A stretch of 64,000 bases of DNA from positions 1 to 64,000 of the IMG/VR virus record IMGVR_UViG_3300018476_000014. One strand, 5' to 3'. Of this stretch, positions 1 through 64,000 are shown piece after piece. Positions within the stretch are counted from its first letter, which is position 1, and every line of letters begins with the position of its first letter. The stretch is from a virus. A program made the translations under genes and the position numbers. The notes beneath the pieces are model-generated. The model was given only the letters and a program-made list of their open reading frames with translations, ran no database searches and was not told where the DNA came from.

Positions 1-227
1 ATGTCGAACAGGGCGTTGTGGGATATGGCGAACGTGTTCGGCCAGTCGATCGTCTTGAAGTAGTCCGGCAGATCCGGACCGTCCACGTAGATCGCCTTGT
101 CATCGGTGACAAAGGCGCAGCCCAGTGCTTCGAAGCGCGGGTCCATGACGTACTCGGCTGGAGAGATCTTCTTCAGCGTGAAATCGTCGGACCAGTAGGT
201 CTCGAAGTCGAGGAAGATCTTGCGCAT
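1..227 (-). CDS. Family A DNA polymerase, N-terminal part (cut by window edge)
   Basis: The first 75 codons of a leftward gene that runs off the left edge. The start ATG is at 227-225. The N-terminus carries the exonuclease I motif (LDFET, residues 6-10), then the stretch KKISPAEYVMDPRFEALG, typical of the proofreading domain of phage PolA-type DNA polymerases. The exonuclease II region SHNALFD lies near residue 69-75. In this family a DnaQ-like 3'-5' exonuclease is followed by a polymerase domain, which lies outside the window. It would be the replicative polymerase working with the primase-helicase at 58-61 kb. The gene is probably expressed separately from the parB-like gene, because a 388-base gap with strong inverted repeats lies between them. 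Confidence 0.85.
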   Translation of the reverse strand, partial: MRKIFLDFETYWSDDFTLKKISPAEYVMDPRFEALGCAFVTDDKAIYVDGPDLPDYFKTIDWPNTFAISHNALFD

Positions 228-311
228 CGTTTGCACCTGTCTATGTTTGCCCACATTGGGGCAGAGAGAAAGCTGTGTGACAGCGGCTCGGCAGCCTGCC
301 TCAAGTTAAAC

Positions 312-373
312 CAGAGGGGTGGGGTAGGAGTCACCCGCAACGCGATGCGGGATACAGGACCCCCACCCCTCTG
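312..373. repeat. Nested inverted repeat, terminator- or RNA-structure-like
   Basis: Outer arms of 13 bp (CAGAGGGGTGGGG at 312-324, exact complement at 361-373) enclose inner arms CCCGCA (334-339) and TGCGGG (346-351). It would form a long cruciform-like hairpin in the untranslated leader upstream of the polymerase gene. There is no clear U-tract, so a simple Rho-independent terminator is not certain. Confidence 0.6.
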
Positions 374-496
374 TATTACCTAGCCTTGTCTCTAACCTTG
401 ACCCCAATGCCAAGCGACGCGTCGCCGGGGGCGGGGAGGTATGGACTTTCCGTTGTTGGGCTGGCCGCTCGCCCTCACCAAACGCCCCCTAAACTC

Positions 497-513
497 GTCA
501 AACCGGGTTTAAC
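497..513. promoter_or_regulatory. GTTNAAC-family palindrome, site 1
   Basis: gtcaaaccgggtttaac: one mismatch from the consensus GTTNAAC-N3-GTTNAAC. It lies in the noncoding leader of the DNA polymerase gene. Confidence 0.6.
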
Positions 514-548
514 CCGATTTTCGAAATTTTCGGTTCGTCGAAAACCAA

Positions 549-567
549 CGTAACACTTTATGTTACG
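549..567. repeat. Short inverted repeat containing GTAACAC
   Basis: CGTAACA-CTTTA-TGTTACG with 7-bp arms. A closely similar element (GTAACACTTGACGTTAC, 19771-19787) lies in the divergent control region. Confidence 0.5.
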
Positions 568-578
568 AAACAAAGGTG

Positions 579-609
579 GGTGTTGAGTCAGGTCACCTGA
601 CTCAACACC
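579..609 (-). terminator. 31-bp perfect palindrome after the parB-like gene
   Basis: The 15-bp arms GGTGTTGAGTCAGGT and their exact complement flank a single C at 594, seven bases beyond the parB-like stop codon. On the minus strand the hairpin is followed by CACCTTTGTTTC, a modest T-rich tail. A terminator is likely; the perfect symmetry also fits a protein-binding site. Confidence 0.6.
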
Positions 610-615
610 TCTTCC

Positions 616-1701
616 TTACCTGCCGAGGTTATGCGCTACTTCTTCATCGATCAGCACACCGAGGCCGGCATGCAGTTCGCGCAGATAGTTGATAGTCATC
701 GGCTTCTTGGCGTCCGACAGACGCCCCTTCAGCCATTCCAGCAGTTCCTTCGGATCGCGCACGTTGACCCGCACCGTGACGACGTCTTCGGCCGACGGGT
801 TGATCGGCAGGGTCTTGCGTGGGTCTTTGCCTTCCGCCTTCGCCTTCGCTCTCGCATCGACATGAAGTGCTGCCAATGAGATCGCTTCCTCGATCTTCTC
901 GATCGGGCTCTCCGGTGTCACCTTGATCACCTCAGTGCCACCTGTCGCCTTCGCCACCACAGTGGCCATGTCTGAGATGGCCTTGAAATCCTGATTCAGC
1001 GTCTTTCGAGTAATTCCAAGGTCGGCAGTGACCTTTTCCGTCACTGTCTGCTTTGGGTTCTCTGTCACTTCAGGTGACAGAGAACCTGTACCCGGCTTAG
1101 CTTTACCAGACGGACCTGATTTCTTCGACTCAGCTCGCTTTTCGACTGCAGTTACAACTGTGCCGTCGATTAAACCCAGTTTCTTTACTAGCGTAGCGTA
1201 ACGCGCTCGCTGGGTCTGCTCCTGAGATACTGTTAGTGTCTTCCGGTGCAGGTTCTCCGAGATTTCCTTCATCTCGGCGTCGTCGTTGGGCATCCAGTCG
1301 TGGATGACCGCGGGGATCGACTGCCACATGGTCGCTTCCTGAAAAGCCTCCGGATCTTTGTCCGTGCGCTCCTCGATCAGCGCCTGCGCATGCTCCCAGC
1401 CGTCAACGAAGGCTAGATAGCGGTGCAGACCCCACATCAGCTCGTAGTCGTGATGATCCTTCTGCTTCCTGAGACCGATTGGCTGTAGAAGCCCGATCTT
1501 GCGGATATCGTCCTGGATCATCTTCACCATCTTAGGGTCGGCGTTGCGGTGCCGTCCCTTCGGCAGATGGATACGGTCCACCCGCACCTTGATGATGTTG
1601 GTCGGTGCCCGACGCGCATCCTTGTGGATGGTTGGCACCAGCATGTTGTGGTCGACACCGATCTGGCCGGCGCGAACGTCGATGTTCGTCTTGTTATTCA
1701 T
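616..1701 (-). CDS. ParB-like DNA-binding protein
   Basis: 361 residues. ParB/Srx-like domain at about 42-157, with WGLHRYLA (90-97) in the place of the CTP/nucleotide-contacting GxxR motif and ENLHRKTLT (149-157), the classic ParB ENLxRxxLT box. A helix-turn-helix-like segment follows (219-240, LGITRKTLNQDFK). A lysine-rich linker and a C-terminal domain complete it. I chose the ATG at 1701 because it follows CACGAAAGATAAGGCA, a version of this phage's common leader; an upstream TTG (1737) lacks support. Phage ParB-like proteins act in partition, transcription control or as nucleases, and which applies here cannot be seen. A 27-bp palindrome lies inside the gene (1058-1084) and recurs at 19789, a possible binding site. 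The DGQHR-domain gene lies just upstream. Confidence 0.8.
   Translation of the reverse strand: MNNKTNIDVRAGQIGVDHNMLVPTIHKDARRAPTNIIKVRVDRIHLPKGRHRNADPKMVKMIQDDIRKIGLLQPIGLRKQKDHHDYELMWGLHRYLAFVDGWEHAQALIEERTDKDPEAFQEATMWQSIPAVIHDWMPNDDAEMKEISENLHRKTLTVSQEQTQRARYATLVKKLGLIDGTVVTAVEKRAESKKSGPSGKAKPGTGSLSPEVTENPKQTVTEKVTADLGITRKTLNQDFKAISDMATVVAKATGGTEVIKVTPESPIEKIEEAISLAALHVDARAKAKAEGKDPRKTLPINPSAEDVVTVRVNVRDPKELLEWLKGRLSDAKKPMTINYLRELHAGLGVLIDEEVAHNLGR
1058..1084. promoter_or_regulatory. 27-bp palindrome inside the parB-like gene (parS-like candidate)
   Basis: TTCTCTGTCAC, five bases, GTGACAGAGAA: perfect 11-bp arms, extended to 13 bp by flanking G/C pairs. Read on the coding strand it matches 19789-19815 at 26 of 27 positions. 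It encodes SLSPEVTEN using codons (TCT, TCA, CCT) that are uncommon in this GC-rich genome, suggesting selection on the DNA. Confidence 0.6.
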
Positions 1702-1738
1702 TGCCTTATCTTTCGTGAAGTTCGCGGAATCGTGCAAA

Positions 1739-1765
1739 GGGTGCCGGACAACGTGTCCAGCACCC
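1739..1765 (-). terminator. Hairpin between DGQHR-domain and parB-like genes
   Basis: The 12-bp arms GGGTGC-x-GGACA and TGTCC-x-GCACCC have one G.U-type mismatch and a 3-nt loop. The hairpin lies just after the stop of the upstream gene and is followed on the minus strand by TTTGC. It is a probable partial terminator or processing hairpin. Confidence 0.5.
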
Positions 1766-1788
1766 CTCGCACCCCGCTGGGTTACAGG

Positions 1789-2811
1789 TTAGCCCTGCTT
1801 GAGGGCGGCGTAGAGAGCAGGCAGTCGCAGAGAGACACTCTGCTTGCCGGCCTTCTTCGGTGCGGTGTCGGCGTAGGCTTGGAACGCTGCGTCCCAGTGC
1901 ATGGAGGCCGGATTGACCCCTTCCGCAGCGAGGACACCCGCAGCCTGCCAGATCAGCGGCTGAGCGCCACCGACGGCCTTCTGCGCAGAAGCCAGCGTAT
2001 AGAGGCTGCTGAGCATCGGCACGCAGTGACCGTTGATGGCGTTGGTGCCCGCCGTGTTGAGCACGTCGTACCAAGTCGTCGCACTCTTCTTCAGCGCGTC
2101 ATGCCCGGCTGCGTAGCCAGCGATGAAGGCCATCGACTGACCGAAAGCGGCGACCGTCTTCTTGTTCGCCACCTGCCCAGCCGAATTGAACTCGCCTTCG
2201 GCAACGCCCGCATTCTTGAGCGCTTCGCCAATGGCCACCGACATCGGACCGTCGATGTTCTTCACACCCAGTTTCGCCTCGCTGATAGGCTTGGCGTAAT
2301 GGTTGAAGTCGTGCAGCACCTTCATGGCGTGGTCTTCCGAGATGCCATGATGGATGGTGATGGCGAACGGCACGTCGCCGGTTTCCGGCCGCTCCGAGCG
2401 CAGGTCGAAGCGCGCTTGAAGCTGCGTCTCGCCATCGATGGCGATGGCTGGCGACGTATACGAGAACTCGATCTCCCGAGCGTTCTCGTCCACCTCACCG
2501 AGGTCAGGGATGAACAGCGTGACTGGCGGTGTGTCGCCCATCACGGTGCCGTCCATGAGCCGGCCGATATAGGTCTTGTAGAGACCCGCTCGTGTCACCC
2601 GCTGCTTGTCCCACAGCCGCTGCACGATCTGTCTCAGATGCTTGAACGGGATGTCCCGTTCCTCGAACTTCTTCTCGCCCGTCTTCGCCATGAAGAGTGG
2701 CGACTTGACCCCGAAATACTCAAGCTCGTTGAGCGTCACGGAGCCAACCGCTTTGTTCTCATCCACAGGGATAGCTGTAAGGGACTTGCCCTTCGCACGT
2801 GTAGGATTCAT
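1789..2811 (-). CDS. DGQHR / DndB-like domain protein
   Basis: 340 residues. The segment FSYTSPAIAIDGETQLQAR (116-134) corresponds to the DGQHR signature of the DndB/ParB-related superfamily. It is followed by a beta-strand and a region with FNHYAKPISEAKLG, typical of the downstream DndB-like pattern. Known relatives act as regulators or accessory proteins of phosphorothioate (Dnd) and related DNA modification systems, and phage copies are mostly uncharacterised. No dnd or deazaguanine modification genes are visible in the window. It sits directly upstream of the parB-like gene, separated by a hairpin. The assignment rests on motif recognition only; the glutamate-for-glutamine variant (DGETQ rather than DGQHR) adds uncertainty. 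Confidence 0.6.
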   Translation of the reverse strand: MNPTRAKGKSLTAIPVDENKAVGSVTLNELEYFGVKSPLFMAKTGEKKFEERDIPFKHLRQIVQRLWDKQRVTRAGLYKTYIGRLMDGTVMGDTPPVTLFIPDLGEVDENAREIEFSYTSPAIAIDGETQLQARFDLRSERPETGDVPFAITIHHGISEDHAMKVLHDFNHYAKPISEAKLGVKNIDGPMSVAIGEALKNAGVAEGEFNSAGQVANKKTVAAFGQSMAFIAGYAAGHDALKKSATTWYDVLNTAGTNAINGHCVPMLSSLYTLASAQKAVGGAQPLIWQAAGVLAAEGVNPASMHWDAAFQAYADTAPKKAGKQSVSLRLPALYAALKQG

Positions 2812-2818
2812 ATTAATA

Positions 2819-2944
2819 TCAAGCTTTCTGGCCGCGCAGGCCTTTAGGTTTTTCAGGAAGAGTCGGCAGGGTGTCAGCCCATTTGCCGGCTCTTTTTACA
2901 TACATGCACGTTACATGATTCGTTACAAGCGCTTTTTTATGCAA
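2819..2944 (-). CDS. Small basic protein, unknown (41 aa, TTG start)
   Basis: A 41-residue Lys/Arg-rich frame ending eight bases before the DGQHR-domain gene. An AAGGAGGT Shine-Dalgarno sequence lies about 13 bases upstream of the TTG at 2944; a shorter form could start at the ATG at 2905. Function is unknown. The spacing to the next gene and the strong ribosome site support it, but the start is uncertain. Confidence 0.35.
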   Translation of the reverse strand: MHKKALVTNHVTCMYVKRAGKWADTLPTLPEKPKGLRGQKA

Positions 2945-2990
2945 GCGCGCGAGTCTACCTCCTTTTGTTATGCATAGGGTTAAAATCGAA

Positions 2991-3022
2991 CCCCCGGAGG
3001 CGGTACCAGGCACCTCCGGGGG
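2991..3022 (-). terminator. Rho-independent terminator (leftward)
   Basis: The 10-bp arms CCCCCGGAGG / CCTCCGGGGG have a 12-nt loop and are followed on the minus strand by TTCGATTTTAA. It closes the operon that ends with the gene at 3096-3353. Confidence 0.75.
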
Positions 3023-3028
3023 CAGCGG

Positions 3029-3045
3029 GTTAAACTAGGTTCAAC
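3029..3045. promoter_or_regulatory. GTTNAAC-family palindrome, site 2
   Basis: gttaaactaggttcaac, both half-sites perfect. It lies between the stop of the 3096-3353 gene and the terminator hairpin at 2991-3022. Confidence 0.65.
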
Positions 3046-3095
3046 TCCGCTATGAGCAGGGCTCCTTGGGGAAGGATTTGCGATTCTTGCCCTGC

Positions 3096-3353
3096 TCAAT
3101 CTCTCGAGCGATAGCTACGATAGCGGTAGTCGCGATCGTCATCGTCGTTGTCGGTGGCCTGCCTGAAGGCCAGCACGGTGATCACGCCAAGGCCGAAGCC
3201 GATGAAACCGGCCACCAGGCCGTCTGGTATGCCACTGTCGGGGTGGTACTGGCGCCGCCTGACCGAGCGCCGGATCGGCTCAGGGTCACGCGGGATGGCG
3301 TCTTCGGGATCATCCGGTTCGGTATTCGTGGTGGATACTGTTGGGTCGACCAT
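3096..3353 (-). CDS. Single-span membrane protein, unknown (85 aa)
   Basis: The N-terminal half is acidic then basic (RRSVRRR). One hydrophobic segment follows (LVAGFIGFGLGVITVLAF, about residues 45-63), then a short charged tail rich in Asp, Tyr and Arg. AAGGAGG precedes the ATG by eight bases. It is the last gene of the leftward run beginning near 8 kb and is followed by a palindrome and terminator. No family recognised. Confidence 0.7.
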   Translation of the reverse strand: MVDPTVSTTNTEPDDPEDAIPRDPEPIRRSVRRRQYHPDSGIPDGLVAGFIGFGLGVITVLAFRQATDNDDDDRDYRYRSYRSRD

Positions 3354-3374
3354 CGTGTTTCCTCCTTGGTTAAC

Positions 3375-3998
3375 TCACTCCAGGAACTGGTTGAACCACG
3401 CCCACAGGGCGGCGTCCTTCTCCACTGTATGCGCACCCCATTTTAAGAGGGTGTCGTAGCCGAAATAGGTCATGCCGCTCGCCGGCGTCTCGACCATGTC
3501 CTTGAGCGGCTCGCTGCGCACGCCATAACTCTTGTGCAACACTTTGGCGGTCATCTTGGTCCATTGCGGGTCCGGTTCTCCCGTCGCGGTGTCATGCACC
3601 TGATGAACGCCTAGCTCAGCGCTGTAATCGATCAGCAGGTTCCCCTGAGAGAGCGCCACCAGTGCTGGGAACGAGCACGCCGACAGACAGTAACCATCGA
3701 CGTAGACCGTCGCCTCGTTGTAGTGCACCCACCCAGCAAGACGGACACCTTCGTCGCCGTCGCCGCCCCATGAATCAAGCTCCAGAGCGACGATCTTGTA
3801 GCCGTCCTTGATTGCTTTCTTGCGGGCTTTCTTGACCTGCTCCAGATCGCCCGGCACGATTTCCCCGCTCAAGCGGATCGTCACCAGCTTCACGTCGGCG
3901 TCTGTCGGCCAGTACGCCCTTTCGGCTGTTACTTCGGCTGTCCATGACGACGTAGCCCACAATGTCCCCAGCAGGGACGTCAGAATTCTGTTCCGCAC
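3375..3998 (-). CDS. Exported ClpP-like serine protease/peptidase-fold protein
   Basis: 207 residues. I chose the GTG at 3998: it follows GGAGG with 8-9 bases spacing and gives a clean signal peptide (basic start, hydrophobic core ILTSLLGTLWATSSWTA, cleavage after about residue 21). The mature part looks like the ClpP/crotonase-fold periplasmic family of COG3904: IRLSGEIVPGD (41-51), ALELDSWGGDGDEG (71-84, oxyanion Gly-Gly), YCLSAC with candidate nucleophile Ser106, and LGVHQ with candidate His132. These proteins are thought to be peptidases or relatives outside the cytoplasmic membrane. Its role in a phage is unknown; envelope remodelling, lysis timing or exclusion are guesses. The neighbouring reading frame (3775-4305) overlaps its first 224 bases. 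Confidence 0.7.
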   Translation of the reverse strand: MRNRILTSLLGTLWATSSWTAEVTAERAYWPTDADVKLVTIRLSGEIVPGDLEQVKKARKKAIKDGYKIVALELDSWGGDGDEGVRLAGWVHYNEATVYVDGYCLSACSFPALVALSQGNLLIDYSAELGVHQVHDTATGEPDPQWTKMTAKVLHKSYGVRSEPLKDMVETPASGMTYFGYDTLLKWGAHTVEKDAALWAWFNQFLE

Positions 3999-4305
3999 CG
4001 TGATTTTCCTCCATGCGCTTCTCAAGCTCTTTGAGAAGCGGACCCATCATTTTCCCTCTCCACTCGCCGCCGCGTCTCCAGATCATCGCGATGGCGTTTC
4101 TCAGATGCTGTTCGGTCAGCGTGTTGATAGGCAGCGCTCTTCCATCCTCAGTCAGCCAGATCGGCTCGCTGACGATGTCTTGAACCGTCCACAAGGTGCG
4201 GCAGTCCTCGCAGAAGAACTCCTGCGTCTTGTACCAGTAGATGAGCGGCGCATGCTTGCAGCTCGGGCACGGGCCGCTGAACAGGCAGTTGGGATCAGTG
4301 TTCAT
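3775..4305 (-). CDS. Zinc-ribbon-like protein with long 3' overlap (176 aa)
   Basis: ATG at 4305 overlaps the previous stop (ATGA). Residues 1-100 look genuine: CPSC and CEDC form a probable zinc ribbon, followed by a helical region (LTEQHLRNAIAMIWRRGGEW, KELEKRMEE). The last 75 residues are Arg/Gly-rich and lie antiphase over the start of the ClpP-like gene, so they look like untested read-through sequence. Either the overlap is real, or the gene was once shorter, or a frameshift links it to the next gene. Function unknown. Confidence 0.55.
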   Translation of the reverse strand: MNTDPNCLFSGPCPSCKHAPLIYWYKTQEFFCEDCRTLWTVQDIVSEPIWLTEDGRALPINTLTEQHLRNAIAMIWRRGGEWRGKMMGPLLKELEKRMEENHGAEQNSDVPAGDIVGYVVMDSRSNSRKGVLADRRRREAGDDPLERGNRAGRSGAGQESPQESNQGRLQDRRSGA

Positions 4306-4655
4306 TGCACCACCTTCTTGGGTCCGGCCCTGCACTGCGCCACGTAGGCGTGCCAGCCATTGTTGGCGATGAAGCCCAGCCGTTGCATGATGCCGTGGAT
4401 CTGCGCGCCATCTGCCTCGGGGGCTCCATCCTTGTTCTTCGACGCGTTGACGATGACGTGCATCAGCTCCTGCGTCTCTTCGTTGTTGGCGTAGACGAGG
4501 CCGACAGCGCCTTGGTAGCCCTCGGCAGAGAACTCGAACTCCGGATGCTCCAGCATCCACTCGACCCCTGCCTCAAGCATGTCCTGACACGTCTTTTCGT
4601 AGCCACCGCCAAAGCCGCTGATCTCACCCATCTCTGGCGTGTGGCGGTAGCTCAC
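4302..4655 (-). CDS. Unknown protein (117 aa, GTG start)
   Basis: Starts GTG at 4655 overlapping the upstream stop, and ends in an ATGA overlap with the zinc-ribbon gene. It appears soluble, acidic in the middle (ANNEETQELMHV), ending with a conserved-looking HGIMQRLGFIANNGWHAYV-type segment. No family recognised; coupling on both sides supports it. Confidence 0.65.
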   Translation of the reverse strand: MSYRHTPEMGEISGFGGGYEKTCQDMLEAGVEWMLEHPEFEFSAEGYQGAVGLVYANNEETQELMHVIVNASKNKDGAPEADGAQIHGIMQRLGFIANNGWHAYVAQCRAGPKKVVQ

Positions 4656-4813
4656 TTGTCGACCCGCTTGATGGCTTCCATCAGCCGGGCCTTGAGCTTC
4701 TGTACTTGAGCGATGTGGTGCTCGTCGCCTTGGGTCAGCCGGCCGTCCTCCAGACCGATGGTGACGGCGTGGATGAGCAGGGAAATCTCGACCAGGTTGA
4801 GGGTGATCCTCAT
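4652..4813 (-). CDS. Small helical protein, unknown (53 aa)
   Basis: ATG at 4813 overlaps the stop of the zinc-finger gene upstream (ATGA). The N-terminus is hydrophobic (LNLVEISLLIHAVTIGL) and the C-terminus is a charged helix (HIAQVQKLKARLMEAIKR). Probably amphipathic or coiled; function unknown. Confidence 0.6.
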   Translation of the reverse strand: MRITLNLVEISLLIHAVTIGLEDGRLTQGDEHHIAQVQKLKARLMEAIKRVDK

Positions 4814-4998
4814 GAGAGTGTCGCCCCCAGCCTGAAGCTCTGCCAGCATTCGGCGCACATGACGCCGGGCTCGTCTTTCAATTCGCCCGGGTAATGGGCT
4901 CGGAATTCATCCTCCAGGTACCTTCTGGAGAGTGTGCTCCAGAAGGTCCTGCCACACGCACTACACCTGTACTTACGTGACTTAATGTCTTGCTGCAC
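4810..4998 (-). CDS. Small zinc-finger protein (62 aa, GTG start)
   Basis: Two CxxC knuckles, CSAC (residues 12-15) and CAEC (48-51), around a basic region with HYPGE, the pattern of a single treble-clef or ribbon zinc domain common in phage early proteins. GTG at 4998 lies inside the 3' end of the preceding gene (17-base overlap). Likely nucleic-acid or host-protein binding by inference. Confidence 0.65.
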   Translation of the reverse strand: MQQDIKSRKYRCSACGRTFWSTLSRRYLEDEFRAHYPGELKDEPGVMCAECWQSFRLGATLS

Positions 4999-5155
4999 TC
5001 AGACGCTCCAGCTCTTCGCGTAGCTTCGCCATCGCTTCGTCCTGAGACTTGATGGCGACGCGAACCTCGTTGAACAGCAGGGCGATAATTCCACCGTCCG
5101 CCCTGTGATCGATTGCTTCTGATAGATTGTCCAAGCACCTCGTTGCTGTTTGCAT
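4982..5155 (-). CDS. Small coiled protein, unknown (57 aa)
   Basis: ATG at 5155 follows AAGGGACG. The N-terminal half is mixed; the C-terminal half is a predicted helix (RVAIKSQDEAMAKLREELE). It overlaps the zinc-finger gene by 17 bases, which suggests translational coupling, and starts 34 bases after the beta-helix gene. Confidence 0.6.
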   Translation of the reverse strand: MQTATRCLDNLSEAIDHRADGGIIALLFNEVRVAIKSQDEAMAKLREELERLSAARH

Positions 5156-5188
5156 TGCACTCGTCCCTTCATCGTTTCTTATTGTTGG

Positions 5189-6481
5189 TTACTCCACTAC
5201 ACGTACTTCCGGTGTCGGCACCGCGGATGCCTTGTCGTTGGCTTCCCCAGCATCGGACTCGGGGTCTTCTGCCGTCATTGATTGTGGATTGAAATCCATC
5301 ACGTTCTTGGCCCTGATCAGCGACCGATAAGTGGCGCCGCTGATCACCTCACCCTTGATGTGTATGTCACTGTCTTCGATGGCTTGATCGCCACAATCGA
5401 CTCGCACGTCGTGCCTTGAAACAATGTCGGCCCAACTAAGAGTACCGGTTTTGTGTTCGAGTAGCGTTGAGATGTGCTCGAGGTGAGATCCCTCGCGAAA
5501 CGAAAGCCAATACACGATCCCCCCGTTCACGGTCTTGATCACTGGGTTCGATGTGAAGATCCCGATCGGACCGATGTGAAGATGGTAAACGCCAGCGTTC
5601 TGCCGTCCGAGACCGTCGATCAGGAACAGCGGATTGACTGGCCCGCCATTGCACTCGGTCCTGCCGCCCGGCTCCAGCCGGATCACCCTTGGCGAAACCC
5701 AGTTACCAGGGGTGGTTTCACCGGGCTCAAGCACGATGTGCGCCCGCCCTTGGCTGTTCAGGTAAGTGGGGACGATGGTGATGTCCTCCACCTGCCCCTT
5801 GAGCAGGAACACCGAGTTGTTGCCCATGCCGCAGCGAATGTCACAGTTCTGAAAGACGTTCGCCGAGCAGCTGCCGGACTTCTTGTTCGGTGGGTAGTAG
5901 GCACTGGGCAAGCCCCAGTAGTCCTGATTGGCGATCATCACGGTTGCCCGAGCCTTGTTCCACTGAAAATCACCTTGCCCAGTCATCCACAAATGGCAGT
6001 TCTCGAAGGTAAGGATCTCTCCGGCGATGTTTGTAATGACTGAATGGCCCCAGTTCTCCGATGTCTGCACGCCGGAGAGCGCAGTTGTGTCGCCGCACTG
6101 CCCGCCGCCATCGACATTGTCGGCGCGGCCGCAGAGCAGGAAGCACGATGGCGTGTCCCGCGCATCGCCAGAGAAGATGCCGTCGCGGATGCGCCAGTGG
6201 CGGATGCCGCCCATGACCTCATGCACCGGCTTCCCCTTGGTTTTGCAGTAGATGTGCTGGGGATAGCGGTTGGAGTATTGCAGCGTTGACGCGTGGCGCA
6301 GTTTGATAGGCGTCTTGATCTCCAAGCCTTCGCGGTTCGGCACGTAGACGGCCAGGTTCCCTTGGTCGAAGGCGTTGTTGATCATCTGGCCCAAGTCGTT
6401 GCCAGTGAAGTCGAGGGCGTTGACGCCCTCTGCTTCGTTGGTGTTAGACGACTGCTGCGATGGTTGTTGGTTCTGGGTCAT
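5189..6481 (-). CDS. Beta-helix (pectate-lyase-like) protein, unknown (430 aa)
   Basis: The start ATG at 6481 follows AAGGGACTAACGAAA; an upstream in-frame start is less likely. After a Gln/Ser/Asn-rich start the protein has the periodic short-strand, Asn/Gly-rich pattern of a right-handed parallel beta-helix (for example ITNIAGEILTFENCHLW, FQNCDIRCGMGNNSVFL), as in tailspikes and polysaccharide lyases, plus many cysteines. No catalytic residues can be assigned. Unexpectedly it lies in the early leftward operon, not with the tail genes. It might be a virion decoration or depolymerase expressed from this block, or an intracellular protein. Fold assignment is by eye. Confidence 0.55.
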   Translation of the reverse strand: MTQNQQPSQQSSNTNEAEGVNALDFTGNDLGQMINNAFDQGNLAVYVPNREGLEIKTPIKLRHASTLQYSNRYPQHIYCKTKGKPVHEVMGGIRHWRIRDGIFSGDARDTPSCFLLCGRADNVDGGGQCGDTTALSGVQTSENWGHSVITNIAGEILTFENCHLWMTGQGDFQWNKARATVMIANQDYWGLPSAYYPPNKKSGSCSANVFQNCDIRCGMGNNSVFLLKGQVEDITIVPTYLNSQGRAHIVLEPGETTPGNWVSPRVIRLEPGGRTECNGGPVNPLFLIDGLGRQNAGVYHLHIGPIGIFTSNPVIKTVNGGIVYWLSFREGSHLEHISTLLEHKTGTLSWADIVSRHDVRVDCGDQAIEDSDIHIKGEVISGATYRSLIRAKNVMDFNPQSMTAEDPESDAGEANDKASAVPTPEVRVVE

Positions 6482-6749
6482 TTTCGTTAGTCCCTTCCGT
6501 TCCGAAATACCCGACGCCATCGGTGACGTCCCGGTAGACCTTATAGGCTGCTTCGAAGCGGGTCTTGTCGTCGCGGGAAAGCATTATCTGGTAGTCCAAC
6601 CTGCCGATGAGGTCCTCGAAGTGGAACTGCTGTGCCCAGTCACCGCTCCACCAGTTGCCGGGGATCTCGATATCACGGGTATTCCCGCCCGCGTGTGCCG
6701 CCCACCTCTCCTGTGGCGTGTTGTTCTTGAAGACAATCCGGTAACGCAT
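6444..6749 (-). CDS. Unknown protein (101 aa)
   Basis: ATG at 6749 is preceded by AAAAAGGAGGATGGTTAA, one of the strongest ribosome sites in the block. The protein starts MRYRIVFKNNTPQERW, has a Trp-rich middle (NWWSGDWAQQFHFEDL), and looks like a small soluble domain. It overlaps the beta-helix gene start by 38 bases. No family recognised. Confidence 0.7.
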   Translation of the reverse strand: MRYRIVFKNNTPQERWAAHAGGNTRDIEIPGNWWSGDWAQQFHFEDLIGRLDYQIMLSRDDKTRFEAAYKVYRDVTDGVGYFGTEGTNENDPEPTTIAAVV

Positions 6750-6867
6750 TTAACCATCCTCCTTTTTCGTAGACGTTACAGCGATCCTGCAGGTAGCTCC
6801 CGACGACGCCCAGCAGCAGCTCGGCCATGATCACCATGACGAGGAAGCTGGTGCTGGCGGCTCTCAT
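6673..6867 (-). CDS. Small membrane protein, unknown (64 aa)
   Basis: ATG at 6867 overlaps the upstream stop (ATGA). The N-terminal hydrophobic helix FLVMVIMAELLLGVVGSYL would be a membrane anchor or signal. The remaining 40 residues overlap out of frame with the next gene by 77 bases, so the true end could be disputed. Confidence 0.5.
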   Translation of the reverse strand: MRAASTSFLVMVIMAELLLGVVGSYLQDRCNVYEKGGWLNALPDCLQEQHATGEVGGTRGREYP

Positions 6868-7076
6868 CTGTACGTGTAATCCCTGAAGTGATGCTCGCTT
6901 ATGATCCTGCGCATGTGCTTGGGGATACGCCTGAGCAGCGCACGGAACGTGTGGTTGCGGATCAGCTCCCGGTATTGCCACACCCGGTGCGGCAGCCACG
7001 TCTGGATATACGGCCCCTCTTTCTTCGGCTTCTTCCTTGGCGGCTCTAGTGGGTCTGGGTATACGGCTGCGTCCAT
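6864..7076 (-). CDS. Basic protein, unknown (70 aa)
   Basis: Arg/Lys/His-rich (RKKPKKEG, FRALLRRIPKHMRRII), a possible nucleic-acid binder. It starts one base after the stop of the preceding membrane-protein gene and is coupled by ATGA to the following one. No family recognised. Confidence 0.6.
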   Translation of the reverse strand: MDAAVYPDPLEPPRKKPKKEGPYIQTWLPHRVWQYRELIRNHTFRALLRRIPKHMRRIISEHHFRDYTYR

Positions 7077-7077
7077 C

Positions 7078-7278
7078 TCACCTACCTCTGAGGTTGCGCC
7101 ATGAGCGAATCGACTGCACTTCGTTGTCTGGTGGCACTGCGTTGAGCAGCCGGATCAGGCGCTCGTTGATCTCATCGATCTGCTGCATCAGCATTGTAAT
7201 GATCAGGTACTCGATGCCCACGACCACCATCAGGCAGATCAGGATGAACCATTCGATGTAGTTCAGTATGGCTGCCAT
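7078..7278 (-). CDS. Small membrane protein with helical tail (66 aa)
   Basis: ATG at 7278 follows GAAGGAGCACGCAC. One transmembrane helix (WFILICLMVVVGIEYLIITML, residues 10-30) is followed by a charged helix (QIDEINERLIRLL). It is one of a cluster of small membrane proteins at 6.7-7.6 kb. Role unknown. Confidence 0.65.
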   Translation of the reverse strand: MAAILNYIEWFILICLMVVVGIEYLIITMLMQQIDEINERLIRLLNAVPPDNEVQSIRSWRNLRGR

Positions 7279-7460
7279 GTGCGTGCTCCTTCAGGAGTCC
7301 ACGGCATGCGGTCTTCTGCCTTGACGATGTACGCTTTGTAGGTGTCGCTCCACTGAGCGATCGCCTGCCAGCGCATGGTCGGGTAGATGATATGAACGGC
7401 AGTCACCGGGTCGCCGTAAACTGTTTTGGGTTGCTGTTCGTGGGTGGGTAGGTCGTCCAC
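7263..7460 (-). CDS. Unknown protein (65 aa, GTG start)
   Basis: GTG at 7460 follows GAGGGAACA. Small soluble protein with aromatic residues (MRWQAIAQWSDTYKAYIVKAEDRMPW). It overlaps the next gene by 16 bases. No family recognised. Confidence 0.55.
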   Translation of the reverse strand: MDDLPTHEQQPKTVYGDPVTAVHIIYPTMRWQAIAQWSDTYKAYIVKAEDRMPWTPEGARTWQPY

Positions 7461-7467
7461 TGTTCCC

Positions 7468-7551
7468 TCACATTAAAATGCTGACGACGATGGCGATGGC
7501 AGCGAGCTGCGCGCCAACGCCAACGACTAGGACGATCGCTGTTGCCTTCAT
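7468..7551 (-). CDS. 27-residue membrane peptide
   Basis: ATG at 7551 starts one base after the previous stop. Almost entirely hydrophobic (IVLVVGVGAQLAAIAIVV) after MKATA, a single transmembrane span. The position between coupled genes supports translation. Function unknown. Confidence 0.5.
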   Translation of the reverse strand: MKATAIVLVVGVGAQLAAIAIVVSILM

Positions 7552-7552
7552 G

Positions 7553-7783
7553 TCATCCAAAGTCGCCCCTCCCCCAATAGAGTGTATCGACGTAGGCCTG
7601 CTTCTCTTCCTCGGTCATGTCGCTGCTGCATGGCCCTATAGGCCGTTGCAGTTCGGCCTTGAGCCGAGCGACCTCGTTCAAGAGCAGCCAGAACTCCTCG
7701 GGGCAGCATTCCCACAGCGCTGACTGGTACGCCTCCTTCGCTTCGGCTGCCCATTCGCGGAGCTGCTCATCGCTGATAGTCAT
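7553..7783 (-). CDS. Acidic helical protein, unknown (76 aa)
   Basis: ATG at 7783 overlaps the upstream stop (ATGA). Sequence MTISDEQLREWAAEAKEAY then a Leu-rich helix; a small acidic helical protein of the type frequent among phage early genes. No function assigned. Confidence 0.65.
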   Translation of the reverse strand: MTISDEQLREWAAEAKEAYQSALWECCPEEFWLLLNEVARLKAELQRPIGPCSSDMTEEEKQAYVDTLYWGRGDFG

Positions 7784-8166
7784 GACGCCACCTTTATCGC
7801 TTTGAACTCTGGATGTTTCTGTTTCATGTGTCGGGCCAATTGGCTGAACGTCCGATGGCAGCACTGGCAGGTGCCAGCGGCTGATCGCTTCTGGAGGTTC
7901 GCCAGCTTGGCGGTCTCGGCATTGCGCTGGTTGCGGATGGCGACGATCTCGTCATCCTTCTCGGCAAGCTGCTGCTTCAGCCGGTCGCGCTCGCGGCGCA
8001 GCTTATCCTCGGTGTTATCAGTGTATCGAATGCTGTGCCCGTTGGGGCAGTACCAGTCACCGCCGCCGCTTTGCTTGCGCTCGAACAGCTTCTTGGGCGC
8101 TGCGTAGAGGATGTAGCAGCTCGGGCAGGTGCTCACTTCCAGTTCGGTCTCGGTCTTCACACTCAA
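7780..8166 (-). CDS. Zinc-finger phage protein with C2H2 end (128 aa)
   Basis: The N-terminal knuckle CPSC and the later YCPNGHSI form one metal site. A coiled coil follows (about 54-95, LRRERDRLKQQLAEKDDEI). A C2H2-like finger ends the protein (CQCCHRTFSQLARHMKQKHP). I recognise this architecture as a widespread uncharacterised phage/prophage family. It is coupled to neighbours by ATGA overlaps on both sides. Likely binds nucleic acid or protein. Confidence 0.7.
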   Translation of the reverse strand: MSVKTETELEVSTCPSCYILYAAPKKLFERKQSGGGDWYCPNGHSIRYTDNTEDKLRRERDRLKQQLAEKDDEIVAIRNQRNAETAKLANLQKRSAAGTCQCCHRTFSQLARHMKQKHPEFKAIKVAS

Positions 8167-8612
8167 CGCTTGTCCTCCTCGGTCAGTCCCTGCTCGTCGT
8201 AGATTTTGGCCGTCACGCCATCGCTGACGAACGGCCCGGCGACGCGGACCGTGTCCATCTGAGGGTCAGGACGGCTCTGGACCTTGGCGATCACGCGGAG
8301 CTTCTTCTGATACTCCTGCTCGCGCCTCTGCATCTCGCGTTCCAGCCAGTCTACCGAAGCGCCCTTCGGCACCAGTGACGGGCGCCAGTCAGTGTTGGGG
8401 ACCATGGCGCCGCGCACCGGCTCTCGCTCGTCAGCCAAGCGCTCACGCAGCACCCGGATCTCACGACGCAGCCGGCCCAGCTCTATCTCAGCTGAGCGCA
8501 GCTCGGACTCGGAGTCCGCGAGGTTGTCAGCCGCACCACGCAGCTCGGCACGCAGGCGGCTGTTGTCCAGCTCCAGCACGCGCACCAGTTCGTTCATCTC
8601 GAAGACGTTCAA
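8163..8612 (-). CDS. Coiled-coil protein, unknown (149 aa)
   Basis: Heptad-rich from residues 5 to 65 (VLELDNSRLRAELRGAADNL, ELGRLRREIRVLRERL), then a mixed C-terminal region. A TTG at 8612 overlaps the previous stop; an internal ATG at 8597 is a possible alternative. Its position between two zinc-finger/His-rich proteins in a coupled run suggests a shared complex, by inference only. Confidence 0.6.
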   Translation of the reverse strand: MNVFEMNELVRVLELDNSRLRAELRGAADNLADSESELRSAEIELGRLRREIRVLRERLADEREPVRGAMVPNTDWRPSLVPKGASVDWLEREMQRREQEYQKKLRVIAKVQSRPDPQMDTVRVAGPFVSDGVTAKIYDEQGLTEEDKR

Positions 8613-8827
8613 TGGACCGATCCCTCTATGCCGTGGAAGTCTTCAATGCCGGGTACGCCGTGCGCGATGTCGCCAGACTCGACGGCGCGGTTGACCGCGT
8701 CGTTGACGGCGTTGATCAGGCAGACGGCGCACAGATTGTAGTGATGAGAGAGCGCTTGCAGCTGCCCAACCAGTAAATTGCTCGCCAGGTGGAGCTTTTC
8801 TATTTCGTGTTCGTCGGGCAGGTGCAT
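8609..8827 (-). CDS. Unknown protein (72 aa)
   Basis: The ATG at 8827 is chosen because AAGGAG lies six bases upstream; an in-frame ATG five codons earlier overlaps that site. Helical sequence with HHYNLCAVCLINAVNDAVNRAVE. First gene of its run, downstream of the palindrome at 8881-8897. Confidence 0.6.
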   Translation of the reverse strand: MHLPDEHEIEKLHLASNLLVGQLQALSHHYNLCAVCLINAVNDAVNRAVESGDIAHGVPGIEDFHGIEGSVH

Positions 8828-8880
8828 GGCGTTCTCCTTCATAAAAAGCCGTTGGACCGGGATGTTAGCAAAGGGGCTTT

Positions 8881-8897
8881 GTTAAACCCGGTACAAC
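8881..8897. promoter_or_regulatory. GTTNAAC-family palindrome, site 3
   Basis: gttaaacccggtacaac, one mismatch in the right half. Between the stop at 8905 and the ribosome site of the 8609-8827 gene. Confidence 0.6.
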
Positions 8898-8904
8898 GGT
8901 AACC

Positions 8905-9288
8905 TTAGAGCTTAGCCCGCACGCTCTCGATGTGCTTGTGGATACGGATCGCCAGTCTGGCGAGGATCTCCGCGTCGGAACGCAGGCGCGGCAGCACTCC
9001 ACGCACCTCCCTCGTCAGTTCCTCGGGGTTGGATGGCTCGGTCTCGACCTCGCCCGCCAGTTCGCTGACTAGCTGGAGTAGCTCGCCCTCGACCTGCAAA
9101 AGCCCCTTCACTGCCGTGGCGAGCTGGTCGGAGGCACGCTCGGTGTCCAGCTTGTCCTTCATGGCGTGGTTGCTCCTGAGTTGGCGCACGCGCGAGTTGA
9201 TAGGCGCGAGCAATCCCTCGTTCGCCATGTCGTCCTTGAGCGCCCGGTCCAGGTCGGACTCGAGCGCTTTGTCTATTGGTTCGGCCAT
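8905..9288 (-). CDS. Helical protein, unknown (127 aa)
   Basis: Highly charged and helical throughout (LESDLDRALKDDMANEG, LLQLVSELAGEVE, ILARLAIRIHKHIESVRAKL), likely coiled coil. The start follows AAGAAAGAGAACAC, a variant of the common leader. Stand-alone gene followed by a palindrome. No family recognised. Confidence 0.65.
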   Translation of the reverse strand: MAEPIDKALESDLDRALKDDMANEGLLAPINSRVRQLRSNHAMKDKLDTERASDQLATAVKGLLQVEGELLQLVSELAGEVETEPSNPEELTREVRGVLPRLRSDAEILARLAIRIHKHIESVRAKL

Positions 9289-9349
9289 GTGTTCTCTTTC
9301 TTGTTACTAATTGTGTTACACGTAATGTGATTTGCCGTGCTTGGCAAGC

Positions 9350-9366
9350 GGGGGATTTAATCCCCC
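9350..9366 (-). terminator. Short G-rich hairpin at a stop codon
   Basis: GGGGGAT-TTA-ATCCCCC with 7-bp arms; the stop codon of the 9357-10016 gene lies within it. There is no strong U-tract, so at best a weak terminator or 3'-end stabiliser. Confidence 0.4.
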
Positions 9367-10016
9367 ATCAGTGCCTTCACAGCTTCCCGCCTTGCCTTCT
9401 GGCGGTTGCGCTTGGTCGCCGCCTTGGGATCGTTGTAGTTGTTGATGCGATTCATGATGTCCTCAAACAGCTCATCACGGTAGTTCTCAGGCAGCGACGG
9501 CCAGCCCAGCTTGAACTGGTTCCTGTAGACATCCCAGCGCCCATAGTAGTCGTTGACCATGTCGGTCACGTCCTTGCGCCTGCCGTAGGTTCCCGTCTGC
9601 TGCAAGGTGGAGCCGCTGACGCCGGTCAGGCAGTTGTCGCAATGGTCGATCAACTCCATCAGCATCAGGTACTTGTTGCGCTTGTGCATCTCTTCGACGG
9701 TGAATTCGTCGTCCGGCCAGCGCGAGAGCACTCCGATGGTCGGGGCGTAGATGTAGTAGGTCCCTGCCGATTCGACCGGTCCCCAGTCGGCACGGGTAAG
9801 CGCCTGGATCAGCTCGATCCACTGCCCACCGGGTGCCTTGACCAAGCGCCGCACCGGGTAGCGCTTGTTGAACAGCGAATGCCCGCGGTAGTAGATGTCG
9901 CCGTTCTTGCCCTCGGCATCGCCGTTGCCGGCCATGTTCCACTGGCGCCACTTGTCGAGCGCGTGTACTTCCGAGCCGCTTACGCCAGCCCATTTCGGTA
10001 GCTGTCTATGTGCCAT
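9357..10016 (-). CDS. Unknown protein (219 aa)
   Basis: Soluble, aromatic-rich (WRQWNMAGNGDAEGKNGDIYY, RWDVYRNQFKLGWPSLPENY) with a basic C-terminus (ATKRNRQKARREAVKAL). Preceded by CAACACACGAACGGAGACTGAAC, a member of the shared leader family. Stand-alone gene. No family recognised. Confidence 0.65.
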   Translation of the reverse strand: MAHRQLPKWAGVSGSEVHALDKWRQWNMAGNGDAEGKNGDIYYRGHSLFNKRYPVRRLVKAPGGQWIELIQALTRADWGPVESAGTYYIYAPTIGVLSRWPDDEFTVEEMHKRNKYLMLMELIDHCDNCLTGVSGSTLQQTGTYGRRKDVTDMVNDYYGRWDVYRNQFKLGWPSLPENYRDELFEDIMNRINNYNDPKAATKRNRQKARREAVKALMGD

Positions 10017-10052
10017 GTTCAGTCTCCGTTCGTGTGTTGGGGTTGAAAGAAA

Positions 10053-10505
10053 TTACCAAGAAGCCCGGTAGGTGACACTGCGCCACGTAGAACCGTAGCC
10101 ACCAGGTGAGTCGTCATAAGGCTTCTCGCCGCGCACCAGCGCAGCAGCAAGGAAGCCCAGCGCCTTGGTGAAGATCTCGACGTCGTTGTCGACCATCTCC
10201 TTCATCTGCGCCTCGGTCAGTTCGCCGGGGTCGTAGCCACGGAAGAAGAACCCGTCGGTTGACGGCAGGGCGTTGGTCTTGATCGCATCGATGATCTTGT
10301 GGATGTCCGGTGCCGACAGATCGATGTCCTGGCAGTTGTCTTCGCCCTCGGCGAACTCCCTGACGATGTAGCCATGCAGGTCAGCGTGCTTGCGCCAGTA
10401 GCCCAGCGTGATGATCACGCCCTCGACGGGATAGCCTTCCTCGTCCTTGAAGCACTTGCTGCCGAAGTAATGCCGGCAGCCGGTCAGATACATATCCAAG
10501 CCCAT
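10053..10505 (-). CDS. MGLDMYL-type conserved phage protein (150 aa)
   Basis: Starts MGLDMYLTGCRHYF, an N-terminus shared by a broad family of uncharacterised phage proteins. ATG at 10505 follows AAGGAGACTAACC in a common-leader context. Contains GYWRKHADLHGYIVREF and many acidic residues. Function unknown. Confidence 0.65.
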   Translation of the reverse strand: MGLDMYLTGCRHYFGSKCFKDEEGYPVEGVIITLGYWRKHADLHGYIVREFAEGEDNCQDIDLSAPDIHKIIDAIKTNALPSTDGFFFRGYDPGELTEAQMKEMVDNDVEIFTKALGFLAAALVRGEKPYDDSPGGYGSTWRSVTYRASW

Positions 10506-10546
10506 GGTTAGTCTCCTTCTCATTCGTGTGTTGGGGGTTGGTGTCA

Positions 10547-10563
10547 GTTGCACCGGGTTTAAC
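10547..10563. promoter_or_regulatory. GTTNAAC-family palindrome, site 4
   Basis: gttgcaccgggtttaac, one mismatch. It overlaps the stop codon of the 10559-10882 gene and lies in the leader of the MGLDMYL-type gene. Confidence 0.6.
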
Positions 10564-10882
10564 TCTCTTCGACATCCCACATGTCATAGACGCCAGTGGG
10601 GATGGTCCAGTTGTCGCACTGCGGGCACTTGTCGTTGACCTCTGTGCACTCGATCAGCGACCAGCCATCAAGCCCACCCTCATCGCAGTAGCCGCAGCTG
10701 TACCAGCACAGCACGCCATCAGGGTCGGAGCCGAGCGCAAGCCGCGCCTCGATGATCGCCTTCTGGCGGGGTGTGCCCTTCGACCAGTGGATCAGTTTGC
10801 TCTTGGCTGCTGCGTGGGACGCATCGTCCAGCTCGATCATGGTTGCTACGTCGTCGTATACCTGCTGCTGATAGGCGCTCAT
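10559..10882 (-). CDS. Cysteine-rich putative zinc protein (107 aa)
   Basis: ATG at 10882 overlaps the previous stop (TGATG). The N-terminal half is helical. The C-terminal half has CWYSCGYC and CPQC, a probable zinc site, and ends WDVEES with the stop in a GTTNAAC palindrome. Last gene of an operon running from 11.9 kb. Function unknown. Confidence 0.6.
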   Translation of the reverse strand: MSAYQQQVYDDVATMIELDDASHAAAKSKLIHWSKGTPRQKAIIEARLALGSDPDGVLCWYSCGYCDEGGLDGWSLIECTEVNDKCPQCDNWTIPTGVYDMWDVEES

Positions 10883-11217
10883 CACGCTTCCTCCTTGAGG
10901 ATCATCGACAGCGGCACCTCGAAGGGCTGGCTTTGACTAATCCAGCTCTCGTCGTGGCTCATCTGATCGAAGTATTTCTCGATCCGGTCATCCCTGTTGC
11001 TCGGTAGGACTACGAAATCTGGGTCGCCAGCGATGCCGAAGGCGTCCAACCATTGATCTTGGACATAGGCGTCTACGTAATCCATCGCGTCGTCCTCGCT
11101 CAGATGCACGGTCAGGTCGTCGCCGTGCTTGAACCTGATGTGAACGATGTAGACATGCAGGCGGATCGACGCTCCCAGTGCTGCGCACGCAGCATTGCGT
11201 TGCTGTTCGCGGGTCAA
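10882..11217 (-). CDS. Unknown protein (111 aa, TTG start)
   Basis: TTG at 11217 overlaps the previous stop (TTGA), so translation is probably coupled. Contains RLHVYIVHIRFKHGDDLTVHL and an acidic C-terminal half. No family recognised. Confidence 0.55.
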   Translation of the reverse strand: MTREQQRNAACAALGASIRLHVYIVHIRFKHGDDLTVHLSEDDAMDYVDAYVQDQWLDAFGIAGDPDFVVLPSNRDDRIEKYFDQMSHDESWISQSQPFEVPLSMILKEEA

Positions 11218-11474
11218 TACTCCACCTCCTCGACTTCCATGCCTTCCTCGGGACCAGCGATGGTCATGACGGGCGAGAGGCTGAGATCGGGCATGTTCGG
11301 GCCGTCGAAATCGCCGCCGAAGATCATCACATCACCAGCGTAGGTAAGATCGTCGGACAGTTGCAGTGTCCAATCCTTCATGGTGTCGGCAATCGCCTGT
11401 GCCTCGGCCTCACTGTCGGCCTTGATGTAGGCGGTGGCCCACACCTTCACGTCGATGCTGTAGAGATTGCTCAT
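11214..11474 (-). CDS. Unknown acidic protein (86 aa)
   Basis: ATG at 11474 overlaps the stop of the upstream gene (ATGA). Begins MSNLYSIDVKVWATAYIKAD, then a helix with DSEAEAQAIADTM, and ends in an acidic tail (EEGMEVEEVEY). The strand-helix pattern suggests a small alpha/beta domain. Confidence 0.6.
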   Translation of the reverse strand: MSNLYSIDVKVWATAYIKADSEAEAQAIADTMKDWTLQLSDDLTYAGDVMIFGGDFDGPNMPDLSLSPVMTIAGPEEGMEVEEVEY

Positions 11475-11686
11475 TTCAGGAACCCCACGCGTTCGGCAGC
11501 CATCTTCGCTTTCTCGAAATCGCGGAAGCGCTTGGGCCGGTTGCCACTCATGAGGTGTTCGACGCTGCCGCCAAACTCGGGTATCCAGTAGACGCCATAG
11601 GTCTTCTCGGTCAGCGCGATGCGCAGCCGGCCACATGACCAGTAGCCGGGGTAGTGTTGCTTCCATTCCAGTCGTGGCGGTTTCAT
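11471..11686 (-). CDS. Unknown protein (71 aa)
   Basis: ATGA overlap at both ends. A basic, aromatic small protein (RLEWKQHYPGYWSCGRLRIA, NRPKRFRDFEKAKMAAERV). No family recognised. Confidence 0.6.
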   Translation of the reverse strand: MKPPRLEWKQHYPGYWSCGRLRIALTEKTYGVYWIPEFGGSVEHLMSGNRPKRFRDFEKAKMAAERVGFLK

Positions 11687-11892
11687 TCTATCTCTCCTTC
11701 CAAGTCACTCAGCTCCTGCTCGATGGCAGTCGTGATGTTCATGGCTATCTGGACGGTGGCCCAGCACAGCATGTTGATGTCGCTTATCTGAACGTCAGCT
11801 GCGAGCCCGTTGTCCTTGAGGATGCGCTCCATCAGGTCAGGCATCTTGCGCAGCTTGGCGATCAGCAGTTTCGAGTTCGGTGGTCGTCTCAT
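11683..11892 (-). CDS. Small helical protein, unknown (69 aa)
   Basis: First gene after the VWA/metallopeptidase gene, 22 bases downstream, with GAGGGGATGAA before the ATG. Helical (LLIAKLRKMPDLMERIL) with an acidic end (IEQELSDLEGEIE). The spacer carries one copy of the GCCTATCARC 10-mer. Confidence 0.6.
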   Translation of the reverse strand: MRRPPNSKLLIAKLRKMPDLMERILKDNGLAADVQISDINMLCWATVQIAMNITTAIEQELSDLEGEIE

Positions 11893-11914
11893 TTCATCCC
11901 CTCGGTTGATAGGC

Positions 11915-13276
11915 TCACACCAGCTCCACCTCGATCAGCTCGCCCCACGGCACCTCGGACCCTTGAGCAATCGAGCACCAGATCACCGGGTAGTCCGGCT
12001 CCTGATCGGGGAATGACCCGTAGGTATCGGTGAGGTAGACCATCATGTCAGGGATGATCTCGTTCTCCTCGACCCACTCGAACACCGGACAGAAGTCGGT
12101 GCCGCCACCACCCGGCGCGCCACCCAGTTCGTTGATCTCGGCGCGCAGTCCCTCTAGGTCATCGATCTCTTCGAGGTCATCGACGCGCTGAACGTCTGCA
12201 TCGCACCACACGACGATCAGCCGTTGTGGATTGAGTTCGTCTACGATGCCCGCCATCTCGGAGAAGAAGCGTTGCTGCACGTCAGGGTTCACGCATGACC
12301 CGGACGTGTCGTAACCAATCACCACAGTGCCAGCGCCCATGTGCCCCTGCCGGGCGAACACGATGGGATCGTACGGGCTAGGTCTTGAGATGTGCCGCTT
12401 GTCAGGCTGCGACCAGTCAAGCATCGGGTCACCACCATGCCGGAGCATGGTTGACTTGAGCTTGTCCTGCCATGACACCTTCGGGTCGAGGATCTCGCCA
12501 AGCAGCGCCCGCAGAGCAGCGGGAAGGTTCCCCTTGCCGGATGCTGCCGCGGACTCCGCCGCTGCCACCACGGACTGGCTCTGTGCCCCTGAGTCGGCAT
12601 CCTTCTGCGCCTTCTCGGCAGGATCAAGGTGATGGTCGAAGCCGCCATGGTCGGGAACACCGCCCCCTGGTTGGGGATTTCCCTGCCCCTGCTGCCCCGG
12701 CCTGCCGCGTCCACCACTTCCACCACGTTGTTGATAGATCTTGGCGTAGATCTCGATGCAGCTCTCCATTCCCTCGCGGGAGTAGGCAGGCTCGTACAAG
12801 CCCGGACACCCAGCCGGCATGGCACCGATCTTCGACGCAATCAGCATCGCGTTGATGCGGTAGTCCTGCGCTTTGTTCATGGTCTCATGGTCGTAGGGCA
12901 GTGGCCCGCATGAGCAGAGCACAGTGCCCGTCTGGCGCCATTTCACGCTCATCACCAGATCGCAGAAGATGTAGTGGCCCACCTCGTGGGCGAGCACGAA
13001 CGCCATCTCGGGGATCTTCATCGAGTAGCGCTTGATCGCGTTGACGTTGATGAAGATCGAGTGGGCATCGGTCGCGGCGACCGGGAAGCCCATCGAGTCG
13101 TCGCAGTACTTGACTTGCATCTCGCTATACAGGATGTGCGCAAAGAAGGGTGCGCGGAACACCAGATACGCCATCGCGTCGCGGACGAACTTCTCATCGG
13201 CGGCGTTGGGCTTGATGGTGGGAATCGGAACGCGCTGTGGCTTGCTCGTCATGATGTTGAATGGAGCGTCCATCAT
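11915..13276 (-). CDS. VWA-like metallopeptidase (DUF2201-type), MoxR partner
   Basis: 453 residues. The N-terminal zincin-like domain has AHEVGHYIFCD with HExxH at 97-101. A Gly/Gln-rich linker (185-210) leads to a C-terminal von Willebrand A domain with an intact MIDAS: DTSGS (323-327), Thr393 in GGGGTDF and Asp417 in YLTD. This is the DUF2201 arrangement, known beside MoxR-type ATPases in bacteria and phages. The pair is thought to act as a metal-dependent chaperone-like remodeller. Start ATG at 13276 follows GAGGTGACT. The ATPase lies just upstream (with a 59-residue protein between) and a DUF3150-like gene before that. Targets unknown. Confidence 0.8.
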   Translation of the reverse strand: MMDAPFNIMTSKPQRVPIPTIKPNAADEKFVRDAMAYLVFRAPFFAHILYSEMQVKYCDDSMGFPVAATDAHSIFINVNAIKRYSMKIPEMAFVLAHEVGHYIFCDLVMSVKWRQTGTVLCSCGPLPYDHETMNKAQDYRINAMLIASKIGAMPAGCPGLYEPAYSREGMESCIEIYAKIYQQRGGSGGRGRPGQQGQGNPQPGGGVPDHGGFDHHLDPAEKAQKDADSGAQSQSVVAAAESAAASGKGNLPAALRALLGEILDPKVSWQDKLKSTMLRHGGDPMLDWSQPDKRHISRPSPYDPIVFARQGHMGAGTVVIGYDTSGSCVNPDVQQRFFSEMAGIVDELNPQRLIVVWCDADVQRVDDLEEIDDLEGLRAEINELGGAPGGGGTDFCPVFEWVEENEIIPDMMVYLTDTYGSFPDQEPDYPVIWCSIAQGSEVPWGELIEVELV

Positions 13277-13288
13277 AGTCACCTCGTG

Positions 13289-13305
13289 GTTGAATGGGGT
13301 TTAAC
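13289..13305. promoter_or_regulatory. GTTNAAC-family palindrome, site 5
   Basis: gttgaatggggtttaac, one mismatch. It contains the stop codon of the 59-residue gene and lies 13 bases from the ribosome site of the VWA gene. Confidence 0.6.
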
Positions 13306-13480
13306 CGGGCAGCTCCATGCTGCCCGGCTTGCTGATAGGCTGATTGGCGAGGACGATCAGCAGCCTGTCGAAACGAGCGATCCACTTGGCTAGCTCGGTC
13401 TGTAGGCTGGCGATCTCCTTTTGCTGCGCATCGACAGTGCTGCGCAGCCGTAGCATCTCGTCGTGCTCGCTTCGTTTCAC
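13301..13480 (-). CDS. Small coiled-coil protein in the MoxR module (59 aa)
   Basis: GTG at 13480 overlaps the ATPase stop (GTGA). A heptad helix spans residues 5-45 (EMLRLRSTVDAQQKEIASLQ, ELAKWIARFDRLL). It sits between the ATPase and VWA genes and so may be part of that complex, by inference. An in-frame upstream extension reaching 13711 overlaps the ATPase and is rejected. Confidence 0.55.
   Translation of the reverse strand: MKRSEHDEMLRLRSTVDAQQKEIASLQTELAKWIARFDRLLIVLANQPISKPGSMELPG
13305..13327 (-). terminator. Hairpin next to palindrome site 5
   Basis: CCGGGCAGC-TCCAT-GCTGCCCGG, perfect 9-bp arms, over the last codons of the 59-residue gene. No U-tract. With the adjacent palindrome it repeats the hairpin-plus-palindrome layout seen at 14613-14652. 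Confidence 0.5.
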
Positions 13481-14589
13481 GAGTTCACCGCAGCGATCAC
13501 CTGCTGGTTGGCGACGGCCCAGTCGCCGAACTCGCGGGTAGATATGAGCTTCGGCGTCTTCTGTGCTGCGGCACGGTAGAAGGCGACACCGAAGTCGGAC
13601 GGCAACCGGTTGATGTAGCGGATCACTGCCTTGCAGTTCTCGACGGTGGCGCGGTGCGCCAGATCGAACACAAGGAACATCTGCTGATCTGCCTCGGTCG
13701 GCACCCGACACTTGTCGGGGTCGGCGAGGATCTGCGCCAAGCTCGGGAGCTGGTCCTTCAGCTTGGCGAACGCGATGTACTTGTGCGCGCTGCCCTCGCC
13801 GATGGTGCCACCAAGGTTCGCCCTCAGAAGATCATCATCGAGATGTATACCCATCACCTCGGCTGCCTTGATCAGGTTGTCTGCCGATGCCAATGACCTA
13901 GGCGTGAGCCACGGCCCCTGCTTCTCGGGGATCTTGTTGGAGAACACATCACCCTGGTTCCGCTCGGCAAAGGCGATGCTCATGGGCGTGATGTCGTTGT
14001 CGTTCGCCCACACCACCCAGCCATTGAAGTCGGCCACGACTTCCATCTGGTTGAGACGGTTGATGACGAAGTCGAAGTCTTTCGAGACGCCAGACCGGTC
14101 GGTCGGGCGGTTCGACAGGAGCAGCACATCGGTGTGCTCGGGGAACTTGTGCTCGCCATTCCTGCGCTGGCGGATGATGCCGGCAAGTGCCCGCTTCACA
14201 TCGCTCTGCGCCTGCCCATACTCTTCGACCACGAACATGCCACGCTTGAACGTGGATGCCGGTCGGCCGGTGAACTTGCAGCGCATGAAGAACGGGTAGG
14301 TGTAGTGCCCGGACTTGATGACGTGCTCGTTGCCCTCGAAGTCGGTGACGATCTCGTCACCCGGCAGGAGGAACCCGATCACGTCGGACAGGTTGGCAGT
14401 CGCCGCGTTCAGCTCGAAGTAGCCATAGCCGTGGTCGTCGGCATACTTCTTGTGCATCATCGCGGCATACCACTCGGCAAGCTCGGACTTACCGATACCC
14501 GGCGCACCCATGAGCTTGAGCGGCACCTGTGCGGTGAAGCTGAGCAGCATCGAACGCTTTGCGTCCTGAATTGAAATCGCTTGTGTCAT
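13477..14589 (-). CDS. MoxR-type AAA+ ATPase
   Basis: 370 residues. Walker A GAPGIGKS (28-35), Walker B MFVVEE (118-123), sensor-1 region LLLSNRPTD (156-164) and later arginine residues make an active ATPase likely. Order and spacing fit the MoxR branch of AAA+. ATG at 14589 follows GAGGTGACTAAC. MoxR proteins work with VWA-domain partners, and the partner is the next large gene (11915-13276). Upstream lies a DUF3150-like gene, separated by a palindrome and a hairpin, so the module may be separately controlled. In a phage the role could be remodelling of host or virion complexes; nothing here shows which. Confidence 0.8.
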   Translation of the reverse strand: MTQAISIQDAKRSMLLSFTAQVPLKLMGAPGIGKSELAEWYAAMMHKKYADDHGYGYFELNAATANLSDVIGFLLPGDEIVTDFEGNEHVIKSGHYTYPFFMRCKFTGRPASTFKRGMFVVEEYGQAQSDVKRALAGIIRQRRNGEHKFPEHTDVLLLSNRPTDRSGVSKDFDFVINRLNQMEVVADFNGWVVWANDNDITPMSIAFAERNQGDVFSNKIPEKQGPWLTPRSLASADNLIKAAEVMGIHLDDDLLRANLGGTIGEGSAHKYIAFAKLKDQLPSLAQILADPDKCRVPTEADQQMFLVFDLAHRATVENCKAVIRYINRLPSDFGVAFYRAAAQKTPKLISTREFGDWAVANQQVIAAVNS

Positions 14590-14612
14590 GTTAGTCACCT
14601 CATCGTGTGTTG

Positions 14613-14635
14613 GTGGGCTGCACCATGCAGCCCAC
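14613..14635 (-). terminator. Hairpin in the MoxR leader
   Basis: GTGGGCTGC-ACCAT-GCAGCCCAC, perfect 9-bp arms, adjacent to palindrome site 6. No U-tract. Could attenuate or separate expression of the ATPase from the upstream gene. Confidence 0.55.
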
Positions 14636-14652
14636 GTTGAACCCAGTTTAAC
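14636..14652. promoter_or_regulatory. GTTNAAC-family palindrome, site 6
   Basis: gttgaacccagtttaac, both half-sites perfect; directly after the stop codon of the DUF3150-like gene. Confidence 0.7.
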
Positions 14653-15576
14653 TTACTGCGTGCGCTCGATGCCGAGTGCGGCGAGGATCTCCTCGGCCCG
14701 CTTGGCAGTGTCGTCGCGCAGGTCCTTCGAGTTGCGAAGGTCGTCCGCCTCGATACCCTCGAAGGCACCAAGCGCGTCCTCGATACGCTTCAGGCCGGGA
14801 TCGTTGGTCAGGTTGAACGAGCCGAACACCTGAGCGATCTCGGTGATGTTGGTAATGATGGTGTCCCTGAAGAACCCATCCTTGCCGACAGAGATACCCT
14901 TCGCCTTCTCATCCTCGCGCTTGTTGTAGGCACCCATGCGCTCGATCAGGGTTTCGAGTGGCCTCGCCAGCCGTGCCAGTGCATCGCTCTGCGCCTGCTG
15001 ATAGGCGCTCTCGATGTTGGCCTCGAAGCGATCCTTCAGGAGCTGCTCCATCGATGCGTCAAGGCCCGATGCCTTGAACTGCGACGAATCAGGAACCTGC
15101 TCCATGGTGAACTCGAGACTGAACCCATTCTTCAGTTCGTCCTCGGTCGGCGGCTCGATGGCATAGGTGCCCAGGTTCTGCTCGGCCTGCCGGATCAGGA
15201 TCGGTGCGTCCGCCGCGATGCGCACGCACAGCCGGTCGAACTCAGCCTTGACCACGCCCCACTCGGCATAGAACTGGTTGATGTTGACGTTGGGCAGGAG
15301 CCGACGATCTCCCCACTGCGTGGTGAAGCGCATCAGCACGTCACGTCCCTGTGCCTGAACCGAACGGATCTCCTTCACCCGTGCCTCGGCACCGGCAAGG
15401 CGGTTCACGTTGTTGACGCCGGCTCCGATCATAGCGAGGTGCGCCTTGTCCGCCTCGATCGAAGCGCGTTTGTCCTTGCGCATCAGGCCGATAGACGTGG
15501 CCTTGACCGTGGCGATGGTGGCGAGTTGCGAGAGCAGCTCGCTCATGCGTGGCTGGCTGGTTGTTGTCATGTCCAT
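14653..15576 (-). CDS. DUF3150-like protein, third member of the MoxR/VWA module
   Basis: 307 residues from the ATG at 15576, which follows CACGAAAGAGAGATGAC (the common leader). Largely helical, with a helical N-terminus (MSELLSQLATIATVKATSIG), a central WGVVKAEFDRLCVRIAADAP and a long charged C-terminal helix. Size and position before a MoxR ATPase and a VWA protein match the DUF3150 proteins that accompany such pairs in other phages, but there is no diagnostic motif. A putative leftward promoter and two palindromes lie upstream (15633-15717), so it probably opens the module's transcript. Confidence 0.55.
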   Translation of the reverse strand: MDMTTTSQPRMSELLSQLATIATVKATSIGLMRKDKRASIEADKAHLAMIGAGVNNVNRLAGAEARVKEIRSVQAQGRDVLMRFTTQWGDRRLLPNVNINQFYAEWGVVKAEFDRLCVRIAADAPILIRQAEQNLGTYAIEPPTEDELKNGFSLEFTMEQVPDSSQFKASGLDASMEQLLKDRFEANIESAYQQAQSDALARLARPLETLIERMGAYNKREDEKAKGISVGKDGFFRDTIITNITEIAQVFGSFNLTNDPGLKRIEDALGAFEGIEADDLRNSKDLRDDTAKRAEEILAALGIERTQ

Positions 15577-15632
15577 GTCATCTCTCTTTCGTGGCTGGTT
15601 GCAGGATACACATTGTGTTACGGCCTGCAAGG

Positions 15633-15649
15633 GTTAAACCTAGTCTAAT
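15633..15649. promoter_or_regulatory. GTTNAAC-family palindrome, site 7
   Basis: gttaaacctagtctaat; left half perfect, right half with two mismatches. In the leader of the DUF3150-like gene, 43 bases downstream of the putative promoter. Confidence 0.55.
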
Positions 15650-15690
15650 GCACTGCTTTTCGTGTTGGTCCCTCCATAAATATTGAGCAA

Positions 15691-15717
15691 AAACAATGGC
15701 AGTTAAACAGGTTTAAC
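15691..15717 (-). promoter_or_regulatory. Putative leftward promoter with 16-bp palindrome (site 8)
   Basis: The palindrome gttaaacaggtttaac (15702-15717, two-base spacer) directly abuts a minus-strand CCATTGTT element. The same arrangement occurs at 18251-18276 and, degenerately, at 19661-19685, each about 85-115 bases before a leftward gene. This suggests a promoter with an operator over its spacer. The rightward gene at 15788 might also use this region. Confidence 0.5.
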
Positions 15718-15787
15718 TAACCAGTTTGTGGTACGGTGGCTGAGCGGGACAGGTAGTGTCTCCCGCCAACCCGAAAGGAAATCCCAA

Positions 15788-16339
15788 ATGGCTAACCAGC
15801 CGAGACAGTCGCAGGCACCTGCCCCTCGCGACACCAGCGGTAATGGCAATGGCAACGACGCACCCAAGACGTGGACGCCGCCGCCCAATGACCAAGAGTT
15901 CACGTTCACCAGCGTAGCCGAAGCACCCAACTGGATCGACAAGTCATGGGCCTCGTTTGATCGTGGTCCAGCACTCGCGCTCCCTGCCGGTGATCTCTAT
16001 GGCGAAGGGCCATACGTGACCACGACTGCACGCGCCGGCGATAAAGTTGTCTACACCGCAGCCAAAGGCGCAATGCCCGCCAAGTTCACGGTCGTTCCCG
16101 GCGATCCGGCAGGTGAAGGCGAAGGCACGCCGAAGCCGCCTCAGCAGTCGCCTGCCTCGCTCGAGGATCTCTTGAAGCAGGGCTACATGACGCCAGACGA
16201 TCTCGGCGCGGACGCCAAGGGTCAGGTTGCAGTCAGGTCGCCGCGGTTCAAGGGCTTGATCGAAGGCGAGACCAAGAACGGCGCAGAGGTGCCGCTGCCT
16301 GAGCCTCAGTCGATTGGGGACCAGCTCATCATCGAGTGA
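15788..16339 (+). CDS. Rightward gene in early block; shares a domain with 20177-20800
   Basis: 183 residues from the ATG at 15788, preceded by GAAAGGAAATCCCAA. After a Pro/Gly/Asn-rich start there is a compact domain with APNWIDKSWASFD and GPALALPAGD, then RAGDKVVY. The late gene at 20177 has the matching APEWIDRNWAAYAD, GPALRVPTYRGD and RKGDYV. The C-terminus is Pro/Glu-rich. It is the only plus-strand gene among about 40 leftward ones and is closed by a strong hairpin. Function unknown; similarity to a late gene suggests virion or packaging association. Confidence 0.7.
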   Translation: MANQPRQSQAPAPRDTSGNGNGNDAPKTWTPPPNDQEFTFTSVAEAPNWIDKSWASFDRGPALALPAGDLYGEGPYVTTTARAGDKVVYTAAKGAMPAKFTVVPGDPAGEGEGTPKPPQQSPASLEDLLKQGYMTPDDLGADAKGQVAVRSPRFKGLIEGETKNGAEVPLPEPQSIGDQLIIE

Positions 16340-16384
16340 AGGATGTGAAGGATAACTTGTCCCCTACTTGTTCCCATTGTTTGT

Positions 16385-16412
16385 CCCTCCCAGCTCATGC
16401 GAGCTGGGAGGG
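16385..16412. terminator. Bidirectional hairpin terminator
   Basis: CCCTCCCAGCTC-ATGC-GAGCTGGGAGGG: perfect 12-bp arms with a 4-nt loop, in the convergent gap between the rightward gene ending at 16339 and the leftward operon ending at 16487. Confidence 0.7.
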
Positions 16413-16486
16413 AAATCCCTCGCCTGGTCGGATGTTTCGCGTCCAGAGGTGGGTTTAATTAATTTCCAACGGGAAGGTTTGTCCTT

Positions 16487-16738
16487 TCACGTTAGACCCG
16501 GTTCAACCGGGAAGTCGCTGTCCTTGAGCACGCCATCCGGCATGGAGATGGCAAGGTCGACAGCGACCAGCATACGGGTCAGTACGCCGCGCAGCCCCTC
16601 CAGTGTGTCACTCTGGGTGAACGGCTCAGTGTAGCCGACGGGTTTACCGTCGTCCTCGCAGAACACCTCGAACACGCCATAAAGCGGCTCCTCTTCGTTG
16701 GGGAGCATGTTGACCACGCGATGCGTCCAGTAGCTCAT
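16487..16738 (-). CDS. Conserved small phage protein, unknown (83 aa)
   Basis: ATGA overlap with the upstream gene. Begins MSYWTHRVVNMLPNEEEPLY and contains FCEDDGKPVGYTEPF, a pattern I associate with a conserved unnamed phage family. Its last codons (VEPGLT) are written over palindrome site 9 (16491-16507), so the C-terminus may be shaped by the DNA element. Confidence 0.65.
   Translation of the reverse strand: MSYWTHRVVNMLPNEEEPLYGVFEVFCEDDGKPVGYTEPFTQSDTLEGLRGVLTRMLVAVDLAISMPDGVLKDSDFPVEPGLT
16491..16507. promoter_or_regulatory. GTTNAAC-family palindrome, site 9
   Basis: gttagacccggttcaac; right half perfect, left half one mismatch. Lies within the last codons of the 16487-16738 gene. 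Confidence 0.6.
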
Positions 16739-17133
16739 GGCTTGCCTCCCTTGTGGATCAGTTTCGAGAGAGCGAGCTTGACCTCGGGAGGGAACGCAGA
16801 TGGTCCCTCTTCCTGTTCGAACGATCTCGGCACGATCCAGCCTTTCCAGTCGGACGCATCGATGTCCGGCATGGGGATCTCATACGTCTGGTATGCCGGT
16901 GCCGGGATGCCAGCATCTCTGAGCATCCCCTCGACGCGAGCATCGATGAACTGGTTGAACGTGGGCATGTTGATAGGCTCTTCGTTGTCGCGCATCCACT
17001 CACGCAGATCGCGGATCTCATCGCTGACAAGGGTGACAGCGTTCAAGTCCCACATGAGCCAGAACTCACAGGTCGGGCACTCAGGTTCAAAGTCGGAGCA
17101 GGGCTCGCCGAACAGCTCGGTGATCTCATCCAT
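16735..17133 (-). CDS. Unknown protein with CxxC (132 aa)
   Basis: Starts inside the end of the preceding gene (8-base overlap). CPTC near residues 19-22, then an acidic helical region (VSDEIRDLREWMRDNEEP). Only one obvious metal knuckle. No family recognised. Confidence 0.6.
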   Translation of the reverse strand: MDEITELFGEPCSDFEPECPTCEFWLMWDLNAVTLVSDEIRDLREWMRDNEEPINMPTFNQFIDARVEGMLRDAGIPAPAYQTYEIPMPDIDASDWKGWIVPRSFEQEEGPSAFPPEVKLALSKLIHKGGKP

Positions 17134-17272
17134 TGTCGTTCACCATCAGAGCGCTGAACGAGAACACCAGCCCAAGGCCGGCAATGAAGTATGTCTGCCA
17201 GTTAGACGCGCCAAGTATGATGACTGGCACGGTCGTCACGACGCCTGTGAAGGCGAGAAAGATCCTTGTCAT
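17126..17272 (-). CDS. Two-span membrane protein (48 aa)
   Basis: From the ATG at 17272, just after the upstream stop. Two hydrophobic stretches (IFLAFTGVVTTVPVIILGA and YFIAGLGLVFSFSALMV) joined by SNWQT. The small membrane hairpin resembles a holin in size but sits in the early block; function unassigned. Confidence 0.55.
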   Translation of the reverse strand: MTRIFLAFTGVVTTVPVIILGASNWQTYFIAGLGLVFSFSALMVNDNG

Positions 17273-17273
17273 A

Positions 17274-17447
17274 TCACCATCCCCAGTTCGACTGCTCATG
17301 GCAGTAGCTGCGCAGCAGGCTCGAGCCTCCGCCAAAGTTCTTGACGTTGTTCTTCACCAAGCATTCGTTGTAGCTCATGCTCGGCATGGCCGAATAGCCG
17401 ACGGCAAGGAGTGCGGCAGCGAGGGCCGCGATCAGTCGCTTGTTCAT
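17274..17447 (-). CDS. Small secreted protein (57 aa)
   Basis: ATG at 17447 follows CACGAAGGTGATGAA. Signal peptide MNKRLIAALAAALLAVGYSA, then a short mature part with two cysteines (NECLVKNN, RSYCHEQ) able to form a disulfide in the periplasm. Followed at once by a membrane-protein gene. Possibly acts on the host envelope; unproven. Confidence 0.6.
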   Translation of the reverse strand: MNKRLIAALAAALLAVGYSAMPSMSYNECLVKNNVKNFGGGSSLLRSYCHEQSNWGW

Positions 17448-17532
17448 TTCATCACCTTCGTGGTTGTTGGTCTCATCAGTGCAGGCCTGACCTGCATAGC
17501 GGGGACGCATGATGCGTCCCCGCTTTCGACCT

Positions 17533-17551
17533 GTTGAGACACTAGTCTAAC
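17533..17551. promoter_or_regulatory. GTTNAAC-family palindrome, site 10 (degenerate, 19 bp)
   Basis: gttgagacactagtctaac: longer spacing and imperfect halves; overlaps the stop codon of the 17547-17792 gene. Confidence 0.45.
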
Positions 17552-17792
17552 TATGGGTGTAGCCGTCAGCCTCGATGGCAAGCCACATGCCAGCCCAGTG
17601 AATGACGACAGCGCCATCCATGCCGATGGTGCCCGCGATGCCACGGCGGAACTGCTTGTAGGTGAGCGGCACGACGGTCAGCCTGCCGCTGTCCACCATC
17701 TGCTGCTCGAGCGCGGTGATGGGCGGGTAGACAGGTCCGCGGTCGAAGACGCGCTTCAGGGCCAGGCGCTGCTCATGTGTGGTTCTGATCAT
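17547..17792 (-). CDS. Unknown protein (81 aa)
   Basis: ATG at 17792 after CACGAAAGAGAGTGACTGAC, identical to the leader of the next upstream gene. Sequence RTTHEQRLALKRVFDRGPVY then a compact domain ending GMWLAIEADGY. No family recognised. Confidence 0.65.
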   Translation of the reverse strand: MIRTTHEQRLALKRVFDRGPVYPPITALEQQMVDSGRLTVVPLTYKQFRRGIAGTIGMDGAVVIHWAGMWLAIEADGYTHS

Positions 17793-17822
17793 GTCAGTCA
17801 CTCTCTTTCGTGGTTGAGGTTG

Positions 17823-17839
17823 GTTGAACAGGGTTTAAC
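17823..17839. promoter_or_regulatory. GTTNAAC-family palindrome, site 11
   Basis: gttgaacagggtttaac, both halves perfect. Contains the stop codon of the 17835-18167 gene and lies 20 bases upstream of the next leader. Confidence 0.7.
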
Positions 17840-18167
17840 CGAGGACCGTCGCATAGACGGTTTCGTGGATATCGTGGGCTTCAGACTGAGGCCGGCTCAT
17901 CCCTTCATCAAGAGGTATCGTGTCGGCAAGCATGACACGAACGCGCCATCCATTGTCGATTTCCAGCCTGAGCTGGAGACCTCCATAGCGCGTTTCGGTT
18001 GCAATGATCGTGCCAGCGCGGCCGCCAATCTGGGGTGTGTTGCGCTTCACATAGCAGCGATCACCAATCTGGGGAGCACTGGTCAAGTGCGATGTCGTCA
18101 GGCTCGCGACGGTTTTGCCATCGATGCGTGGCTTGTTAGCGCGGCGATTACGTTGTGCACGTGTCAT
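17835..18167 (-). CDS. Basic small-barrel-like protein, unknown (110 aa)
   Basis: ATG at 18167 follows CACGAAAGAGAGTGACTGAC. Basic N-terminus (RAQRNRRANKPRIDGK). The segment QIGDRCYVKRNTPQIGGRAG followed by strands (LQLRLEIDNGWRVRVM) resembles a KOW/SH3-like small barrel, a tentative reading. Downstream of the promoter-like module at 18251-18276. Confidence 0.6.
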   Translation of the reverse strand: MTRAQRNRRANKPRIDGKTVASLTTSHLTSAPQIGDRCYVKRNTPQIGGRAGTIIATETRYGGLQLRLEIDNGWRVRVMLADTIPLDEGMSRPQSEAHDIHETVYATVLG

Positions 18168-18186
18168 GTCAGTCACTCTCTTTCGT

Positions 18187-18203
18187 GTTGAACTAGGTCT
18201 AAC
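18187..18203. promoter_or_regulatory. GTTNAAC-family palindrome, site 12
   Basis: gttgaactaggtctaac, one mismatch. Second (leader) site of the 18.2-kb promoter module. Confidence 0.65.
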
Positions 18204-18250
18204 AGTAGCCTAGCTGGCCAGTGGATTGATTTCTAAAGAGCCAAACAGGA

Positions 18251-18276
18251 AATAATGGTAGTTAAACAGGTTTAAC
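18251..18276 (-). promoter_or_regulatory. Putative leftward promoter with 16-bp palindrome (site 13)
   Basis: gttaaacaggtttaac (18261-18276), identical to the 15702 copy, next to minus-strand CCATTATT. A second palindrome follows 49 bases downstream, then the common leader and the 18167 start. Confidence 0.55.
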
Positions 18277-18519
18277 GTCCGGTAATGTCAGTTCTGTTTA
18301 ATGTCCGAAACAGGCGTAAGCACTTGATGCGCAATGATAATCCGGCAAACTGTCCAACTGTCCGGAATTTTCCCCGCACAGAGGACTAGCTTTTTGGGGG
18401 TCGCGCTACGTGTCCGCACGCGTCCGCACGTACGCGATCATGTACGTGTCTATAATAATATATGTATGACACTACAGACATATATATACCATGCCGTGTG
18501 CAACCTGAGCCTCTCACGT

Positions 18520-18562
18520 GGGTATCCATCCCCCTACGTAGTAGGGGGATGGAGTTATACCC
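18520..18562. repeat. Large hairpin
   Basis: Arms CCATCCCCCTAC (18526-18537) and its exact complement (18541-18552) with a 3-nt loop, extended by flanking GGGTAT and ATACCC. No T-tract on either side, so not an ordinary terminator. Confidence 0.6.
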
Positions 18563-18684
18563 TGTTCAACCATGGTATTTCGCGAAATGTCATGGCCGCA
18601 CATGTGCAGGTAGGTATTGTTGCCGGCACTAAGCATTTTAGCGTCCGATACACCTCCTTGCTGCTACCGCTGGTACGCTGCTGA

Positions 18685-18779
18685 TAGGCGCACTCGCGCC
18701 TAAGTAGCCGTCGGGTTGTTGTTGATAGGCTCTGCCCCTTGTGGTTGCAGAGCCTAGGGTGGCGCATTCGCGCGCCACC
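18685..18779. repeat. Three consecutive hairpins after the 18791-19576 gene
   Basis: TAGGCGC-ACTC-GCGCCTA (18685-18702), TAGGCTCTGC-N11-GCAGAGCCTA (18726-18756) and GGTGGCGC-ATTCGC-GCGCCACC (18758-18779), all perfect. On the minus strand the first two are each followed by TATCA within the GCCTATCARC 10-mer. No U-tracts. May be a 3' structured region, tandem terminators or a small structured RNA. Confidence 0.55.
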
Positions 18780-18790
18780 TATGGTTGTGG

Positions 18791-19576
18791 TTAGCCTTCG
18801 GCCTTGATCAACGTGGCCGCCCACGTGAACTCGGTTCCCTCGCATACCTTGTCCATCGTGCATGGCAGGTTCGCTGCCTTGCGGTTCATCAGCGTAGCCA
18901 GCAACCCGTAGATCTGGACCAACTCCAACTCATGCGGGCGGGCTTCAACCGCCTTGGTGAGCGCATCGAAGGCGGCCTTAAGATCGTCGCGATCCTTCGG
19001 TTCCTTGCGCAACGCCTTGTCCAGCATTTCATCCGTGATCACGGGAAACGCCGCCACGTTGATCGCTTTCGCGCACGCATCGGCGACCATGCGGTTCACC
19101 TTGACGTAGGCGTTGTACGTGGATTTCTGCGCCCATTGATCCGCCGGGATGGAATGCTCGCGCATGAACCGAACGCGCTCGTATAGCTCCGCGCCAAGCT
19201 CGCATGGTCCTTTGCGGGCGAAAGACTTGAACGTGGAAATTGAGCTTTTCAACTCCTCATCGCTCGCGCCAAGTGGCTTGCCACCCAACTCAGGGTTCCG
19301 CGACACCCAGTCGTTGTGCTTGTTCACATGGTGCTTGTACACCAAGCCACCATCATCGATTTTCGCGCCACCATCGCGGACAAGCTCTTGGAACCCAAAG
19401 GCGAGCTTGGTCACGGCGGACTGCCCGGCAGCTACTGCCTCGCCGGTTTCCATAGCCAGCGCCCAAAGCGCGGCAACGGCAGGCGATTGGTTATGGCCGC
19501 CTACGGCAACCGGGTTCAAGAGTGCATCGGCCTTGCTCTCAGCGGCATCGGCCAGCGCTGCGTTGGTATTCGTCAT
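18791..19576 (-). CDS. Unknown protein (261 aa), first gene of the leftward block
   Basis: ATG at 19576 follows CAACACACGAAAGAGAGTAACGACG. Mostly helical. An Ala-rich N-terminus is followed by VYKHHVNKHNDWVSRNPELG, then charged helices (YVKVNRMVADACAKAINVAA, DRDDLKAAFDALTKAVE). No family recognised. It is the promoter-proximal gene of the leftward block, under palindrome site 14 and a degenerate promoter module, so probably among the first expressed. Confidence 0.7.
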   Translation of the reverse strand: MTNTNAALADAAESKADALLNPVAVGGHNQSPAVAALWALAMETGEAVAAGQSAVTKLAFGFQELVRDGGAKIDDGGLVYKHHVNKHNDWVSRNPELGGKPLGASDEELKSSISTFKSFARKGPCELGAELYERVRFMREHSIPADQWAQKSTYNAYVKVNRMVADACAKAINVAAFPVITDEMLDKALRKEPKDRDDLKAAFDALTKAVEARPHELELVQIYGLLATLMNRKAANLPCTMDKVCEGTEFTWAATLIKAEG

Positions 19577-19597
19577 CGTCGTTACTCTCTTTCGTGT

Positions 19598-19614
19598 GTT
19601 GAACCCGGTTTAAC
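19598..19614. promoter_or_regulatory. GTTNAAC-family palindrome, site 14
   Basis: gttgaacccggtttaac, both halves perfect, in the leader of the first leftward gene. Confidence 0.75.
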
Positions 19615-19660
19615 CGGGCGATTGACCGTAGTTATCCACGGTTAACTAGGGGAACCGCGA

Positions 19661-19685
19661 ATAATGGCAAGTAAACCGGGTACAC
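19661..19685 (-). promoter_or_regulatory. Degenerate leftward promoter module
   Basis: ATAATGGCAA followed by gtaaaccgggtacac, a weakened version of the modules at 15691 and 18251, 85 bases before the 19576 start. Confidence 0.4.
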
Positions 19686-19788
19686 CCACCCACCCGGTAC
19701 CCGCCCAACGCCCCCACCCCCTCCCCCCTTCTTTTAGGTCTTCGCCTCCTAGCTAGGTTGAAATACTGACGTAACACTTGACGTTACT

Positions 19789-19815
19789 TTCTCTGTCACC
19801 TCAAGTGACAGAGAA
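19789..19815. promoter_or_regulatory. 27-bp palindrome, second copy (parS-like candidate)
   Basis: TTCTCTGTCAC, CTCAA, GTGACAGAGAA. Identical arms to the element inside the parB-like gene; ends 13 bases upstream of the late -35 box. Confidence 0.6.
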
Positions 19816-19828
19816 CGCTCCAAGCACC

Positions 19829-19857
19829 TTGCCGACCATAATGTAACACATTATATT
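19829..19857 (+). promoter_or_regulatory. Sigma-70-like promoter for the late block
   Basis: TTGCCG, 17-bp spacer, TATATT. The spacer contains GTAACAC (19843-19849). Transcription would begin near 19864, about 20 bases before the ATG of the ribbon-helix-helix gene. Confidence 0.6.
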
Positions 19858-19882
19858 CCCGCTCAAAGAAGGAGTGTCCCGA

Positions 19883-20167
19883 ATGCCCATTGACAGATCA
19901 ACCACTTACAAGAGCGAGCTGAGGCCGCTCCCGATGCGAATCTCCCAGCTCCAGTATGAGCGGCTCCAGGCGGCAAGGCAGCGTGACGGCCTGTCTATCC
20001 AGGAACACGCGCGGCGCGGTCTGGATCTCTACCTGGCGAAACTGGAGCGCGAGTTTGCCAAGCAGGACGAAGTCCCGGCCAACGCCCCGCCCACCCCCAC
20101 TCTTGCCAATGCGACCATTGGCGGACTACGGTCGCGGCGTTCCATGTCCAGCCTGCGAATGAAGTGA
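19883..20167 (+). CDS. Ribbon-helix-helix-like DNA-binding protein
   Basis: 94 residues. ATG at 19883 is favoured over an earlier GTG because AAGGAG lies eight bases upstream. Residues 17-52 (PLPMRISQLQYERLQAARQR, then GLSIQEHARRGLDLYL) fit the ribbon-helix-helix pattern: a short strand, helix, turn with Ser, second helix. Such proteins bind palindromic operators as dimers. First gene of the rightward transcript, beside the divergent control region, so a natural candidate for regulating the switch or autoregulating. A small-terminase role is less likely but not excluded. Confidence 0.65.
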   Translation: MPIDRSTTYKSELRPLPMRISQLQYERLQAARQRDGLSIQEHARRGLDLYLAKLEREFAKQDEVPANAPPTPTLANATIGGLRSRRSMSSLRMK

Positions 20168-20176
20168 GGGGTATTC

Positions 20177-20800
20177 ATGCCGCGCAAATCATCGGTTCGT
20201 GTGCAGATGGCGGACGAGGAGACCGAGCTGCCGAGCTTCGAGGAGATCCTTGCGCAGACCCCACCACGCCAGCCCGACCCGGACGATCCCGACAATGGCG
20301 ATGAGAACGGAAACGGCCCCATCGATCCCCGCGAAGACGACGACCCGCCTCCCCCGGAGGAGCCGGACGTGGAGCCTGAGCCGGACATTCCCGACGAAGG
20401 CGACCCGGATGAGATCCCTTTTGGGGACGAAAGTGGTTTACCTGCAGACCCCCCTCACATCGCTGCCATCACCGAGATTTTTCCCCCCACCCACAACGAA
20501 AAGCACTACGAGGCGAGGATCTCCATTGTCGACGCGTTCCAGTACCAGGGAAACCTCAAGGACGCCCCCGAATGGATCGACCGCAACTGGGCAGCCTATG
20601 CCGATAACTACGATCCCGTTCGTGAACTCGAGCCGGGGCCAGCTCTTCGTGTACCGACTTACCGCGGTGATACCGTGCTGTGCCGAAAAGGCGACTACGT
20701 GGCTCAGCAGGAAGTCCGCCTGACCAGCAATCTGCCGGGCGAGGTGAAGATCGAGGTATGGGAGCAGCAGCAGTTCGAGAGGCTGTTCATCCCGGTCTGA
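20177..20800 (+). CDS. Unknown late protein sharing a domain with 15788-16339
   Basis: 207 residues. The N-terminal half is extremely acidic and Pro-rich (DDPDNGDENGNG, EEPDVEPEPDIPDEGDPDEI), probably disordered. The C-terminal half holds the shared domain (APEWIDRNWAAYAD, GPALRVPTYRGD, RKGDYV) and a strand-rich end (GEVKIEVWEQQQFERLF). It lies directly before terL, the usual place for a small terminase or head-associated protein, but shows no HTH motif. Confidence 0.65.
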   Translation: MPRKSSVRVQMADEETELPSFEEILAQTPPRQPDPDDPDNGDENGNGPIDPREDDDPPPPEEPDVEPEPDIPDEGDPDEIPFGDESGLPADPPHIAAITEIFPPTHNEKHYEARISIVDAFQYQGNLKDAPEWIDRNWAAYADNYDPVRELEPGPALRVPTYRGDTVLCRKGDYVAQQEVRLTSNLPGEVKIEVWEQQQFERLFIPV

Positions 20801-20801
20801 C

Positions 20802-22253
20802 ATGGCTACGATCGATTATGTAGCCCCACCTACAGTCGGCCGGTTCATGGACTCTGAAGCGTTCGCCCGCTTCATCATCGGACCGGTCGGCAGTGGCAAG
20901 ACCACCGGCGCCATCTTCGAGATCCTCAAACGCGCAGTCCAGCAGGCTCCCGGGCCTGATGGGATACGCCGCACCCGCTTCGCCATCGTCCGGCAGACGC
21001 TGCTGCAGCTGAAGATGACGGTGCTGCTGGATATCCTCTCCTGGCTGCGGCCGATCTGCGAGTACAAGGTTTCCGAGCAGCTGCTTAAAATTCGGTTCGG
21101 CGATGTGCTCTCCGAGTGGTACCTGATCCCGCTCGAGGACGAGGACGACCAGAAGCGGTTGTTGTCCATGCAGCTCACCGGCGCCTGGATGTCGGAAGCG
21201 ATCGAGATCGATGTCGGCCTGGTCGACGCGATCGCCGGCCGCTGCGGCAGGTTCCCGACTGCGGCGGCCGGTGGCTGCACCTGGTTCGGGCTGATCGGCG
21301 ACACCAACGCCCCCATCGAGGGTTCCGACTGGTGGCGGCTGTTCGAGGACGACAAGCCGCCGGACTGGCAGGTGTTCAAGCAGCCGTCCGGTCTCGACCC
21401 CATGGCCGAGAACCTGGAATGGCTGCTGCAGACGCCGACCACCATGCAGTTCCCGGTCACCGACCAGCGAAGACGGTCGCAGGGCAGGACGTACTACGAG
21501 CGCCTGTCGAGGGGTAAGAACCCCGACTGGATCAAGCGCTACGTGCATGCCGAATATGGGGAGGACCCGACCGGGACAGCCGTGTTCCGTGGTTCGTTCA
21601 AGCGATCGTTCCACGTGAAACGAAAGCTCTCGCCAGTGGTTGGGTACCCCATACTCATCGGGCAGGACTTTGGGAGGAGTCCGTGCTCGGTGATCTGCCA
21701 ACCCGATGCCTTTGGGCGTCTCCTCGTGCTGGAGGAAGTGATCGCCGAAGACATCGGGTTGGAGCTGCACGTCACCAAGGCGCTGAAGCCGGTGCTCTAC
21801 CAGGACCGCTTTGCCGGGATGAACATGGCTGCAGTAGGCGACCCCTCTGGCGTAGCGAAAGGAAATTTCCTTGAGGAGAACTCATTCGATGTCCTGCTCC
21901 GACTCGGCATCCCCGCCTTCCCGGCGTCGACCAACAACATCGACCCGCGTCTTGCCGCAGTGGAAACCCTACTCCTCCAACAGCGCGATGGAGGTCCAGC
22001 AATCGTCATCGATGAGGACCGCTGTCCCACTCTTATCCGAGCGCTTAACGGTGCCTATAGATTTGGGAAGACCAAAGCAGGAGTGACCAAGCCGCTGCCG
22101 GAAAAACTTCATCCCTGGTCCGACGTCGCAGACGCCCTCCAGTATGTCTGCCTGGCGGTCAACTCCGGGCTCTCGCAGTTCATCGCTAAGCGGATTCGTC
22201 CTCGTCCGGCAAGACGCCCGCCCCCACCAGTCTCGGCGAAGGGCTGGACGTAG
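20802..22253 (+). CDS. terL: Terminase large subunit
   Basis: 483 residues. Walker A GPVGSGKT (27-34) near the N-terminus, and an ATPase domain with LTGAWMSEAIEID in the region of the coupling motifs. The C-terminal nuclease domain begins near IGQDFGRSP (about 285-293), giving the first catalytic Asp of the RNase H-like fold. It packages genome DNA into the prohead through the portal. The last 68 bases overlap the 3' end of an antisense gene. Order terL, portal, scaffold, coat is standard for tailed phages. Confidence 0.92.
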   Translation: MATIDYVAPPTVGRFMDSEAFARFIIGPVGSGKTTGAIFEILKRAVQQAPGPDGIRRTRFAIVRQTLLQLKMTVLLDILSWLRPICEYKVSEQLLKIRFGDVLSEWYLIPLEDEDDQKRLLSMQLTGAWMSEAIEIDVGLVDAIAGRCGRFPTAAAGGCTWFGLIGDTNAPIEGSDWWRLFEDDKPPDWQVFKQPSGLDPMAENLEWLLQTPTTMQFPVTDQRRRSQGRTYYERLSRGKNPDWIKRYVHAEYGEDPTGTAVFRGSFKRSFHVKRKLSPVVGYPILIGQDFGRSPCSVICQPDAFGRLLVLEEVIAEDIGLELHVTKALKPVLYQDRFAGMNMAAVGDPSGVAKGNFLEENSFDVLLRLGIPAFPASTNNIDPRLAAVETLLLQQRDGGPAIVIDEDRCPTLIRALNGAYRFGKTKAGVTKPLPEKLHPWSDVADALQYVCLAVNSGLSQFIAKRIRPRPARRPPPPVSAKGWT

Positions 22254-22689
22254 CCTCGATGGTCAGCGGAGGCATCTCGGCCGACGTCGAGATGTTGATC
22301 GTCACGCCCGAGCCACCGCTGCCGAGCACGCTCTTGTCGCCGTCCAGCTCGCCCAGCCGGGCCAGGAAGCGCCCCGCCTCGACGCGCTGCGCCAGCGGGA
22401 TGTCGTCTCGTCCGAGATCGCGGATATACACCGAGAGCTGCGACTCGAGCCCTGTGGCGGCCTTCATCTTCACCCGTTCGCGGGTGTTCGACGCGGCCTG
22501 CCACTCGGCGGAAAGTGTGGCCACCATGTCGATGAACTTGGGGTTTTCCTGTATTCGCAGCCACTCTTCGTTGGTCAGCTGGTGGAGCTGCAGCAACTGT
22601 GGAATTTCCAGCACATCCATGGCGATTTCGCGCGCCAGCGTCGCAAGATCGACAGCAAAGATGAGGTTAACGTCAGACTGGTCTGTCAT
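22186..22689 (-). CDS. Antisense-oriented conserved phage protein (167 aa), possible small terminase
   Basis: Minus-strand gene embedded in the rightward late block. Codon use and sequence look real: NLIFAVDLATLAREIAMDV, NEEWLRIQENPKFIDMV, ERVKMKAATGLESQLSVYIR, PLAQRVEAGRFLARLGELDG. I recognise this as a family of phage proteins near terminase and portal genes with small-terminase-like features, though I cannot name it surely. The opposing frame over the same bases is Arg/Ser-rich and non-protein-like. The 3' end overlaps the terL 3' end by 68 bases (convergent). The ribosome site is weak (AGGAA, far upstream). How it is transcribed against the late promoter is unclear. Confidence 0.7.
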   Translation of the reverse strand: MTDQSDVNLIFAVDLATLAREIAMDVLEIPQLLQLHQLTNEEWLRIQENPKFIDMVATLSAEWQAASNTRERVKMKAATGLESQLSVYIRDLGRDDIPLAQRVEAGRFLARLGELDGDKSVLGSGGSGVTINISTSAEMPPLTIEATSSPSPRLVGAGVLPDEDESA

Positions 22690-22729
22690 GGCTGATTGGT
22701 GTATTCCTGAAAATTCATGGGGGTAGGGG

Positions 22730-24862
22730 ATGCCTGCTGCAGTTCTGCGTATCGTATCGCCTGACGATCTCTCGCAGCAAGAGACGGCGGCCGATGCTCA
22801 ACGCGTCGCTGCCGAAGATGCACTCAGCCGTGATGCGCAGCTCAACAACTCCCTTCTGGCTTTCATCGACAATGAATTCTCGACATTCGTCCGCCATCGT
22901 GACGGTGCCAGCGGCTGGTCCGACCGACTTGTGGCAGCGATGCGGGTCTTCAACGGCCAGTACGACACCACAAAACTTGCCGAGATCAGACGCTTTGGCG
23001 GGTCTGACATCTATGCCCGGCTCATCGCGACTAAGTGTCGGGGAGCGACGAGTCTTCTGCGTGACGTCTACCTTAACGCCGAGAAACCCTGGGGCCTGAA
23101 GCCGACGCCGAACCCGACGCTGCCCGACGACATCATGGGCGACGTGGCCAACCTGGTGCAGGTCGAAGTCGGCACCATGACCCGGCTCGGCGAGCCGCCC
23201 GATGAGAACGCCGTCCGCGATCGTGTTCAGTCGCTCACCCTGTCAGCCAAGCGCGCCGCCATCAAGCGCGCCAGAATCGAAGCTGAGGCTGCCTTCACCA
23301 AGGTCGATGACATCCTGGTCGAGGGCGGGTTCTACGAGGCCATGGCCTCGTTCCTGGTCGATCTGCCACTGTTCCCGTTTGCCTGCATCAAGGGACCGAT
23401 CGTGCGGATCGTGCCGCGTGTCACCTGGACGCAGGGACGGGCGGTGGTCGAGAACAAGCCGAAAATGTTCTGGAACCGCATTTCGCCGTTCGATGTGTGG
23501 TGGACCCCGGGCGTCTCCAACGTGGCGGACGCCGCGGTGATCGAGCGCACCCGGGTGACCCGTCAGGACCTGAACCAGCTTCTCAACCTGCCTGGATACA
23601 ACACAGCAGCGATCCGCGAGGTGCTGCAATGGTATGGCCAGTCTGGTTACGTCGAAGCGAACGCCTCGACATCCGATACTCCTCGAGCGGTCATGGAGTC
23701 GCGCGAAGACCCGCGCATGAACCAGTCCGGCATGATGGACATGCTGGAATACCATGGCTACGTGCAGGGCAGGATCTTGCTCGACTATGGATTCACGGCG
23801 CAGCAAGTCCCCGAACCGTTGCAGGACTACTTCGTCGACGTGTTCAAGATCGGTCGCTACATCATCAAGGTGCAGCTTTCGCCCTCACTTCGAAAGAGGC
23901 CGCCATACTACGTCACGTCCTTCGAGAAGGTGCCGGGGACAGTCGTCGGCAACGCCTTGCCGGATATCCTAAGTGATATCCAGGACGCCACGAATGCGGC
24001 ACTACGGTCGCTGATCAACAACATGAGCATTGCCAGCGGCCCCCAGGTCGTTGTCAATGACGACCGCATTGCTGAAAACGAGAACGGCGACGAGCTTTAT
24101 CCGTGGAAGCGGTGGCACGTTCAGACAGATCCGCTTGGCGCCAACAACGGCCAGGCCCCGATCAGCTTCTTCCAACCCAACAGCAACGCCCAGGAACTCC
24201 TTGTCGTCTACGAAAAGTTCACTCAGATCGCTGACGAACTCAGCGCTATACCTCGATATATTACTGGTTCTGACCGCATGGGTGGCGCTGGCCGGACTGC
24301 TAGTGGTCTTGCAATGCTCATGGGTAATTCCGCAAAAATACTCCAGACAGTGGCAGCCAACATCGACGGCGACGTTATTGAGCCTGCCGTAAACGAACTC
24401 TACGACATGATCATGCTGACCGATCAGACCGGCTTGCTCAGGGGCGACGAGTCGATCGAGGTGCTCGGCGTCAACGTCGCCATGCAGCGCGAGACACAGC
24501 GCCAGCGCCAGCTGGAATTCCTCCAAATTACCGCGAATCCGATCGATTCGCAGATCATGGGTATCCGTGGCCGCGCCAATGTGCTGAGACCGGTCGCCGA
24601 CGGTATCGGCCTCGATGGCGAGAACGTCGTTCCTCCGGACGAGGAAATCGCAGCACAGATGGCCGGACCCGGCGGACCGCAGGGTGGGCCGCCTGGGGCT
24701 CCTCCAGGAGCACCGGCGGGACCCCCTGGAGGGGGAGGGGCACCACCCACCGCACCGGGCGGTGCCCCCACCGGCCCGCAAGGACCGCAGACCAACGTGG
24801 TCGGCAAGACGCCCGGCGCCGGTCCCGGCACCGCAGTGAACCCAACGCAAGGCCCAGGCTAG
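22730..24862 (+). CDS. Portal protein
   Basis: 710 residues, the usual size for large podovirus-type portals. Recognisable features are the N-terminal region with DNEFSTFVRHRDGASGW, DPRMNQSGMMDMLEYHGYV, and the portal-like helix region SDIQDATNAALRSLINNM followed by GSDRMGGAGRTASGLAMLMG. The C-terminal 60 residues are Gly/Pro/Ala-rich repeats (GGPPGAPPGAPAGPPG) and probably disordered. It forms the dodecameric ring at one vertex through which DNA is packaged and ejected. Confidence 0.9.
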   Translation: MPAAVLRIVSPDDLSQQETAADAQRVAAEDALSRDAQLNNSLLAFIDNEFSTFVRHRDGASGWSDRLVAAMRVFNGQYDTTKLAEIRRFGGSDIYARLIATKCRGATSLLRDVYLNAEKPWGLKPTPNPTLPDDIMGDVANLVQVEVGTMTRLGEPPDENAVRDRVQSLTLSAKRAAIKRARIEAEAAFTKVDDILVEGGFYEAMASFLVDLPLFPFACIKGPIVRIVPRVTWTQGRAVVENKPKMFWNRISPFDVWWTPGVSNVADAAVIERTRVTRQDLNQLLNLPGYNTAAIREVLQWYGQSGYVEANASTSDTPRAVMESREDPRMNQSGMMDMLEYHGYVQGRILLDYGFTAQQVPEPLQDYFVDVFKIGRYIIKVQLSPSLRKRPPYYVTSFEKVPGTVVGNALPDILSDIQDATNAALRSLINNMSIASGPQVVVNDDRIAENENGDELYPWKRWHVQTDPLGANNGQAPISFFQPNSNAQELLVVYEKFTQIADELSAIPRYITGSDRMGGAGRTASGLAMLMGNSAKILQTVAANIDGDVIEPAVNELYDMIMLTDQTGLLRGDESIEVLGVNVAMQRETQRQRQLEFLQITANPIDSQIMGIRGRANVLRPVADGIGLDGENVVPPDEEIAAQMAGPGGPQGGPPGAPPGAPAGPPGGGGAPPTAPGGAPTGPQGPQTNVVGKTPGAGPGTAVNPTQGPG

Positions 24863-24872
24863 GAGACCCGCC

Positions 24873-25094
24873 ATGGCACCGACAAAGAAATCCACTTCCA
24901 AGCCGGCCGGCAAATTCAAGATCGAGGCCGGGCCGAGCGGCAAGATGCAGAGCTTCAAGGGCGTCGGCGACCAGCAGCCGGGCGTGTCCGCGGTGACTGC
25001 CAAGAACGCCGGCAAGAAATGGTCCGGTCCCTCGACGGGCGGCTCCGGCAAGATGCAGAAGTTCACGCCGGTCAAAGCCGTCAAGAAGGCCTGA
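24873..25094 (+). CDS. Small basic Lys/Gly-rich protein (73 aa)
   Basis: Lys, Gly and Ser-rich with an internal repeat: GPSGKMQSFKGV and TGGSGKMQKFTPV. Immediately after the portal gene and before two similar basic proteins. Perhaps a head-associated or DNA-contacting protein; no family recognised. Confidence 0.65.
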   Translation: MAPTKKSTSKPAGKFKIEAGPSGKMQSFKGVGDQQPGVSAVTAKNAGKKWSGPSTGGSGKMQKFTPVKAVKKA

Positions 25095-25098
25095 CGAC

Positions 25099-25431
25099 GT
25101 GGCCCGCGCTCCGCGTGCCAAAGTTTCCAAGACGTCCGGCCAGGGTATCTCGCGGCTCAGCTACCAGAAGGGCCGGGCGCTCGGAAACAAGAACACGGCG
25201 ACGCCCGGCGATTTGACGCCGGCCAAGTTCAGTGCTGGCGACATGAAGGGTCCAGGCTCGACCGGCGGCGGGCGCAGCTACGGCAAGGGTGAGGGTGGTG
25301 CCGGCGACATCAACATCTCCTACGGCGGCACGATCCGCCCGTCCGACATCGAGGACGTCAAGGCGCTCGGCAAGATGGACATCCCGAAGGGCAAGGCGCT
25401 CGGGCCGACCAAGACGAAGCAGCTGAAATGA
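25099..25431 (+). CDS. Basic Gly-rich protein (110 aa, GTG start)
   Basis: GTG at 25099, four bases after the previous stop. Lys/Gly-rich, low complexity, with KALGKMDIPKGKALG near the end. Coupled by ATGA to the next gene. Unknown; same style as its neighbours. Confidence 0.6.
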   Translation: MARAPRAKVSKTSGQGISRLSYQKGRALGNKNTATPGDLTPAKFSAGDMKGPGSTGGGRSYGKGEGGAGDINISYGGTIRPSDIEDVKALGKMDIPKGKALGPTKTKQLK

Positions 25432-25595
25432 AGCCCGGCAAGAAGACCCGTCCACTGCCGACGCGCGGCGGGTTGAACGACCTGGCCAAGACCCAACACA
25501 CGATCAGCGACTACTCGAAAGCCTCGCCGATGGGGTCGACGGAGAAGACCCCGACGGTGATGCAAGCCTTGCGCAATCCGCGTAAGGGGAGGTAA
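25428..25595 (+). CDS. Small basic protein (55 aa)
   Basis: Starts in an ATGA overlap and ends in a TAATG overlap with the next gene. Sequence MKPGKKTRPLPTRGGLNDLA, with a basic end RNPRKGR. Third of three consecutive small basic proteins between portal and scaffold. Unknown function. Confidence 0.6.
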   Translation: MKPGKKTRPLPTRGGLNDLAKTQHTISDYSKASPMGSTEKTPTVMQALRNPRKGR

Positions 25596-25852
25596 TGCCC
25601 GATACAGCCAAGCTCGTGCAGATGGCGATGCTGGTACGGGCGCAGGCTCCGGAAGCCTGGGAGGGGTTCGTTTTGGCGTTTCGGGAGTACGCGGCGGCGA
25701 CCGCTGCAGAGATGGTGCGTTGTCCGCCGGACCAGCTGGCGAAAGCGCAGGGTATGGCGCAGATCGCGCACGAGCTAGCCCAGACGCTGATGAACGCGCC
25801 GAGGATACACGAGCGAGCGCGAGAGGCAGGACGTCATGGCCGACAACCCTAA
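25595..25852 (+). CDS. Unknown helical protein before the scaffold (85 aa)
   Basis: Helical and Ala-rich (LVRAQAPEAWEGFVLAFREY, MAQIAHELAQTLMNAP). Overlaps the scaffold gene by 17 bases. Position suggests a head-assembly accessory. Confidence 0.65.
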   Translation: MPDTAKLVQMAMLVRAQAPEAWEGFVLAFREYAAATAAEMVRCPPDQLAKAQGMAQIAHELAQTLMNAPRIHERAREAGRHGRQP

Positions 25853-26858
25853 CCCGCAGGAAGCCAGCCAGCTTCCCGAACAGCTGCGGCGTCAGATCGC
25901 CGAGGCCGACCAGATCCGTGCCGACATCGCGGCACCCACGGAAGAGACTCCGGCTGCTCCGACCGAGACGCCGGCGTCTCCCAGTCCTCAGCCGACTGAC
26001 CACCCTCAATCGGCTGAGGACGACCAGACCTGGGAGCAGCGGTACAAGTCGCTGCACGGGCGGTTCGAGAACACCCAGCGCTCGAACCAGCAGATGTCCG
26101 AGCGCATGACGCAGATGGAGCAGCTCATCGCGTCCATGCAGGCGCGCGGCCATGAGCCGGAACGTCCGGATGCCGCGGTGCCGATAACCAAGCCGAAGCT
26201 GGTCACCGACCAGGAGGCGTCGGACTACGGCGAGGAGATGCTGACCGTCGTCGGCAAACGTGCCCGCGAGGAATTCTTTCCTGAGTTCGAGCAACTCGCA
26301 GCCCGCCTGAAGCGTATCGAGAGCCGTGTCGACGGGGCCGCGCAGGTCATCGACAACTCGCAGAAGATGAACGTCTACCAGACGCTGCAACAGCAGATCC
26401 CCGACTGGAAGACGATCAACAAGTCGGACGAGTTCAAGGCATGGCTCGGCCGGCCCGACGATTTTTCGGGCCGCCGACGCATGGATATGCTGAAAGAGGC
26501 GTTCGATAGACACGAGCCAGGACGCGTGCTAGCGTTCTTTCGGGGATTTTTGACTGAGGCTACCGGCACCCCGCCAAACAATTCGAGCCCAGGGAATTCA
26601 GCGCCCCCTCTTGCCAACGGCCAAACCGGTCAAGGCAACGGCAGCGGGAAACCCTCCCTCGAAGACTTTGCGGCACCCGGTAGAGCCAGGTCGGCGCCGC
26701 AGGAATTGCCGCCCGATAAGCCCATCTACACGTCCGCCTTCATCACGAAGTTCATGGCAGACAAGCGTACGGGCAAATATCGAGGCCGCGAGGCCGACGC
26801 AGATGCAATCGAGCGCGACATCTACCAGGCACAGCATGAGGGGCGGATCTCACCGTAA
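25836..26858 (+). CDS. Putative scaffolding protein
   Basis: 340 residues directly before the coat gene, the canonical place. Acidic Pro/Thr/Glu-rich start, then a coiled coil (residues 65-105, RYKSLHGRFENTQRSNQQMS and MTQMEQLIAS), a helical middle, and a charged C-terminal region (TSAFITKFMADKRTGKYRGR) that would contact coat protein. No protease domain is visible, so processing is not predicted. Confidence 0.75.
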   Translation: MADNPNPQEASQLPEQLRRQIAEADQIRADIAAPTEETPAAPTETPASPSPQPTDHPQSAEDDQTWEQRYKSLHGRFENTQRSNQQMSERMTQMEQLIASMQARGHEPERPDAAVPITKPKLVTDQEASDYGEEMLTVVGKRAREEFFPEFEQLAARLKRIESRVDGAAQVIDNSQKMNVYQTLQQQIPDWKTINKSDEFKAWLGRPDDFSGRRRMDMLKEAFDRHEPGRVLAFFRGFLTEATGTPPNNSSPGNSAPPLANGQTGQGNGSGKPSLEDFAAPGRARSAPQELPPDKPIYTSAFITKFMADKRTGKYRGREADADAIERDIYQAQHEGRISP

Positions 26859-26883
26859 TCGCTAAGAGCGAACGAGGACCGCC

Positions 26884-27879
26884 ATGGCATATCCTGTAGC
26901 AGGTGCGGGCACGACCCCACCCATCTATCCGACTGGCTCAGCAACACCCAATCCGGCTTACTCCGGTACCTTCATCCCCGTCCTGTGGTCGACCAAGCTT
27001 ATAGAGAAATTCTATGCATCGACCGTACTGGCGGCGATTTCCAACACCGACTACGAAGGCGAAATCAAGAACAAGGGCGACAAGGTCGAGATCCGGACCA
27101 AGCCCACGATCACCATCAAGGATTACAGAGCTGACGGCTTGCTCGAGATCGAGCGCCCGTCCTCGAACATTGTCGAGCTACCCATCGACAAGGGCAAATA
27201 CTTCAACCTCATCCTCGATGACGTCATGGAGATCCAGTCGGACCTCAACATGATGAACCTGTGGAGCGACGACGCTGCACAGCAGTTCAAGATCGTTGTC
27301 GACCGTGAAGTCCTGCTCGGCCTGCTCGGCCAGGCGGACACCAAGAACAAGGGCCTCACCGCGGGCCTGATCTCCAACAACATCAATCTCGGTGTTACCG
27401 GCACGCCGATCCAGGTTGTCGCTCGCAACCCTGCTGGCACCGCCGGCAAGGTCGAGATCATTGACATCCTGGTTCGCCTCGGGCAGGCGCTCGATGAGCA
27501 GAACATCCCCGAGACTGGACGTTGGGTCGTGCTTCCGGCCTGGATCTCATCGCAGATCAAGATGTCGGAGCTGCGGGACGCGTCGCTCACCGGTGACTCG
27601 GTGTCGATTCTGCGCAACGGGCGGCTGGGGATGGTTGATCGTTTCACCATCTACGTCAGCAATCTCCTGCCGTCCGGCGTCCCCGCCGGCCTCGCCGCTG
27701 GCGAGTGGGTGATCTACGCAGGTACCCAGCACGGGCTGACGTTTGCGTCGCAGATCAACAAGGTCGAGACACTGCGTTCCGAGATGACGTTCGGCACCCT
27801 GCTGCGTGGCCTTCAGGTCTACGGCTACAAGGTGCTCGACGGCAAAGCGCTTGCCCAGGCAATCGTCACTCCGGGTTGA
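26884..27879 (+). CDS. Major capsid (coat) protein, P22-like
   Basis: 331 residues. Recognisable signature of P22-type coat proteins: YSGTFIPVLWSTKLIEKFYA, TVLAAISNTDYEGEIKNKGD, VEIRTKPTITIKDY, and PIDKGKYFNLILDDV. Forms the icosahedral shell. Its stop codon lies inside palindrome site 15 and is followed by a strong hairpin, so late transcription is probably reduced after this highly needed gene. Confidence 0.9.
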   Translation: MAYPVAGAGTTPPIYPTGSATPNPAYSGTFIPVLWSTKLIEKFYASTVLAAISNTDYEGEIKNKGDKVEIRTKPTITIKDYRADGLLEIERPSSNIVELPIDKGKYFNLILDDVMEIQSDLNMMNLWSDDAAQQFKIVVDREVLLGLLGQADTKNKGLTAGLISNNINLGVTGTPIQVVARNPAGTAGKVEIIDILVRLGQALDEQNIPETGRWVVLPAWISSQIKMSELRDASLTGDSVSILRNGRLGMVDRFTIYVSNLLPSGVPAGLAAGEWVIYAGTQHGLTFASQINKVETLRSEMTFGTLLRGLQVYGYKVLDGKALAQAIVTPG

Positions 27880-27891
27880 ACCGGGTTTAAC
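27875..27891. promoter_or_regulatory. GTTNAAC-family palindrome, site 15, at the coat stop codon
   Basis: gttgaaccgggtttaac, both halves perfect, contains the coat TGA and abuts the terminator hairpin. Confidence 0.7.
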
Positions 27892-27916
27892 TGACCGGCA
27901 GAATTCTGCCGGTCAG
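27891..27916 (+). terminator. Terminator hairpin after the coat gene
   Basis: CTGACCGGCAGAATTC plus its complement: a perfect 26-bp palindrome followed by TCCCTGTTTCTT. Typical partial terminator after a coat gene. Confidence 0.75.
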
Positions 27917-27939
27917 TCCCTGTTTCTTGGAGGCTACGA

Positions 27940-28302
27940 ATGCCAGCAGCACTGGAAACCGTAGGTCAGTACCTCAAGGAGTGCCGCGTTCTCCTGCAAG
28001 ACGAGAACGTGCCTTATCGGTACGAGGACGCCGAACTCGTGGAGGCGATGAACATCGCCTTGATGGAGGCTCGGCGTCTTCGTGCTGACCTGTTTCTGCC
28101 ACTGTTCGAAGTGCCGTATTTCACCTCGACCGGCACCATAGACACGACCGCCAAGGTAACGCTCGACCCGATGTACCGGTCGAGCCTGGTCTACTACATC
28201 GTCGGCCGCGCGCAATTGCGGGACGATGAAGCCACCACCGATCAGCGCGCCACGGCGATGCTCGGCAAGTTCACCCAGCAACTGTTGTCGATCGCCTCAT
28301 GA
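27940..28302 (+). CDS. Head-completion/adaptor-type protein (120 aa)
   Basis: Follows GGAGG. Helical (TVGQYLKECRVLLQDENVPY, ELVEAMNIALMEARRLRADL). Sits right after the coat gene, a usual adaptor position, and belongs to a phage family of this size known by location. Overlaps the next gene (ATGA). Confidence 0.65.
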   Translation: MPAALETVGQYLKECRVLLQDENVPYRYEDAELVEAMNIALMEARRLRADLFLPLFEVPYFTSTGTIDTTAKVTLDPMYRSSLVYYIVGRAQLRDDEATTDQRATAMLGKFTQQLLSIAS

Positions 28303-29027
28303 GCTGCCAGCCCTCCGAACGCATTATGCAGACCATCCGGGTCAGTGTTCCGGGGGTCACCGACGATCTGCTGAGACTGCAGATGTTCAACGTCATGGAC
28401 GAGTTCCTGCGACGGACCAACGCCTGGCAGCACCTCGAGGACATCGAGCTTATCGAAGGCGAGACGAATTACGACATACCGACCCCGGCTGGCTCCGAAG
28501 TGGTGCGCTGGCTGGGCGTCAGCCACAAGCAGACTCCGATAACGGCGTCGCCGGCGCAGAGCGGTGTCACCATGTCGTCGCTGGGCACGCTGGTTCCGGA
28601 CCTGACATTTCCGGACGGCGACGCATCGTATCTGCCTGCGGCCACCGATCTCCACCCCGGCACAGGGGTGTTCACCTACACGGTGTACCGGCCCAACTAC
28701 ATCTCGATCAGCGGCGCGCCGTCGGCCGAGGACGTCAAGTTTCCGCTGGTCGTCGCGCTGGCGCTGACCGTCGGCAAGAGTTGCCTGGAGTGCGAGGACT
28801 GCGGGGATTGGGACGTCCCGGAATACATGTGGGACATGTTCTTCCAGGACTGGAACGATGGCACGCTGGGCCGGCTCTACGCCATGCCTGCCAAGCCGTG
28901 GTCGAGCCCGACGCACGCCCAGTACCACTTGAAGCGATTCCGCAATCAGATGGCATTCCGGATGCAGGAAGCACGCCGGGGTTACGTCTGGAACATGCCC
29001 GCGTGGCGCTTTCCGCGGGGCTGGTGA
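28299..29027 (+). CDS. Head-tail adaptor / tubular-type protein (242 aa)
   Basis: Contains VSVPGVTDDLLRLQMFNVMD and FLRRTNAWQHLEDIELIEGE, the helical-then-strand pattern of gatekeeper/adaptor proteins in podovirus-like phages, followed by YDIPTPAGSEVVRWLGV. The next gene starts in the following base. Probable neck component. Confidence 0.6.
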   Translation: MSCQPSERIMQTIRVSVPGVTDDLLRLQMFNVMDEFLRRTNAWQHLEDIELIEGETNYDIPTPAGSEVVRWLGVSHKQTPITASPAQSGVTMSSLGTLVPDLTFPDGDASYLPAATDLHPGTGVFTYTVYRPNYISISGAPSAEDVKFPLVVALALTVGKSCLECEDCGDWDVPEYMWDMFFQDWNDGTLGRLYAMPAKPWSSPTHAQYHLKRFRNQMAFRMQEARRGYVWNMPAWRFPRGW

Positions 29028-29441
29028 ATGAACAACATCTACAACGTCGCCCGCGTCGACTTGCTGACCGGAAGCTTCAGCTGGCCGGGGATCGATGCGC
29101 GCCTGGTCGCCTGGTCCAGCGCCCAGGACTTCGATGAACTTGACGAAACTGTGGCTGACATATCGGCACGCGCCGGCCAGATAGTCGGCTACTCAGACCC
29201 GATCACTGTGCAGTCGGTCTCGCCAAACGGCACTGCGCAGACCAACCAGGTGCTGATTCCGATCAGCGCCGTCGGTCCCCCGGTGACGTGGTTCACCATG
29301 GTGAAGCACGCCCCGGTGCAGGCGGATGCGCAGCTGGTCCTCTACATCGATGAGGCGGAGGGTTTGCCCTTCGATCATCGCGGCCTCGACATCGTCGTGC
29401 AGCCAGACTGGCTGCAGCAACGAGGATGGTGGAGGCCGTGA
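29028..29441 (+). CDS. Unknown structural-region protein (137 aa)
   Basis: Begins one base after the preceding stop. Strand-rich (LTGSFSWPGIDARLVAWSS, VLIPISAVGPPVTWFTMV), suggesting a small beta domain of neck or fibre-attachment type. No family recognised. Confidence 0.6.
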   Translation: MNNIYNVARVDLLTGSFSWPGIDARLVAWSSAQDFDELDETVADISARAGQIVGYSDPITVQSVSPNGTAQTNQVLIPISAVGPPVTWFTMVKHAPVQADAQLVLYIDEAEGLPFDHRGLDIVVQPDWLQQRGWWRP

Positions 29442-29819
29442 ATGGATTACCGGTGGATCGCTGACGACCCGTATCGATCCTACTTCGGCCATCCGTACCT
29501 GCCGGCTGGCTACGATTCGATGTCGATCGGCACGGATGAGGTCAATGCGCCCGGCGAGAACTGGCCGGTGTGGCCGGTCTACTACGACACCTTCATCGGA
29601 CTCTCCGTGGTTATCATGACCGACTCGATGCAGCAGGTGTTCGACACTGGTTGCCCGGACCTGATCGTGCCCTGCGAGAACTGGACGACCGTTCTTCCGC
29701 ACGAGGAGCACACGCTGGTCATCCGGCCTGATTGGTATGAGCGGGAGGTAGCGTCGCAGAACAACGTGCTGGTCTTCCCGCGCGAAGTGCGGACACAGGA
29801 GGTGAAAAAGGCCGGATGA
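29442..29819 (+). CDS. Unknown structural-region protein (125 aa)
   Basis: Aromatic and acidic (MDYRWIADDPYRSYFGHPYL), strand-rich. In a chain of genes with 0-4 base spacing between coat and fibre genes; probably a neck or baseplate component. Confidence 0.6.
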   Translation: MDYRWIADDPYRSYFGHPYLPAGYDSMSIGTDEVNAPGENWPVWPVYYDTFIGLSVVIMTDSMQQVFDTGCPDLIVPCENWTTVLPHEEHTLVIRPDWYEREVASQNNVLVFPREVRTQEVKKAG

Positions 29820-30115
29820 GCGGGACCCTCAAAACCTACCGCAAGGCCGACGTAGAGCGGCGACGGCTCTACCTCGACTATTCCTGCTGGCTCGAGGAGC
29901 TGGAGACGCTCACCGACTTCCAGGCGACGGTGTCGCCCTATGATGCCGACCAGCCGCTGTGGCTCGACGTCGCCTACCCCAATGCTGACCACACCAAGCT
30001 GGTGATGTTCGCGTCCGGCGGCATCGCCGGGCGGAGCTACACCGTGTCGATGAAGGTGACGACGACGGCCGGCCAGGTGAAGAAAGACGATATCGGGATC
30101 ATGGTGACGAAATGA
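29816..30115 (+). CDS. Fibre-tail adaptor-like protein (99 aa)
   Basis: Small protein with [20 protein letters not shown] then Ig-like strands ([36 protein letters not shown]). Proteins with this pattern precede fibre genes in many phages and are described as fibre-tail adaptors. Overlaps the collagen-fibre gene (ATGA), supporting that role. Confidence 0.65.
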
Positions 30116-31755
30116 CTGTGCCGATGCTGTTTGCCAACAATGCGTCGTCGCGACTCTACGCGGCGATCGACGCCCTGACGACGTCGATCCGCACGCAGGC
30201 TGGCGAGGGTGCGAAGTTCCCGCAGCCAGCAGGCGACGGCTCAACCTATTTCATCATCACCGTCGAGGATCGGCGGTCTGGGCAGCTGGAGATCATGCGC
30301 TGCACTGGCCGTTCGGGGGATATCCTGAACGTCGTGCGGCACCAGGAAGGGACGACCGCGCAGGCGTTCGAGCTTGGTGCGACGATATCTAACCGGCTTA
30401 CCGCGGCGACCATGGATTTCCTCGCCCATGCCGGTGCTACCGGTCCGATGGGTCCGCAAGGTCCGCAGGGGGCGACCGGGCCGCAAGGGGAGAAAGGCGA
30501 CACCGGCGCCACCGGCGCTGCCTCGACAGTGCCCGGACCGCCCGGTGCGACAGGCCCGCAGGGTTCGCAGGGTCCGCAAGGGGCCACCGGCCCGCAGGGG
30601 CTGCAGGGAGTGCAGGGGGATCAGGGTGCGACAGGCCCAGCCGGACCGATCGGTCCCCAAGGGGTGAAGGGCGATACCGGGGCGACGGGGTCAACCGGTC
30701 CGGCTGGGCCGACAGGACCGTCCGGCGCCCAGGTCATGTCGATCGGCGACAACCCGCCGGCGTCGCCCGTGGCCGGGCAGACCTGGTGGGAATCCGACAC
30801 CGGCAACATGTTCGTCTACTACAACGACGGAAACTCCAGCCAATGGGTGCCGGCGCATGTCGGCGCAACGCCGGAAGGCGGCGGTACCGGAGGGATTCCG
30901 GAAGCACCGACGGATGGCCAGCTCTATTCGCGCAAAGGCTCGGATGCGTCCTGGGTCGTGTCGCCGTCGGGCGGGGGCAGTGGGTCGACGGCGTGGGCCG
31001 ACATTACCGGCAAGCCAAGCACGTTCCCGCCGACGGTCCCGATCGCGCAGTCCGACATCACTGGCCTGGTCGCCGGACAAGCGGCGCAGGACACGGCGAT
31101 TTCGGGCAAAGCGGCGTCTGTCCATACGCACGCGCAGAGCGACATCACCGGGCTCGTCGCCGGGCAAGCGGCGCAGGACACAGCGATCTCCGGCAAGGCT
31201 GCGGCCGTCCATACGCACGCACAGAGCGATATCACCGGACTGGTCACTGCGCTCTCCAGTAAGGAGCCGTCGATCGCCGGCGGCACCACGGCGCAGTACT
31301 GGCGTGGCGACAAGGCATGGGCCACGCTCGACAAGGCAGCGGTGGGCTTAAGCAACGTCGACAACACCGCCGACACCGCCAAGCCGGTGTCGACGGCGCA
31401 GGCGACAGCCGATGCGTTGAAGGTGGCCAAGGCCGGCGACACCATGACCGGGCCGCTGGTGATGCCGAACAGCGGCACCGCCGGTGCCACCTCGATCAAC
31501 TTCGGCTCGGCGACTGTCGGTCTCTATGGCAATGCGTCGGCGATCATGATGTCGGTCGGCGGTACGCAGCGCTTCGCGATCAGCGCAACATCGATCGCCG
31601 CAGCGCTGGCTATCTCCCTGCCGGGCGATCCGACATCGGCGCTGCAAGCCGCGCCCAAGCAGTACATCGACGCCAAGATCGTCAACAAGCTCACCGTCGC
31701 CAACACTGCGCCGTCGAGCCCCGCCGTCAACGACATCTGGGTGGACACGACATGA
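30112..31755 (+). CDS. Tail fibre with collagen-like stalk (547 aa)
   Basis: The N-terminal attachment domain (1-105) ends [15 protein letters not shown]. Residues about 107-205 are Gly-X-Y triplets ([20 protein letters not shown]), a trimeric collagen-like stalk. A C-terminal region follows with repeats of [20 protein letters not shown] and a DIWVDTT end. The DNA of the stalk and of the QSDITG units is repetitive, so length variation by recombination is likely. Recognises or spans to the host surface. Confidence 0.85.
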
Positions 31756-32549
31756 AGGTCTGGTCTGGATCAGCGTGGGCGGAAAAGCCGGTCAAGGTCT
31801 GGTCCGGTTCCGCTTGGGTTACGAAGCCGACCAAGGTGTGGAACGGCTCGGCGTGGGTCGTTAAGCCCGCCGTCGGCGGCGGCGCCATAGCGCTGGTCGG
31901 CGCGGTGCAGCGCGGCACGCAGTCTTATCCAGGCTCGAACAACTACAATTTCACCGTCGACGTTGGCTCTGGCGCGGGGCGTAAGATCGGCGTCCTGGCG
32001 GTGGCGTCTCACCAAGGAACGACGGGCATCAGTGCCTGCACCCTCGATCCAGCTGGCGCGAACGTCGCGCTGACCGTCGCCGACACTATGGGCGGCGGTC
32101 TGGGTGGCGGCGGCGCAGCGGCGTTCTACGGCAATGTCCCTGACGCGGTCACCGGCTCTAAGACAATCAGGATTGTCGTCAACGAAGACTGGGCCAACAT
32201 GTGCGCTTTCCAGATGCATATCCTGACGGGCGCGACCTTCCACGGAGGTGACGCCAACTCCGACGCGTCATCTCCCAACAATGCGAATGTCGCCATCGCT
32301 TCTATCCCGGCAGGTTCGTTCATCGGCGCTCTCGGCATCACGCTCGACACCACGTCCTACGACAACAACGGTCCGTTCCCGGTTGGCGACACGCCGGTTT
32401 ATGCGGAGGCGACCGATCAGGGCTTCCAGTATGGCAGCTCCTACGTTCTCAACAGCGTCGGCGGTAGCATTTCCGGGTTGACGCTCCGCAACGGCACAAC
32501 GGCCTCGAATGTCGCCAATGCCATCGCAGCAATAGCGTGGAAGCCCTGA
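31752..32549 (+). CDS. Minor tail/fibre protein with KVWxGSAW repeats (265 aa)
   Basis: ATG at 31752 overlaps the previous stop. The N-terminus is three 12-residue repeats ([36 protein letters not shown]), then a Gly/Ser/Asn-rich beta domain ([20 protein letters not shown]). Such Trp-repeat ends are common in minor tail proteins and may bind carbohydrate. An upstream frame in the fibre gene is a shadow. Confidence 0.7.
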
Positions 32550-33610
32550 TGTACGATTTTCCCGCAAGCCCCACCGAGAACCAACAGTTCATCCCGCCCG
32601 TCGGTGGCCAGACATACGTCTACAAATCGCCACGTTGGCTGGTGAAGGGCATCCCGCCAGTGGGCGGCGGCGGTTCCGGCGGGGGTATCGAGGAAGCGCC
32701 AACGGACGGCCAGCAGTACGCCCGCGAAGACGCCAACTGGACGGTGGTCGAGCCCGGTATTTCCGACTGGGCGGATATCACTGGCAAGCCAACGACGTTC
32801 CCACCAGAACTGCCGATTGCGCAGACCGGCGTTACCAACCTGGTCAGTGACCTGCTGCTCAAGGCGCCGCTGGTCTCTCCTGCGTTCACCGGCGTCCCTG
32901 TGGCGCCGACACCAGCGACGGGCACCAATACCACTCAGATCGCCACGGCTGCCTTCGTCAAGGCGCAGGGCTACCTGACAGGGGCACCGATAGACGGCTT
33001 CACCTATGGCCGGCAGAGCGGCAACTGGGTAGCCGTCGTCGACCAGGTTTCCTACACGGCCACCCTCAACGATCTGTGGGCGGCCGACTCGGCCCTCGAA
33101 GGTTCGGTTGCTGCGCTCACCGGCCGGGTCACCAGCCTCGAGACGGCGGGCTACATCAGCGACGCGCCGAACAACGGCCAGCAGTACGCCCGGCAGAATG
33201 CTGGCTGGGCTGTGGTGAGTGTCGCCGCTCCGGCGTGGACCGACATTACCGGCAAGCCCTCCACGTTCCCGCCCTCCACGCACAGCCACCCGCAGAGCGA
33301 GGTGACGAACCTCGTCACTGATCTGGCCGCCAAGGCACCACTGGCATCCCCGGCATTGACTGGTAACCCGACGGCGCCGACGCCGACTGCCGGCGACAAC
33401 GACACCAGCGTGGCGACGACGGCGTTTGTCGTGGCGGCGATCACCGCGGCGCTCAGCGCTTTCGCCGGCGGAGCGTATGTCAGCGACACTGCGCCGGTCA
33501 GCCCGACGAATGGCGCGCTGTGGTGGGATTCATCGACCGGAGGTCTGTACATCTATTACAACGACGGCACGAGTTCGCAGTGGGTGCAGGTGAACGGGGT
33601 GTCGGCCTGA
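32549..33610 (+). CDS. Tail fibre protein (353 aa)
   Basis: Starts in a TGATG overlap with [14 protein letters not shown], the short N-terminal domain shared with the next three fibre genes. Repeated [13 protein letters not shown] and SPAFTGVPVAPTP-type units follow (PAxTGxPxAPTP repeats), and the end is a YIYYNDGTSSQWV segment like that in the collagen fibre. Trimeric beta-fibre expected. Confidence 0.75.
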   Translation: MYDFPASPTENQQFIPPVGGQTYVYKSPRWLVKGIPPVGGGGSGGGIEEAPTDGQQYAREDANWTVVEPGISDWADITGKPTTFPPELPIAQTGVTNLVSDLLLKAPLVSPAFTGVPVAPTPATGTNTTQIATAAFVKAQGYLTGAPIDGFTYGRQSGNWVAVVDQVSYTATLNDLWAADSALEGSVAALTGRVTSLETAGYISDAPNNGQQYARQNAGWAVVSVAAPAWTDITGKPSTFPPSTHSHPQSEVTNLVTDLAAKAPLASPALTGNPTAPTPTAGDNDTSVATTAFVVAAITAALSAFAGGAYVSDTAPVSPTNGALWWDSSTGGLYIYYNDGTSSQWVQVNGVSA

Positions 33611-34755
33611 TGGGCATCAACTTCCCCTCCTCACCGGCGGCAGGTCAGGTCTTCTGGCAGGGCAACACGCCGGCGTGGGTTTTTGGTTCGGGGCGCTGGA
33701 AGCGCTACGCGGGCACGGCGGACACCAAGAACCGCCTGGTCAATCCGGCGATGCAGATCTCCCAGGAAAACGGCCTGACGGATGTGATCATCGCTGGAGT
33801 TCACATAGCCGATAATTGGCGGTCGGCGCTGACGACGGATACCGGGGTTTTCCGTTTCCAGCGCGTTGCTTCGCCCACCCCAGCGGGGGCGCTGCACAGG
33901 CTTCGACTGACGGTGACGACCCCAGATTCGAATCCTGGCGGTGCTGACTGGATGGCGCTTTACCAGCCGGTCGAAGGCACCCGGGTGGCAGATCTTGGCT
34001 ATGGGACGGCCGCTGCCAAACGGGCGGTTGTTCGTTTCGGCTTCAAGGGACCGGCGGGGACTTACGCCTTCGGCATTCGCAACACCGCTGTCGATCGCTC
34101 GTTTGTTAGCCCGTTCACTGTCACGGCTGGTCAGGCCAACACCGACCTGCGCTACACCATTTCGATCCCACCCTGCGTCGACGGCACTTGGGCGAATGAC
34201 ACTGAGGCGTGGGGCTTCTTGACTTGGGACCTTGGTGAGGCGGGTGGCACAAGCAACCCCAACACATGGCTATCAGGCAATTGGACCGGCTATAGCGGCA
34301 TGACCAACGGCATGACGAAGGCTGCTGGCACGGTCTTCGAGCTGTTCGACGTTGGTTTTTATGCCGACCCCTACAATACTGGCCTGGCGCCGCATTTCTA
34401 CGTGCCGCTCTACGAAGACGATCTGCGCGATTGCCAGCGCTATTGGTACCGAGCCTATGGAATGCGCGGCCACATCAGCACAACGCTGAAGTCCGATCGT
34501 CTCTCATCACCACATCCCGTTCCCATGCGGACTACTCCTTATGGGTTTGCCTTGGTTGGGAGCGGCTTGTTGATCTACGACGGGAACGGCACGTACGCCC
34601 CGTCGGCGACATATGGATTGCTGGCCGGAACCGACGAGCTTTTTCTCTACTGCTTCATATACATAGGAACCGGGCCCATGAACATCGGTCGGGTTGGCGG
34701 ACCGCTGGTCAATGCGCAGACTGCCGCTTACCTCGCTGTGAATGCGAGGCTCTAA
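33610..34755 (+). CDS. Tail fibre / receptor-binding paralogue A (381 aa)
   Basis: TGATG start overlap. N-terminus MGINFPSSPAAGQVF, then NRLVNPAMQISQENG, a beta-rich body and a C-terminus (CQRYWYRAYGMRGHIS). The same plan is seen in the next two genes, with diverged bodies. Probable alternative or hetero-assembled receptor-binding proteins. Confidence 0.7.
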   Translation: MGINFPSSPAAGQVFWQGNTPAWVFGSGRWKRYAGTADTKNRLVNPAMQISQENGLTDVIIAGVHIADNWRSALTTDTGVFRFQRVASPTPAGALHRLRLTVTTPDSNPGGADWMALYQPVEGTRVADLGYGTAAAKRAVVRFGFKGPAGTYAFGIRNTAVDRSFVSPFTVTAGQANTDLRYTISIPPCVDGTWANDTEAWGFLTWDLGEAGGTSNPNTWLSGNWTGYSGMTNGMTKAAGTVFELFDVGFYADPYNTGLAPHFYVPLYEDDLRDCQRYWYRAYGMRGHISTTLKSDRLSSPHPVPMRTTPYGFALVGSGLLIYDGNGTYAPSATYGLLAGTDELFLYCFIYIGTGPMNIGRVGGPLVNAQTAAYLAVNARL

Positions 34756-35900
34756 TGGCGATGGATTTCCCCTCCTCGCCCACTGAACGCCAGGTGTTCA
34801 ACGCCGCGCCTGGGGTGTCCTACGAATACTTCTCAGGGGTGTGGCGTCCGGCGCCGATGAAGACCGCGCTGCCGAAGAACTACGTCGTCAACCCGTCGAT
34901 GCAGATCAGCCAGGAGATTGGCGATACCATCATCAGCCCCGGCGCGGGCGTCGCCGGTTCCTGCTATCCCGCTGACCAGTGGGTGCTTTACCACGCAGCC
35001 ATTCCGGGGGCGTCGATCGCGACGCTCGGGCAATCCATCCACGTCAACAACATCAATCGCTGGGTTCAGTTCTATACCAACAACGGTCCGCTCACGGTCA
35101 ACGCTGGCGACTACGCACAGTGCCGGCAGTATATCGAGGGGCAGCGCTGCGCCGATTTCAAATGGGGCACGGCGGACGCCGTGGACCTTGTGCTCAGGTT
35201 CGATTTCCTGGGGGTTAGCGGGCAGGTATACCACGTCGGCGTCTACACGCCGGACTTCTACTACCTCCAGAAATTCAGTGGAGTTGGTTACCAGACCGCT
35301 AGTTTCGCCATCCCCGGCTGTACCACGGGGACGTTCAACACTGGCGCGTCGACCTATGGGGTGTTCATCAATTTCAACTGCCTCGCCGGGACGACGTACC
35401 AGGACTCGCAATTCAATCTGGGCAAATGGCGCGCATGGCCCCCCAAGTATGGCAGCACGGTCAGCACTTCGTTCATCCAGGGCACTGCCTCGAGCTTCCA
35501 GTTTTCCAATGTCGGCCTCTACCTCGACCCCTTCAAAACGGGGGTGGCGCCGCCCTACGAGCACCCGGACATCTTCGAGGAGCTGCGCCGCTGCCAGCGC
35601 TACTATGCGAAGCTCTACGGCATGCGCGGCTGGATGCTTGCTTCGAACCAAGTCATTCGGCCCTCGCAGCAGCTGCCAGCGCCGATGCGCATCGCGCCGG
35701 CACTCTCGATGGCTGGAGCGCCGCAATGGTATGACGGGACGGCGAGCGCTCTCGCTTCGGCGACTGTCGCCTTCAACGGGTCCAACGAGTTCGTTGCCGA
35801 GCTTAACGGCACCGCCGCAGCCGGGCTGACAGGGAATCGTCCGGCGGTCCAGTTCTGGAACAGCGACGCCAATTACTGGGCCGCGAACGCGAGGATGTGA
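34755..35900 (+). CDS. Tail fibre / receptor-binding paralogue B (381 aa)
   Basis: TAATG start overlap. MAMDFPSSPTERQVF, NYVVNPSMQISQEIG, GDYAQCRQYIEGQRCADFKW, and CQRYYAKLYGMRGWML mirror paralogue A. Same length as A. The gene is longer on its 5' side in another reading but that extension is a shadow of paralogue A. Confidence 0.7.
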   Translation: MAMDFPSSPTERQVFNAAPGVSYEYFSGVWRPAPMKTALPKNYVVNPSMQISQEIGDTIISPGAGVAGSCYPADQWVLYHAAIPGASIATLGQSIHVNNINRWVQFYTNNGPLTVNAGDYAQCRQYIEGQRCADFKWGTADAVDLVLRFDFLGVSGQVYHVGVYTPDFYYLQKFSGVGYQTASFAIPGCTTGTFNTGASTYGVFINFNCLAGTTYQDSQFNLGKWRAWPPKYGSTVSTSFIQGTASSFQFSNVGLYLDPFKTGVAPPYEHPDIFEELRRCQRYYAKLYGMRGWMLASNQVIRPSQQLPAPMRIAPALSMAGAPQWYDGTASALASATVAFNGSNEFVAELNGTAAAGLTGNRPAVQFWNSDANYWAANARM

Positions 35901-37039
35901 TGGCGATCGACTTCCCCGACACCCCGGTCAACAACCAGATAAAAATTATCGGTACGGATTTGACGTATACCTACAACGCCGCGAAAAAAGTGTGGGCAGC
36001 GGCAAAATCAGCGGTGTGCGAGCCGCAGAACTACATCCTCAACCCATGTTTTCAGAGCAGCCAGGAGAACGGCGACGCCGTGATGTCGGTCAGCACCTGC
36101 GTGCTGGATGCCTGGTGGCTACAAACTTCCACATCGTCTTGCAGCGCCCAAAGAGTCGCGGCGGTCAGCCCGCCCAACGCATCGAAATATGCTTTGCAGA
36201 TGTCTGTCCTGACGCCGATCGCAAGCGCGGCTGCAGGGGATTATGCGTCCCTCTATCAGTTCATCGAAGGGCAATGGATTCAGAATTTCTTCCAGGGCAC
36301 AGCGTACGCCAAATATGCGGTTCTCCGGTTCTGGGTGAAAGCGTCCCACGCAGGAACTTATGGCGGCGCGCTGCGGTCGATGGGAACGGCGCGATCGTAT
36401 CCGTTCGCCTACACGATCTCGTCAGGCCAGGTGAACACTTGGGTAATGGTACAGATCAACATCCCCGGAGATACCGGCGGGACCGCTACCAACTGGCCCA
36501 AGGACAACACCTACTGCGCCATTCTCTGGTTCACCTTCTTCGCCGGCACAAACTGGCGGGCTACCCCCAGCACCTGGGCAGTGAGCAACGCCATCGCGCC
36601 AACGGGCATCAACGCGGTGCTGCCGTCAGGCGGTGTTTTCCAGATTGCTGACGTTGGCTTTTACCGGGACTCGCTTCTCGCGCAGAACGCTCCGCGCTGG
36701 GTGCCACCGGATGACTTGCTCTCCAGGCGGCAGGCGATGCGCTACTGGTACAAGGCCAAGCTGATGAACGGGGCTTCCAACACCTCGACCCTGGCTGGGC
36801 GCATGGGCATGCCGCACCCCGTCGCGATGCGCGCCGTCCCGGCGCAGGCAGAAATAGGAACCATGACGGTCTCCGACATGAGTCCGCCTGTCGGCGTTTC
36901 AGCGGTCACGGCAGTGGGCAACAGCTTTTGCGGTGAGTCCAATATAACGACCGCCAGCGGCCTGACGGTTGGCAATGCCGCCACGTTCACCAACCCCGGC
37001 AGCAGCAGCGCGAATTACATCGCCATGAATGCGAGGTGA
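35900..37039 (+). CDS. Tail fibre / receptor-binding paralogue C (379 aa)
   Basis: MAIDFPDTPVNNQIK, NYILNPCFQSSQENG, GDYASLYQFIEGQWIQNF, and MRYWYKAKLMNGA continue the pattern of A and B with greater divergence and poorer codon optimisation in places. Ends NPGSSSANYIAMNAR, like A and B (NARL, NARM). Confidence 0.7.
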   Translation: MAIDFPDTPVNNQIKIIGTDLTYTYNAAKKVWAAAKSAVCEPQNYILNPCFQSSQENGDAVMSVSTCVLDAWWLQTSTSSCSAQRVAAVSPPNASKYALQMSVLTPIASAAAGDYASLYQFIEGQWIQNFFQGTAYAKYAVLRFWVKASHAGTYGGALRSMGTARSYPFAYTISSGQVNTWVMVQINIPGDTGGTATNWPKDNTYCAILWFTFFAGTNWRATPSTWAVSNAIAPTGINAVLPSGGVFQIADVGFYRDSLLAQNAPRWVPPDDLLSRRQAMRYWYKAKLMNGASNTSTLAGRMGMPHPVAMRAVPAQAEIGTMTVSDMSPPVGVSAVTAVGNSFCGESNITTASGLTVGNAATFTNPGSSSANYIAMNAR

Positions 37040-37041
37040 GC

Positions 37042-37326
37042 ATGTTCGTTTCCGCAAAATACGCCACTCCCGATCTCACCGATCCAACGGTTGATCCACA
37101 TGCTGCGATCAAGCCGGTGCTGGCGACCGACGAGAAGGGGACGGTGTGGTCGCTGATGGAAGATTCACAGCTTGGTGACTGGCTGCGCTACAAGGAAGAG
37201 GGTGGGACGATAGCCCCGGCAGATCAACCGGCGACGTCCGAGGCGCCATCCGAGGACGACCCTATGCCTGAAACGGAGTTCGACGGCTTCCAACCGAACA
37301 AAGATGACGTTTCCACCGTCGTGTGA
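37042..37326 (+). CDS. Small acidic protein after the fibres (94 aa)
   Basis: ATG at 37042 two bases after the previous stop. Acidic, Pro-rich C-terminus (ATSEAPSEDDPMPETEFDGF). Might be a fibre chaperone or connector by position only. Confidence 0.55.
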   Translation: MFVSAKYATPDLTDPTVDPHAAIKPVLATDEKGTVWSLMEDSQLGDWLRYKEEGGTIAPADQPATSEAPSEDDPMPETEFDGFQPNKDDVSTVV

Positions 37327-37337
37327 AGGACACCAGC

Positions 37338-38270
37338 ATGGATGTTTCCGTTACCCCCTACGCACCGTCTCCCGGCTCCGTCGTCGCCGGGAACCTTTAC
37401 GCCGATCTGCAGTCGCGCACGCTGTGGCTTGGCGTCAACCCGGCGGTCGATGCGAGCGGCGCCGTGCTCATCGCTGACATCCTGGGACTGCAGGACCAGA
37501 TGGATGACGTCACGGCGGAAGCCCACGCATATACCGACACCCAGATCCTTACCCGTGCGCCGACCGTGCACACCCACCCAGCGGCGCAGATCACCGATTT
37601 CACTTCCGCCGTGACTGGCGTCGTCGCGGCCATTCCGGGGTTCAACTGGATTCGCGGAATGATCATGATGTACTCCGGCTCGCTGGCCGAGATCGGCGTC
37701 GGCAACCTCGCTGGCTGGGCGCTCTGCGATGGCTCGAACGGCACGCCGGATCTGCGCGACCGCTTCGTCATTGGGGCTGGCAACAAGCCGGTTGGCAACA
37801 AGAACACACCAGCCAATTTCCTCACCGACTTGCAGGGCGCTCACGCTCACACCAATGACCCCACGACGCTGACGCTGGCGCAGATTCCGTCGCACAGCCA
37901 TACGGTGAGCGCCTCGGGGTCGTTCAGCGGCACGACCGGCAGCAACAACACCGATCACAGCCATGCGGCCTACTCCGGTGCGTTCGTCGTGACGGGCTCT
38001 GCCGGTGGCGGCTATCAGGGCCGCGCCCATTCGGGCGGCGATGGCGGCCTCCTCTACGCCCCCAGCGTCTCGACTGGCACCATGAGCGCCTACCACCAAC
38101 ACGCCTTTAGCGGGTCGGTCGCCGTCGACGGCACTGCGGCGGCGGCCGGCAGCGGTGGCTCGCACACCCATGCCATGCAGTCGGCCGGTTCGCACCAGCA
38201 CACCATCCTGGCGACGGCTGTCCGCGAGGCGGTCGCCTACTACGCACTCGCTCTCATTATGAAACTTTAA
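37338..38270 (+). CDS. Tail collar fibre with His-rich tip (310 aa)
   Basis: The start follows AAGGA. N-terminal YAPSPGSVVAGNLYADLQSR resembles short-fibre attachment segments. Central phage collar domain: GWALCDGSNGTPDLRDRFVI. The C-terminal half has many HxH pairs (GAHAHT, PSHSHT, DHSH, AYHQH, GSHTH, GSHQH), as in metal-binding fibre tips of T4 gp12 type. Likely a receptor-binding fibre coordinating iron or zinc. Confidence 0.8.
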   Translation: MDVSVTPYAPSPGSVVAGNLYADLQSRTLWLGVNPAVDASGAVLIADILGLQDQMDDVTAEAHAYTDTQILTRAPTVHTHPAAQITDFTSAVTGVVAAIPGFNWIRGMIMMYSGSLAEIGVGNLAGWALCDGSNGTPDLRDRFVIGAGNKPVGNKNTPANFLTDLQGAHAHTNDPTTLTLAQIPSHSHTVSASGSFSGTTGSNNTDHSHAAYSGAFVVTGSAGGGYQGRAHSGGDGGLLYAPSVSTGTMSAYHQHAFSGSVAVDGTAAAAGSGGSHTHAMQSAGSHQHTILATAVREAVAYYALALIMKL

Positions 38271-38280
38271 GGAGGGGGCC

Positions 38281-39198
38281 ATGGGCCGTTCACAGAGACA
38301 CAAAGTCATCATCCAGAACACCGACAGCGCCGGCAAGGGCTTGTCCGAGAAGCAGCCGGCGCCGCGCTACATCAACCAGTTCGCCAATTCACAGGCGTTC
38401 TCGGTACCGACAGGCCCGACCGGCGGACCGCTCAAGGGTTCGTCCATGGCCGGCTTTCCGCCGACGCTGATCCCGCTGCCCGGTGTCATGTCCGAGCGCG
38501 ACGTAGAGCTTCATGCGGCAGGAGAATTCTCTGACCCAGGGCAGTTCAACCTCTCCGGTAATCCAATCTACACTTCGCTGCCAGAAGCTAGTGCGCCGTT
38601 ACCACCAAACCCGGAACCCCCCGGCGAGGGGATAACCTTGCTGGCGCTGGCACCCAACAGCCTTGGTGTCGATTACCCGCCGCTGACCATTCACATCTAC
38701 GGCACCCACTTCACCGAGGACGCGGTGCTCGTCACCGATTTCTGGTCGACGGACACCGAGTTCATTGACGACACTCACCTGGCGTTCCTGCTCGATCCCG
38801 AAGGCGCAGAGCCTGGTCCTATCGAGATGCATATCGAGCAGGGCATCTTCGTGACTGAGTCAAAGACCTTCACCTTCCTGGCACCGGGAGAGCCGCCGGC
38901 GCGCGGGTCGAGTGGCACCACCAACGACCCAGCCGAGGAGCGGCGCTTCCCGATCGGTCCGTTCGGCGTCGTCAAGATCGACAAGACCGGCGAGTCGCTG
39001 AAGATCACGCTGACCAGTACTGGCGTGCAGGCAGGCGATTTTGTCCGCATTGAGGCAACCAGCCGCAGCGAGCTGAACGGCGACTACCGCGTCGACAACA
39101 CCGAAGGCTCGGTGATCGTGGTGCGCGCACCGGACATCGAACTCTTGCAGGCGATCACCAATCGCGGCCGGGTGACGATCATCGCTGGAGGTGAGTGA
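38281..39198 (+). CDS. Structural protein with IPT/TIG-like domain (305 aa)
   Basis: Begins MGRSQRHKVIIQN. An IPT/TIG-like Ig segment (LAPNSLGVDYPPLTIHIYGT, then TEDAVLVTDF) lies around residues 115-200, followed by a beta-rich end. Shares the SQRHK start motif with the next gene. Preceded by AAGGAGG. Probably a tail or capsid surface protein. Confidence 0.65.
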   Translation: MGRSQRHKVIIQNTDSAGKGLSEKQPAPRYINQFANSQAFSVPTGPTGGPLKGSSMAGFPPTLIPLPGVMSERDVELHAAGEFSDPGQFNLSGNPIYTSLPEASAPLPPNPEPPGEGITLLALAPNSLGVDYPPLTIHIYGTHFTEDAVLVTDFWSTDTEFIDDTHLAFLLDPEGAEPGPIEMHIEQGIFVTESKTFTFLAPGEPPARGSSGTTNDPAEERRFPIGPFGVVKIDKTGESLKITLTSTGVQAGDFVRIEATSRSELNGDYRVDNTEGSVIVVRAPDIELLQAITNRGRVTIIAGGE

Positions 39199-39521
39199 TG
39201 CCAACACGCTCGCAGCGCCACAAGCAGGAGTTCCAGGGCTACCGGTCTCCGGCGATCACGGCGATCAACCCTGACACGGCGTCGATCGCTGCGGCTGGCG
39301 CTGTCGGCCGTACGGTAGCAACCATGTCGGTGGCGGGTGGGACACCACCCATCACCTATGCGGTGACTGCTGGCGGTGGGTTGTCTGCTGCCATGAGTGG
39401 CAACCTCCTGCAGACGACGGTCAATCCCTGCGGCACAGCCGGCGTGAAGACGGTGAGCATCTCGGCCACCGACCCTTGGGGGCAGACCAAGACTGAGACC
39501 ATAGCGGTGACGGTGACCTGA
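39198..39521 (+). CDS. Ig-like small structural protein (107 aa)
   Basis: TGATG overlap. After MPTRSQRHKQEFQGYRSP comes one cadherin/Ig-like domain (SVAGGTPPITYAVTAGGG, KTVSISATDPWGQ). Likely a decoration or tail surface domain. Confidence 0.65.
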   Translation: MPTRSQRHKQEFQGYRSPAITAINPDTASIAAAGAVGRTVATMSVAGGTPPITYAVTAGGGLSAAMSGNLLQTTVNPCGTAGVKTVSISATDPWGQTKTETIAVTVT

Positions 39522-41305
39522 TGGCTGTGCTGCGCGTCCAGGCTTTCTCAGGTGTGATCCCGGTGGCGGGTGACCGGGCGCTGCCCGATGGCTTCGCCGT
39601 CGAGTCGGTCAACACCTGGCTCTACGGCTCTGAGCTGCGCGGCATCCGGCCGCCGGTTGATGTCATCGCCTGCAACGCGACGACGCGCGAGGTGCTCAGG
39701 ATTCCCAAGCGCACTGTCGGTGGCGACCCGTCGTTCCCCACCGTCGTGCCGCCGCCGTCCTACCTGGGCGACTCGGTGTGGAAGCAGTTCACCGACATCG
39801 ACACCGACATCCTCCGGGGCCAGCTGATCGAGGATCAGTACGAGCGTTATTACTTCTGCTCGCCGACCACTGGCCCGCGCTTCAACACCTACGCCCGCAT
39901 GGTCGCGGGCCAAGCGGATTACGTGCTCGGCGTGCCAGGCCCGAACAACACCGTTGACTCGGCTGGCAACAACGCGCTGAAGCCGACCATCGTCTCGATC
40001 ACCGGCGGTGCTGCGCCCGTCGTGACGCGCGCCTACGTCTACACCTGGGTCAACGAGTTCGGCGAGGAGAGTTCTCCCTCACTGCCGGTGCTCGGCTCGG
40101 GCAATGGCAACGCTATCTGGACCATCGGCAACATCACCGTGCCGCCGGCACCAGCGGTGAACCAGCCAGCCTGGCTGAAGAAGTATCTCTACCGCACAGT
40201 CACCGGCGAGAGCGGCCAGACCACCTACTACCGGGTCAACGAGGTGCCGCTGGCGACGACTACCTACGCCGACGACACGTCGAAGCAGACCGACGCGGTG
40301 ATTGTCGGCAACCTGGTGCTAGAGTCGACCACGTGGCAGCCGCCGCCATCCGACCTGCAGGGTTGGATCGCCATGCCGAACGGCTTCCTGATCGGCTTCT
40401 CGGGTTCCGATGTTTACTTCAGCGAGTCCTACCACTGGCATGCCTGGCCGGCGGAATACAAACAGGCGACCGAGACGCCGATCGTCGGCTTGGGCATCCT
40501 TGGCCAGACCTGCGTGGTGTGCACGCAAGGCTACCCAGCGACGATCACCGGCGTGAAGCCGGCGACCTGCGCCTTCACCAAGTCGACTGCGGATGAACCG
40601 TGTCTTTCCCGTGGCTCGATTGTGTCGACACCACAAGGCGTCATCTACGCCTCGCAGAATGGCCTCGTGCAGGTCAGCCCGCAAGGCATTGGCAACGTTA
40701 CCGAGCAGCTGATCACTCGCCAGGAATGGATCAAGGACTACGCCCCGCAGTATATCCGCGGTGTGCGTTACCAGAACGGCTACCTGGCGCTGCGCATGGT
40801 GCCGACGGGACCGCGCTCCGGCTTCTTCCTCGACCCGACGTCGCTCAAGGTGGCGCTCACCAACATCACCGACTTCGAAAACATCAAGGCGCTCAACACC
40901 GACTTCTGGTCGGGCGAGGTGTTCATGATCGATTCGAATGGGACGACCGCCACCATCCGGCGTTGGGACCCGCCGACCAACGACCTGATGCCGGTGCAGT
41001 GGCTATCGAAGGAGTTCCAGTTTCCGTTCAAGGAGAACTTCGCCACCTACGCCATCTACTGGGACGAGGACCGCTACTCCAACGCCAACTACGGCCTGTC
41101 GATCATGCCGACGACCGAGCATGTGCGCTTCCGGGTACTGGCTAACCGTCAGGTCGTCTATGACCAGCAGGTGCCGGCCAGCGGCATGCCGATCCGCCTG
41201 CCGTCGGGGTTTAAGTCCGACATCTGGCAGTTCGAGATCCGCGCCAGGGCACCGGTCTATTCCCTGCACGTCGCCTCAACCGTGAAGGAGCTGAAGGGTG
41301 TCTAA
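39521..41305 (+). CDS. Tail nozzle/hub-like protein (594 aa)
   Basis: Starts in TGATG overlap. Beta-rich, with propeller-like repeats (IAMPNGFLIGFSGSDVYFSE, then GLGILGQTCVVCTQ, GSIVSTPQGVIYASQNGLVQ). Size and position before the internal virion proteins fit the tail tubular protein B / nozzle of podovirus tails. Assignment is by size, order and strand pattern. Confidence 0.65.
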   Translation: MAVLRVQAFSGVIPVAGDRALPDGFAVESVNTWLYGSELRGIRPPVDVIACNATTREVLRIPKRTVGGDPSFPTVVPPPSYLGDSVWKQFTDIDTDILRGQLIEDQYERYYFCSPTTGPRFNTYARMVAGQADYVLGVPGPNNTVDSAGNNALKPTIVSITGGAAPVVTRAYVYTWVNEFGEESSPSLPVLGSGNGNAIWTIGNITVPPAPAVNQPAWLKKYLYRTVTGESGQTTYYRVNEVPLATTTYADDTSKQTDAVIVGNLVLESTTWQPPPSDLQGWIAMPNGFLIGFSGSDVYFSESYHWHAWPAEYKQATETPIVGLGILGQTCVVCTQGYPATITGVKPATCAFTKSTADEPCLSRGSIVSTPQGVIYASQNGLVQVSPQGIGNVTEQLITRQEWIKDYAPQYIRGVRYQNGYLALRMVPTGPRSGFFLDPTSLKVALTNITDFENIKALNTDFWSGEVFMIDSNGTTATIRRWDPPTNDLMPVQWLSKEFQFPFKENFATYAIYWDEDRYSNANYGLSIMPTTEHVRFRVLANRQVVYDQQVPASGMPIRLPSGFKSDIWQFEIRARAPVYSLHVASTVKELKGV

Positions 41306-41882
41306 GCGCCGCATCTTCGCCACGGTGCCCGAGCCCTACACGGACGTCTATTCGCTGTACGCTTCGGTGATGGCGCTGAAGGAGCTGGTCGAGGGATTGA
41401 CCGGACAGCGCGGTGGGCTCGAGGACCAGGCGGTGATGCGCGGCGACCTGCCTGACCGCATCACTGTTCCAAAGAACGGGCCATGGAGCCCCAAACTTAT
41501 TCCCAGCACCGGGGCGTTTGCAGCTTCGGATCAGACCGCAAACTGGGGGTATTTTTCGAAGATCGATAAGCTGGTCAACGTCTGGTTCATGGCTACGTGG
41601 ACTGGCCTGTCGATCGGTTCAGGCAGCGGCATGGCGCTCCTCAGCGGGCTGCCGTTCCTGCCGTCTTTTGCTGCCAGCGCAAGCTATTGGCCGGGTGCCA
41701 ATGTTTCCTATGCGGGCGGGTCGACAATCAACCCATCTGGTGGGCTCTTCGCCAGAGGTGATCCGAACATTTATTTTTACTTCCCCGTCTCTCTGAACGG
41801 ATCATCGAACAACTGGAGTGTGACTCACCTGGCAGCGTCCGGATACCTCTGGGGTTCCGGCACGTACCTGACGGATTCATGA
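41298..41882 (+). CDS. Unknown tail-region protein (194 aa)
   Basis: Helical start (EPYTDVYSLYASVMALKELV) then a Gly/Ser/aromatic-rich beta domain. Overlaps the nozzle-like gene and the GNAT-like gene. Possibly a tail or fibre-base protein. Confidence 0.6.
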   Translation: MSKRRIFATVPEPYTDVYSLYASVMALKELVEGLTGQRGGLEDQAVMRGDLPDRITVPKNGPWSPKLIPSTGAFAASDQTANWGYFSKIDKLVNVWFMATWTGLSIGSGSGMALLSGLPFLPSFAASASYWPGANVSYAGGSTINPSGGLFARGDPNIYFYFPVSLNGSSNNWSVTHLAASGYLWGSGTYLTDS

Positions 41883-42325
41883 TGGACGAGATCATCTTCA
41901 ACGACCCCGCCGACGGGCATGAGATCGCCCAGCTCGCCGGCACGTCGTTCAACCCCAGGGTCAACATCTCTGTCTGCCGGCACAAGAACGGCAAGCGGAT
42001 GGGTGGGGTCGTCTACCAGAACTACACGGGCGAATCGATCGCCATGCACTCAGCCGGTTGGGACGATCACTGGATCAACCGGGACATGCTATTCGTCACC
42101 TTCGACTATCCGTTCAACCAATTGGGGGTTAAACGGATATTCGGGCAGGTGCCGGAGACCAATGGTCACGCGCAAGAGTTCAACCTGAAAGTGGGGTTCA
42201 AGTACGTCACCAGAATCGAAGGGGTTTTTCCCCACAACGTGGCCTGCATGGTCATGTGTCTGGAACGTGAAGACTGCCGCTTCCTGAAGCTTAAACCGCG
42301 TCGACTTGTTTCGAACCTGAACTGA
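41879..42325 (+). CDS. GNAT-like acetyltransferase in the virion block (148 aa)
   Basis: GGVVYQNYTGESIAMHSAG, then DYPFNQLGVKRIFGQVPETN and AQEFNLKVGFKYVTRIEGVF match strands 4-5 and helix 4 of the GNAT fold (FxxLGVxRIxGxV...N..AxxFxxKxGF). Such genes occur next to internal virion proteins in T7-like and other podophages. Substrate unknown. Coupled by ATGA. Confidence 0.75.
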   Translation: MMDEIIFNDPADGHEIAQLAGTSFNPRVNISVCRHKNGKRMGGVVYQNYTGESIAMHSAGWDDHWINRDMLFVTFDYPFNQLGVKRIFGQVPETNGHAQEFNLKVGFKYVTRIEGVFPHNVACMVMCLEREDCRFLKLKPRRLVSNLN

Positions 42326-42338
42326 GGGGGACCCAGTC

Positions 42339-43490
42339 ATGGGTGGGAAAGACAGCGCACCGGCAGCACCCGACTATTCTGAGCTAGCTGCGGCTTCCAA
42401 GGAATCGGCTGCCTATTCCTACGAGCTGGCCAAGCGACAGCAGGACTGGGCGGAGAAGACCTACAACGAAAACAAAGACGTCTCCGACATCGTCATCGGC
42501 AAGGCGCTCGATGCGCTCGACAAGCAGACTGCCTGGGCCGACCAGGACCGCGAGCGCTACGAGAACATCTACCAGCCGCTCGAGGAGCAATATGCAGCGA
42601 AGGCGCAGGACTACTCCACTGCCGAGCGCCAGGAGATGGAAGCCGGCAAAGCCGAAGCAGATGTTGCTGCGCAGTTCGAGCAGGCCAGACGCACTGCGCA
42701 GGAGCGCCTCGAAGGCTACGGTGTTGACCCTTCCCAGACACGTCAAGGCGCGCTGGATCTCGGGACTCGGGTTGCGGAAGCTGCGGCCCAAGCGTCGGCG
42801 GGGAACCAGGCCCGATTCCGTACTGAGCAGTATGGCGATCAGCTCATGGCTAATGCCATCAACACGGGCAAGGGTTATCCAGCGCAGGTCATGGCGGCCC
42901 AGTCGGGCGCAGGCAACTCGGGTAATCAGGCTGCCAACACCGGCCTGGCGCAGACAGCTTCGGGCTCCAACACCATGGGCACTGGTCAGAGCTGGCAGGG
43001 AATGGGCAACAACGCCGTCGCCGGCTGGGGCAACGTCCTGAACATGGGCTTCAACAACCAGCTGGATAGCTGGTCCGCCAACCAGGAAGCGTCGTCCGGG
43101 TGGGGCGACATCCTGGGCAAGGTGGCAGGCTTCGGGATGAGCGCCATGATGGCCGAAGAGGGCGGCGCCATCCCCGAGTTCGCCGCCGGTGGCATGCCTG
43201 TCCCCGAAGAGGCTAGCCCCAGCGGTGGGGCCATCCCCGATGATGTGCCCGCAGAGATCGAGGGTGGCCCGCCAGCCCGGCTCACCGCCGGTGAATTCGT
43301 CGTGCCCAAGGACGTCGTCGGCTGGCTCGGCGAGAAGGGCATGCAGCAGATCGTGCTCAAGGCACGCAAAGAAATGACCGGCGGCAATGGGGAGCGGCCG
43401 GCGCAGCCGGAAATGAAAGGTCCAGAGGGCGGACCACCCATGCCGGTTGAGAGCGTCGGGGCAATCCCGACACCAAGGGGGATGTCATGA
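42339..43490 (+). CDS. Internal virion-type protein (383 aa)
   Basis: Long Ala/Gln/Glu-rich helices (YELAKRQQDWAEKTYNENKD, QFEQARRTAQERLEGYG), then Gly/Asn-rich, and a C-terminal motif EFAAGGMPVPEE and ARLTAGEFVVPKDVVGWLGE that recurs in phage virion proteins. Precedes the two giant proteins; together they probably form the ejectosome. Confidence 0.65.
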   Translation: MGGKDSAPAAPDYSELAAASKESAAYSYELAKRQQDWAEKTYNENKDVSDIVIGKALDALDKQTAWADQDRERYENIYQPLEEQYAAKAQDYSTAERQEMEAGKAEADVAAQFEQARRTAQERLEGYGVDPSQTRQGALDLGTRVAEAAAQASAGNQARFRTEQYGDQLMANAINTGKGYPAQVMAAQSGAGNSGNQAANTGLAQTASGSNTMGTGQSWQGMGNNAVAGWGNVLNMGFNNQLDSWSANQEASSGWGDILGKVAGFGMSAMMAEEGGAIPEFAAGGMPVPEEASPSGGAIPDDVPAEIEGGPPARLTAGEFVVPKDVVGWLGEKGMQQIVLKARKEMTGGNGERPAQPEMKGPEGGPPMPVESVGAIPTPRGMS

Positions 43491-46400
43491 GCTTTGGCGG
43501 CGAACTGAAAGGATTCTCGAAGGGCTTCAGCTCGGGCATCGATGACTATTCCGCGATCCAGAAGATGCGCAAGGAGCGCATGTGGCGCGAAGACGAAGTG
43601 AAGGGGGGCGACGAGTTCCCGCCTGCTCCGGTGCCGCAGACGTCGCAGCCCGATGGCGGCAAGTCGGGTGGCAAGTCGGGTGCTAAGCTCGACGCCGCGT
43701 CCGACGTGCGCTGGGGGCAGGCATCGCCGGAACAGCGCGCGCTGCTCAACACCATCGCCGGCACCGAGAGCCCCGGCTACAACGTTGTCTATGGCGGCGA
43801 CACGTTCGAGGGCTACGGCGCTCACCCCGGTCGTGACGTCGTCATCACCAGTGGGCCTAACAAGGGCCAGACAAGCTCCGCCGCCGGCCGCTACCAGTTC
43901 CTTGGCTCGACGTGGAACAACATCGCCAAGGCGTACCACCTGGATGACTTCTCTCCGGAGAACCAGGACAAGGGCGCCTGGTACCTGGCGACCGAGGCGT
44001 ATGGCCGCGAGACGGGCCGCGACCTCAACACCGACATCAAGTCAAAAGACCCGGCTACCCTCGCTGGCATCGGCAAGGCGCTGTCCGGCACCTGGACCAG
44101 CCTGCCGTCCGGCATCGAGCAGGGGCAGAACTCTGACAAGTTCGTCAGCTCGTTCACCAATTTCCTGGGCAAGGCATCAGGCTCGCAGAGCGCTGAAGCC
44201 GACACCACCGGCGGCGCCGCCGGCGGCACTGCTGCATCCTCTGGCGGAGGCGGCGGTGCGCTGCCCGAGGAAGACGATACCGATTCCGACGACACCGAGG
44301 ACGGCGGCGAGGAAGAGTCCGCCGGGCTGGAGCGCAGGTCCCGGGATCTGCAGCTGGAGACCAACCCGGTCGTCGCCACCAACTTCGAGGCACCGCAGGT
44401 CGCGACGCAGTTCGATCTCGACGTCGGTGGCCTGTCGCCGCCGCGCGATCAAGAAGCACGGCCGCAGATGTGGGCTGCCCGTGGCGGCGTCATCCCCGAG
44501 CCGGCACAGGCGTTCGCCGACGGCGGCGGAGTCAATCCGTCCGGCGACCCGGACAAGTACAACGCCACCCGTGCCTACACGCAGGCGATTCCCCAAGCGG
44601 CAGCCAGCACCTTCACACCGCGCCGCATCGGCCAGGTGGCAGCCAAGTCAACGACACCGGCTGCGACGACTTCCACCCTCTCGTCATCGCAGCTGCTCGC
44701 CAACAAGCGCGCCGAGCGCGCCGCCGCCGAAGCAGCTGCCGCCACGCCTGCAGCAACGGCAGCCGTGGACCCGAACTGGGCGCAGGTGATGAAGAACCAG
44801 CAGCAGGCCGCTGCCATGTGGAACGCTGTCCAGGGCAGCGAGTCCATGAACCACGATCGTTCTGGCCAGATGATGAACCGCACGCCGCAGAAGCAGTACG
44901 GCGCTTACACCCGGGCGATGAATACAGCTGGGAATGAAGCCAAGGCCAACGGCACCGACGTGTGGATGGCCAAGCAGATGGTCGACCCATCTAAGTATGG
45001 CGGCAACTACATGACGCACCATAACAAGGGCGGGGTGATCCCCGAGCCTGGCCAGGCGTTCGCACGTGGCGGCAAGGTGCGCGACCTCAAAGAGCGCACC
45101 CGCATGGACTCTGCGTGGGATCAGATGGAGGACGTCGAGAGCGGAGACAGCGAAGAAGGCGAGGAGATTACCCCCGAAGAAATGATGAAGCTGCGCACCC
45201 GCATGCCGGGGCAGCTCTACCGCGAGAACTTCGCCCGTGGCGGCTCGGTCGACCCGAACCGCTCCCGTGCCAGGCAGGGGGGCGCAGTCTACGAGGCCAG
45301 TCGTGACCACGAATACTGGCAGCAGCGCTCGCCACGCCCCCAGAGCCAGCACGCCGAGTCGGCGGGCTATGCTCCGACATCGGTGGCTGGCGCTCGTGGG
45401 CCTAAGCGCCAGTCACCAGATACCCGCCAAGGAGGGGAGCCGGAAAGGGCTGCTCCCGGCAAGAAAGGTGGCGCTGAGAAAAAGGAAAGCAAGCCCGCCA
45501 AGAGCAGTGAGAAAAAGCCTGATTCGAAGCAGCCCGAGAAGAAGACGGCCGAGGGTGAGCCGCGCATCCAGGAGGATCGCGAGACCCGGTTCCGCCGGCC
45601 CCGGGCTGGCCTCGATCAGAACCCTTACGACACCGGGCGTGGCACGGGCACTCCACCGCTGGAGGAGACGGCTATTCCCCTGCCCCCCGGCGATTTGGGG
45701 GGCGTGCCGCCTGACCTGGTGAGACCGGACCCCGGCACACGCGCTGCTGTACCTGGCTCGGAGGGCGCTGCTGAAGTCATCGAGACAATCAAAAAAGATC
45801 CGCGGATTCAGCCGAAGGCGACCAGTGGCAACACCGGACTGATGGAGCTGCTCGAACCACTGGCGGCTGACCCGGCAACCGGCAAGCCGAAGTTCCTAAC
45901 TCCTGGCCCGCCCGCCGAGCCAGTCATCGAGGAAGACCGCGACAGCCGGCAAGGTCCGGTCATGGAGCGGCCGTACCTGGCCCCCATCGACAACACCCTG
46001 CCACCTGGATCTTTCCCTGCGCCGACGCCGGAGCGCTTCGGACCGCCGGCTGACGCGGCGACGCCAGCGCCAGCCTACCTGCATGGCGATCCGGTCTACG
46101 CGCCCGGCGTCTCACCGCCCCCGGAGCCCGAGCCGGGCGCCTGGATCGGCGGCCAGTTCGTGCCATTGAGTTCACTGCAGGGCAACGGCTATGCCCGTGG
46201 CGGCGTCATCGCCGACCCCGACGACGAAGAGGAACCGATCAGCCCGCGTGCTGAAAGCGCCAACTACACGACTTCGGCGCCAGCTTCGGCAGCGACGAGG
46301 GGGCGGCCGGCTCCTTCGGATACTCCCACGGAGGAGTCGGCGCCTGCCCCTGCCGCAGAAGAGCGGCCGGCACGGGCAGACGTGCAGCCTACACCCAAGC

Positions 46401-47677
46401 TGATGGCCGACGTCGACACCGCCTTGAAGGGTGGCGCCAACTACCTGAAGCGCGTCTTCGGACTGGACGGCGCTGAGGCCGGCGCTGTGCCGACACCCGA
46501 GGATGGAGCTGCCCGCCAGCAGGGGATCAAGCGCTTCGCCAGCGGTGAGGGCGCAGCGACGCCGGACGAGATCAAGGAGATCGACGACCAGATCGACCCC
46601 CGGCGGGAGCTTTCCGAAGGCGACCGGCAGATGACCCGGATGGCCAAGATCACCCAGTTCTATCTGGAGCGTGGCCAGAAGGACGAGGCGGAAGCGGCCG
46701 CTGCGAGTCTCATGCAGTATGGCGCCAGGCGCTTCGGTCAGCTCGGCCAGCTGGCCCAGGCTGCCTACAGCCAGTATGAGCGGACCGGCGACCAGTCGCA
46801 CCTCGAGAAGGCAACGCAGATCCTCAGCCAGGCCTACGGGATGATCCCCGACGGCGGCTCGATGTCGGTCACCACCGACCCGGAGACGGGCGAGTTCCAG
46901 GCGACGCGGCTCAACGCTGACGGCGAAGAGGAAGTCTACAACATCAAGGCCAACGAACTCCCCGGCCTGATCCAGCAGACGATGAGCGGCTCGGCCTACT
47001 GGCAGCAGATCATGCGGCTCGGCGACCCCGAGGGTGCCAAGTCACGCGACACCGACCGCCGCGAATTGCTGAAGCAGGACCGCACTGATCAGCGTGCCGA
47101 GGAGAAGCGCATCGCTGCCCAGGAAGAATGGAACCGACAGCACGCGATCACCCGCGAAGAAAAGGTCGGCGACACAGAGAAAGCTGCCGAGGCCAAGACG
47201 AAGGAATCCGACCGCGTCGCTCAGCGCAACTACGACATGGCGATGAAGAAGTGGAAGGAGCAGCACCCCGACAAGGAGGAAGCGTTCAACAAGATCAAAG
47301 GGCCGTTCGCCATAGCGGACAAGATGCGCGAAGAGTTCACCGCGCAGATGGCCGAGGACAGCGACTACGCCGAAACCGAGGAAGGCCAGGCGGCGCGCGC
47401 TGCCTACAGCGAGAAAGCCACCGAGCTTTACAACGCTCTCCCCATGCCGGCCCAGGACCGCATGAACTGGATGGTCGAGAACGGCTTCGACCCGGATGGC
47501 TGGGACTATGTCGGCGACCAGGAGGAAGGAGCCCCGGCGGAAGCAGAGCCGGCAGTGGCGGCGGAACCCGACCCGAACAACCCGCCCGAACCGGGCGCTG
47601 AACTGAAGAAGGACAAGGCCACTGGCAAGCCGCGCTGGGCGATCAAGAAGAACGGCGTCTGGAACTGGATTGACTGA
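43487..47677 (+). CDS. Virion-associated lysozyme/ejection protein (1396 aa)
   Basis: Residues 83-230 form a lambda-endolysin-like (GH104-type) lytic domain: IAGTESPGYNVVYGG with candidate catalytic Glu94, SAAGRYQFLGSTWNN (132-146) and ENQDKGAWYLATEAYG. Long Pro/Ala/Glu-rich low-complexity stretches follow with repeated RGGVIPEPAQAFADGG, KGGVIPEPGQAFARGG and YARGGVIADP motifs, and a helical C-terminal part. It would cut peptidoglycan during DNA entry. Confidence 0.8.
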   Translation: MSFGGELKGFSKGFSSGIDDYSAIQKMRKERMWREDEVKGGDEFPPAPVPQTSQPDGGKSGGKSGAKLDAASDVRWGQASPEQRALLNTIAGTESPGYNVVYGGDTFEGYGAHPGRDVVITSGPNKGQTSSAAGRYQFLGSTWNNIAKAYHLDDFSPENQDKGAWYLATEAYGRETGRDLNTDIKSKDPATLAGIGKALSGTWTSLPSGIEQGQNSDKFVSSFTNFLGKASGSQSAEADTTGGAAGGTAASSGGGGGALPEEDDTDSDDTEDGGEEESAGLERRSRDLQLETNPVVATNFEAPQVATQFDLDVGGLSPPRDQEARPQMWAARGGVIPEPAQAFADGGGVNPSGDPDKYNATRAYTQAIPQAAASTFTPRRIGQVAAKSTTPAATTSTLSSSQLLANKRAERAAAEAAAATPAATAAVDPNWAQVMKNQQQAAAMWNAVQGSESMNHDRSGQMMNRTPQKQYGAYTRAMNTAGNEAKANGTDVWMAKQMVDPSKYGGNYMTHHNKGGVIPEPGQAFARGGKVRDLKERTRMDSAWDQMEDVESGDSEEGEEITPEEMMKLRTRMPGQLYRENFARGGSVDPNRSRARQGGAVYEASRDHEYWQQRSPRPQSQHAESAGYAPTSVAGARGPKRQSPDTRQGGEPERAAPGKKGGAEKKESKPAKSSEKKPDSKQPEKKTAEGEPRIQEDRETRFRRPRAGLDQNPYDTGRGTGTPPLEETAIPLPPGDLGGVPPDLVRPDPGTRAAVPGSEGAAEVIETIKKDPRIQPKATSGNTGLMELLEPLAADPATGKPKFLTPGPPAEPVIEEDRDSRQGPVMERPYLAPIDNTLPPGSFPAPTPERFGPPADAATPAPAYLHGDPVYAPGVSPPPEPEPGAWIGGQFVPLSSLQGNGYARGGVIADPDDEEEPISPRAESANYTTSAPASAATRGRPAPSDTPTEESAPAPAAEERPARADVQPTPKLMADVDTALKGGANYLKRVFGLDGAEAGAVPTPEDGAARQQGIKRFASGEGAATPDEIKEIDDQIDPRRELSEGDRQMTRMAKITQFYLERGQKDEAEAAAASLMQYGARRFGQLGQLAQAAYSQYERTGDQSHLEKATQILSQAYGMIPDGGSMSVTTDPETGEFQATRLNADGEEEVYNIKANELPGLIQQTMSGSAYWQQIMRLGDPEGAKSRDTDRRELLKQDRTDQRAEEKRIAAQEEWNRQHAITREEKVGDTEKAAEAKTKESDRVAQRNYDMAMKKWKEQHPDKEEAFNKIKGPFAIADKMREEFTAQMAEDSDYAETEEGQAARAAYSEKATELYNALPMPAQDRMNWMVENGFDPDGWDYVGDQEEGAPAEAEPAVAAEPDPNNPPEPGAELKKDKATGKPRWAIKKNGVWNWID

Positions 47678-50600
47678 TGGAGCGGACCTACACCCCGCTC
47701 GATTATGAGCCCGAGGACTATGTCCCCGAGAGTGAACCAGTCATTGCCGAACCCGAAAAAGTTAAACCCAGTTCAACCGACCCGGCCCCGGCGACAGAGC
47801 CTCCTCCCGCTGCCGCCGAGCCGGCGCCCGCGGAGCCGGAGACATCCAGGCCCGCAGCTCCGCGGGCACGCAAGTACACGCCGATCGACTATGAACCGGA
47901 GCCGGCCGAAGACGGCTGGAGCAAGATCCCCAAAAACCCGATCGGCTCCGGTACCGCCATAGGCCGTGGCCTGATCGGCGGCACCATCGACGTCAAGCGC
48001 CAGCTGGGCGACGCCTATGAAGGCTTCAACGTCCTGCGCGGCAGCACCGAGCTGGACCTGTCTGAAGATCCGGTGACCGGCTACGAGCGAAGGGTCCCCT
48101 CGCTTGCCAACATCAAGGATGTCGACACCGGCCTGACCTGGCTGGGTGAGACACTCGGCTCTGCGATTCCACAGTTCGCCCCGACCATCGCCACGGCTGC
48201 CGTCGGGACTGGCATCGGTGGGCTGACTGCACCGGTGACTGGTCCCGCTGGCGCCTTCGCCGGTCGCGCCGCCGGCGGTCTCGCCGGCTCGATCATCCAG
48301 AACTTCGGCGACGTGTGGGGCGGCTTCAAGCAGGACGCGGGGATTCGCAAGCTGCTCGATGACAAGCAGGTCGAGCCGATGTTCCTGGCGCAGAGCGCGC
48401 TCGCTGCGTCCGCGCTGATCGGCACGCTGGACGCTGTGTCGCTGGGCAAGATCACCAACAAGCTCGGACTCTCCAAGGAACTCTCCCCGGACGAGCTGGC
48501 GCTGGAAATCGCCAAGAAGTGGACGATCGCATCGATCGCCAAGCGCGGCGGCAAGGGTATGGCCTGGGAAGGTATCACCGAGGCGGCGCAATCGATGATC
48601 GCCCAGGCTGCCGAGATCGGTATCGGCGGCAACTGGGACATGACCAACCGGGTGGTCCGCCTGTTCGATGAGTTCGCCGGCGGCGCTGTCCAGGGTGGCC
48701 CGGCAGCTGCGCTGAGCCCGCCGGCAGACCCAAAGAACAATGACCTCGAGGTGCCGCCCAAGCCGGACGACCAGCCCGGCGAGGCCGCGCCCGTGCTCCC
48801 CGAGGGGACACCGGCCCCGGTTGAGGCAGCGCCGGCAGCTGAGCAGGCTACCCCCGGCGGCCTCAGCGCGACGACGCCTGCCCCACCTGCCGGCCTCGAC
48901 AAGCAGCCGGCCGAGGCTGAACCAGCCCCGGTGCCCGAGGCAGCTACCGATCCAGGCACGCTTGCGAAACCACCCGCACCTGTTCTTCCCGAGCCGGGCT
49001 CTCCTGTCACGGTGGTCGGTCAGGGGGAGACGGCGCCTGACGTTGCTGAGGCCCTGCCCACAAGGCCAGCAGCTCAGGCGCCGGCTGAAGACGAAGGCAT
49101 CACCGAGGGAGCGATCCCGGCCGAGCAGGAAGAAGCCGGCAGCCCGTTCATGCGCCAGATGCTGGCGCGTCATGCGCAGCAACAGGACGCCAGCGTCGCT
49201 GCAGCGCTGCAGGAATCGCTTCCCGCTGCTCCAGAGCAAGCCGCTGTCCAGCCGCCGGTGATTCCGCCGGCCCCTCAGCCAGAGGTGTTAGGCACAGCCG
49301 GGGCAAGGTGGAGGCAGGATGCACCTGCCGATGCTACACTAGCTGCGCCGTCTCCTGCTGTGAGCGGGGAGGCGGTCACCCCGGAGAACGCCCTACCCGC
49401 CGCGGCCTCCGAGGTGTCGCAGGAGCAGGTACCCTCTCCGCCGATCGAACCTGCTCCTGCACCTCAACCCGATGTTTCCCTGGAGCCGACCGATCAGGGC
49501 GTCATCCCGGTCGCACCTGCCGAGAAGACACCGACCTATACCCCGGTCGGCTACGATCCGGAACCGTTCACCCCCGAGGATTTCGAAGCAGAGGCGGCAG
49601 CGGAGCCCGCTGAGAGCGATGAGGACGTTCCGGCTGTCACTGAGCCGGCAGAGGAAGAACTCGCGCCAGCGGCCGCCTACGTGGCAGGGGAGTACGTCCC
49701 GCCGAAGAAGAAACCCGAGACCGTGGTGGTCAAGAAGCGGGGTAAGCCGGCACCGAAGGAGGAGGTTAAACCTAGTTCAACTGAGGGAGCCACCCCCACA
49801 AAGACCGGCTCGACGTTAACCAAGGCGCAGCGCGAACTCCATGACGAGGTAACACGAGCGGTTCCTCCCGACCTGGAGACCCACCCGCATGGCAAAGCTG
49901 CAATCGAGGAAGCTGTTCGCGAGCATAAGTCCCCTGTCCGCCCACGCGAAGAAGCGCATCGTAAGGCCCAGGTGGAGCAAACTCTGGAGGCGGCCCGAAA
50001 GCACGCCAAGCGCCGGCTCGATGAAGAGGTGGCAGCTGTTGGCTCACAAGCTCAACAGGAACTTGATCGTGCAAAGAGTCTGGCCCGCGAGCGTGAGACG
50101 AAGGGCAAGCCCCAAGAACGCAAGCGTCGAGGAAAAACCAAAGGCAAGGCGGCGGAGGATGTCGCCATCCAAAGCCCGAAGCGCTGGAATGAATCTGTGG
50201 AGGCCGAACGCGCGAAGCCGGCCGAGGAACAGAACCAGGACCTGATCGAATACGGGGCGTTCCGCGACGCCCGCAACAAGCTCGGCGCCCGAGACCCGAA
50301 GCGTGCCAGCCTCAACAAGGAGATGGACAAGGCCAAGGAGCGCTACCTCGAAGGGCAGCGCCAGGCGGAGGAAGCCAGGAAGCCAGCCCCGGCACCGGTG
50401 CCCGAGACGCCTGCCGAAGCGCCGGCGCTGACCCAGGAAGAGCAGGAAGCGATCCTGCAATCCAAGAACAAAGAGGCCGAGAAGCAACGCGCCCAGCAGG
50501 CAGCGGCGCGGCGTGAGAAGACCGGGACACTGCTCGAACCCGCGGTCGATGCCGTCGCCATACCCGACGAGTTCTACCAGCCGGCTGGCGCCAAGGTGGC

Positions 50601-53600
50601 GTTCCGCAAGAGCGTCCAGATGTTCGACCGCGAGATGCGCGCGGTGATCAAGCAGTTCCGCGACGCTGTCCGGGACGCGCTCAAGGACGCCAAGCTTGAC
50701 CCGATGGCGGCCAAGCCCGCCGAGTTCCAGTCACCGGAAGAGTGGCTCGGCATCTTCGCCAACCAGATCCTGCACGGTGAACTGAAGGGCGAGTTCGAGG
50801 GCATGGAGAACACCATGTTCGCCACGGCGCTGACGCTCTACCGGGCCGGCGACATCGACGGGCTGTGGGAACAGATCTCCGGCACCAAGCGCCTGGCCAG
50901 CAAGTCGGGCGACGTGCAGCGCTACCACAAGCGCAAGGCCGGCACGGTGCTCGAGCGCGAGGAGAAGGCCGAGCCCACCGACCAGGCGCTGATCGTCAAG
51001 AACAAGTGGTTCAAGGCCGGCCACCGCGTCGAGCCGCTGCAAACCCTGACCGGGGCAGAAGCACTTACGCGTGCCGGCAAGGTGAAGATGGATTCCAGCT
51101 TCACCAGCCCGTTCGCCTGGGTGCGCAAGATGCACTCCAAGGCGCTCAGGCAGATGGTCGGCGACACGCCGGTGCACATCATCAGCCGCGAGGACATGGA
51201 CCGGATCGCCAACAAGCCGAGCGACTCGAACAGTCAGGTCGCCGGGCTGTTCATGCCGTACGGCGCGAGCCGCTCGCCGAGCAAGATTCTGTCCGGCAAG
51301 GACCAGCCGGCGATCTTCATCGCCGCAGACAGTGCTGCTGATCCGCACAACTTCGCGCACACCCTGATGCATGAGATGACGCATGCGGCGACCAGCTATG
51401 CGCTGCACCACGACATCCGCGGCATGGGGCGGATCATCCGGACCATGCGCACCATGCTGGAGGCGGAGCTGCGGATCAGCGGTGCCTGGGAACATCTAGA
51501 TCCCGAGCTGCACACCTACGGCTTCACCAACGATGCCGAGTTCGTAGCGGAAGCTTTCTCGAATCCGAACTTCCAGAACATGCTGATGCACTTCGAGGTG
51601 TCTCCCGAGCTGGCGGCTACGATCGGCAGTTTCACCGGCGGGAAGCCACGCATGACCTGGTGGCAGGCGTTCACCAAGGCGGTCAGCAATGCGCTGGGCA
51701 TCCTCGTGCCGCGTGGCGACTCCTACTTCGAGCAGATCCTGAAGCTGCAGCCCGACCTGATGATGACGAGCGCCGAGATCTTCGAAGATCGGCTTGCCAA
51801 GAATCCGACGCTTGGGCAGATCTTCTCCAAGCCGTTCGCCAAGACCCAGCTCAACGCCGCCGAGCCACTGATCCTGCAGTCGGTGAATCACTCGTTCGAC
51901 GCGACGCGTCAGGCCGTCGAGGACAAGTGGTACAGCCTCAACGCGCGCACCATCAAGAACCGCCTAGCCACCACCTACGAGCAGATGCGGCGCTCGGACT
52001 ATTGGTTTGGCACGGGTGCCGACAACAAGTTCCGTCCGGTGGGGAGGCTTCTCTTGTCGGCCCGCAACATCCGCAACAAGCTCGCCAACCCTGGTCGTTT
52101 GCTGGTTCGCAAGCAGCTCGAGCTGAAGATCAAGGACCGCCCGGAATACGACAGGCTGTCGGAAAACATCCACGAGGCGACGCTGCTCGGCATGGACCCG
52201 CAGATCTCCCTTGCCGACAACATCACCGCCGGCAACGTCTCCAAGGCCGGCGACCTCGACGCCTACAAGCGCGCCGCCTTCCCGGAGTTGAAGAAAGCCT
52301 ACGACGCGCTGAAGCCGGCGACCCAGCAGATCTATGCCGACACGGTCAGGCACCACAAGGATCAGGAGAACACGCGGCGCACCGAGCTGACCAAGAACGC
52401 CTTGGCCAAGGTTGTCGACTTCTGGAGTCTCACCCTGCCGACATCGCAGAAGCAGGCGGTGGAAGACATCATGGAGGGGCTGCTCGACGCCGACCCGGCG
52501 ACCATCACCGACCCGGTCAAGCAGGCCCGGGCGACAGCGCTTCGACAGGCGCTCGGCAAGCACGCGGACTCGCTGGGCAACGTCGCCGAGATGCGCTCGG
52601 TGAAGGGCGTCTACGTGCCGCTGATGCGCTGGGGCAAGTATGTCATCACCGCCACGCAACAGGTGAAGGCCCCTCCTGGCGGCACCATCGACCCGCAGAA
52701 CCCGAACCAGATCCTGTTCGATGACAAGGCCGCCTACAAAGCCTACGTCAACGCCAACCAGGACCAGATCGATCGCGTCGGCTCCGAGTGGTGGGACCCG
52801 GTGACCGGCAAGCGGACGCAGAAGAAGGCATCCGTCGCACACACCCCTGGCGGCCCGCTCACCTACCCGGTGCAGGTGTTCCGCGTCCACGTCATGAACC
52901 GGCTGGTCGAGATGGACGACAGTGAAGGCAAGCTGGCGCGCCGCCGCGAGGATCTGGTGAGCAAAGGCTTCCAGGTCACCCAGGTGGTGATGACCGACAA
53001 GGAGATGGCCCGCGGTGGCGACCTGATGCCGTCGCACATCACCAAGATCATGAACGCCATGGACGCGTCGGGCACGTCAACGATCGGCAAGACGGCGTTC
53101 CAGCATGCTCTGCAGGATGCCTATGTCCGGACGCTGATGAACAGCCGCGCCCAGCACCGCAGGCTGAAGCGGCAGGGTATCCAGGGCTTCAACCGCGACC
53201 TGGTGAACGCCACCAACAATGCCAACCACATCATGTCGGGCCACATCGCCAACCTCCAGCTGCAGCCACAGCTGGATAAAGCTTCGAAAGAGCTGAACGA
53301 GTGGGTGAAGCAGGAGGAGAAGAACGACTACGGCGTCGCCTCGAACCGCAAACACATCGAGCGCCAGGCGATGGTCAAGGAACTCTACCAGCGCATCGAG
53401 CACATGCAGACGCGCAACGAGGATCACTGGGGCCAGCACGCCTTAAGGAACGTGCTCGACCTGTCGTTCCTCACCCATCTGGCGAGCCCCGCCTACACCA
53501 TCGTCAACCTGATGCAGACGGTGGTCACCTCCTTGCCAGTGCTGGGGGCTGCCCACGGCATGTTCCGCACCGGTCGCGAGATGGCACGTGCCGCCAAGGA

Positions 53601-54990
53601 CCTGGGCGTCCACAGGACCGTGGTGCGCGGGGTATGGGAGACAGGGCGTGAAGCGGTGCACGCCTTCCACAAGATCCCGATCGAGCAGTACAACCACCAC
53701 GAGGACGCCAAGAAAAAGATCCTCCGCGCCGAGCCGGCCGCCAAAGGTGGCGTCGATCTCCTCGAGCAGATGGGACTCTCTGCATCGGGCGGCATCGAGG
53801 CGCCCGAAGTCAGCGAGATGAACAAGAACTGGGGGTCCGTCCGGCTCACCCGCACGGTGCGGGCGGCGCGCGCCGCCCCGGAATCCGCCGAGGCGGTCAA
53901 CCGCTACACGACGTTTCTCGCAGCCTGGCGGCTGGCCAGGCAGGACGGCATGTCGATCGCCGAGGCGGACGAGTATGCCGTGTCGATGGTCGAGAAGACG
54001 CAAGGCGGATACGCCAGTGAAAACAACCCGTCTTTCCTGTCAGGAAAATGGCTGGCCTTCCCGCTGCAGTTCAAGAAGTACCCGCTGATGTACGGGCAGA
54101 TGTATTACGGCGCAGTGATGCGCACGCTCGGCCCGAACCCATCCAAGGCCGACCGCTGGGAGGCAGCAAAGCAGACCGCGTATCTCTCGGCCACCACCAT
54201 GGCGTTCGCCGGCGTCGGCGGCCTGCCCTTCATCGAGTTCGGCCGCGCCTTCGCGCTGGCAGCCCTGGCGATCGGTGGCGATGAAGAGCCATGGAAGTGG
54301 GACGACTACGAGAACGCCATGGAGGAATGGTTTGCCGACATGACCAAGTTCGCGCTCGGCAAGCACTCGGCCATGGCCGCCGAGGCGCTGGTCTATGGCG
54401 CCACCCGGTTCCTTGGCATCGACACCTCGTCGCGCATGGGCAACTCGTCGTCTGTGCTCTTCGGCGAGCCCAAGAAGAGCGACGAGATGGGGGTCAAGGC
54501 ATGGCTGTTCGAGCTGACCGGCGGTGCCGGGCTCGACACCATCGGCGACACCATCCAGGCGTTCCAGGGCGACATCTCCAAGCTGCCGATGCCGAAGGCC
54601 TTCCAGGACATCTACAAGGCCTACACCAAGAGCCAGGAGGGCACCGTCACCAAGACCGGCCGGCAGGTCGGCAAGGAGTTCACCACTGCCGAAGCGGTCG
54701 CTCAAGGGCTGGGCTTCAGGCCGCGCAAGGACGTCCGGTCCTACGAGGCCGGTGGCTCCGGCACGAAGAACCGCGAGGAACAGCGGGCGAGTCGCGATCG
54801 CACCAACCTGATGGGCGAGTGGGCGAAGGCCGACTCGTGGCATCGCCCGGCCGTGTGGACCAAGAAGATCATGAAGTGGAACCGCGAGCACCCCGATCAG
54901 AAGATCACCCGTGCCTCGCTGCAGAAGTCGCTGAACCGGCGCAAGCAGCAGGCCAAGGAGGACAAGAAGATGCGTGAGGAGCAGGACTGA
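47677..54990 (+). CDS. Giant virion protein with HEMTH metallopeptidase motif (2437 aa)
   Basis: The largest gene. N-terminal and middle repeats YTPLDYEPEDY, YTPIDYEPEPA and YTPVGYDPEPF, hydrophobic Ala/Gly segment near 170-210, then 400 residues of Pro/Ala/Glu-rich low complexity. A zincin motif HTLMHEMTHAA (H1232, E1233, H1236) lies mid-protein. The C-terminal third has an all-helical, membrane-compatible part (LDLSFLTHLASPAYTIVNLM). Probably an internal ejection protein injected with DNA. Two palindrome sites (47761, 49765) lie in its coding sequence. Confidence 0.75.
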   Translation: MERTYTPLDYEPEDYVPESEPVIAEPEKVKPSSTDPAPATEPPPAAAEPAPAEPETSRPAAPRARKYTPIDYEPEPAEDGWSKIPKNPIGSGTAIGRGLIGGTIDVKRQLGDAYEGFNVLRGSTELDLSEDPVTGYERRVPSLANIKDVDTGLTWLGETLGSAIPQFAPTIATAAVGTGIGGLTAPVTGPAGAFAGRAAGGLAGSIIQNFGDVWGGFKQDAGIRKLLDDKQVEPMFLAQSALAASALIGTLDAVSLGKITNKLGLSKELSPDELALEIAKKWTIASIAKRGGKGMAWEGITEAAQSMIAQAAEIGIGGNWDMTNRVVRLFDEFAGGAVQGGPAAALSPPADPKNNDLEVPPKPDDQPGEAAPVLPEGTPAPVEAAPAAEQATPGGLSATTPAPPAGLDKQPAEAEPAPVPEAATDPGTLAKPPAPVLPEPGSPVTVVGQGETAPDVAEALPTRPAAQAPAEDEGITEGAIPAEQEEAGSPFMRQMLARHAQQQDASVAAALQESLPAAPEQAAVQPPVIPPAPQPEVLGTAGARWRQDAPADATLAAPSPAVSGEAVTPENALPAAASEVSQEQVPSPPIEPAPAPQPDVSLEPTDQGVIPVAPAEKTPTYTPVGYDPEPFTPEDFEAEAAAEPAESDEDVPAVTEPAEEELAPAAAYVAGEYVPPKKKPETVVVKKRGKPAPKEEVKPSSTEGATPTKTGSTLTKAQRELHDEVTRAVPPDLETHPHGKAAIEEAVREHKSPVRPREEAHRKAQVEQTLEAARKHAKRRLDEEVAAVGSQAQQELDRAKSLARERETKGKPQERKRRGKTKGKAAEDVAIQSPKRWNESVEAERAKPAEEQNQDLIEYGAFRDARNKLGARDPKRASLNKEMDKAKERYLEGQRQAEEARKPAPAPVPETPAEAPALTQEEQEAILQSKNKEAEKQRAQQAAARREKTGTLLEPAVDAVAIPDEFYQPAGAKVAFRKSVQMFDREMRAVIKQFRDAVRDALKDAKLDPMAAKPAEFQSPEEWLGIFANQILHGELKGEFEGMENTMFATALTLYRAGDIDGLWEQISGTKRLASKSGDVQRYHKRKAGTVLEREEKAEPTDQALIVKNKWFKAGHRVEPLQTLTGAEALTRAGKVKMDSSFTSPFAWVRKMHSKALRQMVGDTPVHIISREDMDRIANKPSDSNSQVAGLFMPYGASRSPSKILSGKDQPAIFIAADSAADPHNFAHTLMHEMTHAATSYALHHDIRGMGRIIRTMRTMLEAELRISGAWEHLDPELHTYGFTNDAEFVAEAFSNPNFQNMLMHFEVSPELAATIGSFTGGKPRMTWWQAFTKAVSNALGILVPRGDSYFEQILKLQPDLMMTSAEIFEDRLAKNPTLGQIFSKPFAKTQLNAAEPLILQSVNHSFDATRQAVEDKWYSLNARTIKNRLATTYEQMRRSDYWFGTGADNKFRPVGRLLLSARNIRNKLANPGRLLVRKQLELKIKDRPEYDRLSENIHEATLLGMDPQISLADNITAGNVSKAGDLDAYKRAAFPELKKAYDALKPATQQIYADTVRHHKDQENTRRTELTKNALAKVVDFWSLTLPTSQKQAVEDIMEGLLDADPATITDPVKQARATALRQALGKHADSLGNVAEMRSVKGVYVPLMRWGKYVITATQQVKAPPGGTIDPQNPNQILFDDKAAYKAYVNANQDQIDRVGSEWWDPVTGKRTQKKASVAHTPGGPLTYPVQVFRVHVMNRLVEMDDSEGKLARRREDLVSKGFQVTQVVMTDKEMARGGDLMPSHITKIMNAMDASGTSTIGKTAFQHALQDAYVRTLMNSRAQHRRLKRQGIQGFNRDLVNATNNANHIMSGHIANLQLQPQLDKASKELNEWVKQEEKNDYGVASNRKHIERQAMVKELYQRIEHMQTRNEDHWGQHALRNVLDLSFLTHLASPAYTIVNLMQTVVTSLPVLGAAHGMFRTGREMARAAKDLGVHRTVVRGVWETGREAVHAFHKIPIEQYNHHEDAKKKILRAEPAAKGGVDLLEQMGLSASGGIEAPEVSEMNKNWGSVRLTRTVRAARAAPESAEAVNRYTTFLAAWRLARQDGMSIAEADEYAVSMVEKTQGGYASENNPSFLSGKWLAFPLQFKKYPLMYGQMYYGAVMRTLGPNPSKADRWEAAKQTAYLSATTMAFAGVGGLPFIEFGRAFALAALAIGGDEEPWKWDDYENAMEEWFADMTKFALGKHSAMAAEALVYGATRFLGIDTSSRMGNSSSVLFGEPKKSDEMGVKAWLFELTGGAGLDTIGDTIQAFQGDISKLPMPKAFQDIYKAYTKSQEGTVTKTGRQVGKEFTTAEAVAQGLGFRPRKDVRSYEAGGSGTKNREEQRASRDRTNLMGEWAKADSWHRPAVWTKKIMKWNREHPDQKITRASLQKSLNRRKQQAKEDKKMREEQD
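47761..47777. promoter_or_regulatory. GTTNAAC-family palindrome, site 16, inside the giant virion gene
   Basis: gttaaacccagttcaac encodes VKPSST in frame with codons atypical for the gene. Confidence 0.6.
49765..49781. promoter_or_regulatory. GTTNAAC-family palindrome, site 17, inside the giant virion gene
   Basis: gttaaacctagttcaac encodes VKPSST again, 2004 bases after site 16 and in the same frame. Confidence 0.6.
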
Positions 54991-55265
54991 TGAACCGACT
55001 GGCAGCCATGCATGATCGTGACATCCGTATCCAGTGGGTCGACTGCGACGACATGACGGTGACGTTCGCCAACGGGGTGACGCTGCCGATCATCGGCTTC
55101 CTCGCCCCGGATAAATACACCCTGGTCGATGACGCTGTGGAGGGGGGTTATGCCGAGTTCGGCAACGACGAGTTCGGCTACGGCTACTACCCGGTCAGGC
55201 TGATCGGCGACGAGGAATATGAGCAGGAGCTGAAGGAGTTCGAGCATGCCCTCCAAGAGCGATAA
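54990..55265 (+). CDS. Small acidic protein (91 aa)
   Basis: TGATG overlap with the giant gene. Strand-rich start (DIRIQWVDCDDMTVTFANGV) and acidic end (GDEEYEQELKEFEHALQ). Unknown. Confidence 0.65.
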   Translation: MNRLAAMHDRDIRIQWVDCDDMTVTFANGVTLPIIGFLAPDKYTLVDDAVEGGYAEFGNDEFGYGYYPVRLIGDEEYEQELKEFEHALQER

Positions 55266-55404
55266 GCAGAAGCGCACCATGGCGGCCGCTGCCCACGACA
55301 AGGGGTTTGCCAAAAAGCTGGGCATCCCGCAGTCTGTCGCCAAGGACTTCAACCAGGCGGACAAGCGGAAGGGCGGGCACAAGCAGGGCAAGGGACGGCG
55401 ATGA
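55246..55404 (+). CDS. Small basic conserved phage protein (52 aa)
   Basis: Sequence MPSKSDKQKRTMAAAAHDKG, FAKKLGIPQSVAKDFNQADK, then Lys/Gly-rich tail. I recognise KKTMAAAAHDKGFA/IPQSVAKDF as a recurring small phage protein of unknown role. Overlaps its neighbours at both ends. Confidence 0.65.
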   Translation: MPSKSDKQKRTMAAAAHDKGFAKKLGIPQSVAKDFNQADKRKGGHKQGKGRR

Positions 55405-55607
55405 GCCTGTGGCACAAGCTCTTCGGCGACCCGGATGGCCCGAAGACATTCGAGCAGGATCTCGAGCTGATGATCGCTCGCTGGACCGACCCGAGCCGCA
55501 AGAGGGAGCGGACCATGTCAGTCGACCAGATCGGGGAAGCGCTTCTCACCCGTGCCGAGCAGGCTCTCGACCGACCAAGACCCAAGCCCACGAGGAAACC
55601 ACGATGA
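55401..55607 (+). CDS. Unknown small protein (68 aa)
   Basis: ATGA overlap. MSLWHKLFGDPDGPKTFEQD then a basic C-terminus (DRPRPKPTRKPR). Unknown. Confidence 0.6.
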   Translation: MSLWHKLFGDPDGPKTFEQDLELMIARWTDPSRKRERTMSVDQIGEALLTRAEQALDRPRPKPTRKPR

Positions 55608-55798
55608 AGGAACTCGCTCACGTCAGATACACTAGGAAGGGCGCGCTGATCGAGAAGCTCGCCGGGCAGTTCGCGCACGCCGCCGGCTACTCGCTGACCG
55701 AGGACAACGTCAACCAGTGGCGGCTGGCCATGACCTCGCTGATCGACGGCATCCTCGAGCTGGTCGAGGAGCCGCGGAGGGACGACGATGAAACGTAA
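55604..55798 (+). CDS. Unknown small protein (64 aa)
   Basis: ATGA overlap with the previous gene. MKELAHVRYTRKGALIEKLA, then helices and an acidic end (ELVEEPRRDDDET). Unknown. Confidence 0.6.
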   Translation: MKELAHVRYTRKGALIEKLAGQFAHAAGYSLTEDNVNQWRLAMTSLIDGILELVEEPRRDDDET

Positions 55799-56087
55799 GA
55801 TGACGCAGTTCGATTCCGGCAAGATGGAGGCGGGCGGCGCCGGCAGTGGCACCCTGCCGTCGTCCAGCCTGCGCGGCTCGCAGTGGGGCAAGGGGATGCG
55901 CCCGACCGAGGAGCCGATGTCCAAGATGGAGCTGCGCGCCAAGCAGCGCCAGGCGCAGCCGAGCGAGGCCAAGCCACGCGAGAGCTGGGACGAGTGGCAG
56001 GCCCGCAATAAAGCCAGCCGCAAGAAGGACGACGTCGCTTTCGCGAAGGGAGGGATGGTCCGCAACGACTACGCGAAGAAATGTTGA
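55788..56087 (+). CDS. Unknown small protein (99 aa)
   Basis: Basic and Gly/Ser-rich, contains VAFAKGGMVRND, reminiscent of the GG-containing motifs in the virion proteins at 42-47 kb. Perhaps virion-associated. Confidence 0.55.
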   Translation: MKRKMTQFDSGKMEAGGAGSGTLPSSSLRGSQWGKGMRPTEEPMSKMELRAKQRQAQPSEAKPRESWDEWQARNKASRKKDDVAFAKGGMVRNDYAKKC

Positions 56088-56539
56088 AGCGCGCCGACGG
56101 CGGTGAAGACATCTTCACCAAGCACGAAAACATCAACATGAACTACAACCTGATTGGGAAGGCTAAGATGCCCCACGAATCCGACCATGACCGCATGAAC
56201 CGCACCGGGCTGTCATCGCTCCGGATCACCGACGATGAGAGCAAGGCGGTGCAGAAGACGCCGAACCGCGTCTCGCTCGACTCCATGGAGAAGAAGATCA
56301 AGCACACGGAGTTCCTGCACCCGGGGCTCATGCCGCACATGACGATCTGCTTCATGCTATTGGAGAACGGCTTTGCGCTGATCGGCAAGTCGACGCCGGC
56401 CGACCCCGAGAACTTCGATGAGAAGCTCGGCATGAAATTCGCCTACGAGGATGCGCTGCGGCAGATGTGGCCGCTCGAGGCCTACCTACTGCGAGAGAAA
56501 ATGTTCACGGAATCCGCCGGCGCTTCTGCTGGGGGTTAA
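56081..56539 (+). CDS. Gp49-like phage protein (152 aa)
   Basis: Residues 65-140 (ICFMLLENGFALIGKSTPAD, ENFDEKLGMKFAYEDALRQM, WPLEAYLLRE) match the Phage Gp49/66 family, small proteins of unknown function in many tailed phages. ATG at 56081 lies inside the end of the preceding gene. Confidence 0.75.
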   Translation: MLKRADGGEDIFTKHENINMNYNLIGKAKMPHESDHDRMNRTGLSSLRITDDESKAVQKTPNRVSLDSMEKKIKHTEFLHPGLMPHMTICFMLLENGFALIGKSTPADPENFDEKLGMKFAYEDALRQMWPLEAYLLREKMFTESAGASAGG

Positions 56540-56555
56540 CAAGGGGAGTACTGAA

Positions 56556-57221
56556 ATGCCGAGATCTTTTAAAGCTCTGATCACTTTGCTCGAGGGACCT
56601 GACCAAAGCCTGCCCGGTGATCAGCCGCATCCCAGCCACCCGATCGTCATCCCGCCGGATGCGATCGCGCCGGGTGTACCGACGCACCCGATTTATATTC
56701 CGGTCTATCCCGACAACTCACTGCCGGGGAACCAACCCTACCCGGACCAGGGACTGCCCGGTGAACAGCCACACCCCGACCAGGGCCTGCCGGGTGAACA
56801 GCCACGTCCCGATCAAGGCCTGCCCGGTGAGCAGCCACGTCCTGACCAAGGCCTGCCCGGTGAGCAGCCACGTCCGGATCAGGGCCTGCCGCCCTTCCCG
56901 AGCCACCCGATTGTCATCCCGCCGGATGCGATTGCTCCTGGTGTGCCAACCCATCCGATCGTCATCCCGCCGGACGGCTCGCCCCCCTACATCGACAACT
57001 CGTTGCCGGGCGGCCAGGGTGGAGTTCCCACCCATCCGATCGTCCTGCCGCCACTGCCGGAGAATATCGAAGAGAGCGATCAGGCGCTGATCATGGTGAA
57101 GACCGGTGAGCAGACGACCTGGTACATCATCGGTGCCGACAATGAGTTGCGGCCGAGTGAAGGCGAGTCGAGTGGCGGCGGCAGGGCCGGCAAGAAGGGT
57201 GGCAAGGCGTCCAAGAAGTAA
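56556..57221 (+). CDS. Proline-rich repeat protein (221 aa)
   Basis: ATG at 56556 after AAGGGGAGTACTGAA. MPRSFKALITLLEGPDQ, then Pro/His-rich segments HPSHPIVIPPDAIAPGVPTH and five 11-residue repeats LPGEQPHPDQG. The C-terminal 60 residues hold LIMVKTGEQTTWYIIGADNE, then a Lys-rich end. Extended polyproline-like. A type seen near lysis genes in other podophages; role unknown. Confidence 0.7.
   Translation: MPRSFKALITLLEGPDQSLPGDQPHPSHPIVIPPDAIAPGVPTHPIYIPVYPDNSLPGNQPYPDQGLPGEQPHPDQGLPGEQPRPDQGLPGEQPRPDQGLPGEQPRPDQGLPPFPSHPIVIPPDAIAPGVPTHPIVIPPDGSPPYIDNSLPGGQGGVPTHPIVLPPLPENIEESDQALIMVKTGEQTTWYIIGADNELRPSEGESSGGGRAGKKGGKASKK
56721..56885 (+). repeat. Five tandem 33-bp repeats (coding)
   Basis: Units at 56721, 56754, 56787, 56820 and 56853, each beginning CTGCC(C/G)GG. 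They encode LPGEQPHPDQG and variants, within the proline-rich protein. Confidence 0.8.
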
Positions 57222-57272
57222 CCAGAAGTAGGCGAGCTATGCCGACGTGCGGCATAGCTCGTGAGGCCAGCC

Positions 57273-58007
57273 ATGCATTTCGACCGTGACATCTACTTCA
57301 GCAACGTCCGCGAGGAGTTGTTCTTCGGGGCGTTGACGCAGCAGCAGGTCGACGGTCAGGGCATCTTACTGGGGTTGTGGGAGGGCCAGTATACCGGCAC
57401 TCCCATGACCGACATCCGCTGGCTCGCCTATATCCTGGCGACCGTCTACCACGAGTGCGCCACGACGATGTGGCCGATCACCGAGCAGGGCTCTCAGGAG
57501 TACCTGCAAAGCAAGGAATACTGGCCCTACATCGGACGCGGATTCGTGATGCTCACATGGGAGGGCAACTACCGCAACGCTTCGGCGCAGCTCAGCCTGA
57601 CCGGCGACCGCGATCTGGTGGACCACCCCGAGATGGCGCTGGACAGTTTGATCTCGGCGCGCGTCCTGTTCCGCGGCATGGCCGAAGGCTGGTACACCGG
57701 CAGAAAGCTGGGGGAATATTTCAACGACGATCCAGAGGACCCGAAAGACGATCCAGTCAACGCAAGACAGATCGTCAACGGCAACGATGACGACCTGCTC
57801 ATTGCGGGGTACCACGCGTCGTTCCTGCTGGCGTTAACTCTCAGCATGGAAGACACGGGACTGCCGGCTCAGACGAGTGGGGGTGGGGATACGCTGGAGC
57901 CGACCGTTCCTCCCACAATGTCCGAACAACCGACGATCATAAATGTTCAAACACCGCCGGGAGTCGGTGTCGTGATTCATCTCAACGGAGAGGAGTTAAC
58001 GACATGA
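57273..58007 (+). CDS. GH19-type endolysin (244 aa)
   Basis: ATG at 57273 after GAGG. Family 19 glycoside hydrolase features: YHECATTMWPITE (59-71, Glu61 and Glu71 as candidate catalytic acids) and YIGRGFVMLTWEGNY (86-100), and a later IVNGND. No signal peptide, so export would need the adjacent holin. Degrades peptidoglycan (or chitin-like glycan) at lysis. Confidence 0.85.
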   Translation: MHFDRDIYFSNVREELFFGALTQQQVDGQGILLGLWEGQYTGTPMTDIRWLAYILATVYHECATTMWPITEQGSQEYLQSKEYWPYIGRGFVMLTWEGNYRNASAQLSLTGDRDLVDHPEMALDSLISARVLFRGMAEGWYTGRKLGEYFNDDPEDPKDDPVNARQIVNGNDDDLLIAGYHASFLLALTLSMEDTGLPAQTSGGGDTLEPTVPPTMSEQPTIINVQTPPGVGVVIHLNGEELTT

Positions 58008-58022
58008 CAACCGAGCATACCC

Positions 58023-58229
58023 ATGAGCGCCAGTGAAGAAGCAGCGAAGGCCGCCACTAGTGCTATCGATGCCATGCGGACGAACCCGTCCTGCCTGGCA
58101 GCACTCATGCTGGCGGCAATGTTTTCAATGCTCAGCTACTACAACAACCAGCGAGACGACGAGCAGAGATCAAGGACTCTCGATATCCTGATGAAGAGCT
58201 GTTTCAAACCTGATGGGGGACCGCACTGA
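58023..58229 (+). CDS. Holin-like membrane protein (68 aa)
   Basis: One hydrophobic segment (SCLAALMLAAMFSMLSYY, about 23-40) with charged C-terminus, directly after the endolysin. A holin or spanin-like role is inferred from position and topology. Ends in a TGATG-style overlap with the next gene. Confidence 0.55.
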   Translation: MSASEEAAKAATSAIDAMRTNPSCLAALMLAAMFSMLSYYNNQRDDEQRSRTLDILMKSCFKPDGGPH

Positions 58230-58471
58230 TGGCCAAGAGAGTTCGCGACTACAAGCACGAGTACGCGATCTACCACGGCAAGCCAGAGAAGATCAAAGAG
58301 CGCGCCGAGCGCGTTCAGGCGCGCCGGGATGTCGTCAAGGACAAGGGGGCTGCAGCGGTGGCGGGCAAGGATGTCCACCACAAGAAGGCGATCCGGCACG
58401 GCGGTGGCAACGGCAAGGGGAACCTCGCCATCACCTCGACTAAACACCGTGGCTGGAACCGTGGAAGTTAG
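58229..58471 (+). CDS. HNH-like basic protein (80 aa)
   Basis: Basic: RDYKHEYAIYHGKPEKIKER, then KDVHHKKAIRHGGGNGKGNL. Fits a known small phage family with DHKNGN / NGxxNL that resembles an HNH nuclease core. Here HHKK replaces the usual DHK, so activity is doubtful. Its last 32 bases overlap the end of the primase gene (convergent). Confidence 0.6.
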   Translation: MAKRVRDYKHEYAIYHGKPEKIKERAERVQARRDVVKDKGAAAVAGKDVHHKKAIRHGGGNGKGNLAITSTKHRGWNRGS

Positions 58472-61346
58472 GCAGCGGTGTCATGTCGTAGCACTCGGAG
58501 CGGCCTGACCCGACGGTGGTCAGCCCATCCAGCATTGCCACGCCAGCCCCGATCGCTCCCTTACCCTGGCTGACCAGATAATACTTACCGAGCATCTTGC
58601 GCACCTGCTCAGGCTGGTGCCGGCGCTTCCTGAGCCAGTGATTGAACTGCTTGCAGCGCACCCGGATACGTTTGTCCTTCTGCCCGACCTGCATCCACAC
58701 ATCCTGCAGGCGGGAGAGGTCGGTATCGATCAGCTCGACCGGGCTGGGTCTGCCCATGCCGTAGTTGATGCGATCTGTCATGATGAGGTTCTTGCCGCGC
58801 AGGTCGTCCATCATGTCCTGAAGGAGCGAGAGCACAGAGTCGGGCGCGGCGAGCGTCGTGTGCTCCTGGCTCTTCAGCGTCGAGCGCTGACGCGACAGCA
58901 TCTCATCGAGCGAGGTTTCCATCTGCTTCACGTTGAACCCGGTTAAACCCATGTGATTACCCACCTGGGCACCGGCCAGCAGCGTCGACATGGTGATGGC
59001 CCAGAAGCGCTCCTTCTGCGAGAACCCATGCCGTTTCATGAGGAGATCGGTCTGCGTGTCGAGGAGCTTCTGGATCGACGCCTTGTTCAAGGAAATGAAC
59101 TGCGCGTACTGGGCACCGGCGACGCCGTAGTTCTGCGTCACGTCACGCAGGAGCTGCCTCGCCTGCCAGTCGCTGAAGGTCAGGGTGTGCGAGGGGACTT
59201 CGATCTCGAACACCCTGAGACCGCCGGCTTCCGTGCCGTCGGTATTGGCATAGACCGTGTCGGCAATGCCGTAGTTGGACGCCACTGCGAACATAGTGGT
59301 GAAGGCGTGCGTCGCCTGCTGGGTGGCGTCGCGGTTGAGCCGCGACTTGCCCTTGCCCTGAGTGACTTGGAAGACCAGGTCGATAACCTTCTCCAGCTGG
59401 TCGGCTGTCCTCAGTTCGTCCCAGTAGATCGGCAGGTTCTTAAGATCGCCGATCTTCTTCATCACCGAGTTCAGCGTGTCGCCAAGCGCGCTCATGCCGG
59501 TGCGCGGGTCACCCCACACGGCCTGTGCAATCATCATCGCTGTCGTTTTACCGACACCGCTGGCCGATGAATATGCGCTGAGCACCACGGAGGATGGCCC
59601 GGCGATCTCGACCAGCGGCGCGGCAAACGCTGATGCCACGAGGATCTCCAGCGCCGGGTTGCCATAGACCAGCTTGGCTGCCTCCTGCCATGGTTTCAGT
59701 TCACCGTGGGCGACGAAGCGTTTGTCGTGGCTGGGACCGTGGAAGCATGGCTGCGAGCCGGTCGGCAGGTAGGTATGTTCATCGTAGGTGAACCCCTTCC
59801 CATCCTTGGTCCAGCCATAGCTGACCGGGGTAACGAGCTTCTTGATCTCCTGCAGTTTCGTCATCCAGGCCACAAGAAAATCCCTCGCGTGTTTGTGGTT
59901 CACCGGCTTGATGTAGACGCCACCCCCTGCGGCCATCGCTTGCGCAGCCGGCACAGGCGTCATGTTGTTGGCGATCGGAGCACTCCCCCAATGCTCGATG
60001 CCGCTGTGTCTGGTCAGAAAAGCCAGCTGCCCCGTCGTCGGGTCGATGCCGGCATCAAGTATCGGATAACCCAGCACGTCTATGGTCTTGGCCGAGCCGT
60101 CCTTTTCCTGGACCACGGTTGTGACATGGTTGTTGATGTCGCGGTAGTAACCGTGCGGCATCAAGGGGTCCTGGCCCTGCGGCGCGGCACCCGGTGCAGC
60201 CGCTGGCTGCGGGCGCACCGCGAAGTTGAACGGCGACTTGTGCTGGGCAAACCACGGGCACTGCGCGCACGCTGAGTGCAGCGGCGAGAAGGAGTCGCAC
60301 TTAGGCCAGCCGATGGCAGGGTTCGCAGCCCGCGCGTTGAGCTTCTCGATCAGCTTCTTCTCGGTGCCGTCATGGGTATAGCGGTGGTCACCCTTGGAGA
60401 GCCGGTGCGCCGAGTCGTGTGGATCATCGGTGAACGAAGCAGCGAGGATCGCCAGGTTCCACAGGGGCTCGGGGTCACCGTCGCCCTCGCGCTCGAGGAT
60501 ATCGGCCAGCGCCGGGCAGCCCTGTGCCAGTCCGTCGAGCGGCACCGGTGGTGCTTCGCCCACGCCCTCGGTGAAGTTCTGGGTGAAGCTCGACTGCGTC
60601 CGGCTCATGCGCACGCCGGCAGTCGGGCCGACATAGGAGCCCAGTGCACTGACTAACTCTTGGTATTGGTAGACCTTGAAGGAGGAGTCTTCGAGCAGCT
60701 TGACGGTGCCGGGCGGCACCGACTTGTGGTTCAGCGTGCCGGGCACGCGAAGGATTCCGGCAGCGTTCACGGTCACCTGCGGATCGAACTTCAGGCCATA
60801 GGCAAGCGCTGCGTCGCGCAGGCCCTTAGCCAAGGGTGTCCACGCATTGACCGGCATCGGCTCGTCGGTGTTCCAGTAGACGTGCAGGCCACCCGATCCG
60901 GAGAGCACCTCCATGGTGGCTTCCGGCAGGCCTACCTTCTCGCAGAAGTCATCGAGCGCAGCGTAGGCATCCTCGGTCGTGCCGTAGGCGCCCGCCTTGC
61001 CGACGTCGATGTCGAGATAGATCGAGCGGAACGAGACGACGTTGGAGATTTGTCTTACGGCACGCGGGTAGCCATCGGCGGAGAACTTATCCAGCGAGGC
61101 CATGCGCTGGGTACCGAGCGCCATGTAGACATTGGCACCGGCGCGTCCGGCACGTGATTCAACCAGCTGGATCAGCTTGTCATAATCTTGCGCGGCGTAG
61201 TTGGCGAACGCGATCCGGCCTTCCTGTGTGGTGAAGGTCCAGGTGACAGATTTCCACAACTGCTGGTGCTCGGTGTCCCACGGATAATTAAGGTTGAGGA
61301 AGATCTCGAGCGCCGGGTTTTGACCTCGTGGCATAGCGGCATCCAT
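58440..61346 (-). CDS. Primase-helicase (AEP primase plus DUF927-like helicase)
   Basis: 968 residues. N-terminal archaeo-eukaryotic primase/PrimPol features: LDID (111-114) catalytic acids, SGSGGLHVYW (149-158), and LRVPGTLNHK. A Cys/His cluster follows (about 349-367, HSACAQCPWF). The C-terminal part has Walker A SASGVGKTT (about 595-603) and LPIYWDELR (about 637-645) as in DUF927-like helicases. Makes primers and unwinds at the phage fork. Contains palindrome site 18 in its coding sequence. Start at the first ATG; the ribosome site is weak. Confidence 0.82.
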   Translation of the reverse strand: MDAAMPRGQNPALEIFLNLNYPWDTEHQQLWKSVTWTFTTQEGRIAFANYAAQDYDKLIQLVESRAGRAGANVYMALGTQRMASLDKFSADGYPRAVRQISNVVSFRSIYLDIDVGKAGAYGTTEDAYAALDDFCEKVGLPEATMEVLSGSGGLHVYWNTDEPMPVNAWTPLAKGLRDAALAYGLKFDPQVTVNAAGILRVPGTLNHKSVPPGTVKLLEDSSFKVYQYQELVSALGSYVGPTAGVRMSRTQSSFTQNFTEGVGEAPPVPLDGLAQGCPALADILEREGDGDPEPLWNLAILAASFTDDPHDSAHRLSKGDHRYTHDGTEKKLIEKLNARAANPAIGWPKCDSFSPLHSACAQCPWFAQHKSPFNFAVRPQPAAAPGAAPQGQDPLMPHGYYRDINNHVTTVVQEKDGSAKTIDVLGYPILDAGIDPTTGQLAFLTRHSGIEHWGSAPIANNMTPVPAAQAMAAGGGVYIKPVNHKHARDFLVAWMTKLQEIKKLVTPVSYGWTKDGKGFTYDEHTYLPTGSQPCFHGPSHDKRFVAHGELKPWQEAAKLVYGNPALEILVASAFAAPLVEIAGPSSVVLSAYSSASGVGKTTAMMIAQAVWGDPRTGMSALGDTLNSVMKKIGDLKNLPIYWDELRTADQLEKVIDLVFQVTQGKGKSRLNRDATQQATHAFTTMFAVASNYGIADTVYANTDGTEAGGLRVFEIEVPSHTLTFSDWQARQLLRDVTQNYGVAGAQYAQFISLNKASIQKLLDTQTDLLMKRHGFSQKERFWAITMSTLLAGAQVGNHMGLTGFNVKQMETSLDEMLSRQRSTLKSQEHTTLAAPDSVLSLLQDMMDDLRGKNLIMTDRINYGMGRPSPVELIDTDLSRLQDVWMQVGQKDKRIRVRCKQFNHWLRKRRHQPEQVRKMLGKYYLVSQGKGAIGAGVAMLDGLTTVGSGRSECYDMTPLPNFHGSSHGV
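58932..58948. promoter_or_regulatory. GTTNAAC-family palindrome, site 18, inside the primase gene
   Basis: gttgaacccggttaaac, both halves perfect. It encodes LTGFN on the minus strand with the rare codon TTA. Confidence 0.6.
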
Positions 61347-61430
61347 GTGACAGAGGGGGCAGCAACTTATGTTAATGGGAGAGGGTCGCGAGGGTAAACC
61401 CCCGCGACTATCTCACTGATACACAACACG

Positions 61431-62765
61431 TTACTGAGGGGTGGGTCTCTTGAACCCCTTCAGGATGTCGTCAAGCTCAGGAACGGCAGCAGTAACAACG
61501 GGTTTGACGTCGTCGCTGTCATCCATTCCATTCGCCGGCTTGGCTTCCTGGACCGGTGGTTCCTCCACCTTGGCCGGTTCAATTTTCGGTGCCTCTTCCT
61601 TGGCTTCCACCTTGGGTTTGGCACGTGCCTTGCGCTCCCTCGTAGCGGGCTGCGGCGGGGTGGCGATCGGTGCTCCCTTCTCCGGTCCCGTCACGTATTC
61701 ACGGCGCACCCGGTGGAAGTATGTTCCCTCCGGCAGCTTGATGGTGTCCGGGTCAAGCTCGGGCATCTGCACGGCGGGCTGCGCCCGCTCGACATACTCA
61801 CCCGTTGCCGTGTCGAACATCTGCCCGTCGGGCAACTCGATCACCGTCGAGGGTACCTCGTGAGGCGCTGCTGCCGAAGCCGGGGAAGTCACTTCCTCAG
61901 CTTCCGGCACGATCACCGCTGCTGCCTGCTCGGGCTGAGCCTGCGGTGCCGTATCGGGCACGATGAGCGGCGCCTCCTGCGGAGCGAAGCCGTGCATCTG
62001 TCCGGTCTGCGCCGGGGCAGGCGTCGCCGCGTTGTCGAAGTCCGGTGCCGCCAGCATGGCTGCGACCTGATCGCTCTCGGCCAGCCCCTCGACCTCCTTG
62101 TATTGCGGGTCGGTCAGTGGCCGCGCGAAGTTGAACAACAGCTTCGGGTAGGCAGCAGTCGGATCAAACGACAGCCGGGTGACACAGGCGTTGGCCATGA
62201 AGCCATGCCGCTCCAGCAGCTGGACATGGTTCTTCAGGTTCTTCAGCGACGACTGAGGAATCCTGAGCATGAGCACCATCGGATCGGGATGACCCAGCTG
62301 GTGCGGCATCATCACCGCCACCCGACGTGCGTCCTGGCATGCCTTGGCTGCCTTGCCGTCCGGCGTGATGCGCGAACCGAAAGCGTTCATGGGACAATTG
62401 GGACAGGTCGGGTTGACCTTGTTGACCACCGACGGGTCTGGCCGGATCGCATCCAGCGACCAGCAGTCCGGCGGGTTCAGGTCGCCCTCGGCGAAGCCCT
62501 TGATGTAGTAGGTCTTCGACAAGAGACGGCTGGCGTTGACCAAGATCACATCGAGGAACGACACCGGCGTGTTGGTTGCCGGGTCGAGGACCGCCTGCGA
62601 CTGGCCGCTCATCCTGAGATGAAAGCGGCTGCCCTTGATCGACAGCAGCGGGAACGCGTCCCGGATGCCGTCGGAGAAGTTACCCGCAAGCGAGGTGCCC
62701 GCCGCCAGCTTCTGCTGGGACGAGGCCGGCGCCTGCGCCTGCGTTAGAGATACCAAGTTGCTCAT
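61431..62765 (-). CDS. Zinc-containing replication accessory/ssDNA-binding-like protein (444 aa)
   Basis: Residues 35-220 hold a folded domain with FPLLSIKGSRFHLRMSG, the zinc site TCPNCPMNAFGS (about 118-130) and KACQDARRVAVMMP. The rest is Ala/Pro/Glu-rich and disordered, ending with DELDDILKGF-like acidic-hydrophobic residues, the layout of single-strand binding proteins. Lies between primase and helicase genes. Role inferred. Confidence 0.6.
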   Translation of the reverse strand: MSNLVSLTQAQAPASSQQKLAAGTSLAGNFSDGIRDAFPLLSIKGSRFHLRMSGQSQAVLDPATNTPVSFLDVILVNASRLLSKTYYIKGFAEGDLNPPDCWSLDAIRPDPSVVNKVNPTCPNCPMNAFGSRITPDGKAAKACQDARRVAVMMPHQLGHPDPMVLMLRIPQSSLKNLKNHVQLLERHGFMANACVTRLSFDPTAAYPKLLFNFARPLTDPQYKEVEGLAESDQVAAMLAAPDFDNAATPAPAQTGQMHGFAPQEAPLIVPDTAPQAQPEQAAAVIVPEAEEVTSPASAAAPHEVPSTVIELPDGQMFDTATGEYVERAQPAVQMPELDPDTIKLPEGTYFHRVRREYVTGPEKGAPIATPPQPATRERKARAKPKVEAKEEAPKIEPAKVEEPPVQEAKPANGMDDSDDVKPVVTAAVPELDDILKGFKRPTPQ

Positions 62766-62766
62766 G

Positions 62767-63168
62767 TCATTTTCCCTTCAGCACGCCCACCTTGTAGAAG
62801 GCAGATCGATTGACCCCCGGCGGCAGCGGTTCACCCCGTGCCACCTTGTCGTTGATGACTGTCTTGTTCGGCTTCCAGTCCGCCAGCTCCCACTCTTCCG
62901 AGCCGATGACGTGGCGGCGGAACTCGGCCCCATCGGCAGTCGTCACACTGGTGTGCAGGATCTTGTAGACAGTGCCTGCCTTGCTCGCGATCGAGTCGGC
63001 ACCGATCTTGTTCAGATAGTCGAGCAGCGTAGCCTCAAGCTGCTGCATCGGCTCTTCATATTCGACACGGCAGAATTGTTTGTACTGTTCTTCCGCCGCC
63101 TTCTTCAGGTTTCTGAGCGCGATGTACTCAGCCACCAGCTCGGTGGGTTTCTTTTCGGTTATGTCCAT
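62767..63168 (-). CDS. Conserved phage protein, Gp157-like (133 aa)
   Basis: N-terminal helices (VAEYIALRNLKKAAEEQYKQ), LLDYLNKIGADSIASKAGTV, then W..NKT and PPGVN motifs near the end. I recognise this arrangement from a widespread early phage family of unknown function. Adjacent to the helicase gene, spaced by one base. Confidence 0.65.
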   Translation of the reverse strand: MDITEKKPTELVAEYIALRNLKKAAEEQYKQFCRVEYEEPMQQLEATLLDYLNKIGADSIASKAGTVYKILHTSVTTADGAEFRRHVIGSEEWELADWKPNKTVINDKVARGEPLPPGVNRSAFYKVGVLKGK

Positions 63169-63169
63169 T

Positions 63170-64000
63170 TCAATTCCCCTTCGTGATGCCAGCGAGGATA
63201 TCCAATATCGAATCCTGCAGGTCGGACTTGGCGTCGAGACGCCGGTAAAGCATTCGCTCGATGGGCGACGCCACCATGCGGATGATCTGCTGCTTGTGGG
63301 CCTGACCGACGCGTCTGATGCGTGCGTTGGCCTGCTCGTAGGTCTCCAGCTTGGTGACCGGTCCGAACCAGATGATCGTGTCTGCTGCCGTCAGCGTGAG
63401 CCCGTGGCTCATCGTCTCCGGGTGGGCGTTGATCACGTGGTACTTGTTGGTGCCCTGGAACGCCGTGAAGATATCGGTGCGCTCCTTCTGCGGCACGTCG
63501 CCGGTGATCTCGGCGTAGTCTATCCCTTCTTTCTTAAGCCGCTCGCTGATCCCCTTGGTTGCCGACTTGAAGGGCGAGAACACCAGCACCTTCCGCTCGT
63601 TGGCGTTGATCAGATCGATCAGCGCGTCGAGGCGGTTCTTGTTGTCCAGTTCGATCAGCTTATCCTCGTCGCCGTAGATCCAGCCGAGTGCTGCCTGCAG
63701 CATCTTAGAGAACAGCACGCCGCCATTCACCGCGGTCACCGAGCCGTCCCTGAACAGCGCTGCCGCGTGCTCCTTCAGCACCAGCAATGCCTGCGCCTGT
63801 CGGGGACCCAGCGCCACCTCGACCTCGCGCTCCACCACGTCCGGCAGCTCGGTGATGTCGTCCAGCTTGTAGCGCACCGCCGGCTGCAGGACCTTGCTCA
63901 CCGTGTCCTTGGCGTCTGTCTTGGCGACCCACTTGAACTGCGACACGTTGAGCATGGTGTCGGCACGGAACTGCACCCACGAGCGGGGCGCTGTCGCTGG
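63170..64000 (-). CDS. SNF2/DEAD-type helicase, C-terminal part (cut by window edge)
   Basis: 276 residues, open at the right edge. Near the start FRADTMLNVSQFKWV and VLQPAVRYKLDDITEL, then helicase C motifs: VLVFSPFKSATKGISERL, NAHPETMSHGLTLTAADTII and ANARIRRVGQAH (motif VI arginines). The ATP-binding N-terminal half is outside the window. Likely functions with the DNA polymerase and primase in replication. Confidence 0.82.
   Translation of the reverse strand, partial: PATAPRSWVQFRADTMLNVSQFKWVAKTDAKDTVSKVLQPAVRYKLDDITELPDVVEREVEVALGPRQAQALLVLKEHAAALFRDGSVTAVNGGVLFSKMLQAALGWIYGDEDKLIELDNKNRLDALIDLINANERKVLVFSPFKSATKGISERLKKEGIDYAEITGDVPQKERTDIFTAFQGTNKYHVINAHPETMSHGLTLTAADTIIWFGPVTKLETYEQANARIRRVGQAHKQQIIRMVASPIERMLYRRLDAKSDLQDSILDILAGITKGN

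Follow-up and report, generated by a model that had tools for sequence, protein, structure and literature searches.

Dispersed palindromes as putative operators, and a candidate repressor family, in a phage and its relatives

A family of near-identical palindromes is dispersed over a 64,000-nucleotide stretch of viral DNA (the window; positions 1 to 64,000 of the 67,551-bp IMG/VR record IMGVR_UViG_3300018476_000014), and many related phages carry sites of the same kind with other sequences. The explanation that we regard as fairly probable is stoperator-like immunity, in which these would be the dispersed palindromic operators of a phage-encoded regulator, with an unannotated protein family, here called family X, as a new candidate repressor family. 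A reading made from the letters of the window, without database searches (the sequence-only reading), had likewise proposed a dispersed, palindromic, stoperator-like operator set; the set is supported by the relatives, by the co-occurrence of family X and by the integrated prophage of one relative, but the binders proposed there, a ParB-like and an RHH protein, are not supported as general binders.

Few systems of immunity through dispersed operators have been studied in detail, most of them in actinobacterial phages. An apparently independent version, palindromic and denser, occurs in phages whose hosts are Rhizobium, Bradyrhizobium or uncultured; several operator classes can be read from sequence in it, and the candidate repressor is described by no family model tried. 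These phages would provide naturally occurring pairs of repressor and operator in several variants, in which one residue is predicted to set specificity; for laboratory work there are RHph_TM phages that infect Rhizobium, and a Bradyrhizobium lysogen.

The palindrome family in the window

The family exists in the window. All 15 seventeen-base sites named in the sequence-only reading lie at their coordinates, each with at most two mismatches to GTTNAAC-N3-GTTNAAC; together with one overlooked there (18554-18570) they make 16 strong 17-bp sites, which with two 16-bp forms of identical sequence bear out the estimate of about 18 copies (Table 1). The overlaps with stop codons noted at 10547, 13289, 17533, 17823 and 27875 agree with our gene predictions. 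What had been called a 19-bp form at 17533 is there as sequence, but it is degenerate, is absent from the weight-matrix matches and is doubtful. A further site, GTTAAACCCGGTCTAAC, is found at 65077 of the same record, outside the window.

At up to two mismatches the window has 19 matches, far above the mean of 0.78 (sd 0.91, maximum 5) in 100 dinucleotide-preserving shuffles. Three of the 19 are excluded from the site count: 10557 and 17813 overlap other sites, and 59777 is chance-like. In a weight-matrix search the sites score 20.4-28.7 bits against 10.4 for the next best position, a separation that is partly circular, as the matrix is derived from the same 16 sites. The sites are pseudo-symmetric, with GTTA.. 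in one half and GTTG.. in the other in 13 of 16 (binomial P about 0.005). A collection-wide search with the window consensus gave 62 stretches with one site apiece, which is chance-like.

Counting the 16 sites, the two 16-bp forms and 17533, 15 of 19 are non-coding, although non-coding DNA makes up only about 6% of the window, and 11 of 19 stand at most 100 bp before the start of a predicted gene; those at 16491, 47761, 49765 and 58932 are inside genes.

Table 1. Putative operators and the candidate repressor gene (window coordinates)
Feature	Sequence	Position	Strand	Context
Site	GTCAAACCGGGTTTAAC	497..513		non-coding gap 228-615, about 270 bp upstream of polA start (227, -)
Site	GTTAAACTAGGTTCAAC	3029..3045		upstream of gene 1789-2811(-)
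Site	GTTAAACCCGGTACAAC	8881..8897		upstream of gene 8609-8827(-)
Site	GTTGCACCGGGTTTAAC	10547..10563		upstream of 10053-10505(-); overlaps stop of 10559-10882(-)
Site	GTTGAATGGGGTTTAAC	13289..13305		12 bp before start of VWA-like gene 11915-13276(-); overlaps stop of 13301-13456(-)
Site	GTTGAACCCAGTTTAAC	14636..14652		upstream of 13477-14589(-), ATPase-like (BLAST match to annotated ATPase gene of RHph_TM3_14A)
Site	GTTAAACCTAGTCTAAT	15633..15649		upstream of 14653-15576(-)
16-bp site	GTTAAACAGGTTTAAC	15702..15717		between divergent genes 14653-15576(-) and 15788-16339(+)
Site	GTTAGACCCGGTTCAAC	16491..16507		intragenic, 3' end of gene 16487-16738(-)
Doubtful degenerate 19-bp form	GTTGAGACACTAGTCTAAC	17533..17551		upstream of 17274-17510(-); sequence only
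Site	GTTGAACAGGGTTTAAC	17823..17839		upstream of 17547-17792(-); overlaps stop of 17835-18167(-)
Site	GTTGAACTAGGTCTAAC	18187..18203		19 bp before start of 17835-18167(-)
16-bp site	GTTAAACAGGTTTAAC	18261..18276		non-coding region 18168-18790
Site	GTTATACCCTGTTCAAC	18554..18570		non-coding
Family X gene, candidate repressor, 261 aa		18791..19576	-	found by iterative HMM; unannotated
Site	GTTGAACCCGGTTTAAC	19598..19614		family X leader; ends 21 bp before family X start codon
Site	GTTGAACCGGGTTTAAC	27875..27891		overlaps capsid stop
Site	GTTAAACCCAGTTCAAC	47761..47777		intragenic, ORF 47677-54990(+)
Site	GTTAAACCTAGTTCAAC	49765..49781		intragenic, ORF 47677-54990(+)
Site	GTTGAACCCGGTTAAAC	58932..58948		intragenic, DUF927 gene 58440-61334(-)

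Sites in related phages and the family X protein

De novo palindrome scans with controls found a dispersed palindrome of its own in 11 of the 17 related records scanned. GTTACCT-N3/4-AGGTAAC and TTACGCC-N3-GGCGTAA are among these palindromes. Site numbers reach 59 in RHph_TM3_14A and, at a looser threshold, 67 in both G026 and G032; RHph_TM3_14A and others are covered along the genome by some 60 sites, roughly one per kb. Spacing is more even than random in RHph_TM3_14A, G026 and G032, is marginally so in G022, and is not so in the window, G017, G025, G027 and G024. The mismatch threshold in this spacing and count scan was 2 for RHph_TM3_14A and 3 for G026, G032, G027, G024 and the window, which at that threshold has 34 matches against 11 for the control. 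Site families are weak in G020, G008 and G006, and mismatch-tolerant scans of G001 gave no palindrome set distinguishable from background. Negatives of the exact-arm scan mean little, because it also misses the window's own set, whose two halves differ. One of the de novo scans of relatives covered loci of 7 kb or more and shorter ones with family X; a plasmid collection gave 11 records, every capsid at less than 60% identity.

Absence of the sites from relatives would have spoken against the family. The exact sequence is indeed mostly absent (the window motif exceeds 13 bits in only 2 of 81 related loci), but diverged sites of the same kind occur in many relatives. At the capsid stop, where the window has the site at 27875, relative L011 has a site of this kind too. 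Phages with 91% identical capsids carry different palindromes and 28% identical family X proteins. Judged from the genomes compared, what is conserved is the system, not the sequence.

The sequence-only reading saw no CI-like repressor; the repressor that it did not see is probably the window member of family X, in which no CI or HTH signature is recognisable. Iterative HMM searches find the family in 15 of 18 records; of the other three, two are fragments from which this part of the genome is missing, and the third, G001, covers it. In RHph_TM3_14A the family X gene has the locus tag EVB41_028. The window protein joins the family distantly (E=0.012 in round one of the HMM search, included only after iteration), though a reverse-seeded search converges too. 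A single-protein scan of 84,980 GTDB species genomes returned no family X, but such a scan is insensitive, since a profile search found the family in two of those genomes.

Family X diverges rapidly, and it tracks the palindromes in presence and, largely, in specificity class, as far as the compared genomes can tell. It is the only non-tail family that is present in all six near-complete genomes and missing from G001, in a test seeded from RHph_TM3_14A genes (those of up to 1100 aa with one BLAST hit or more; families of at least four members), so that genes absent from RHph_TM3_14A fall outside it as rivals. In 24 of 30 loci the 200 bp before the family X gene contain a palindrome with at most two mismatches; in these loci 0.01-0.33 of same-locus 200-bp windows, drawn from the whole locus and not from gene leaders alone, match as well. 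The six other loci have no good upstream site, L201 and L203 perhaps through wrong starts. Clades of the family X tree largely follow operator type, and GTTACTC operators are found in both main clades. At the alignment column of window residue 115, K is present in 23 of 23 GTTAC members and I, T or E in 6 of 6 others, the column having been picked after the alignment was viewed. It is the one column of 219 that separates the operator classes, and 0 of 5000 random sets of six gave such a column; phylogeny is roughly controlled by hand-made clade sets, and the operator labels for tree and column are hand-assigned, partly on weak site sets (G020/L174, L208, G008/L172, G006/L188 and L028).

The AF2 model of the window member of family X is all-helical, with a mean pLDDT of 82.9. 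For this protein there is no convincing Pfam, PHROG or NCBIfam match, and Pfam searches with 14 members gave no HTH family and a single HLH match (E=0.011, one member). The family profile against PDB sequences reaches a best E of 0.041, Foldseek searches of PDB with two models have best E-values of 4.7 and 1.9, and the best VIA-align Z scores of 5.8 and 6.1 are at the generic helical-bundle level; a BFVD search gave two significant matches, both without assigned function. Weak rows to sigma factors and to Stl and TetR regulators appear in the fold searches.

At least one related phage with such palindromes is an integrated prophage: in Bradyrhizobium sp. 139 it carries a serine recombinase and is flanked by a 17-bp att duplication. 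The N4 operator pattern has 20 matches in the 7.9-Mb genome of this strain, 19 of them within the prophage; the reversed control pattern gives 18 matches, so the evidence lies in where the 20 fall and not in how many there are. Among 13 further records a tyrosine integrase is present in four (G036, one of the four, is apparently identical in sequence to a second Bradyrhizobium contig), and PF00239 in none. Integrase searches in six records were negative and would have suggested lytic phages, a reading corrected by the prophage and by the integrases of the further records. The window phage itself may form lysogens, but searches with two Pfam integrase families found no integrase in it.

Putative operators and the rival readings

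A family X dimer would bind the palindrome and, from sites in leaders, would repress its own promoter and early promoters, the site at 19598 being the proposed point of autoregulation. Intragenic and gene-end sites may block stray transcription, as proposed for L5-type stoperators, and the protein would keep the prophage silent and confer superinfection immunity with a specificity that varies by lineage. Sites of the window phage, concentrated on leaders of leftward genes, would be operator-like; the arrays of RHph_TM3_14A and others would be roadblock-like, and in RHph_TM3_14A, unlike for classical operators, 41 of 59 sites are intragenic and 18 are non-coding. More tentatively, family X may be a new repressor class with a DNA-binding architecture not represented in PDB, silencing the prophage through palindromes spaced by about 1 kb over genes as well as promoters, with one-base spacing tolerance and fast turnover of specificity.

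The palindromes look like DNA operators rather than hairpins or terminators. Their frequency at gene ends would suit RNA-level signals (intercistronic hairpins, processing sites or intrinsic terminators), as would the post-capsid hairpins of L014, L020, L024 and L028, which hold similar palindromes within longer stems; but this very improbable reading is largely refuted, as the six bases of flank have no excess of complementarity in eight genomes and T5 runs within 15 nt accompany 0 of 59, 0 of 67 and 1 of 67 sites in three, observations on which a terminator or hairpin identity was dropped. In addition, where the two halves of a window site carry A and G at position 4, as they usually do, the RNA from one strand would contain an A.C mismatch; site orientation relative to genes is mixed in the window. 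Sigma-70 and terminator scans of 8000-20200 gave no excess, and Rfam and tRNA searches no matches. If the same operators had some other binder, encoded by the phage or supplied by the host, family X would be a conserved regulated or accessory gene of the module. That is unlikely in our view, even though no DNA-binding domain is recognised in family X, many small RHph_TM3_14A genes lack relatives among the compared records, and the window encodes more possible regulators, RHH-like at 19883-20167 (so labelled by eye; no family model matched) and ParB-like at 616-1701: among families seeded from RHph_TM3_14A genes, no non-tail family but X tracks the six genomes against G001, its column covaries with operator class, and the relatives differ in site class, which argues against a shared host factor. 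As general binders the two proteins were dropped. Among seven records ParB_N is found only in the window phage, and five of the other six (all but G001) have dispersed palindromes; searches with the single ParB-like protein found no relative in 20 records or in viral_contigs candidates, which alone shows little. Of 17 other records, four have a BLAST match to the RHH protein, and G001, with no detectable palindrome set, is one of the four.

The ParB-like gene of the window, the many intragenic sites, the fairly regular placement of sites, about 1 kb apart, in RHph_TM3_14A, G026 and G032, and the dispersed parS sites of N15/PY54-type prophages are also what partition or genome-organisation sites (parS-like or nucleoid-like), meant for segregation or compaction and not repression, would predict. 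We consider this improbable, given that ParB_N is absent from all six other records tested, that the window sites show no even spacing and are concentrated in leaders, and that the family X leader so often holds a site. Phages that use the host regulator CtrA (PMC9437464) are a precedent, in the literature cited, for sites of a host global regulator collected by phages; this reading is disfavoured, and hardly probable, as nearly all matches to the N4 operator pattern in the Bradyrhizobium genome sit in the prophage and the palindromes differ between phages with 91% identical capsids.

Relation to known dispersed-operator systems

Cluster A mycobacteriophages (L5 gp71, Bxb1 gp69) are described as temperate; their sites are dispersed by the dozen, frequently where genes end, one of them sits at a key promoter, and the consensus changes together with a recognition-helix residue across immunity groups (PMC3029335, PMC5712189); at L5 stoperators the repressor is reported to bind as a monomer (PMC4557955). 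The stoperator-like set described here shares with L5 and Bxb1 the dispersed near-identical sites, 18 in the window without the doubtful form and 59-67 in relatives. It differs in that the sites are palindromes of 16-18 bp, whereas those of L5 and Bxb1 are 13-bp, asymmetric and mostly in one orientation, in that some genomes have about 60 copies, often intragenic, and in that no HTH is recognised in the candidate repressor.

Other phages able to persist in their host cells have dispersed sites too, namely the C1 operators of phage P1 and parS of N15 and PY54. P1 C1 sites are asymmetric, unlike the palindromes here, and N15 and PY54 use ParB-type proteins, unlike the relatives tested for ParB_N. 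The repressor sites of Streptomyces phage phiC31 are palindromic, about 17-bp and intergenic; palindromic operators dispersed over the genome would be common to both, and phage type, host and site sequence differ. Multiple repressor sites across the phiC31 genome are described in PMC4557955.

In the Bacillus prophage SPbeta, MrpR maintains lysogeny by binding a repeated element, SPBRE, at many promoters; it has a tyrosine-recombinase fold and gave ten prominent ChAP-seq peaks (PMC10516654). Unlike MrpR, the two family X models have no tyrosine recombinase among their listed fold matches, which is no proof of its absence. What the two systems would have in common is one phage protein, with family X as the candidate, acting through one repeated element at many promoters.

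Dispersed palindromes in the window and in related phages

The sequence-only reading had described some 18 dispersed palindromes of the form GTTNAAC-N3-GTTNAAC. The check confirmed both the family and its coordinates: the window, which covers 64,000 of the 67,551 bases of the phage record, holds 19 matches with at most two mismatches, compared to 0.78 expected in shuffled sequences. Sixteen sites score 20.4-28.7 bits by a weight matrix made from those same 16 sites, and all other positions score 10.4 bits or less. Non-coding DNA, about 6% of the window by our own gene calls, contains 15 of 19 sites (these 16, two 16-bp forms and a doubtful 19-bp form), and 11 of the 19 have a predicted gene start no more than 100 bp downstream. 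The sites tend to be pseudo-symmetric, with GTTA in one half and GTTG in the other in 13 of 16; half-site spacings are 2 and 3, and those in the related Rhizobium phage RHph_TM3_14A are 3 and 4.

Several other features were seen nearby. The motif ACTCTCTTTCGTG is common to the leaders of three leftward genes, between start codon and operator. AATGGYA, extended to AATAATGGYA in two cases, immediately precedes two 16-bp sites and one degenerate site, and may be part of rightward promoters. The perfect inverted repeat CTCTGTCACCTCAAGTGACAGAG, separate from the palindrome family, lies upstream of an RHH-like gene and is perhaps its own operator. The record is apparently circularly permuted, as polA runs off its end, with the N-terminus (start at 227, minus strand) at the beginning of the window.

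Palindromic sites and neighbouring features of the phage record
Feature	Position	Remark
16-bp form	15702	identical to form at 18261
16-bp form	18261	identical to form at 15702
19-bp form	17533	doubtful
Sites within genes (n=4)	16491, 47761, 49765, 58932	
Site outside window	65077	same record
Non-coding stretch	228-615	contains site 497
Motif in leftward-gene leaders	17800-17812, 18175-18187, 19584-19596	
AATGGYA copies	15695-15701, 18251-18260, 19660-19669	
Inverted repeat	19791-19813	
RHH-like gene	19883-20167	
ParB-like gene	616-1701	
Family X gene	18791-19576 (-)	261 aa

Relatives were sampled as at least 80 loci encoding capsid relatives. Many of them share the kind of element, and few its exact sequence: of 81 loci scanned with the window matrix, two gave matches above 13 bits, namely L011, where the match sits at the capsid stop, like a window site, and L012, which carries variants like GTTATACCGGGTATAAC. 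A different dispersed palindrome was found in 11 of 17 other records by a de novo search for exact arms, which also misses the window's own set because its halves differ. The palindromes are of GTTACC type in RHph_TM3_14A, G026, G032, G022, G017, G025, G029 and G030, and take the forms TTACGCCCNGGGCGTAA in G027, TCACGCCCNGGGCGTGA in G024 and GTTATTC-N3-GAATAAC in G013. This search gave no convincing set in G001, G006, G008, G020 and G033, and an ambiguous one in G028. RHph_TM3_14A has 59 sites at up to two mismatches (reversed-arm control, 2); at up to three mismatches there are 67 sites in G026 (control, 6), 67 in G032 (10), 35 in G027 (4), 51 in G024 (13) and 34 in the window (11). Compared with random placement, the sites are more regularly spaced in RHph_TM3_14A (CV 0.63 vs 0.98, sd 0.12), G026 (0.69 vs 0.98, sd 0.10) and G032 (0.69 vs 0.97, sd 0.11), marginally so in G022 (0.68 vs 0.94, sd 0.16), and not so in the window (CV 1.13), G017, G025, G027 and G024.

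The six bases flanking the sites show no excess complementarity in eight genomes, and a T5 run occurs within 15 nt of 0/59, 0/67 and 1/67 sites in three genomes; judging from sequence, the sites would act as DNA, rather than RNA, elements. Separately, the relative contig L048 has four copies of TTACAACGTTGTAA, with family X (see below) absent from the stretch examined, and RHph_TM3_14A (L150 15431-37725) has numerous small proteins, paralogues of one another, that carry a motif resembling AMLLG..Y.

Family X, a candidate repressor

No CI-like repressor had been visible in the sequence-only reading. The candidate proposed here belongs to an all-helical protein family, family X. Four rounds of HMM search, starting from RHph_TM3_14A 18372-19100 together with its BLAST relatives, yielded one main member each for 15 of the 18 records, the window among them; the window protein was a late entrant (E=0.012, round 1), a second, weaker match in G027 (E=0.0014) was also drawn in, and reverse seeding from the window side converged on the same family. 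It is absent from G029 and G033, which by BLAST maps are fragments without the region, and from G001, which spans the interval from the ATPase-like gene to the terminase and has a capsid 93% identical to that of the window. In a tolerant palindrome scan, G001 shows no set above the GC-rich background of other control contigs (log10 P from -4.9 to -11.3 for G001 and seven controls; -36 for the window and -98 for G026). Some records with family X did no better than controls (L172, L174, L188, L189, L204, L208, L018, L028, L182). When presence and absence were compared starting from RHph_TM3_14A genes, family X and five tail-module families were the ones that all six near-complete genomes have and G001 lacks; by gene order, the tail families fall past the G001 contig end.

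Further scans gave 21 and 2 loci with family X, most with palindromes of their own. A site within two mismatches of the same genome's arms lies at most 200 bp upstream of family X, often 33-44 bp from its start, in 24 of 30 loci, a set that includes near-duplicates and for which control windows extend beyond gene leaders; L186, L201, L203, L157, L188 and L028 have no such site.

Operator specificity appears to track the family X protein. In the maximum likelihood tree, where several long branches are unsurely placed, one clade (support 99/98) unites L018 (GTTACTC) with the members whose operators are GTTRAAC, GTTATAC and GTTATTC, a second (100/100) is made up of the TTACGCC/TCACGCC pair, and the remainder consists of GTTACC members and L028 (GTTACTC). 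One of 219 alignment columns separates the operator classes perfectly: it is Lys in 23/23 GTTAC-operator members, the distant L018 and L028 included, and I, I, I, T, E and E in the six others. The column test was devised after the alignment had been inspected; such a column arose in 0 of 5000 random six-member sets and in none of 31 other hand-made clade combinations.

The window protein (mean pLDDT 82.9) and the L190 protein (88.2) are helical in AlphaFold2 models. Family X models and profile had no significant match in PDB, and two BFVD proteins match, neither with assigned function. The best Pfam hit (E=0.011, in one of 14 members) and the best PHROG hit (E=0.013) are unconvincing, and NCBIfam gave none for four members. 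The fold, therefore, does not show how family X would bind DNA.

Related phages in Bradyrhizobium

A capsid query against sequenced bacterial genomes gave 43 loci; the closest two are from Bradyrhizobium genomes, both of which encode family X. The phage is integrated in the genome of Bradyrhizobium sp. 139: contig G035:C111 carries host glyS and its neighbours, then late phage genes, and G035:C166 starts with family X and early genes, followed by a large serine recombinase and host genes. At the unoccupied locus of the other Bradyrhizobium genome, the flanks align at 89% (1,227 bp) and 87% (800 bp) and overlap by 17 bp, with the identical 17 bases at both prophage junctions, a duplication of the kind expected from an att core. 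This putative core (L269 5192-5208, L281 5054-5070) includes the operator half-site GTTACCT. Of 20 matches to GTTACCT-N4-AGGTAAC (at most two mismatches) in this 7.9-Mb genome, 19 fall in the prophage; the reversed pattern also gives 18 matches, so that placement, not number, counts. With N3 and N4 patterns combined, the two prophage contigs have 9 and 14 sites, and the host flanks examined have none.

In the second Bradyrhizobium genome, the phage sits on a contig of its own (60,568 bp), which encodes a tyrosine integrase close to one of its ends. Four of 13 additional records, one apparently the same sequence as that contig, have such an integrase, and the search found none in the window phage, RHph_TM3_14A, G024, G026, G027 and G032. 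The ParB-like gene is present in the window phage and absent from six relatives tested; it may hint at plasmid-like maintenance and, speculatively, would fit an extrachromosomal prophage.

Proposed mechanism and known systems

In the proposed mechanism, family X acts as the immunity repressor. At leader sites, it would shut off early genes and its own gene, as suggested by site position and co-occurrence; at sites within genes, it would block stray transcription, a roadblock role proposed by analogy with stoperators, for which the same role has been proposed (PMC3029335). Leader sites prevail in the window phage; in RHph_TM3_14A, 41 of 59 sites are inside genes.

RHph_TM3_14A is unmentioned in the open-licence literature searched, and rhizobial phages are not the topic of the open-licence papers found to mention both stoperators and prophages, as judged by titles and abstract openings. 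In cluster A mycobacteriophage repressors, a recognition-helix residue changes with stoperator position 2 (PMC3029335), which parallels the covariation of a family X residue with site sequence. The palindromes are symmetric, in contrast to the asymmetric sites of L5, and the searches brought up no related repressor, so the system would fall outside the L5 type. The likeness to L5 and phiC31 (PMC4557955) and to SPbeta (PMC10516654), in all of which dispersed repressor sites are known, is in the same way of working.

Follow-up and report, generated by a model that had tools for sequence, protein, structure and literature searches.

How does a gene come to lie on the strand opposite to its late-operon neighbors, between the genes for the large terminase subunit and the portal, and what does it encode? 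These questions arise from the virus record IMGVR_UViG_3300018476_000014 (67.6 kb as a whole), of which we analysed positions 1 to 64,000, a stretch of 64,000 nt that we call the window. On its plus strand, terL (20802–22253, 483 amino acids) matches PHROG 2 at 3e-20 and encodes a large terminase subunit that shares 52% identity with the protein annotated as TerL in Rhizobium phage RHph_TM27A. Downstream on the same strand, a gene for a portal or head-tail adaptor (22730–24862, 710 amino acids) matches PHROG 332 at 1.9e-61 and the Pfam model SU10_portal at 3e-10. The minus strand between them holds an ATG-initiated frame of 167 amino acids (22186–22689), the small gene, which overlaps terL tail to tail by 68 nt (22186–22253) and is separated from the portal start codon by a divergent gap of 40 nt (22690–22729).

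In this DNA, frame length alone is poor evidence of coding, because GC-rich sequence yields longer spurious antisense frames. One such frame of 327 amino acids runs antisense inside terL and many other long ones are scattered through the window, so the small gene might be read as one more of them. Against this reading, its product matches PHROG 36773, a family of unknown function, with an E value of 1.3e-22 over residues 15–150. Of 55 sequences in our alignment of the family, 48 match this PHROG, and the homologues in the three nearest contigs (L003, L004 and L005) are 68%, 71% and 59% identical to it. Comparison with L003 over the first 140 codons gives a dN of ~0.29 and a dS of ~0.95, indicating that purifying selection acts on the small gene. 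Two plus-strand frames (183 and 155 amino acids) are also open across this region of the window; because stops interrupt the opposite-strand frames at the small gene in all three nearest relatives, we regard both as by-products. A preliminary description had noted a conserved-looking gene here, with a good frame on the minus strand and poor ones in the sense direction. The conserved gene and the coding character of the minus-strand frame are borne out, whereas the sense frames are in fact open in the window. As judged from these comparisons, the 167-residue frame is a real conserved gene; the chance that it is spurious is negligible, and that reading can be considered refuted. In L004, where the homologue lies at about 3506–4011 on the minus strand, an upstream in-frame ATG fits the starts of the other homologues.

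In the textbook gene order, the small terminase subunit (TerS) is encoded just upstream of terL, and two plus-strand genes occupy that position in the window, one of 97 amino acids (19874–20167) and one of 207 amino acids (20177–20800). By position, either of them could be the real TerS gene. Their distribution, however, argues otherwise. A TerL scan of viral contigs returned 80 loci, and the homology search that the preliminary description had proposed, carried out with an iterated profile, showed that 82 of 84 loci have a homologue of the small gene close to terL, a count that includes the window, with the window’s own DNA entered twice and one contig present twice. By contrast, the 97- and 207-residue genes were detected solely in the window’s nearest relatives among the 48 loci listed; in the commonest gene layout both are found on the far side of terL, and neither has a terminase match. 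The small gene, unlike these two, is by these counts the constant partner of TerL in the lineage, and it is very unlikely that either upstream gene encodes TerS, a reading largely refuted by this distribution. By eye, the 97-residue protein resembles a ribbon-helix-helix protein, without a convincing family match.

In other tailed phages, TerS forms a ring, recognizes the packaging site and brings in TerL. TerS is also the best reading of the small gene, because its linkage to terL is constant, Terminase_2 and Terminase_4 find no match elsewhere in the 67.6-kb record, and its predicted structure returns weak matches to TerS folds. For the window protein itself, AlphaFold predicts helices over residues 15–112, mostly with pLDDT above 90; in the model of a relative (L012), an additional β-hairpin spans residues 127–142, which is absent from the window protein’s model. 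The C-terminal tail of the small protein is variable. When compared to the PDB with Foldseek, one model ranked Sf6 TerS first (E 0.81) and the other ranked phBC6A51 first (E 0.99), which we take to be a TerS-like phage protein; neither match is strong, with E values of 0.8 to 1 and probabilities of 0.15 to 0.25. A viral library returned several further weak matches named terminase small subunit. The predicted helical body and the L012 hairpin are fitting for the TerS plan of a helix-turn-helix domain, a helical core, a β stalk and a flexible C-terminal moiety (PMC9611059). Pfam and NCBIfam contain no terminase model that matches the window protein, which is unsurprising because sequence conservation among TerS proteins is low (PMC9611059). 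Likewise, no named PHROG matches it, and profile comparison with the annotated TerS proteins of BcepC6B, Pmp11, Y3 and MEP301 detected no similarity. By the same kind of comparison, Pseudomonas phage Rollin has a homologue of the small gene (1e-12) upstream of its terL. Matches to TAL effectors and designed repeat proteins in a PDB sequence search were judged to be spurious helical-repeat matches.

A helical, DNA-binding-like body encoded at a divergent junction with the portal gene, and matching no terminase family model, could also belong to a DNA-binding regulator of late transcription that adjoins terL and takes no part in packaging. Yet the pairing with terL is near-constant in every layout, the best fold matches are phage structures of the small-terminase type, the hairpin in L012 and the variable tail speak against a regulator, and no other TerS candidate was found. 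We therefore consider a regulator unlikely, and it is very likely, as far as function alone is concerned, that the small gene encodes TerS. The suggestion of a possible small terminase subunit on the opposite strand, overlapping the end of terL, is thus supported by the terL pairing and the predicted fold, and we treat the protein as a candidate TerS. It resembles the TerS proteins of Sf6 (gp1), P22 (gp3), PaP3 and HK97 in its 15–21 kDa size class, its position beside terL, its predicted helical N-terminal body, the β-hairpin of its relative and its variable C-terminal tail. Unlike these proteins, it lacks a Pfam or NCBIfam terminase match and is encoded on the strand opposite to terL, and in the window’s group its tail is encoded antisense to terL. 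Searches of an open-access library of papers brought up no earlier description of such a TerS on the opposite strand.

Gene order in the relatives, which had been put forward as a further check, places the small gene beside terL in three layouts. In layout A (38 of 65 scored tree rows), the portal gene is opposed in direction by a tandem of the small gene and terL. Layout B (6 of 65) has the small gene, terL and the portal gene in the same direction. In the convergent layout C (21 of 65, the window included), terL and the portal gene run the same way with the small gene reversed between them. Layout A is also that of Rhizobium phage RHph_TM27A, in which EVB29_018, annotated as a hypothetical protein, is homologous to the window protein (29% identity over residues 18–113) and precedes the TerL gene EVB29_019. 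As in the window, the small gene of this phage sits between portal and terL and diverges from the portal gene; unlike in the window, where terL faces the small gene, the two form a tandem on one strand. Among the nearest relatives, all three layouts share one frame, in which the 97- and 207-residue genes are followed by the terminase pair and the portal gene, and beyond it by two small genes, a 340-residue gene and the major capsid gene. The terminase pair thus changes orientation inside fixed flanking genes.

The TerL tree demands a minimum of seven layout changes. A single clade for all convergent loci is rejected (AU test, p 5.6e-106), and layout C therefore arose at least twice; within the window’s own clade, a single origin of this layout cannot be rejected (p 0.47). 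Because layout A is the commonest and occupies most of the deep branches, we infer that it is probably ancestral, and it follows that the window’s small gene would have kept its old direction while terL turned. Inversion is the mechanism that we infer for the layout changes; separate gene replacement or translocation could yield the same layouts, and no 9-nt short repeats were found at the ends of terL as inversion sites.

These observations can be drawn together into one explanation, in which the small gene encodes TerS and came to oppose terL through flips of the terminase genes within a fixed frame; we regard this explanation as likely. By analogy with other phages, the product of 22186–22689 would assemble into a ring, recognize the packaging start through its N-terminal DNA-binding domain and recruit TerL. 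The genes for TerS and TerL would constitute a two-gene unit between the 207-residue gene, itself preceded by the 97-residue gene, and the portal gene. Ancestrally, both terminase genes would have run against the late operon. The layout of the window, with terL forward and terS reversed, would follow from an inversion of terL alone, whereas inversion of the whole pair would give the tandem forward layout. In the former case, the new junction would have let terS read into the 3’ end of terL, giving TerS a C-terminal tail encoded antisense to terL.

The overlap itself is consistent with such an origin. The last 21 residues of the small protein (TSSPSPRLVGAGVLPDEDESA) are the antisense reading of the conserved TerL C-terminus, which ends in WT in all layouts; because it is conserved across them, this C-terminus is older than the overlap. 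The TerS tail is overprinted solely in the window’s convergent group. In layout-A relatives, the small protein tends to end in an IEG...IPEE-like tail, and in L005 such a stretch is still present, followed by the antisense extension, as would fit the loss of an old stop at the new junction. Since this antisense frame of terL is likewise open in some relatives without an overlap, which do not use it (L014 and L015), an open antisense frame alone is no proof of a selected tail. The overlap seems to be a side effect of the inversion of terL.

Could the overlap instead control terL by antisense, as the preliminary description had suggested? It might act as a switch that couples TerS and TerL levels through base-pairing or transcriptional interference, as in noncontiguous operons, and this would be compatible with a TerS function. 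The overlap is retained, at 68–74 nt and in the same register, in the window and in L003, L004 and L005. Moreover, no terminator-like site lies between terL and the portal gene and the 40-nt gap has no σ70-consensus promoter, so late transcription may cross terS. Noncontiguous operons are known in bacteria (PMC7154746), and the window likewise has an opposite-strand gene within a possible single transcription unit; in contrast to noncontiguous operons and excludons, the overlap is not conserved outside the window’s group. Most relatives have the small gene in tandem with terL, where the overlap is absent, and it is equally absent from the other, distant convergent clade, in which 30 to about 950 nt separate terL from the small gene. 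That the antisense terL frame is open in some loci without overlap also counts against a switch. Since only the window’s close group has the overlap, control of terL by antisense, although possible, lacks support, and a switch of this kind appears rather improbable. The C-terminal tail of P22 TerS binds TerL. The broader idea that, with flips recurring and the TerS tail lying antisense within terL, the two subunits share a constraint on their DNA and are coupled in expression by opposed transcription strikes us as doubtful. In the distant convergent clade (L028–L048), the interval between terL and the small gene contains short open frames.

Promoter-like sequences differ between the two convergent groups. 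In 19400–25200 of the window, we found a single promoter-like site (19829–19857, plus strand), upstream of the 97-residue gene, against 0.9 expected from shuffles. In L028–L048, a TTGAC-N16-18-TA site points towards the portal gene in all 18 distinct gaps between the small gene and the portal gene (from the distant convergent clade and its one layout-A member), where shuffles expect 0.2, an approximate expectation because the pattern was chosen after viewing the sequences. Five of the 18 gaps have such a site towards the small gene as well. This suggests that ordinary divergent promoters operate in the distant convergent clade, whereas the window’s 40-nt gap has no TTGAC-N16-18-TA site. Rather, it carries the heptamer GGTGTAT at 22698–22704, which the corresponding gaps of L003, L004, L012 and L014–L016 also contain, as do others in altered form. 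An Rfam scan of 18500–27000 gave no match.

The small gene is thus an ordinary gene in an unusual, repeatedly rearranged layout, and the surprise lies in the repeated flips of packaging genes within a fixed frame and in the use of the antisense strand of terL for a TerS tail. With the proposed assignment, PHROG 36773, so far without a function, gains a probable one, and a TerS is proposed for the phages related to RHph_TM27A. As packaging genes switch strand within a fixed gene frame, orientation and textbook order are unreliable guides for finding TerS. The three layouts, with both terminase genes against the late operon, both with it, or only terL turned, provide a natural series in which the expression of opposed essential genes can be tested. 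Elsewhere in the window, minus-strand genes of the left arm (11915–14598) match PHROG 1314, annotated as an HNH endonuclease (2.8e-69), and PHROG 1297, an ATPase (7.6e-57).
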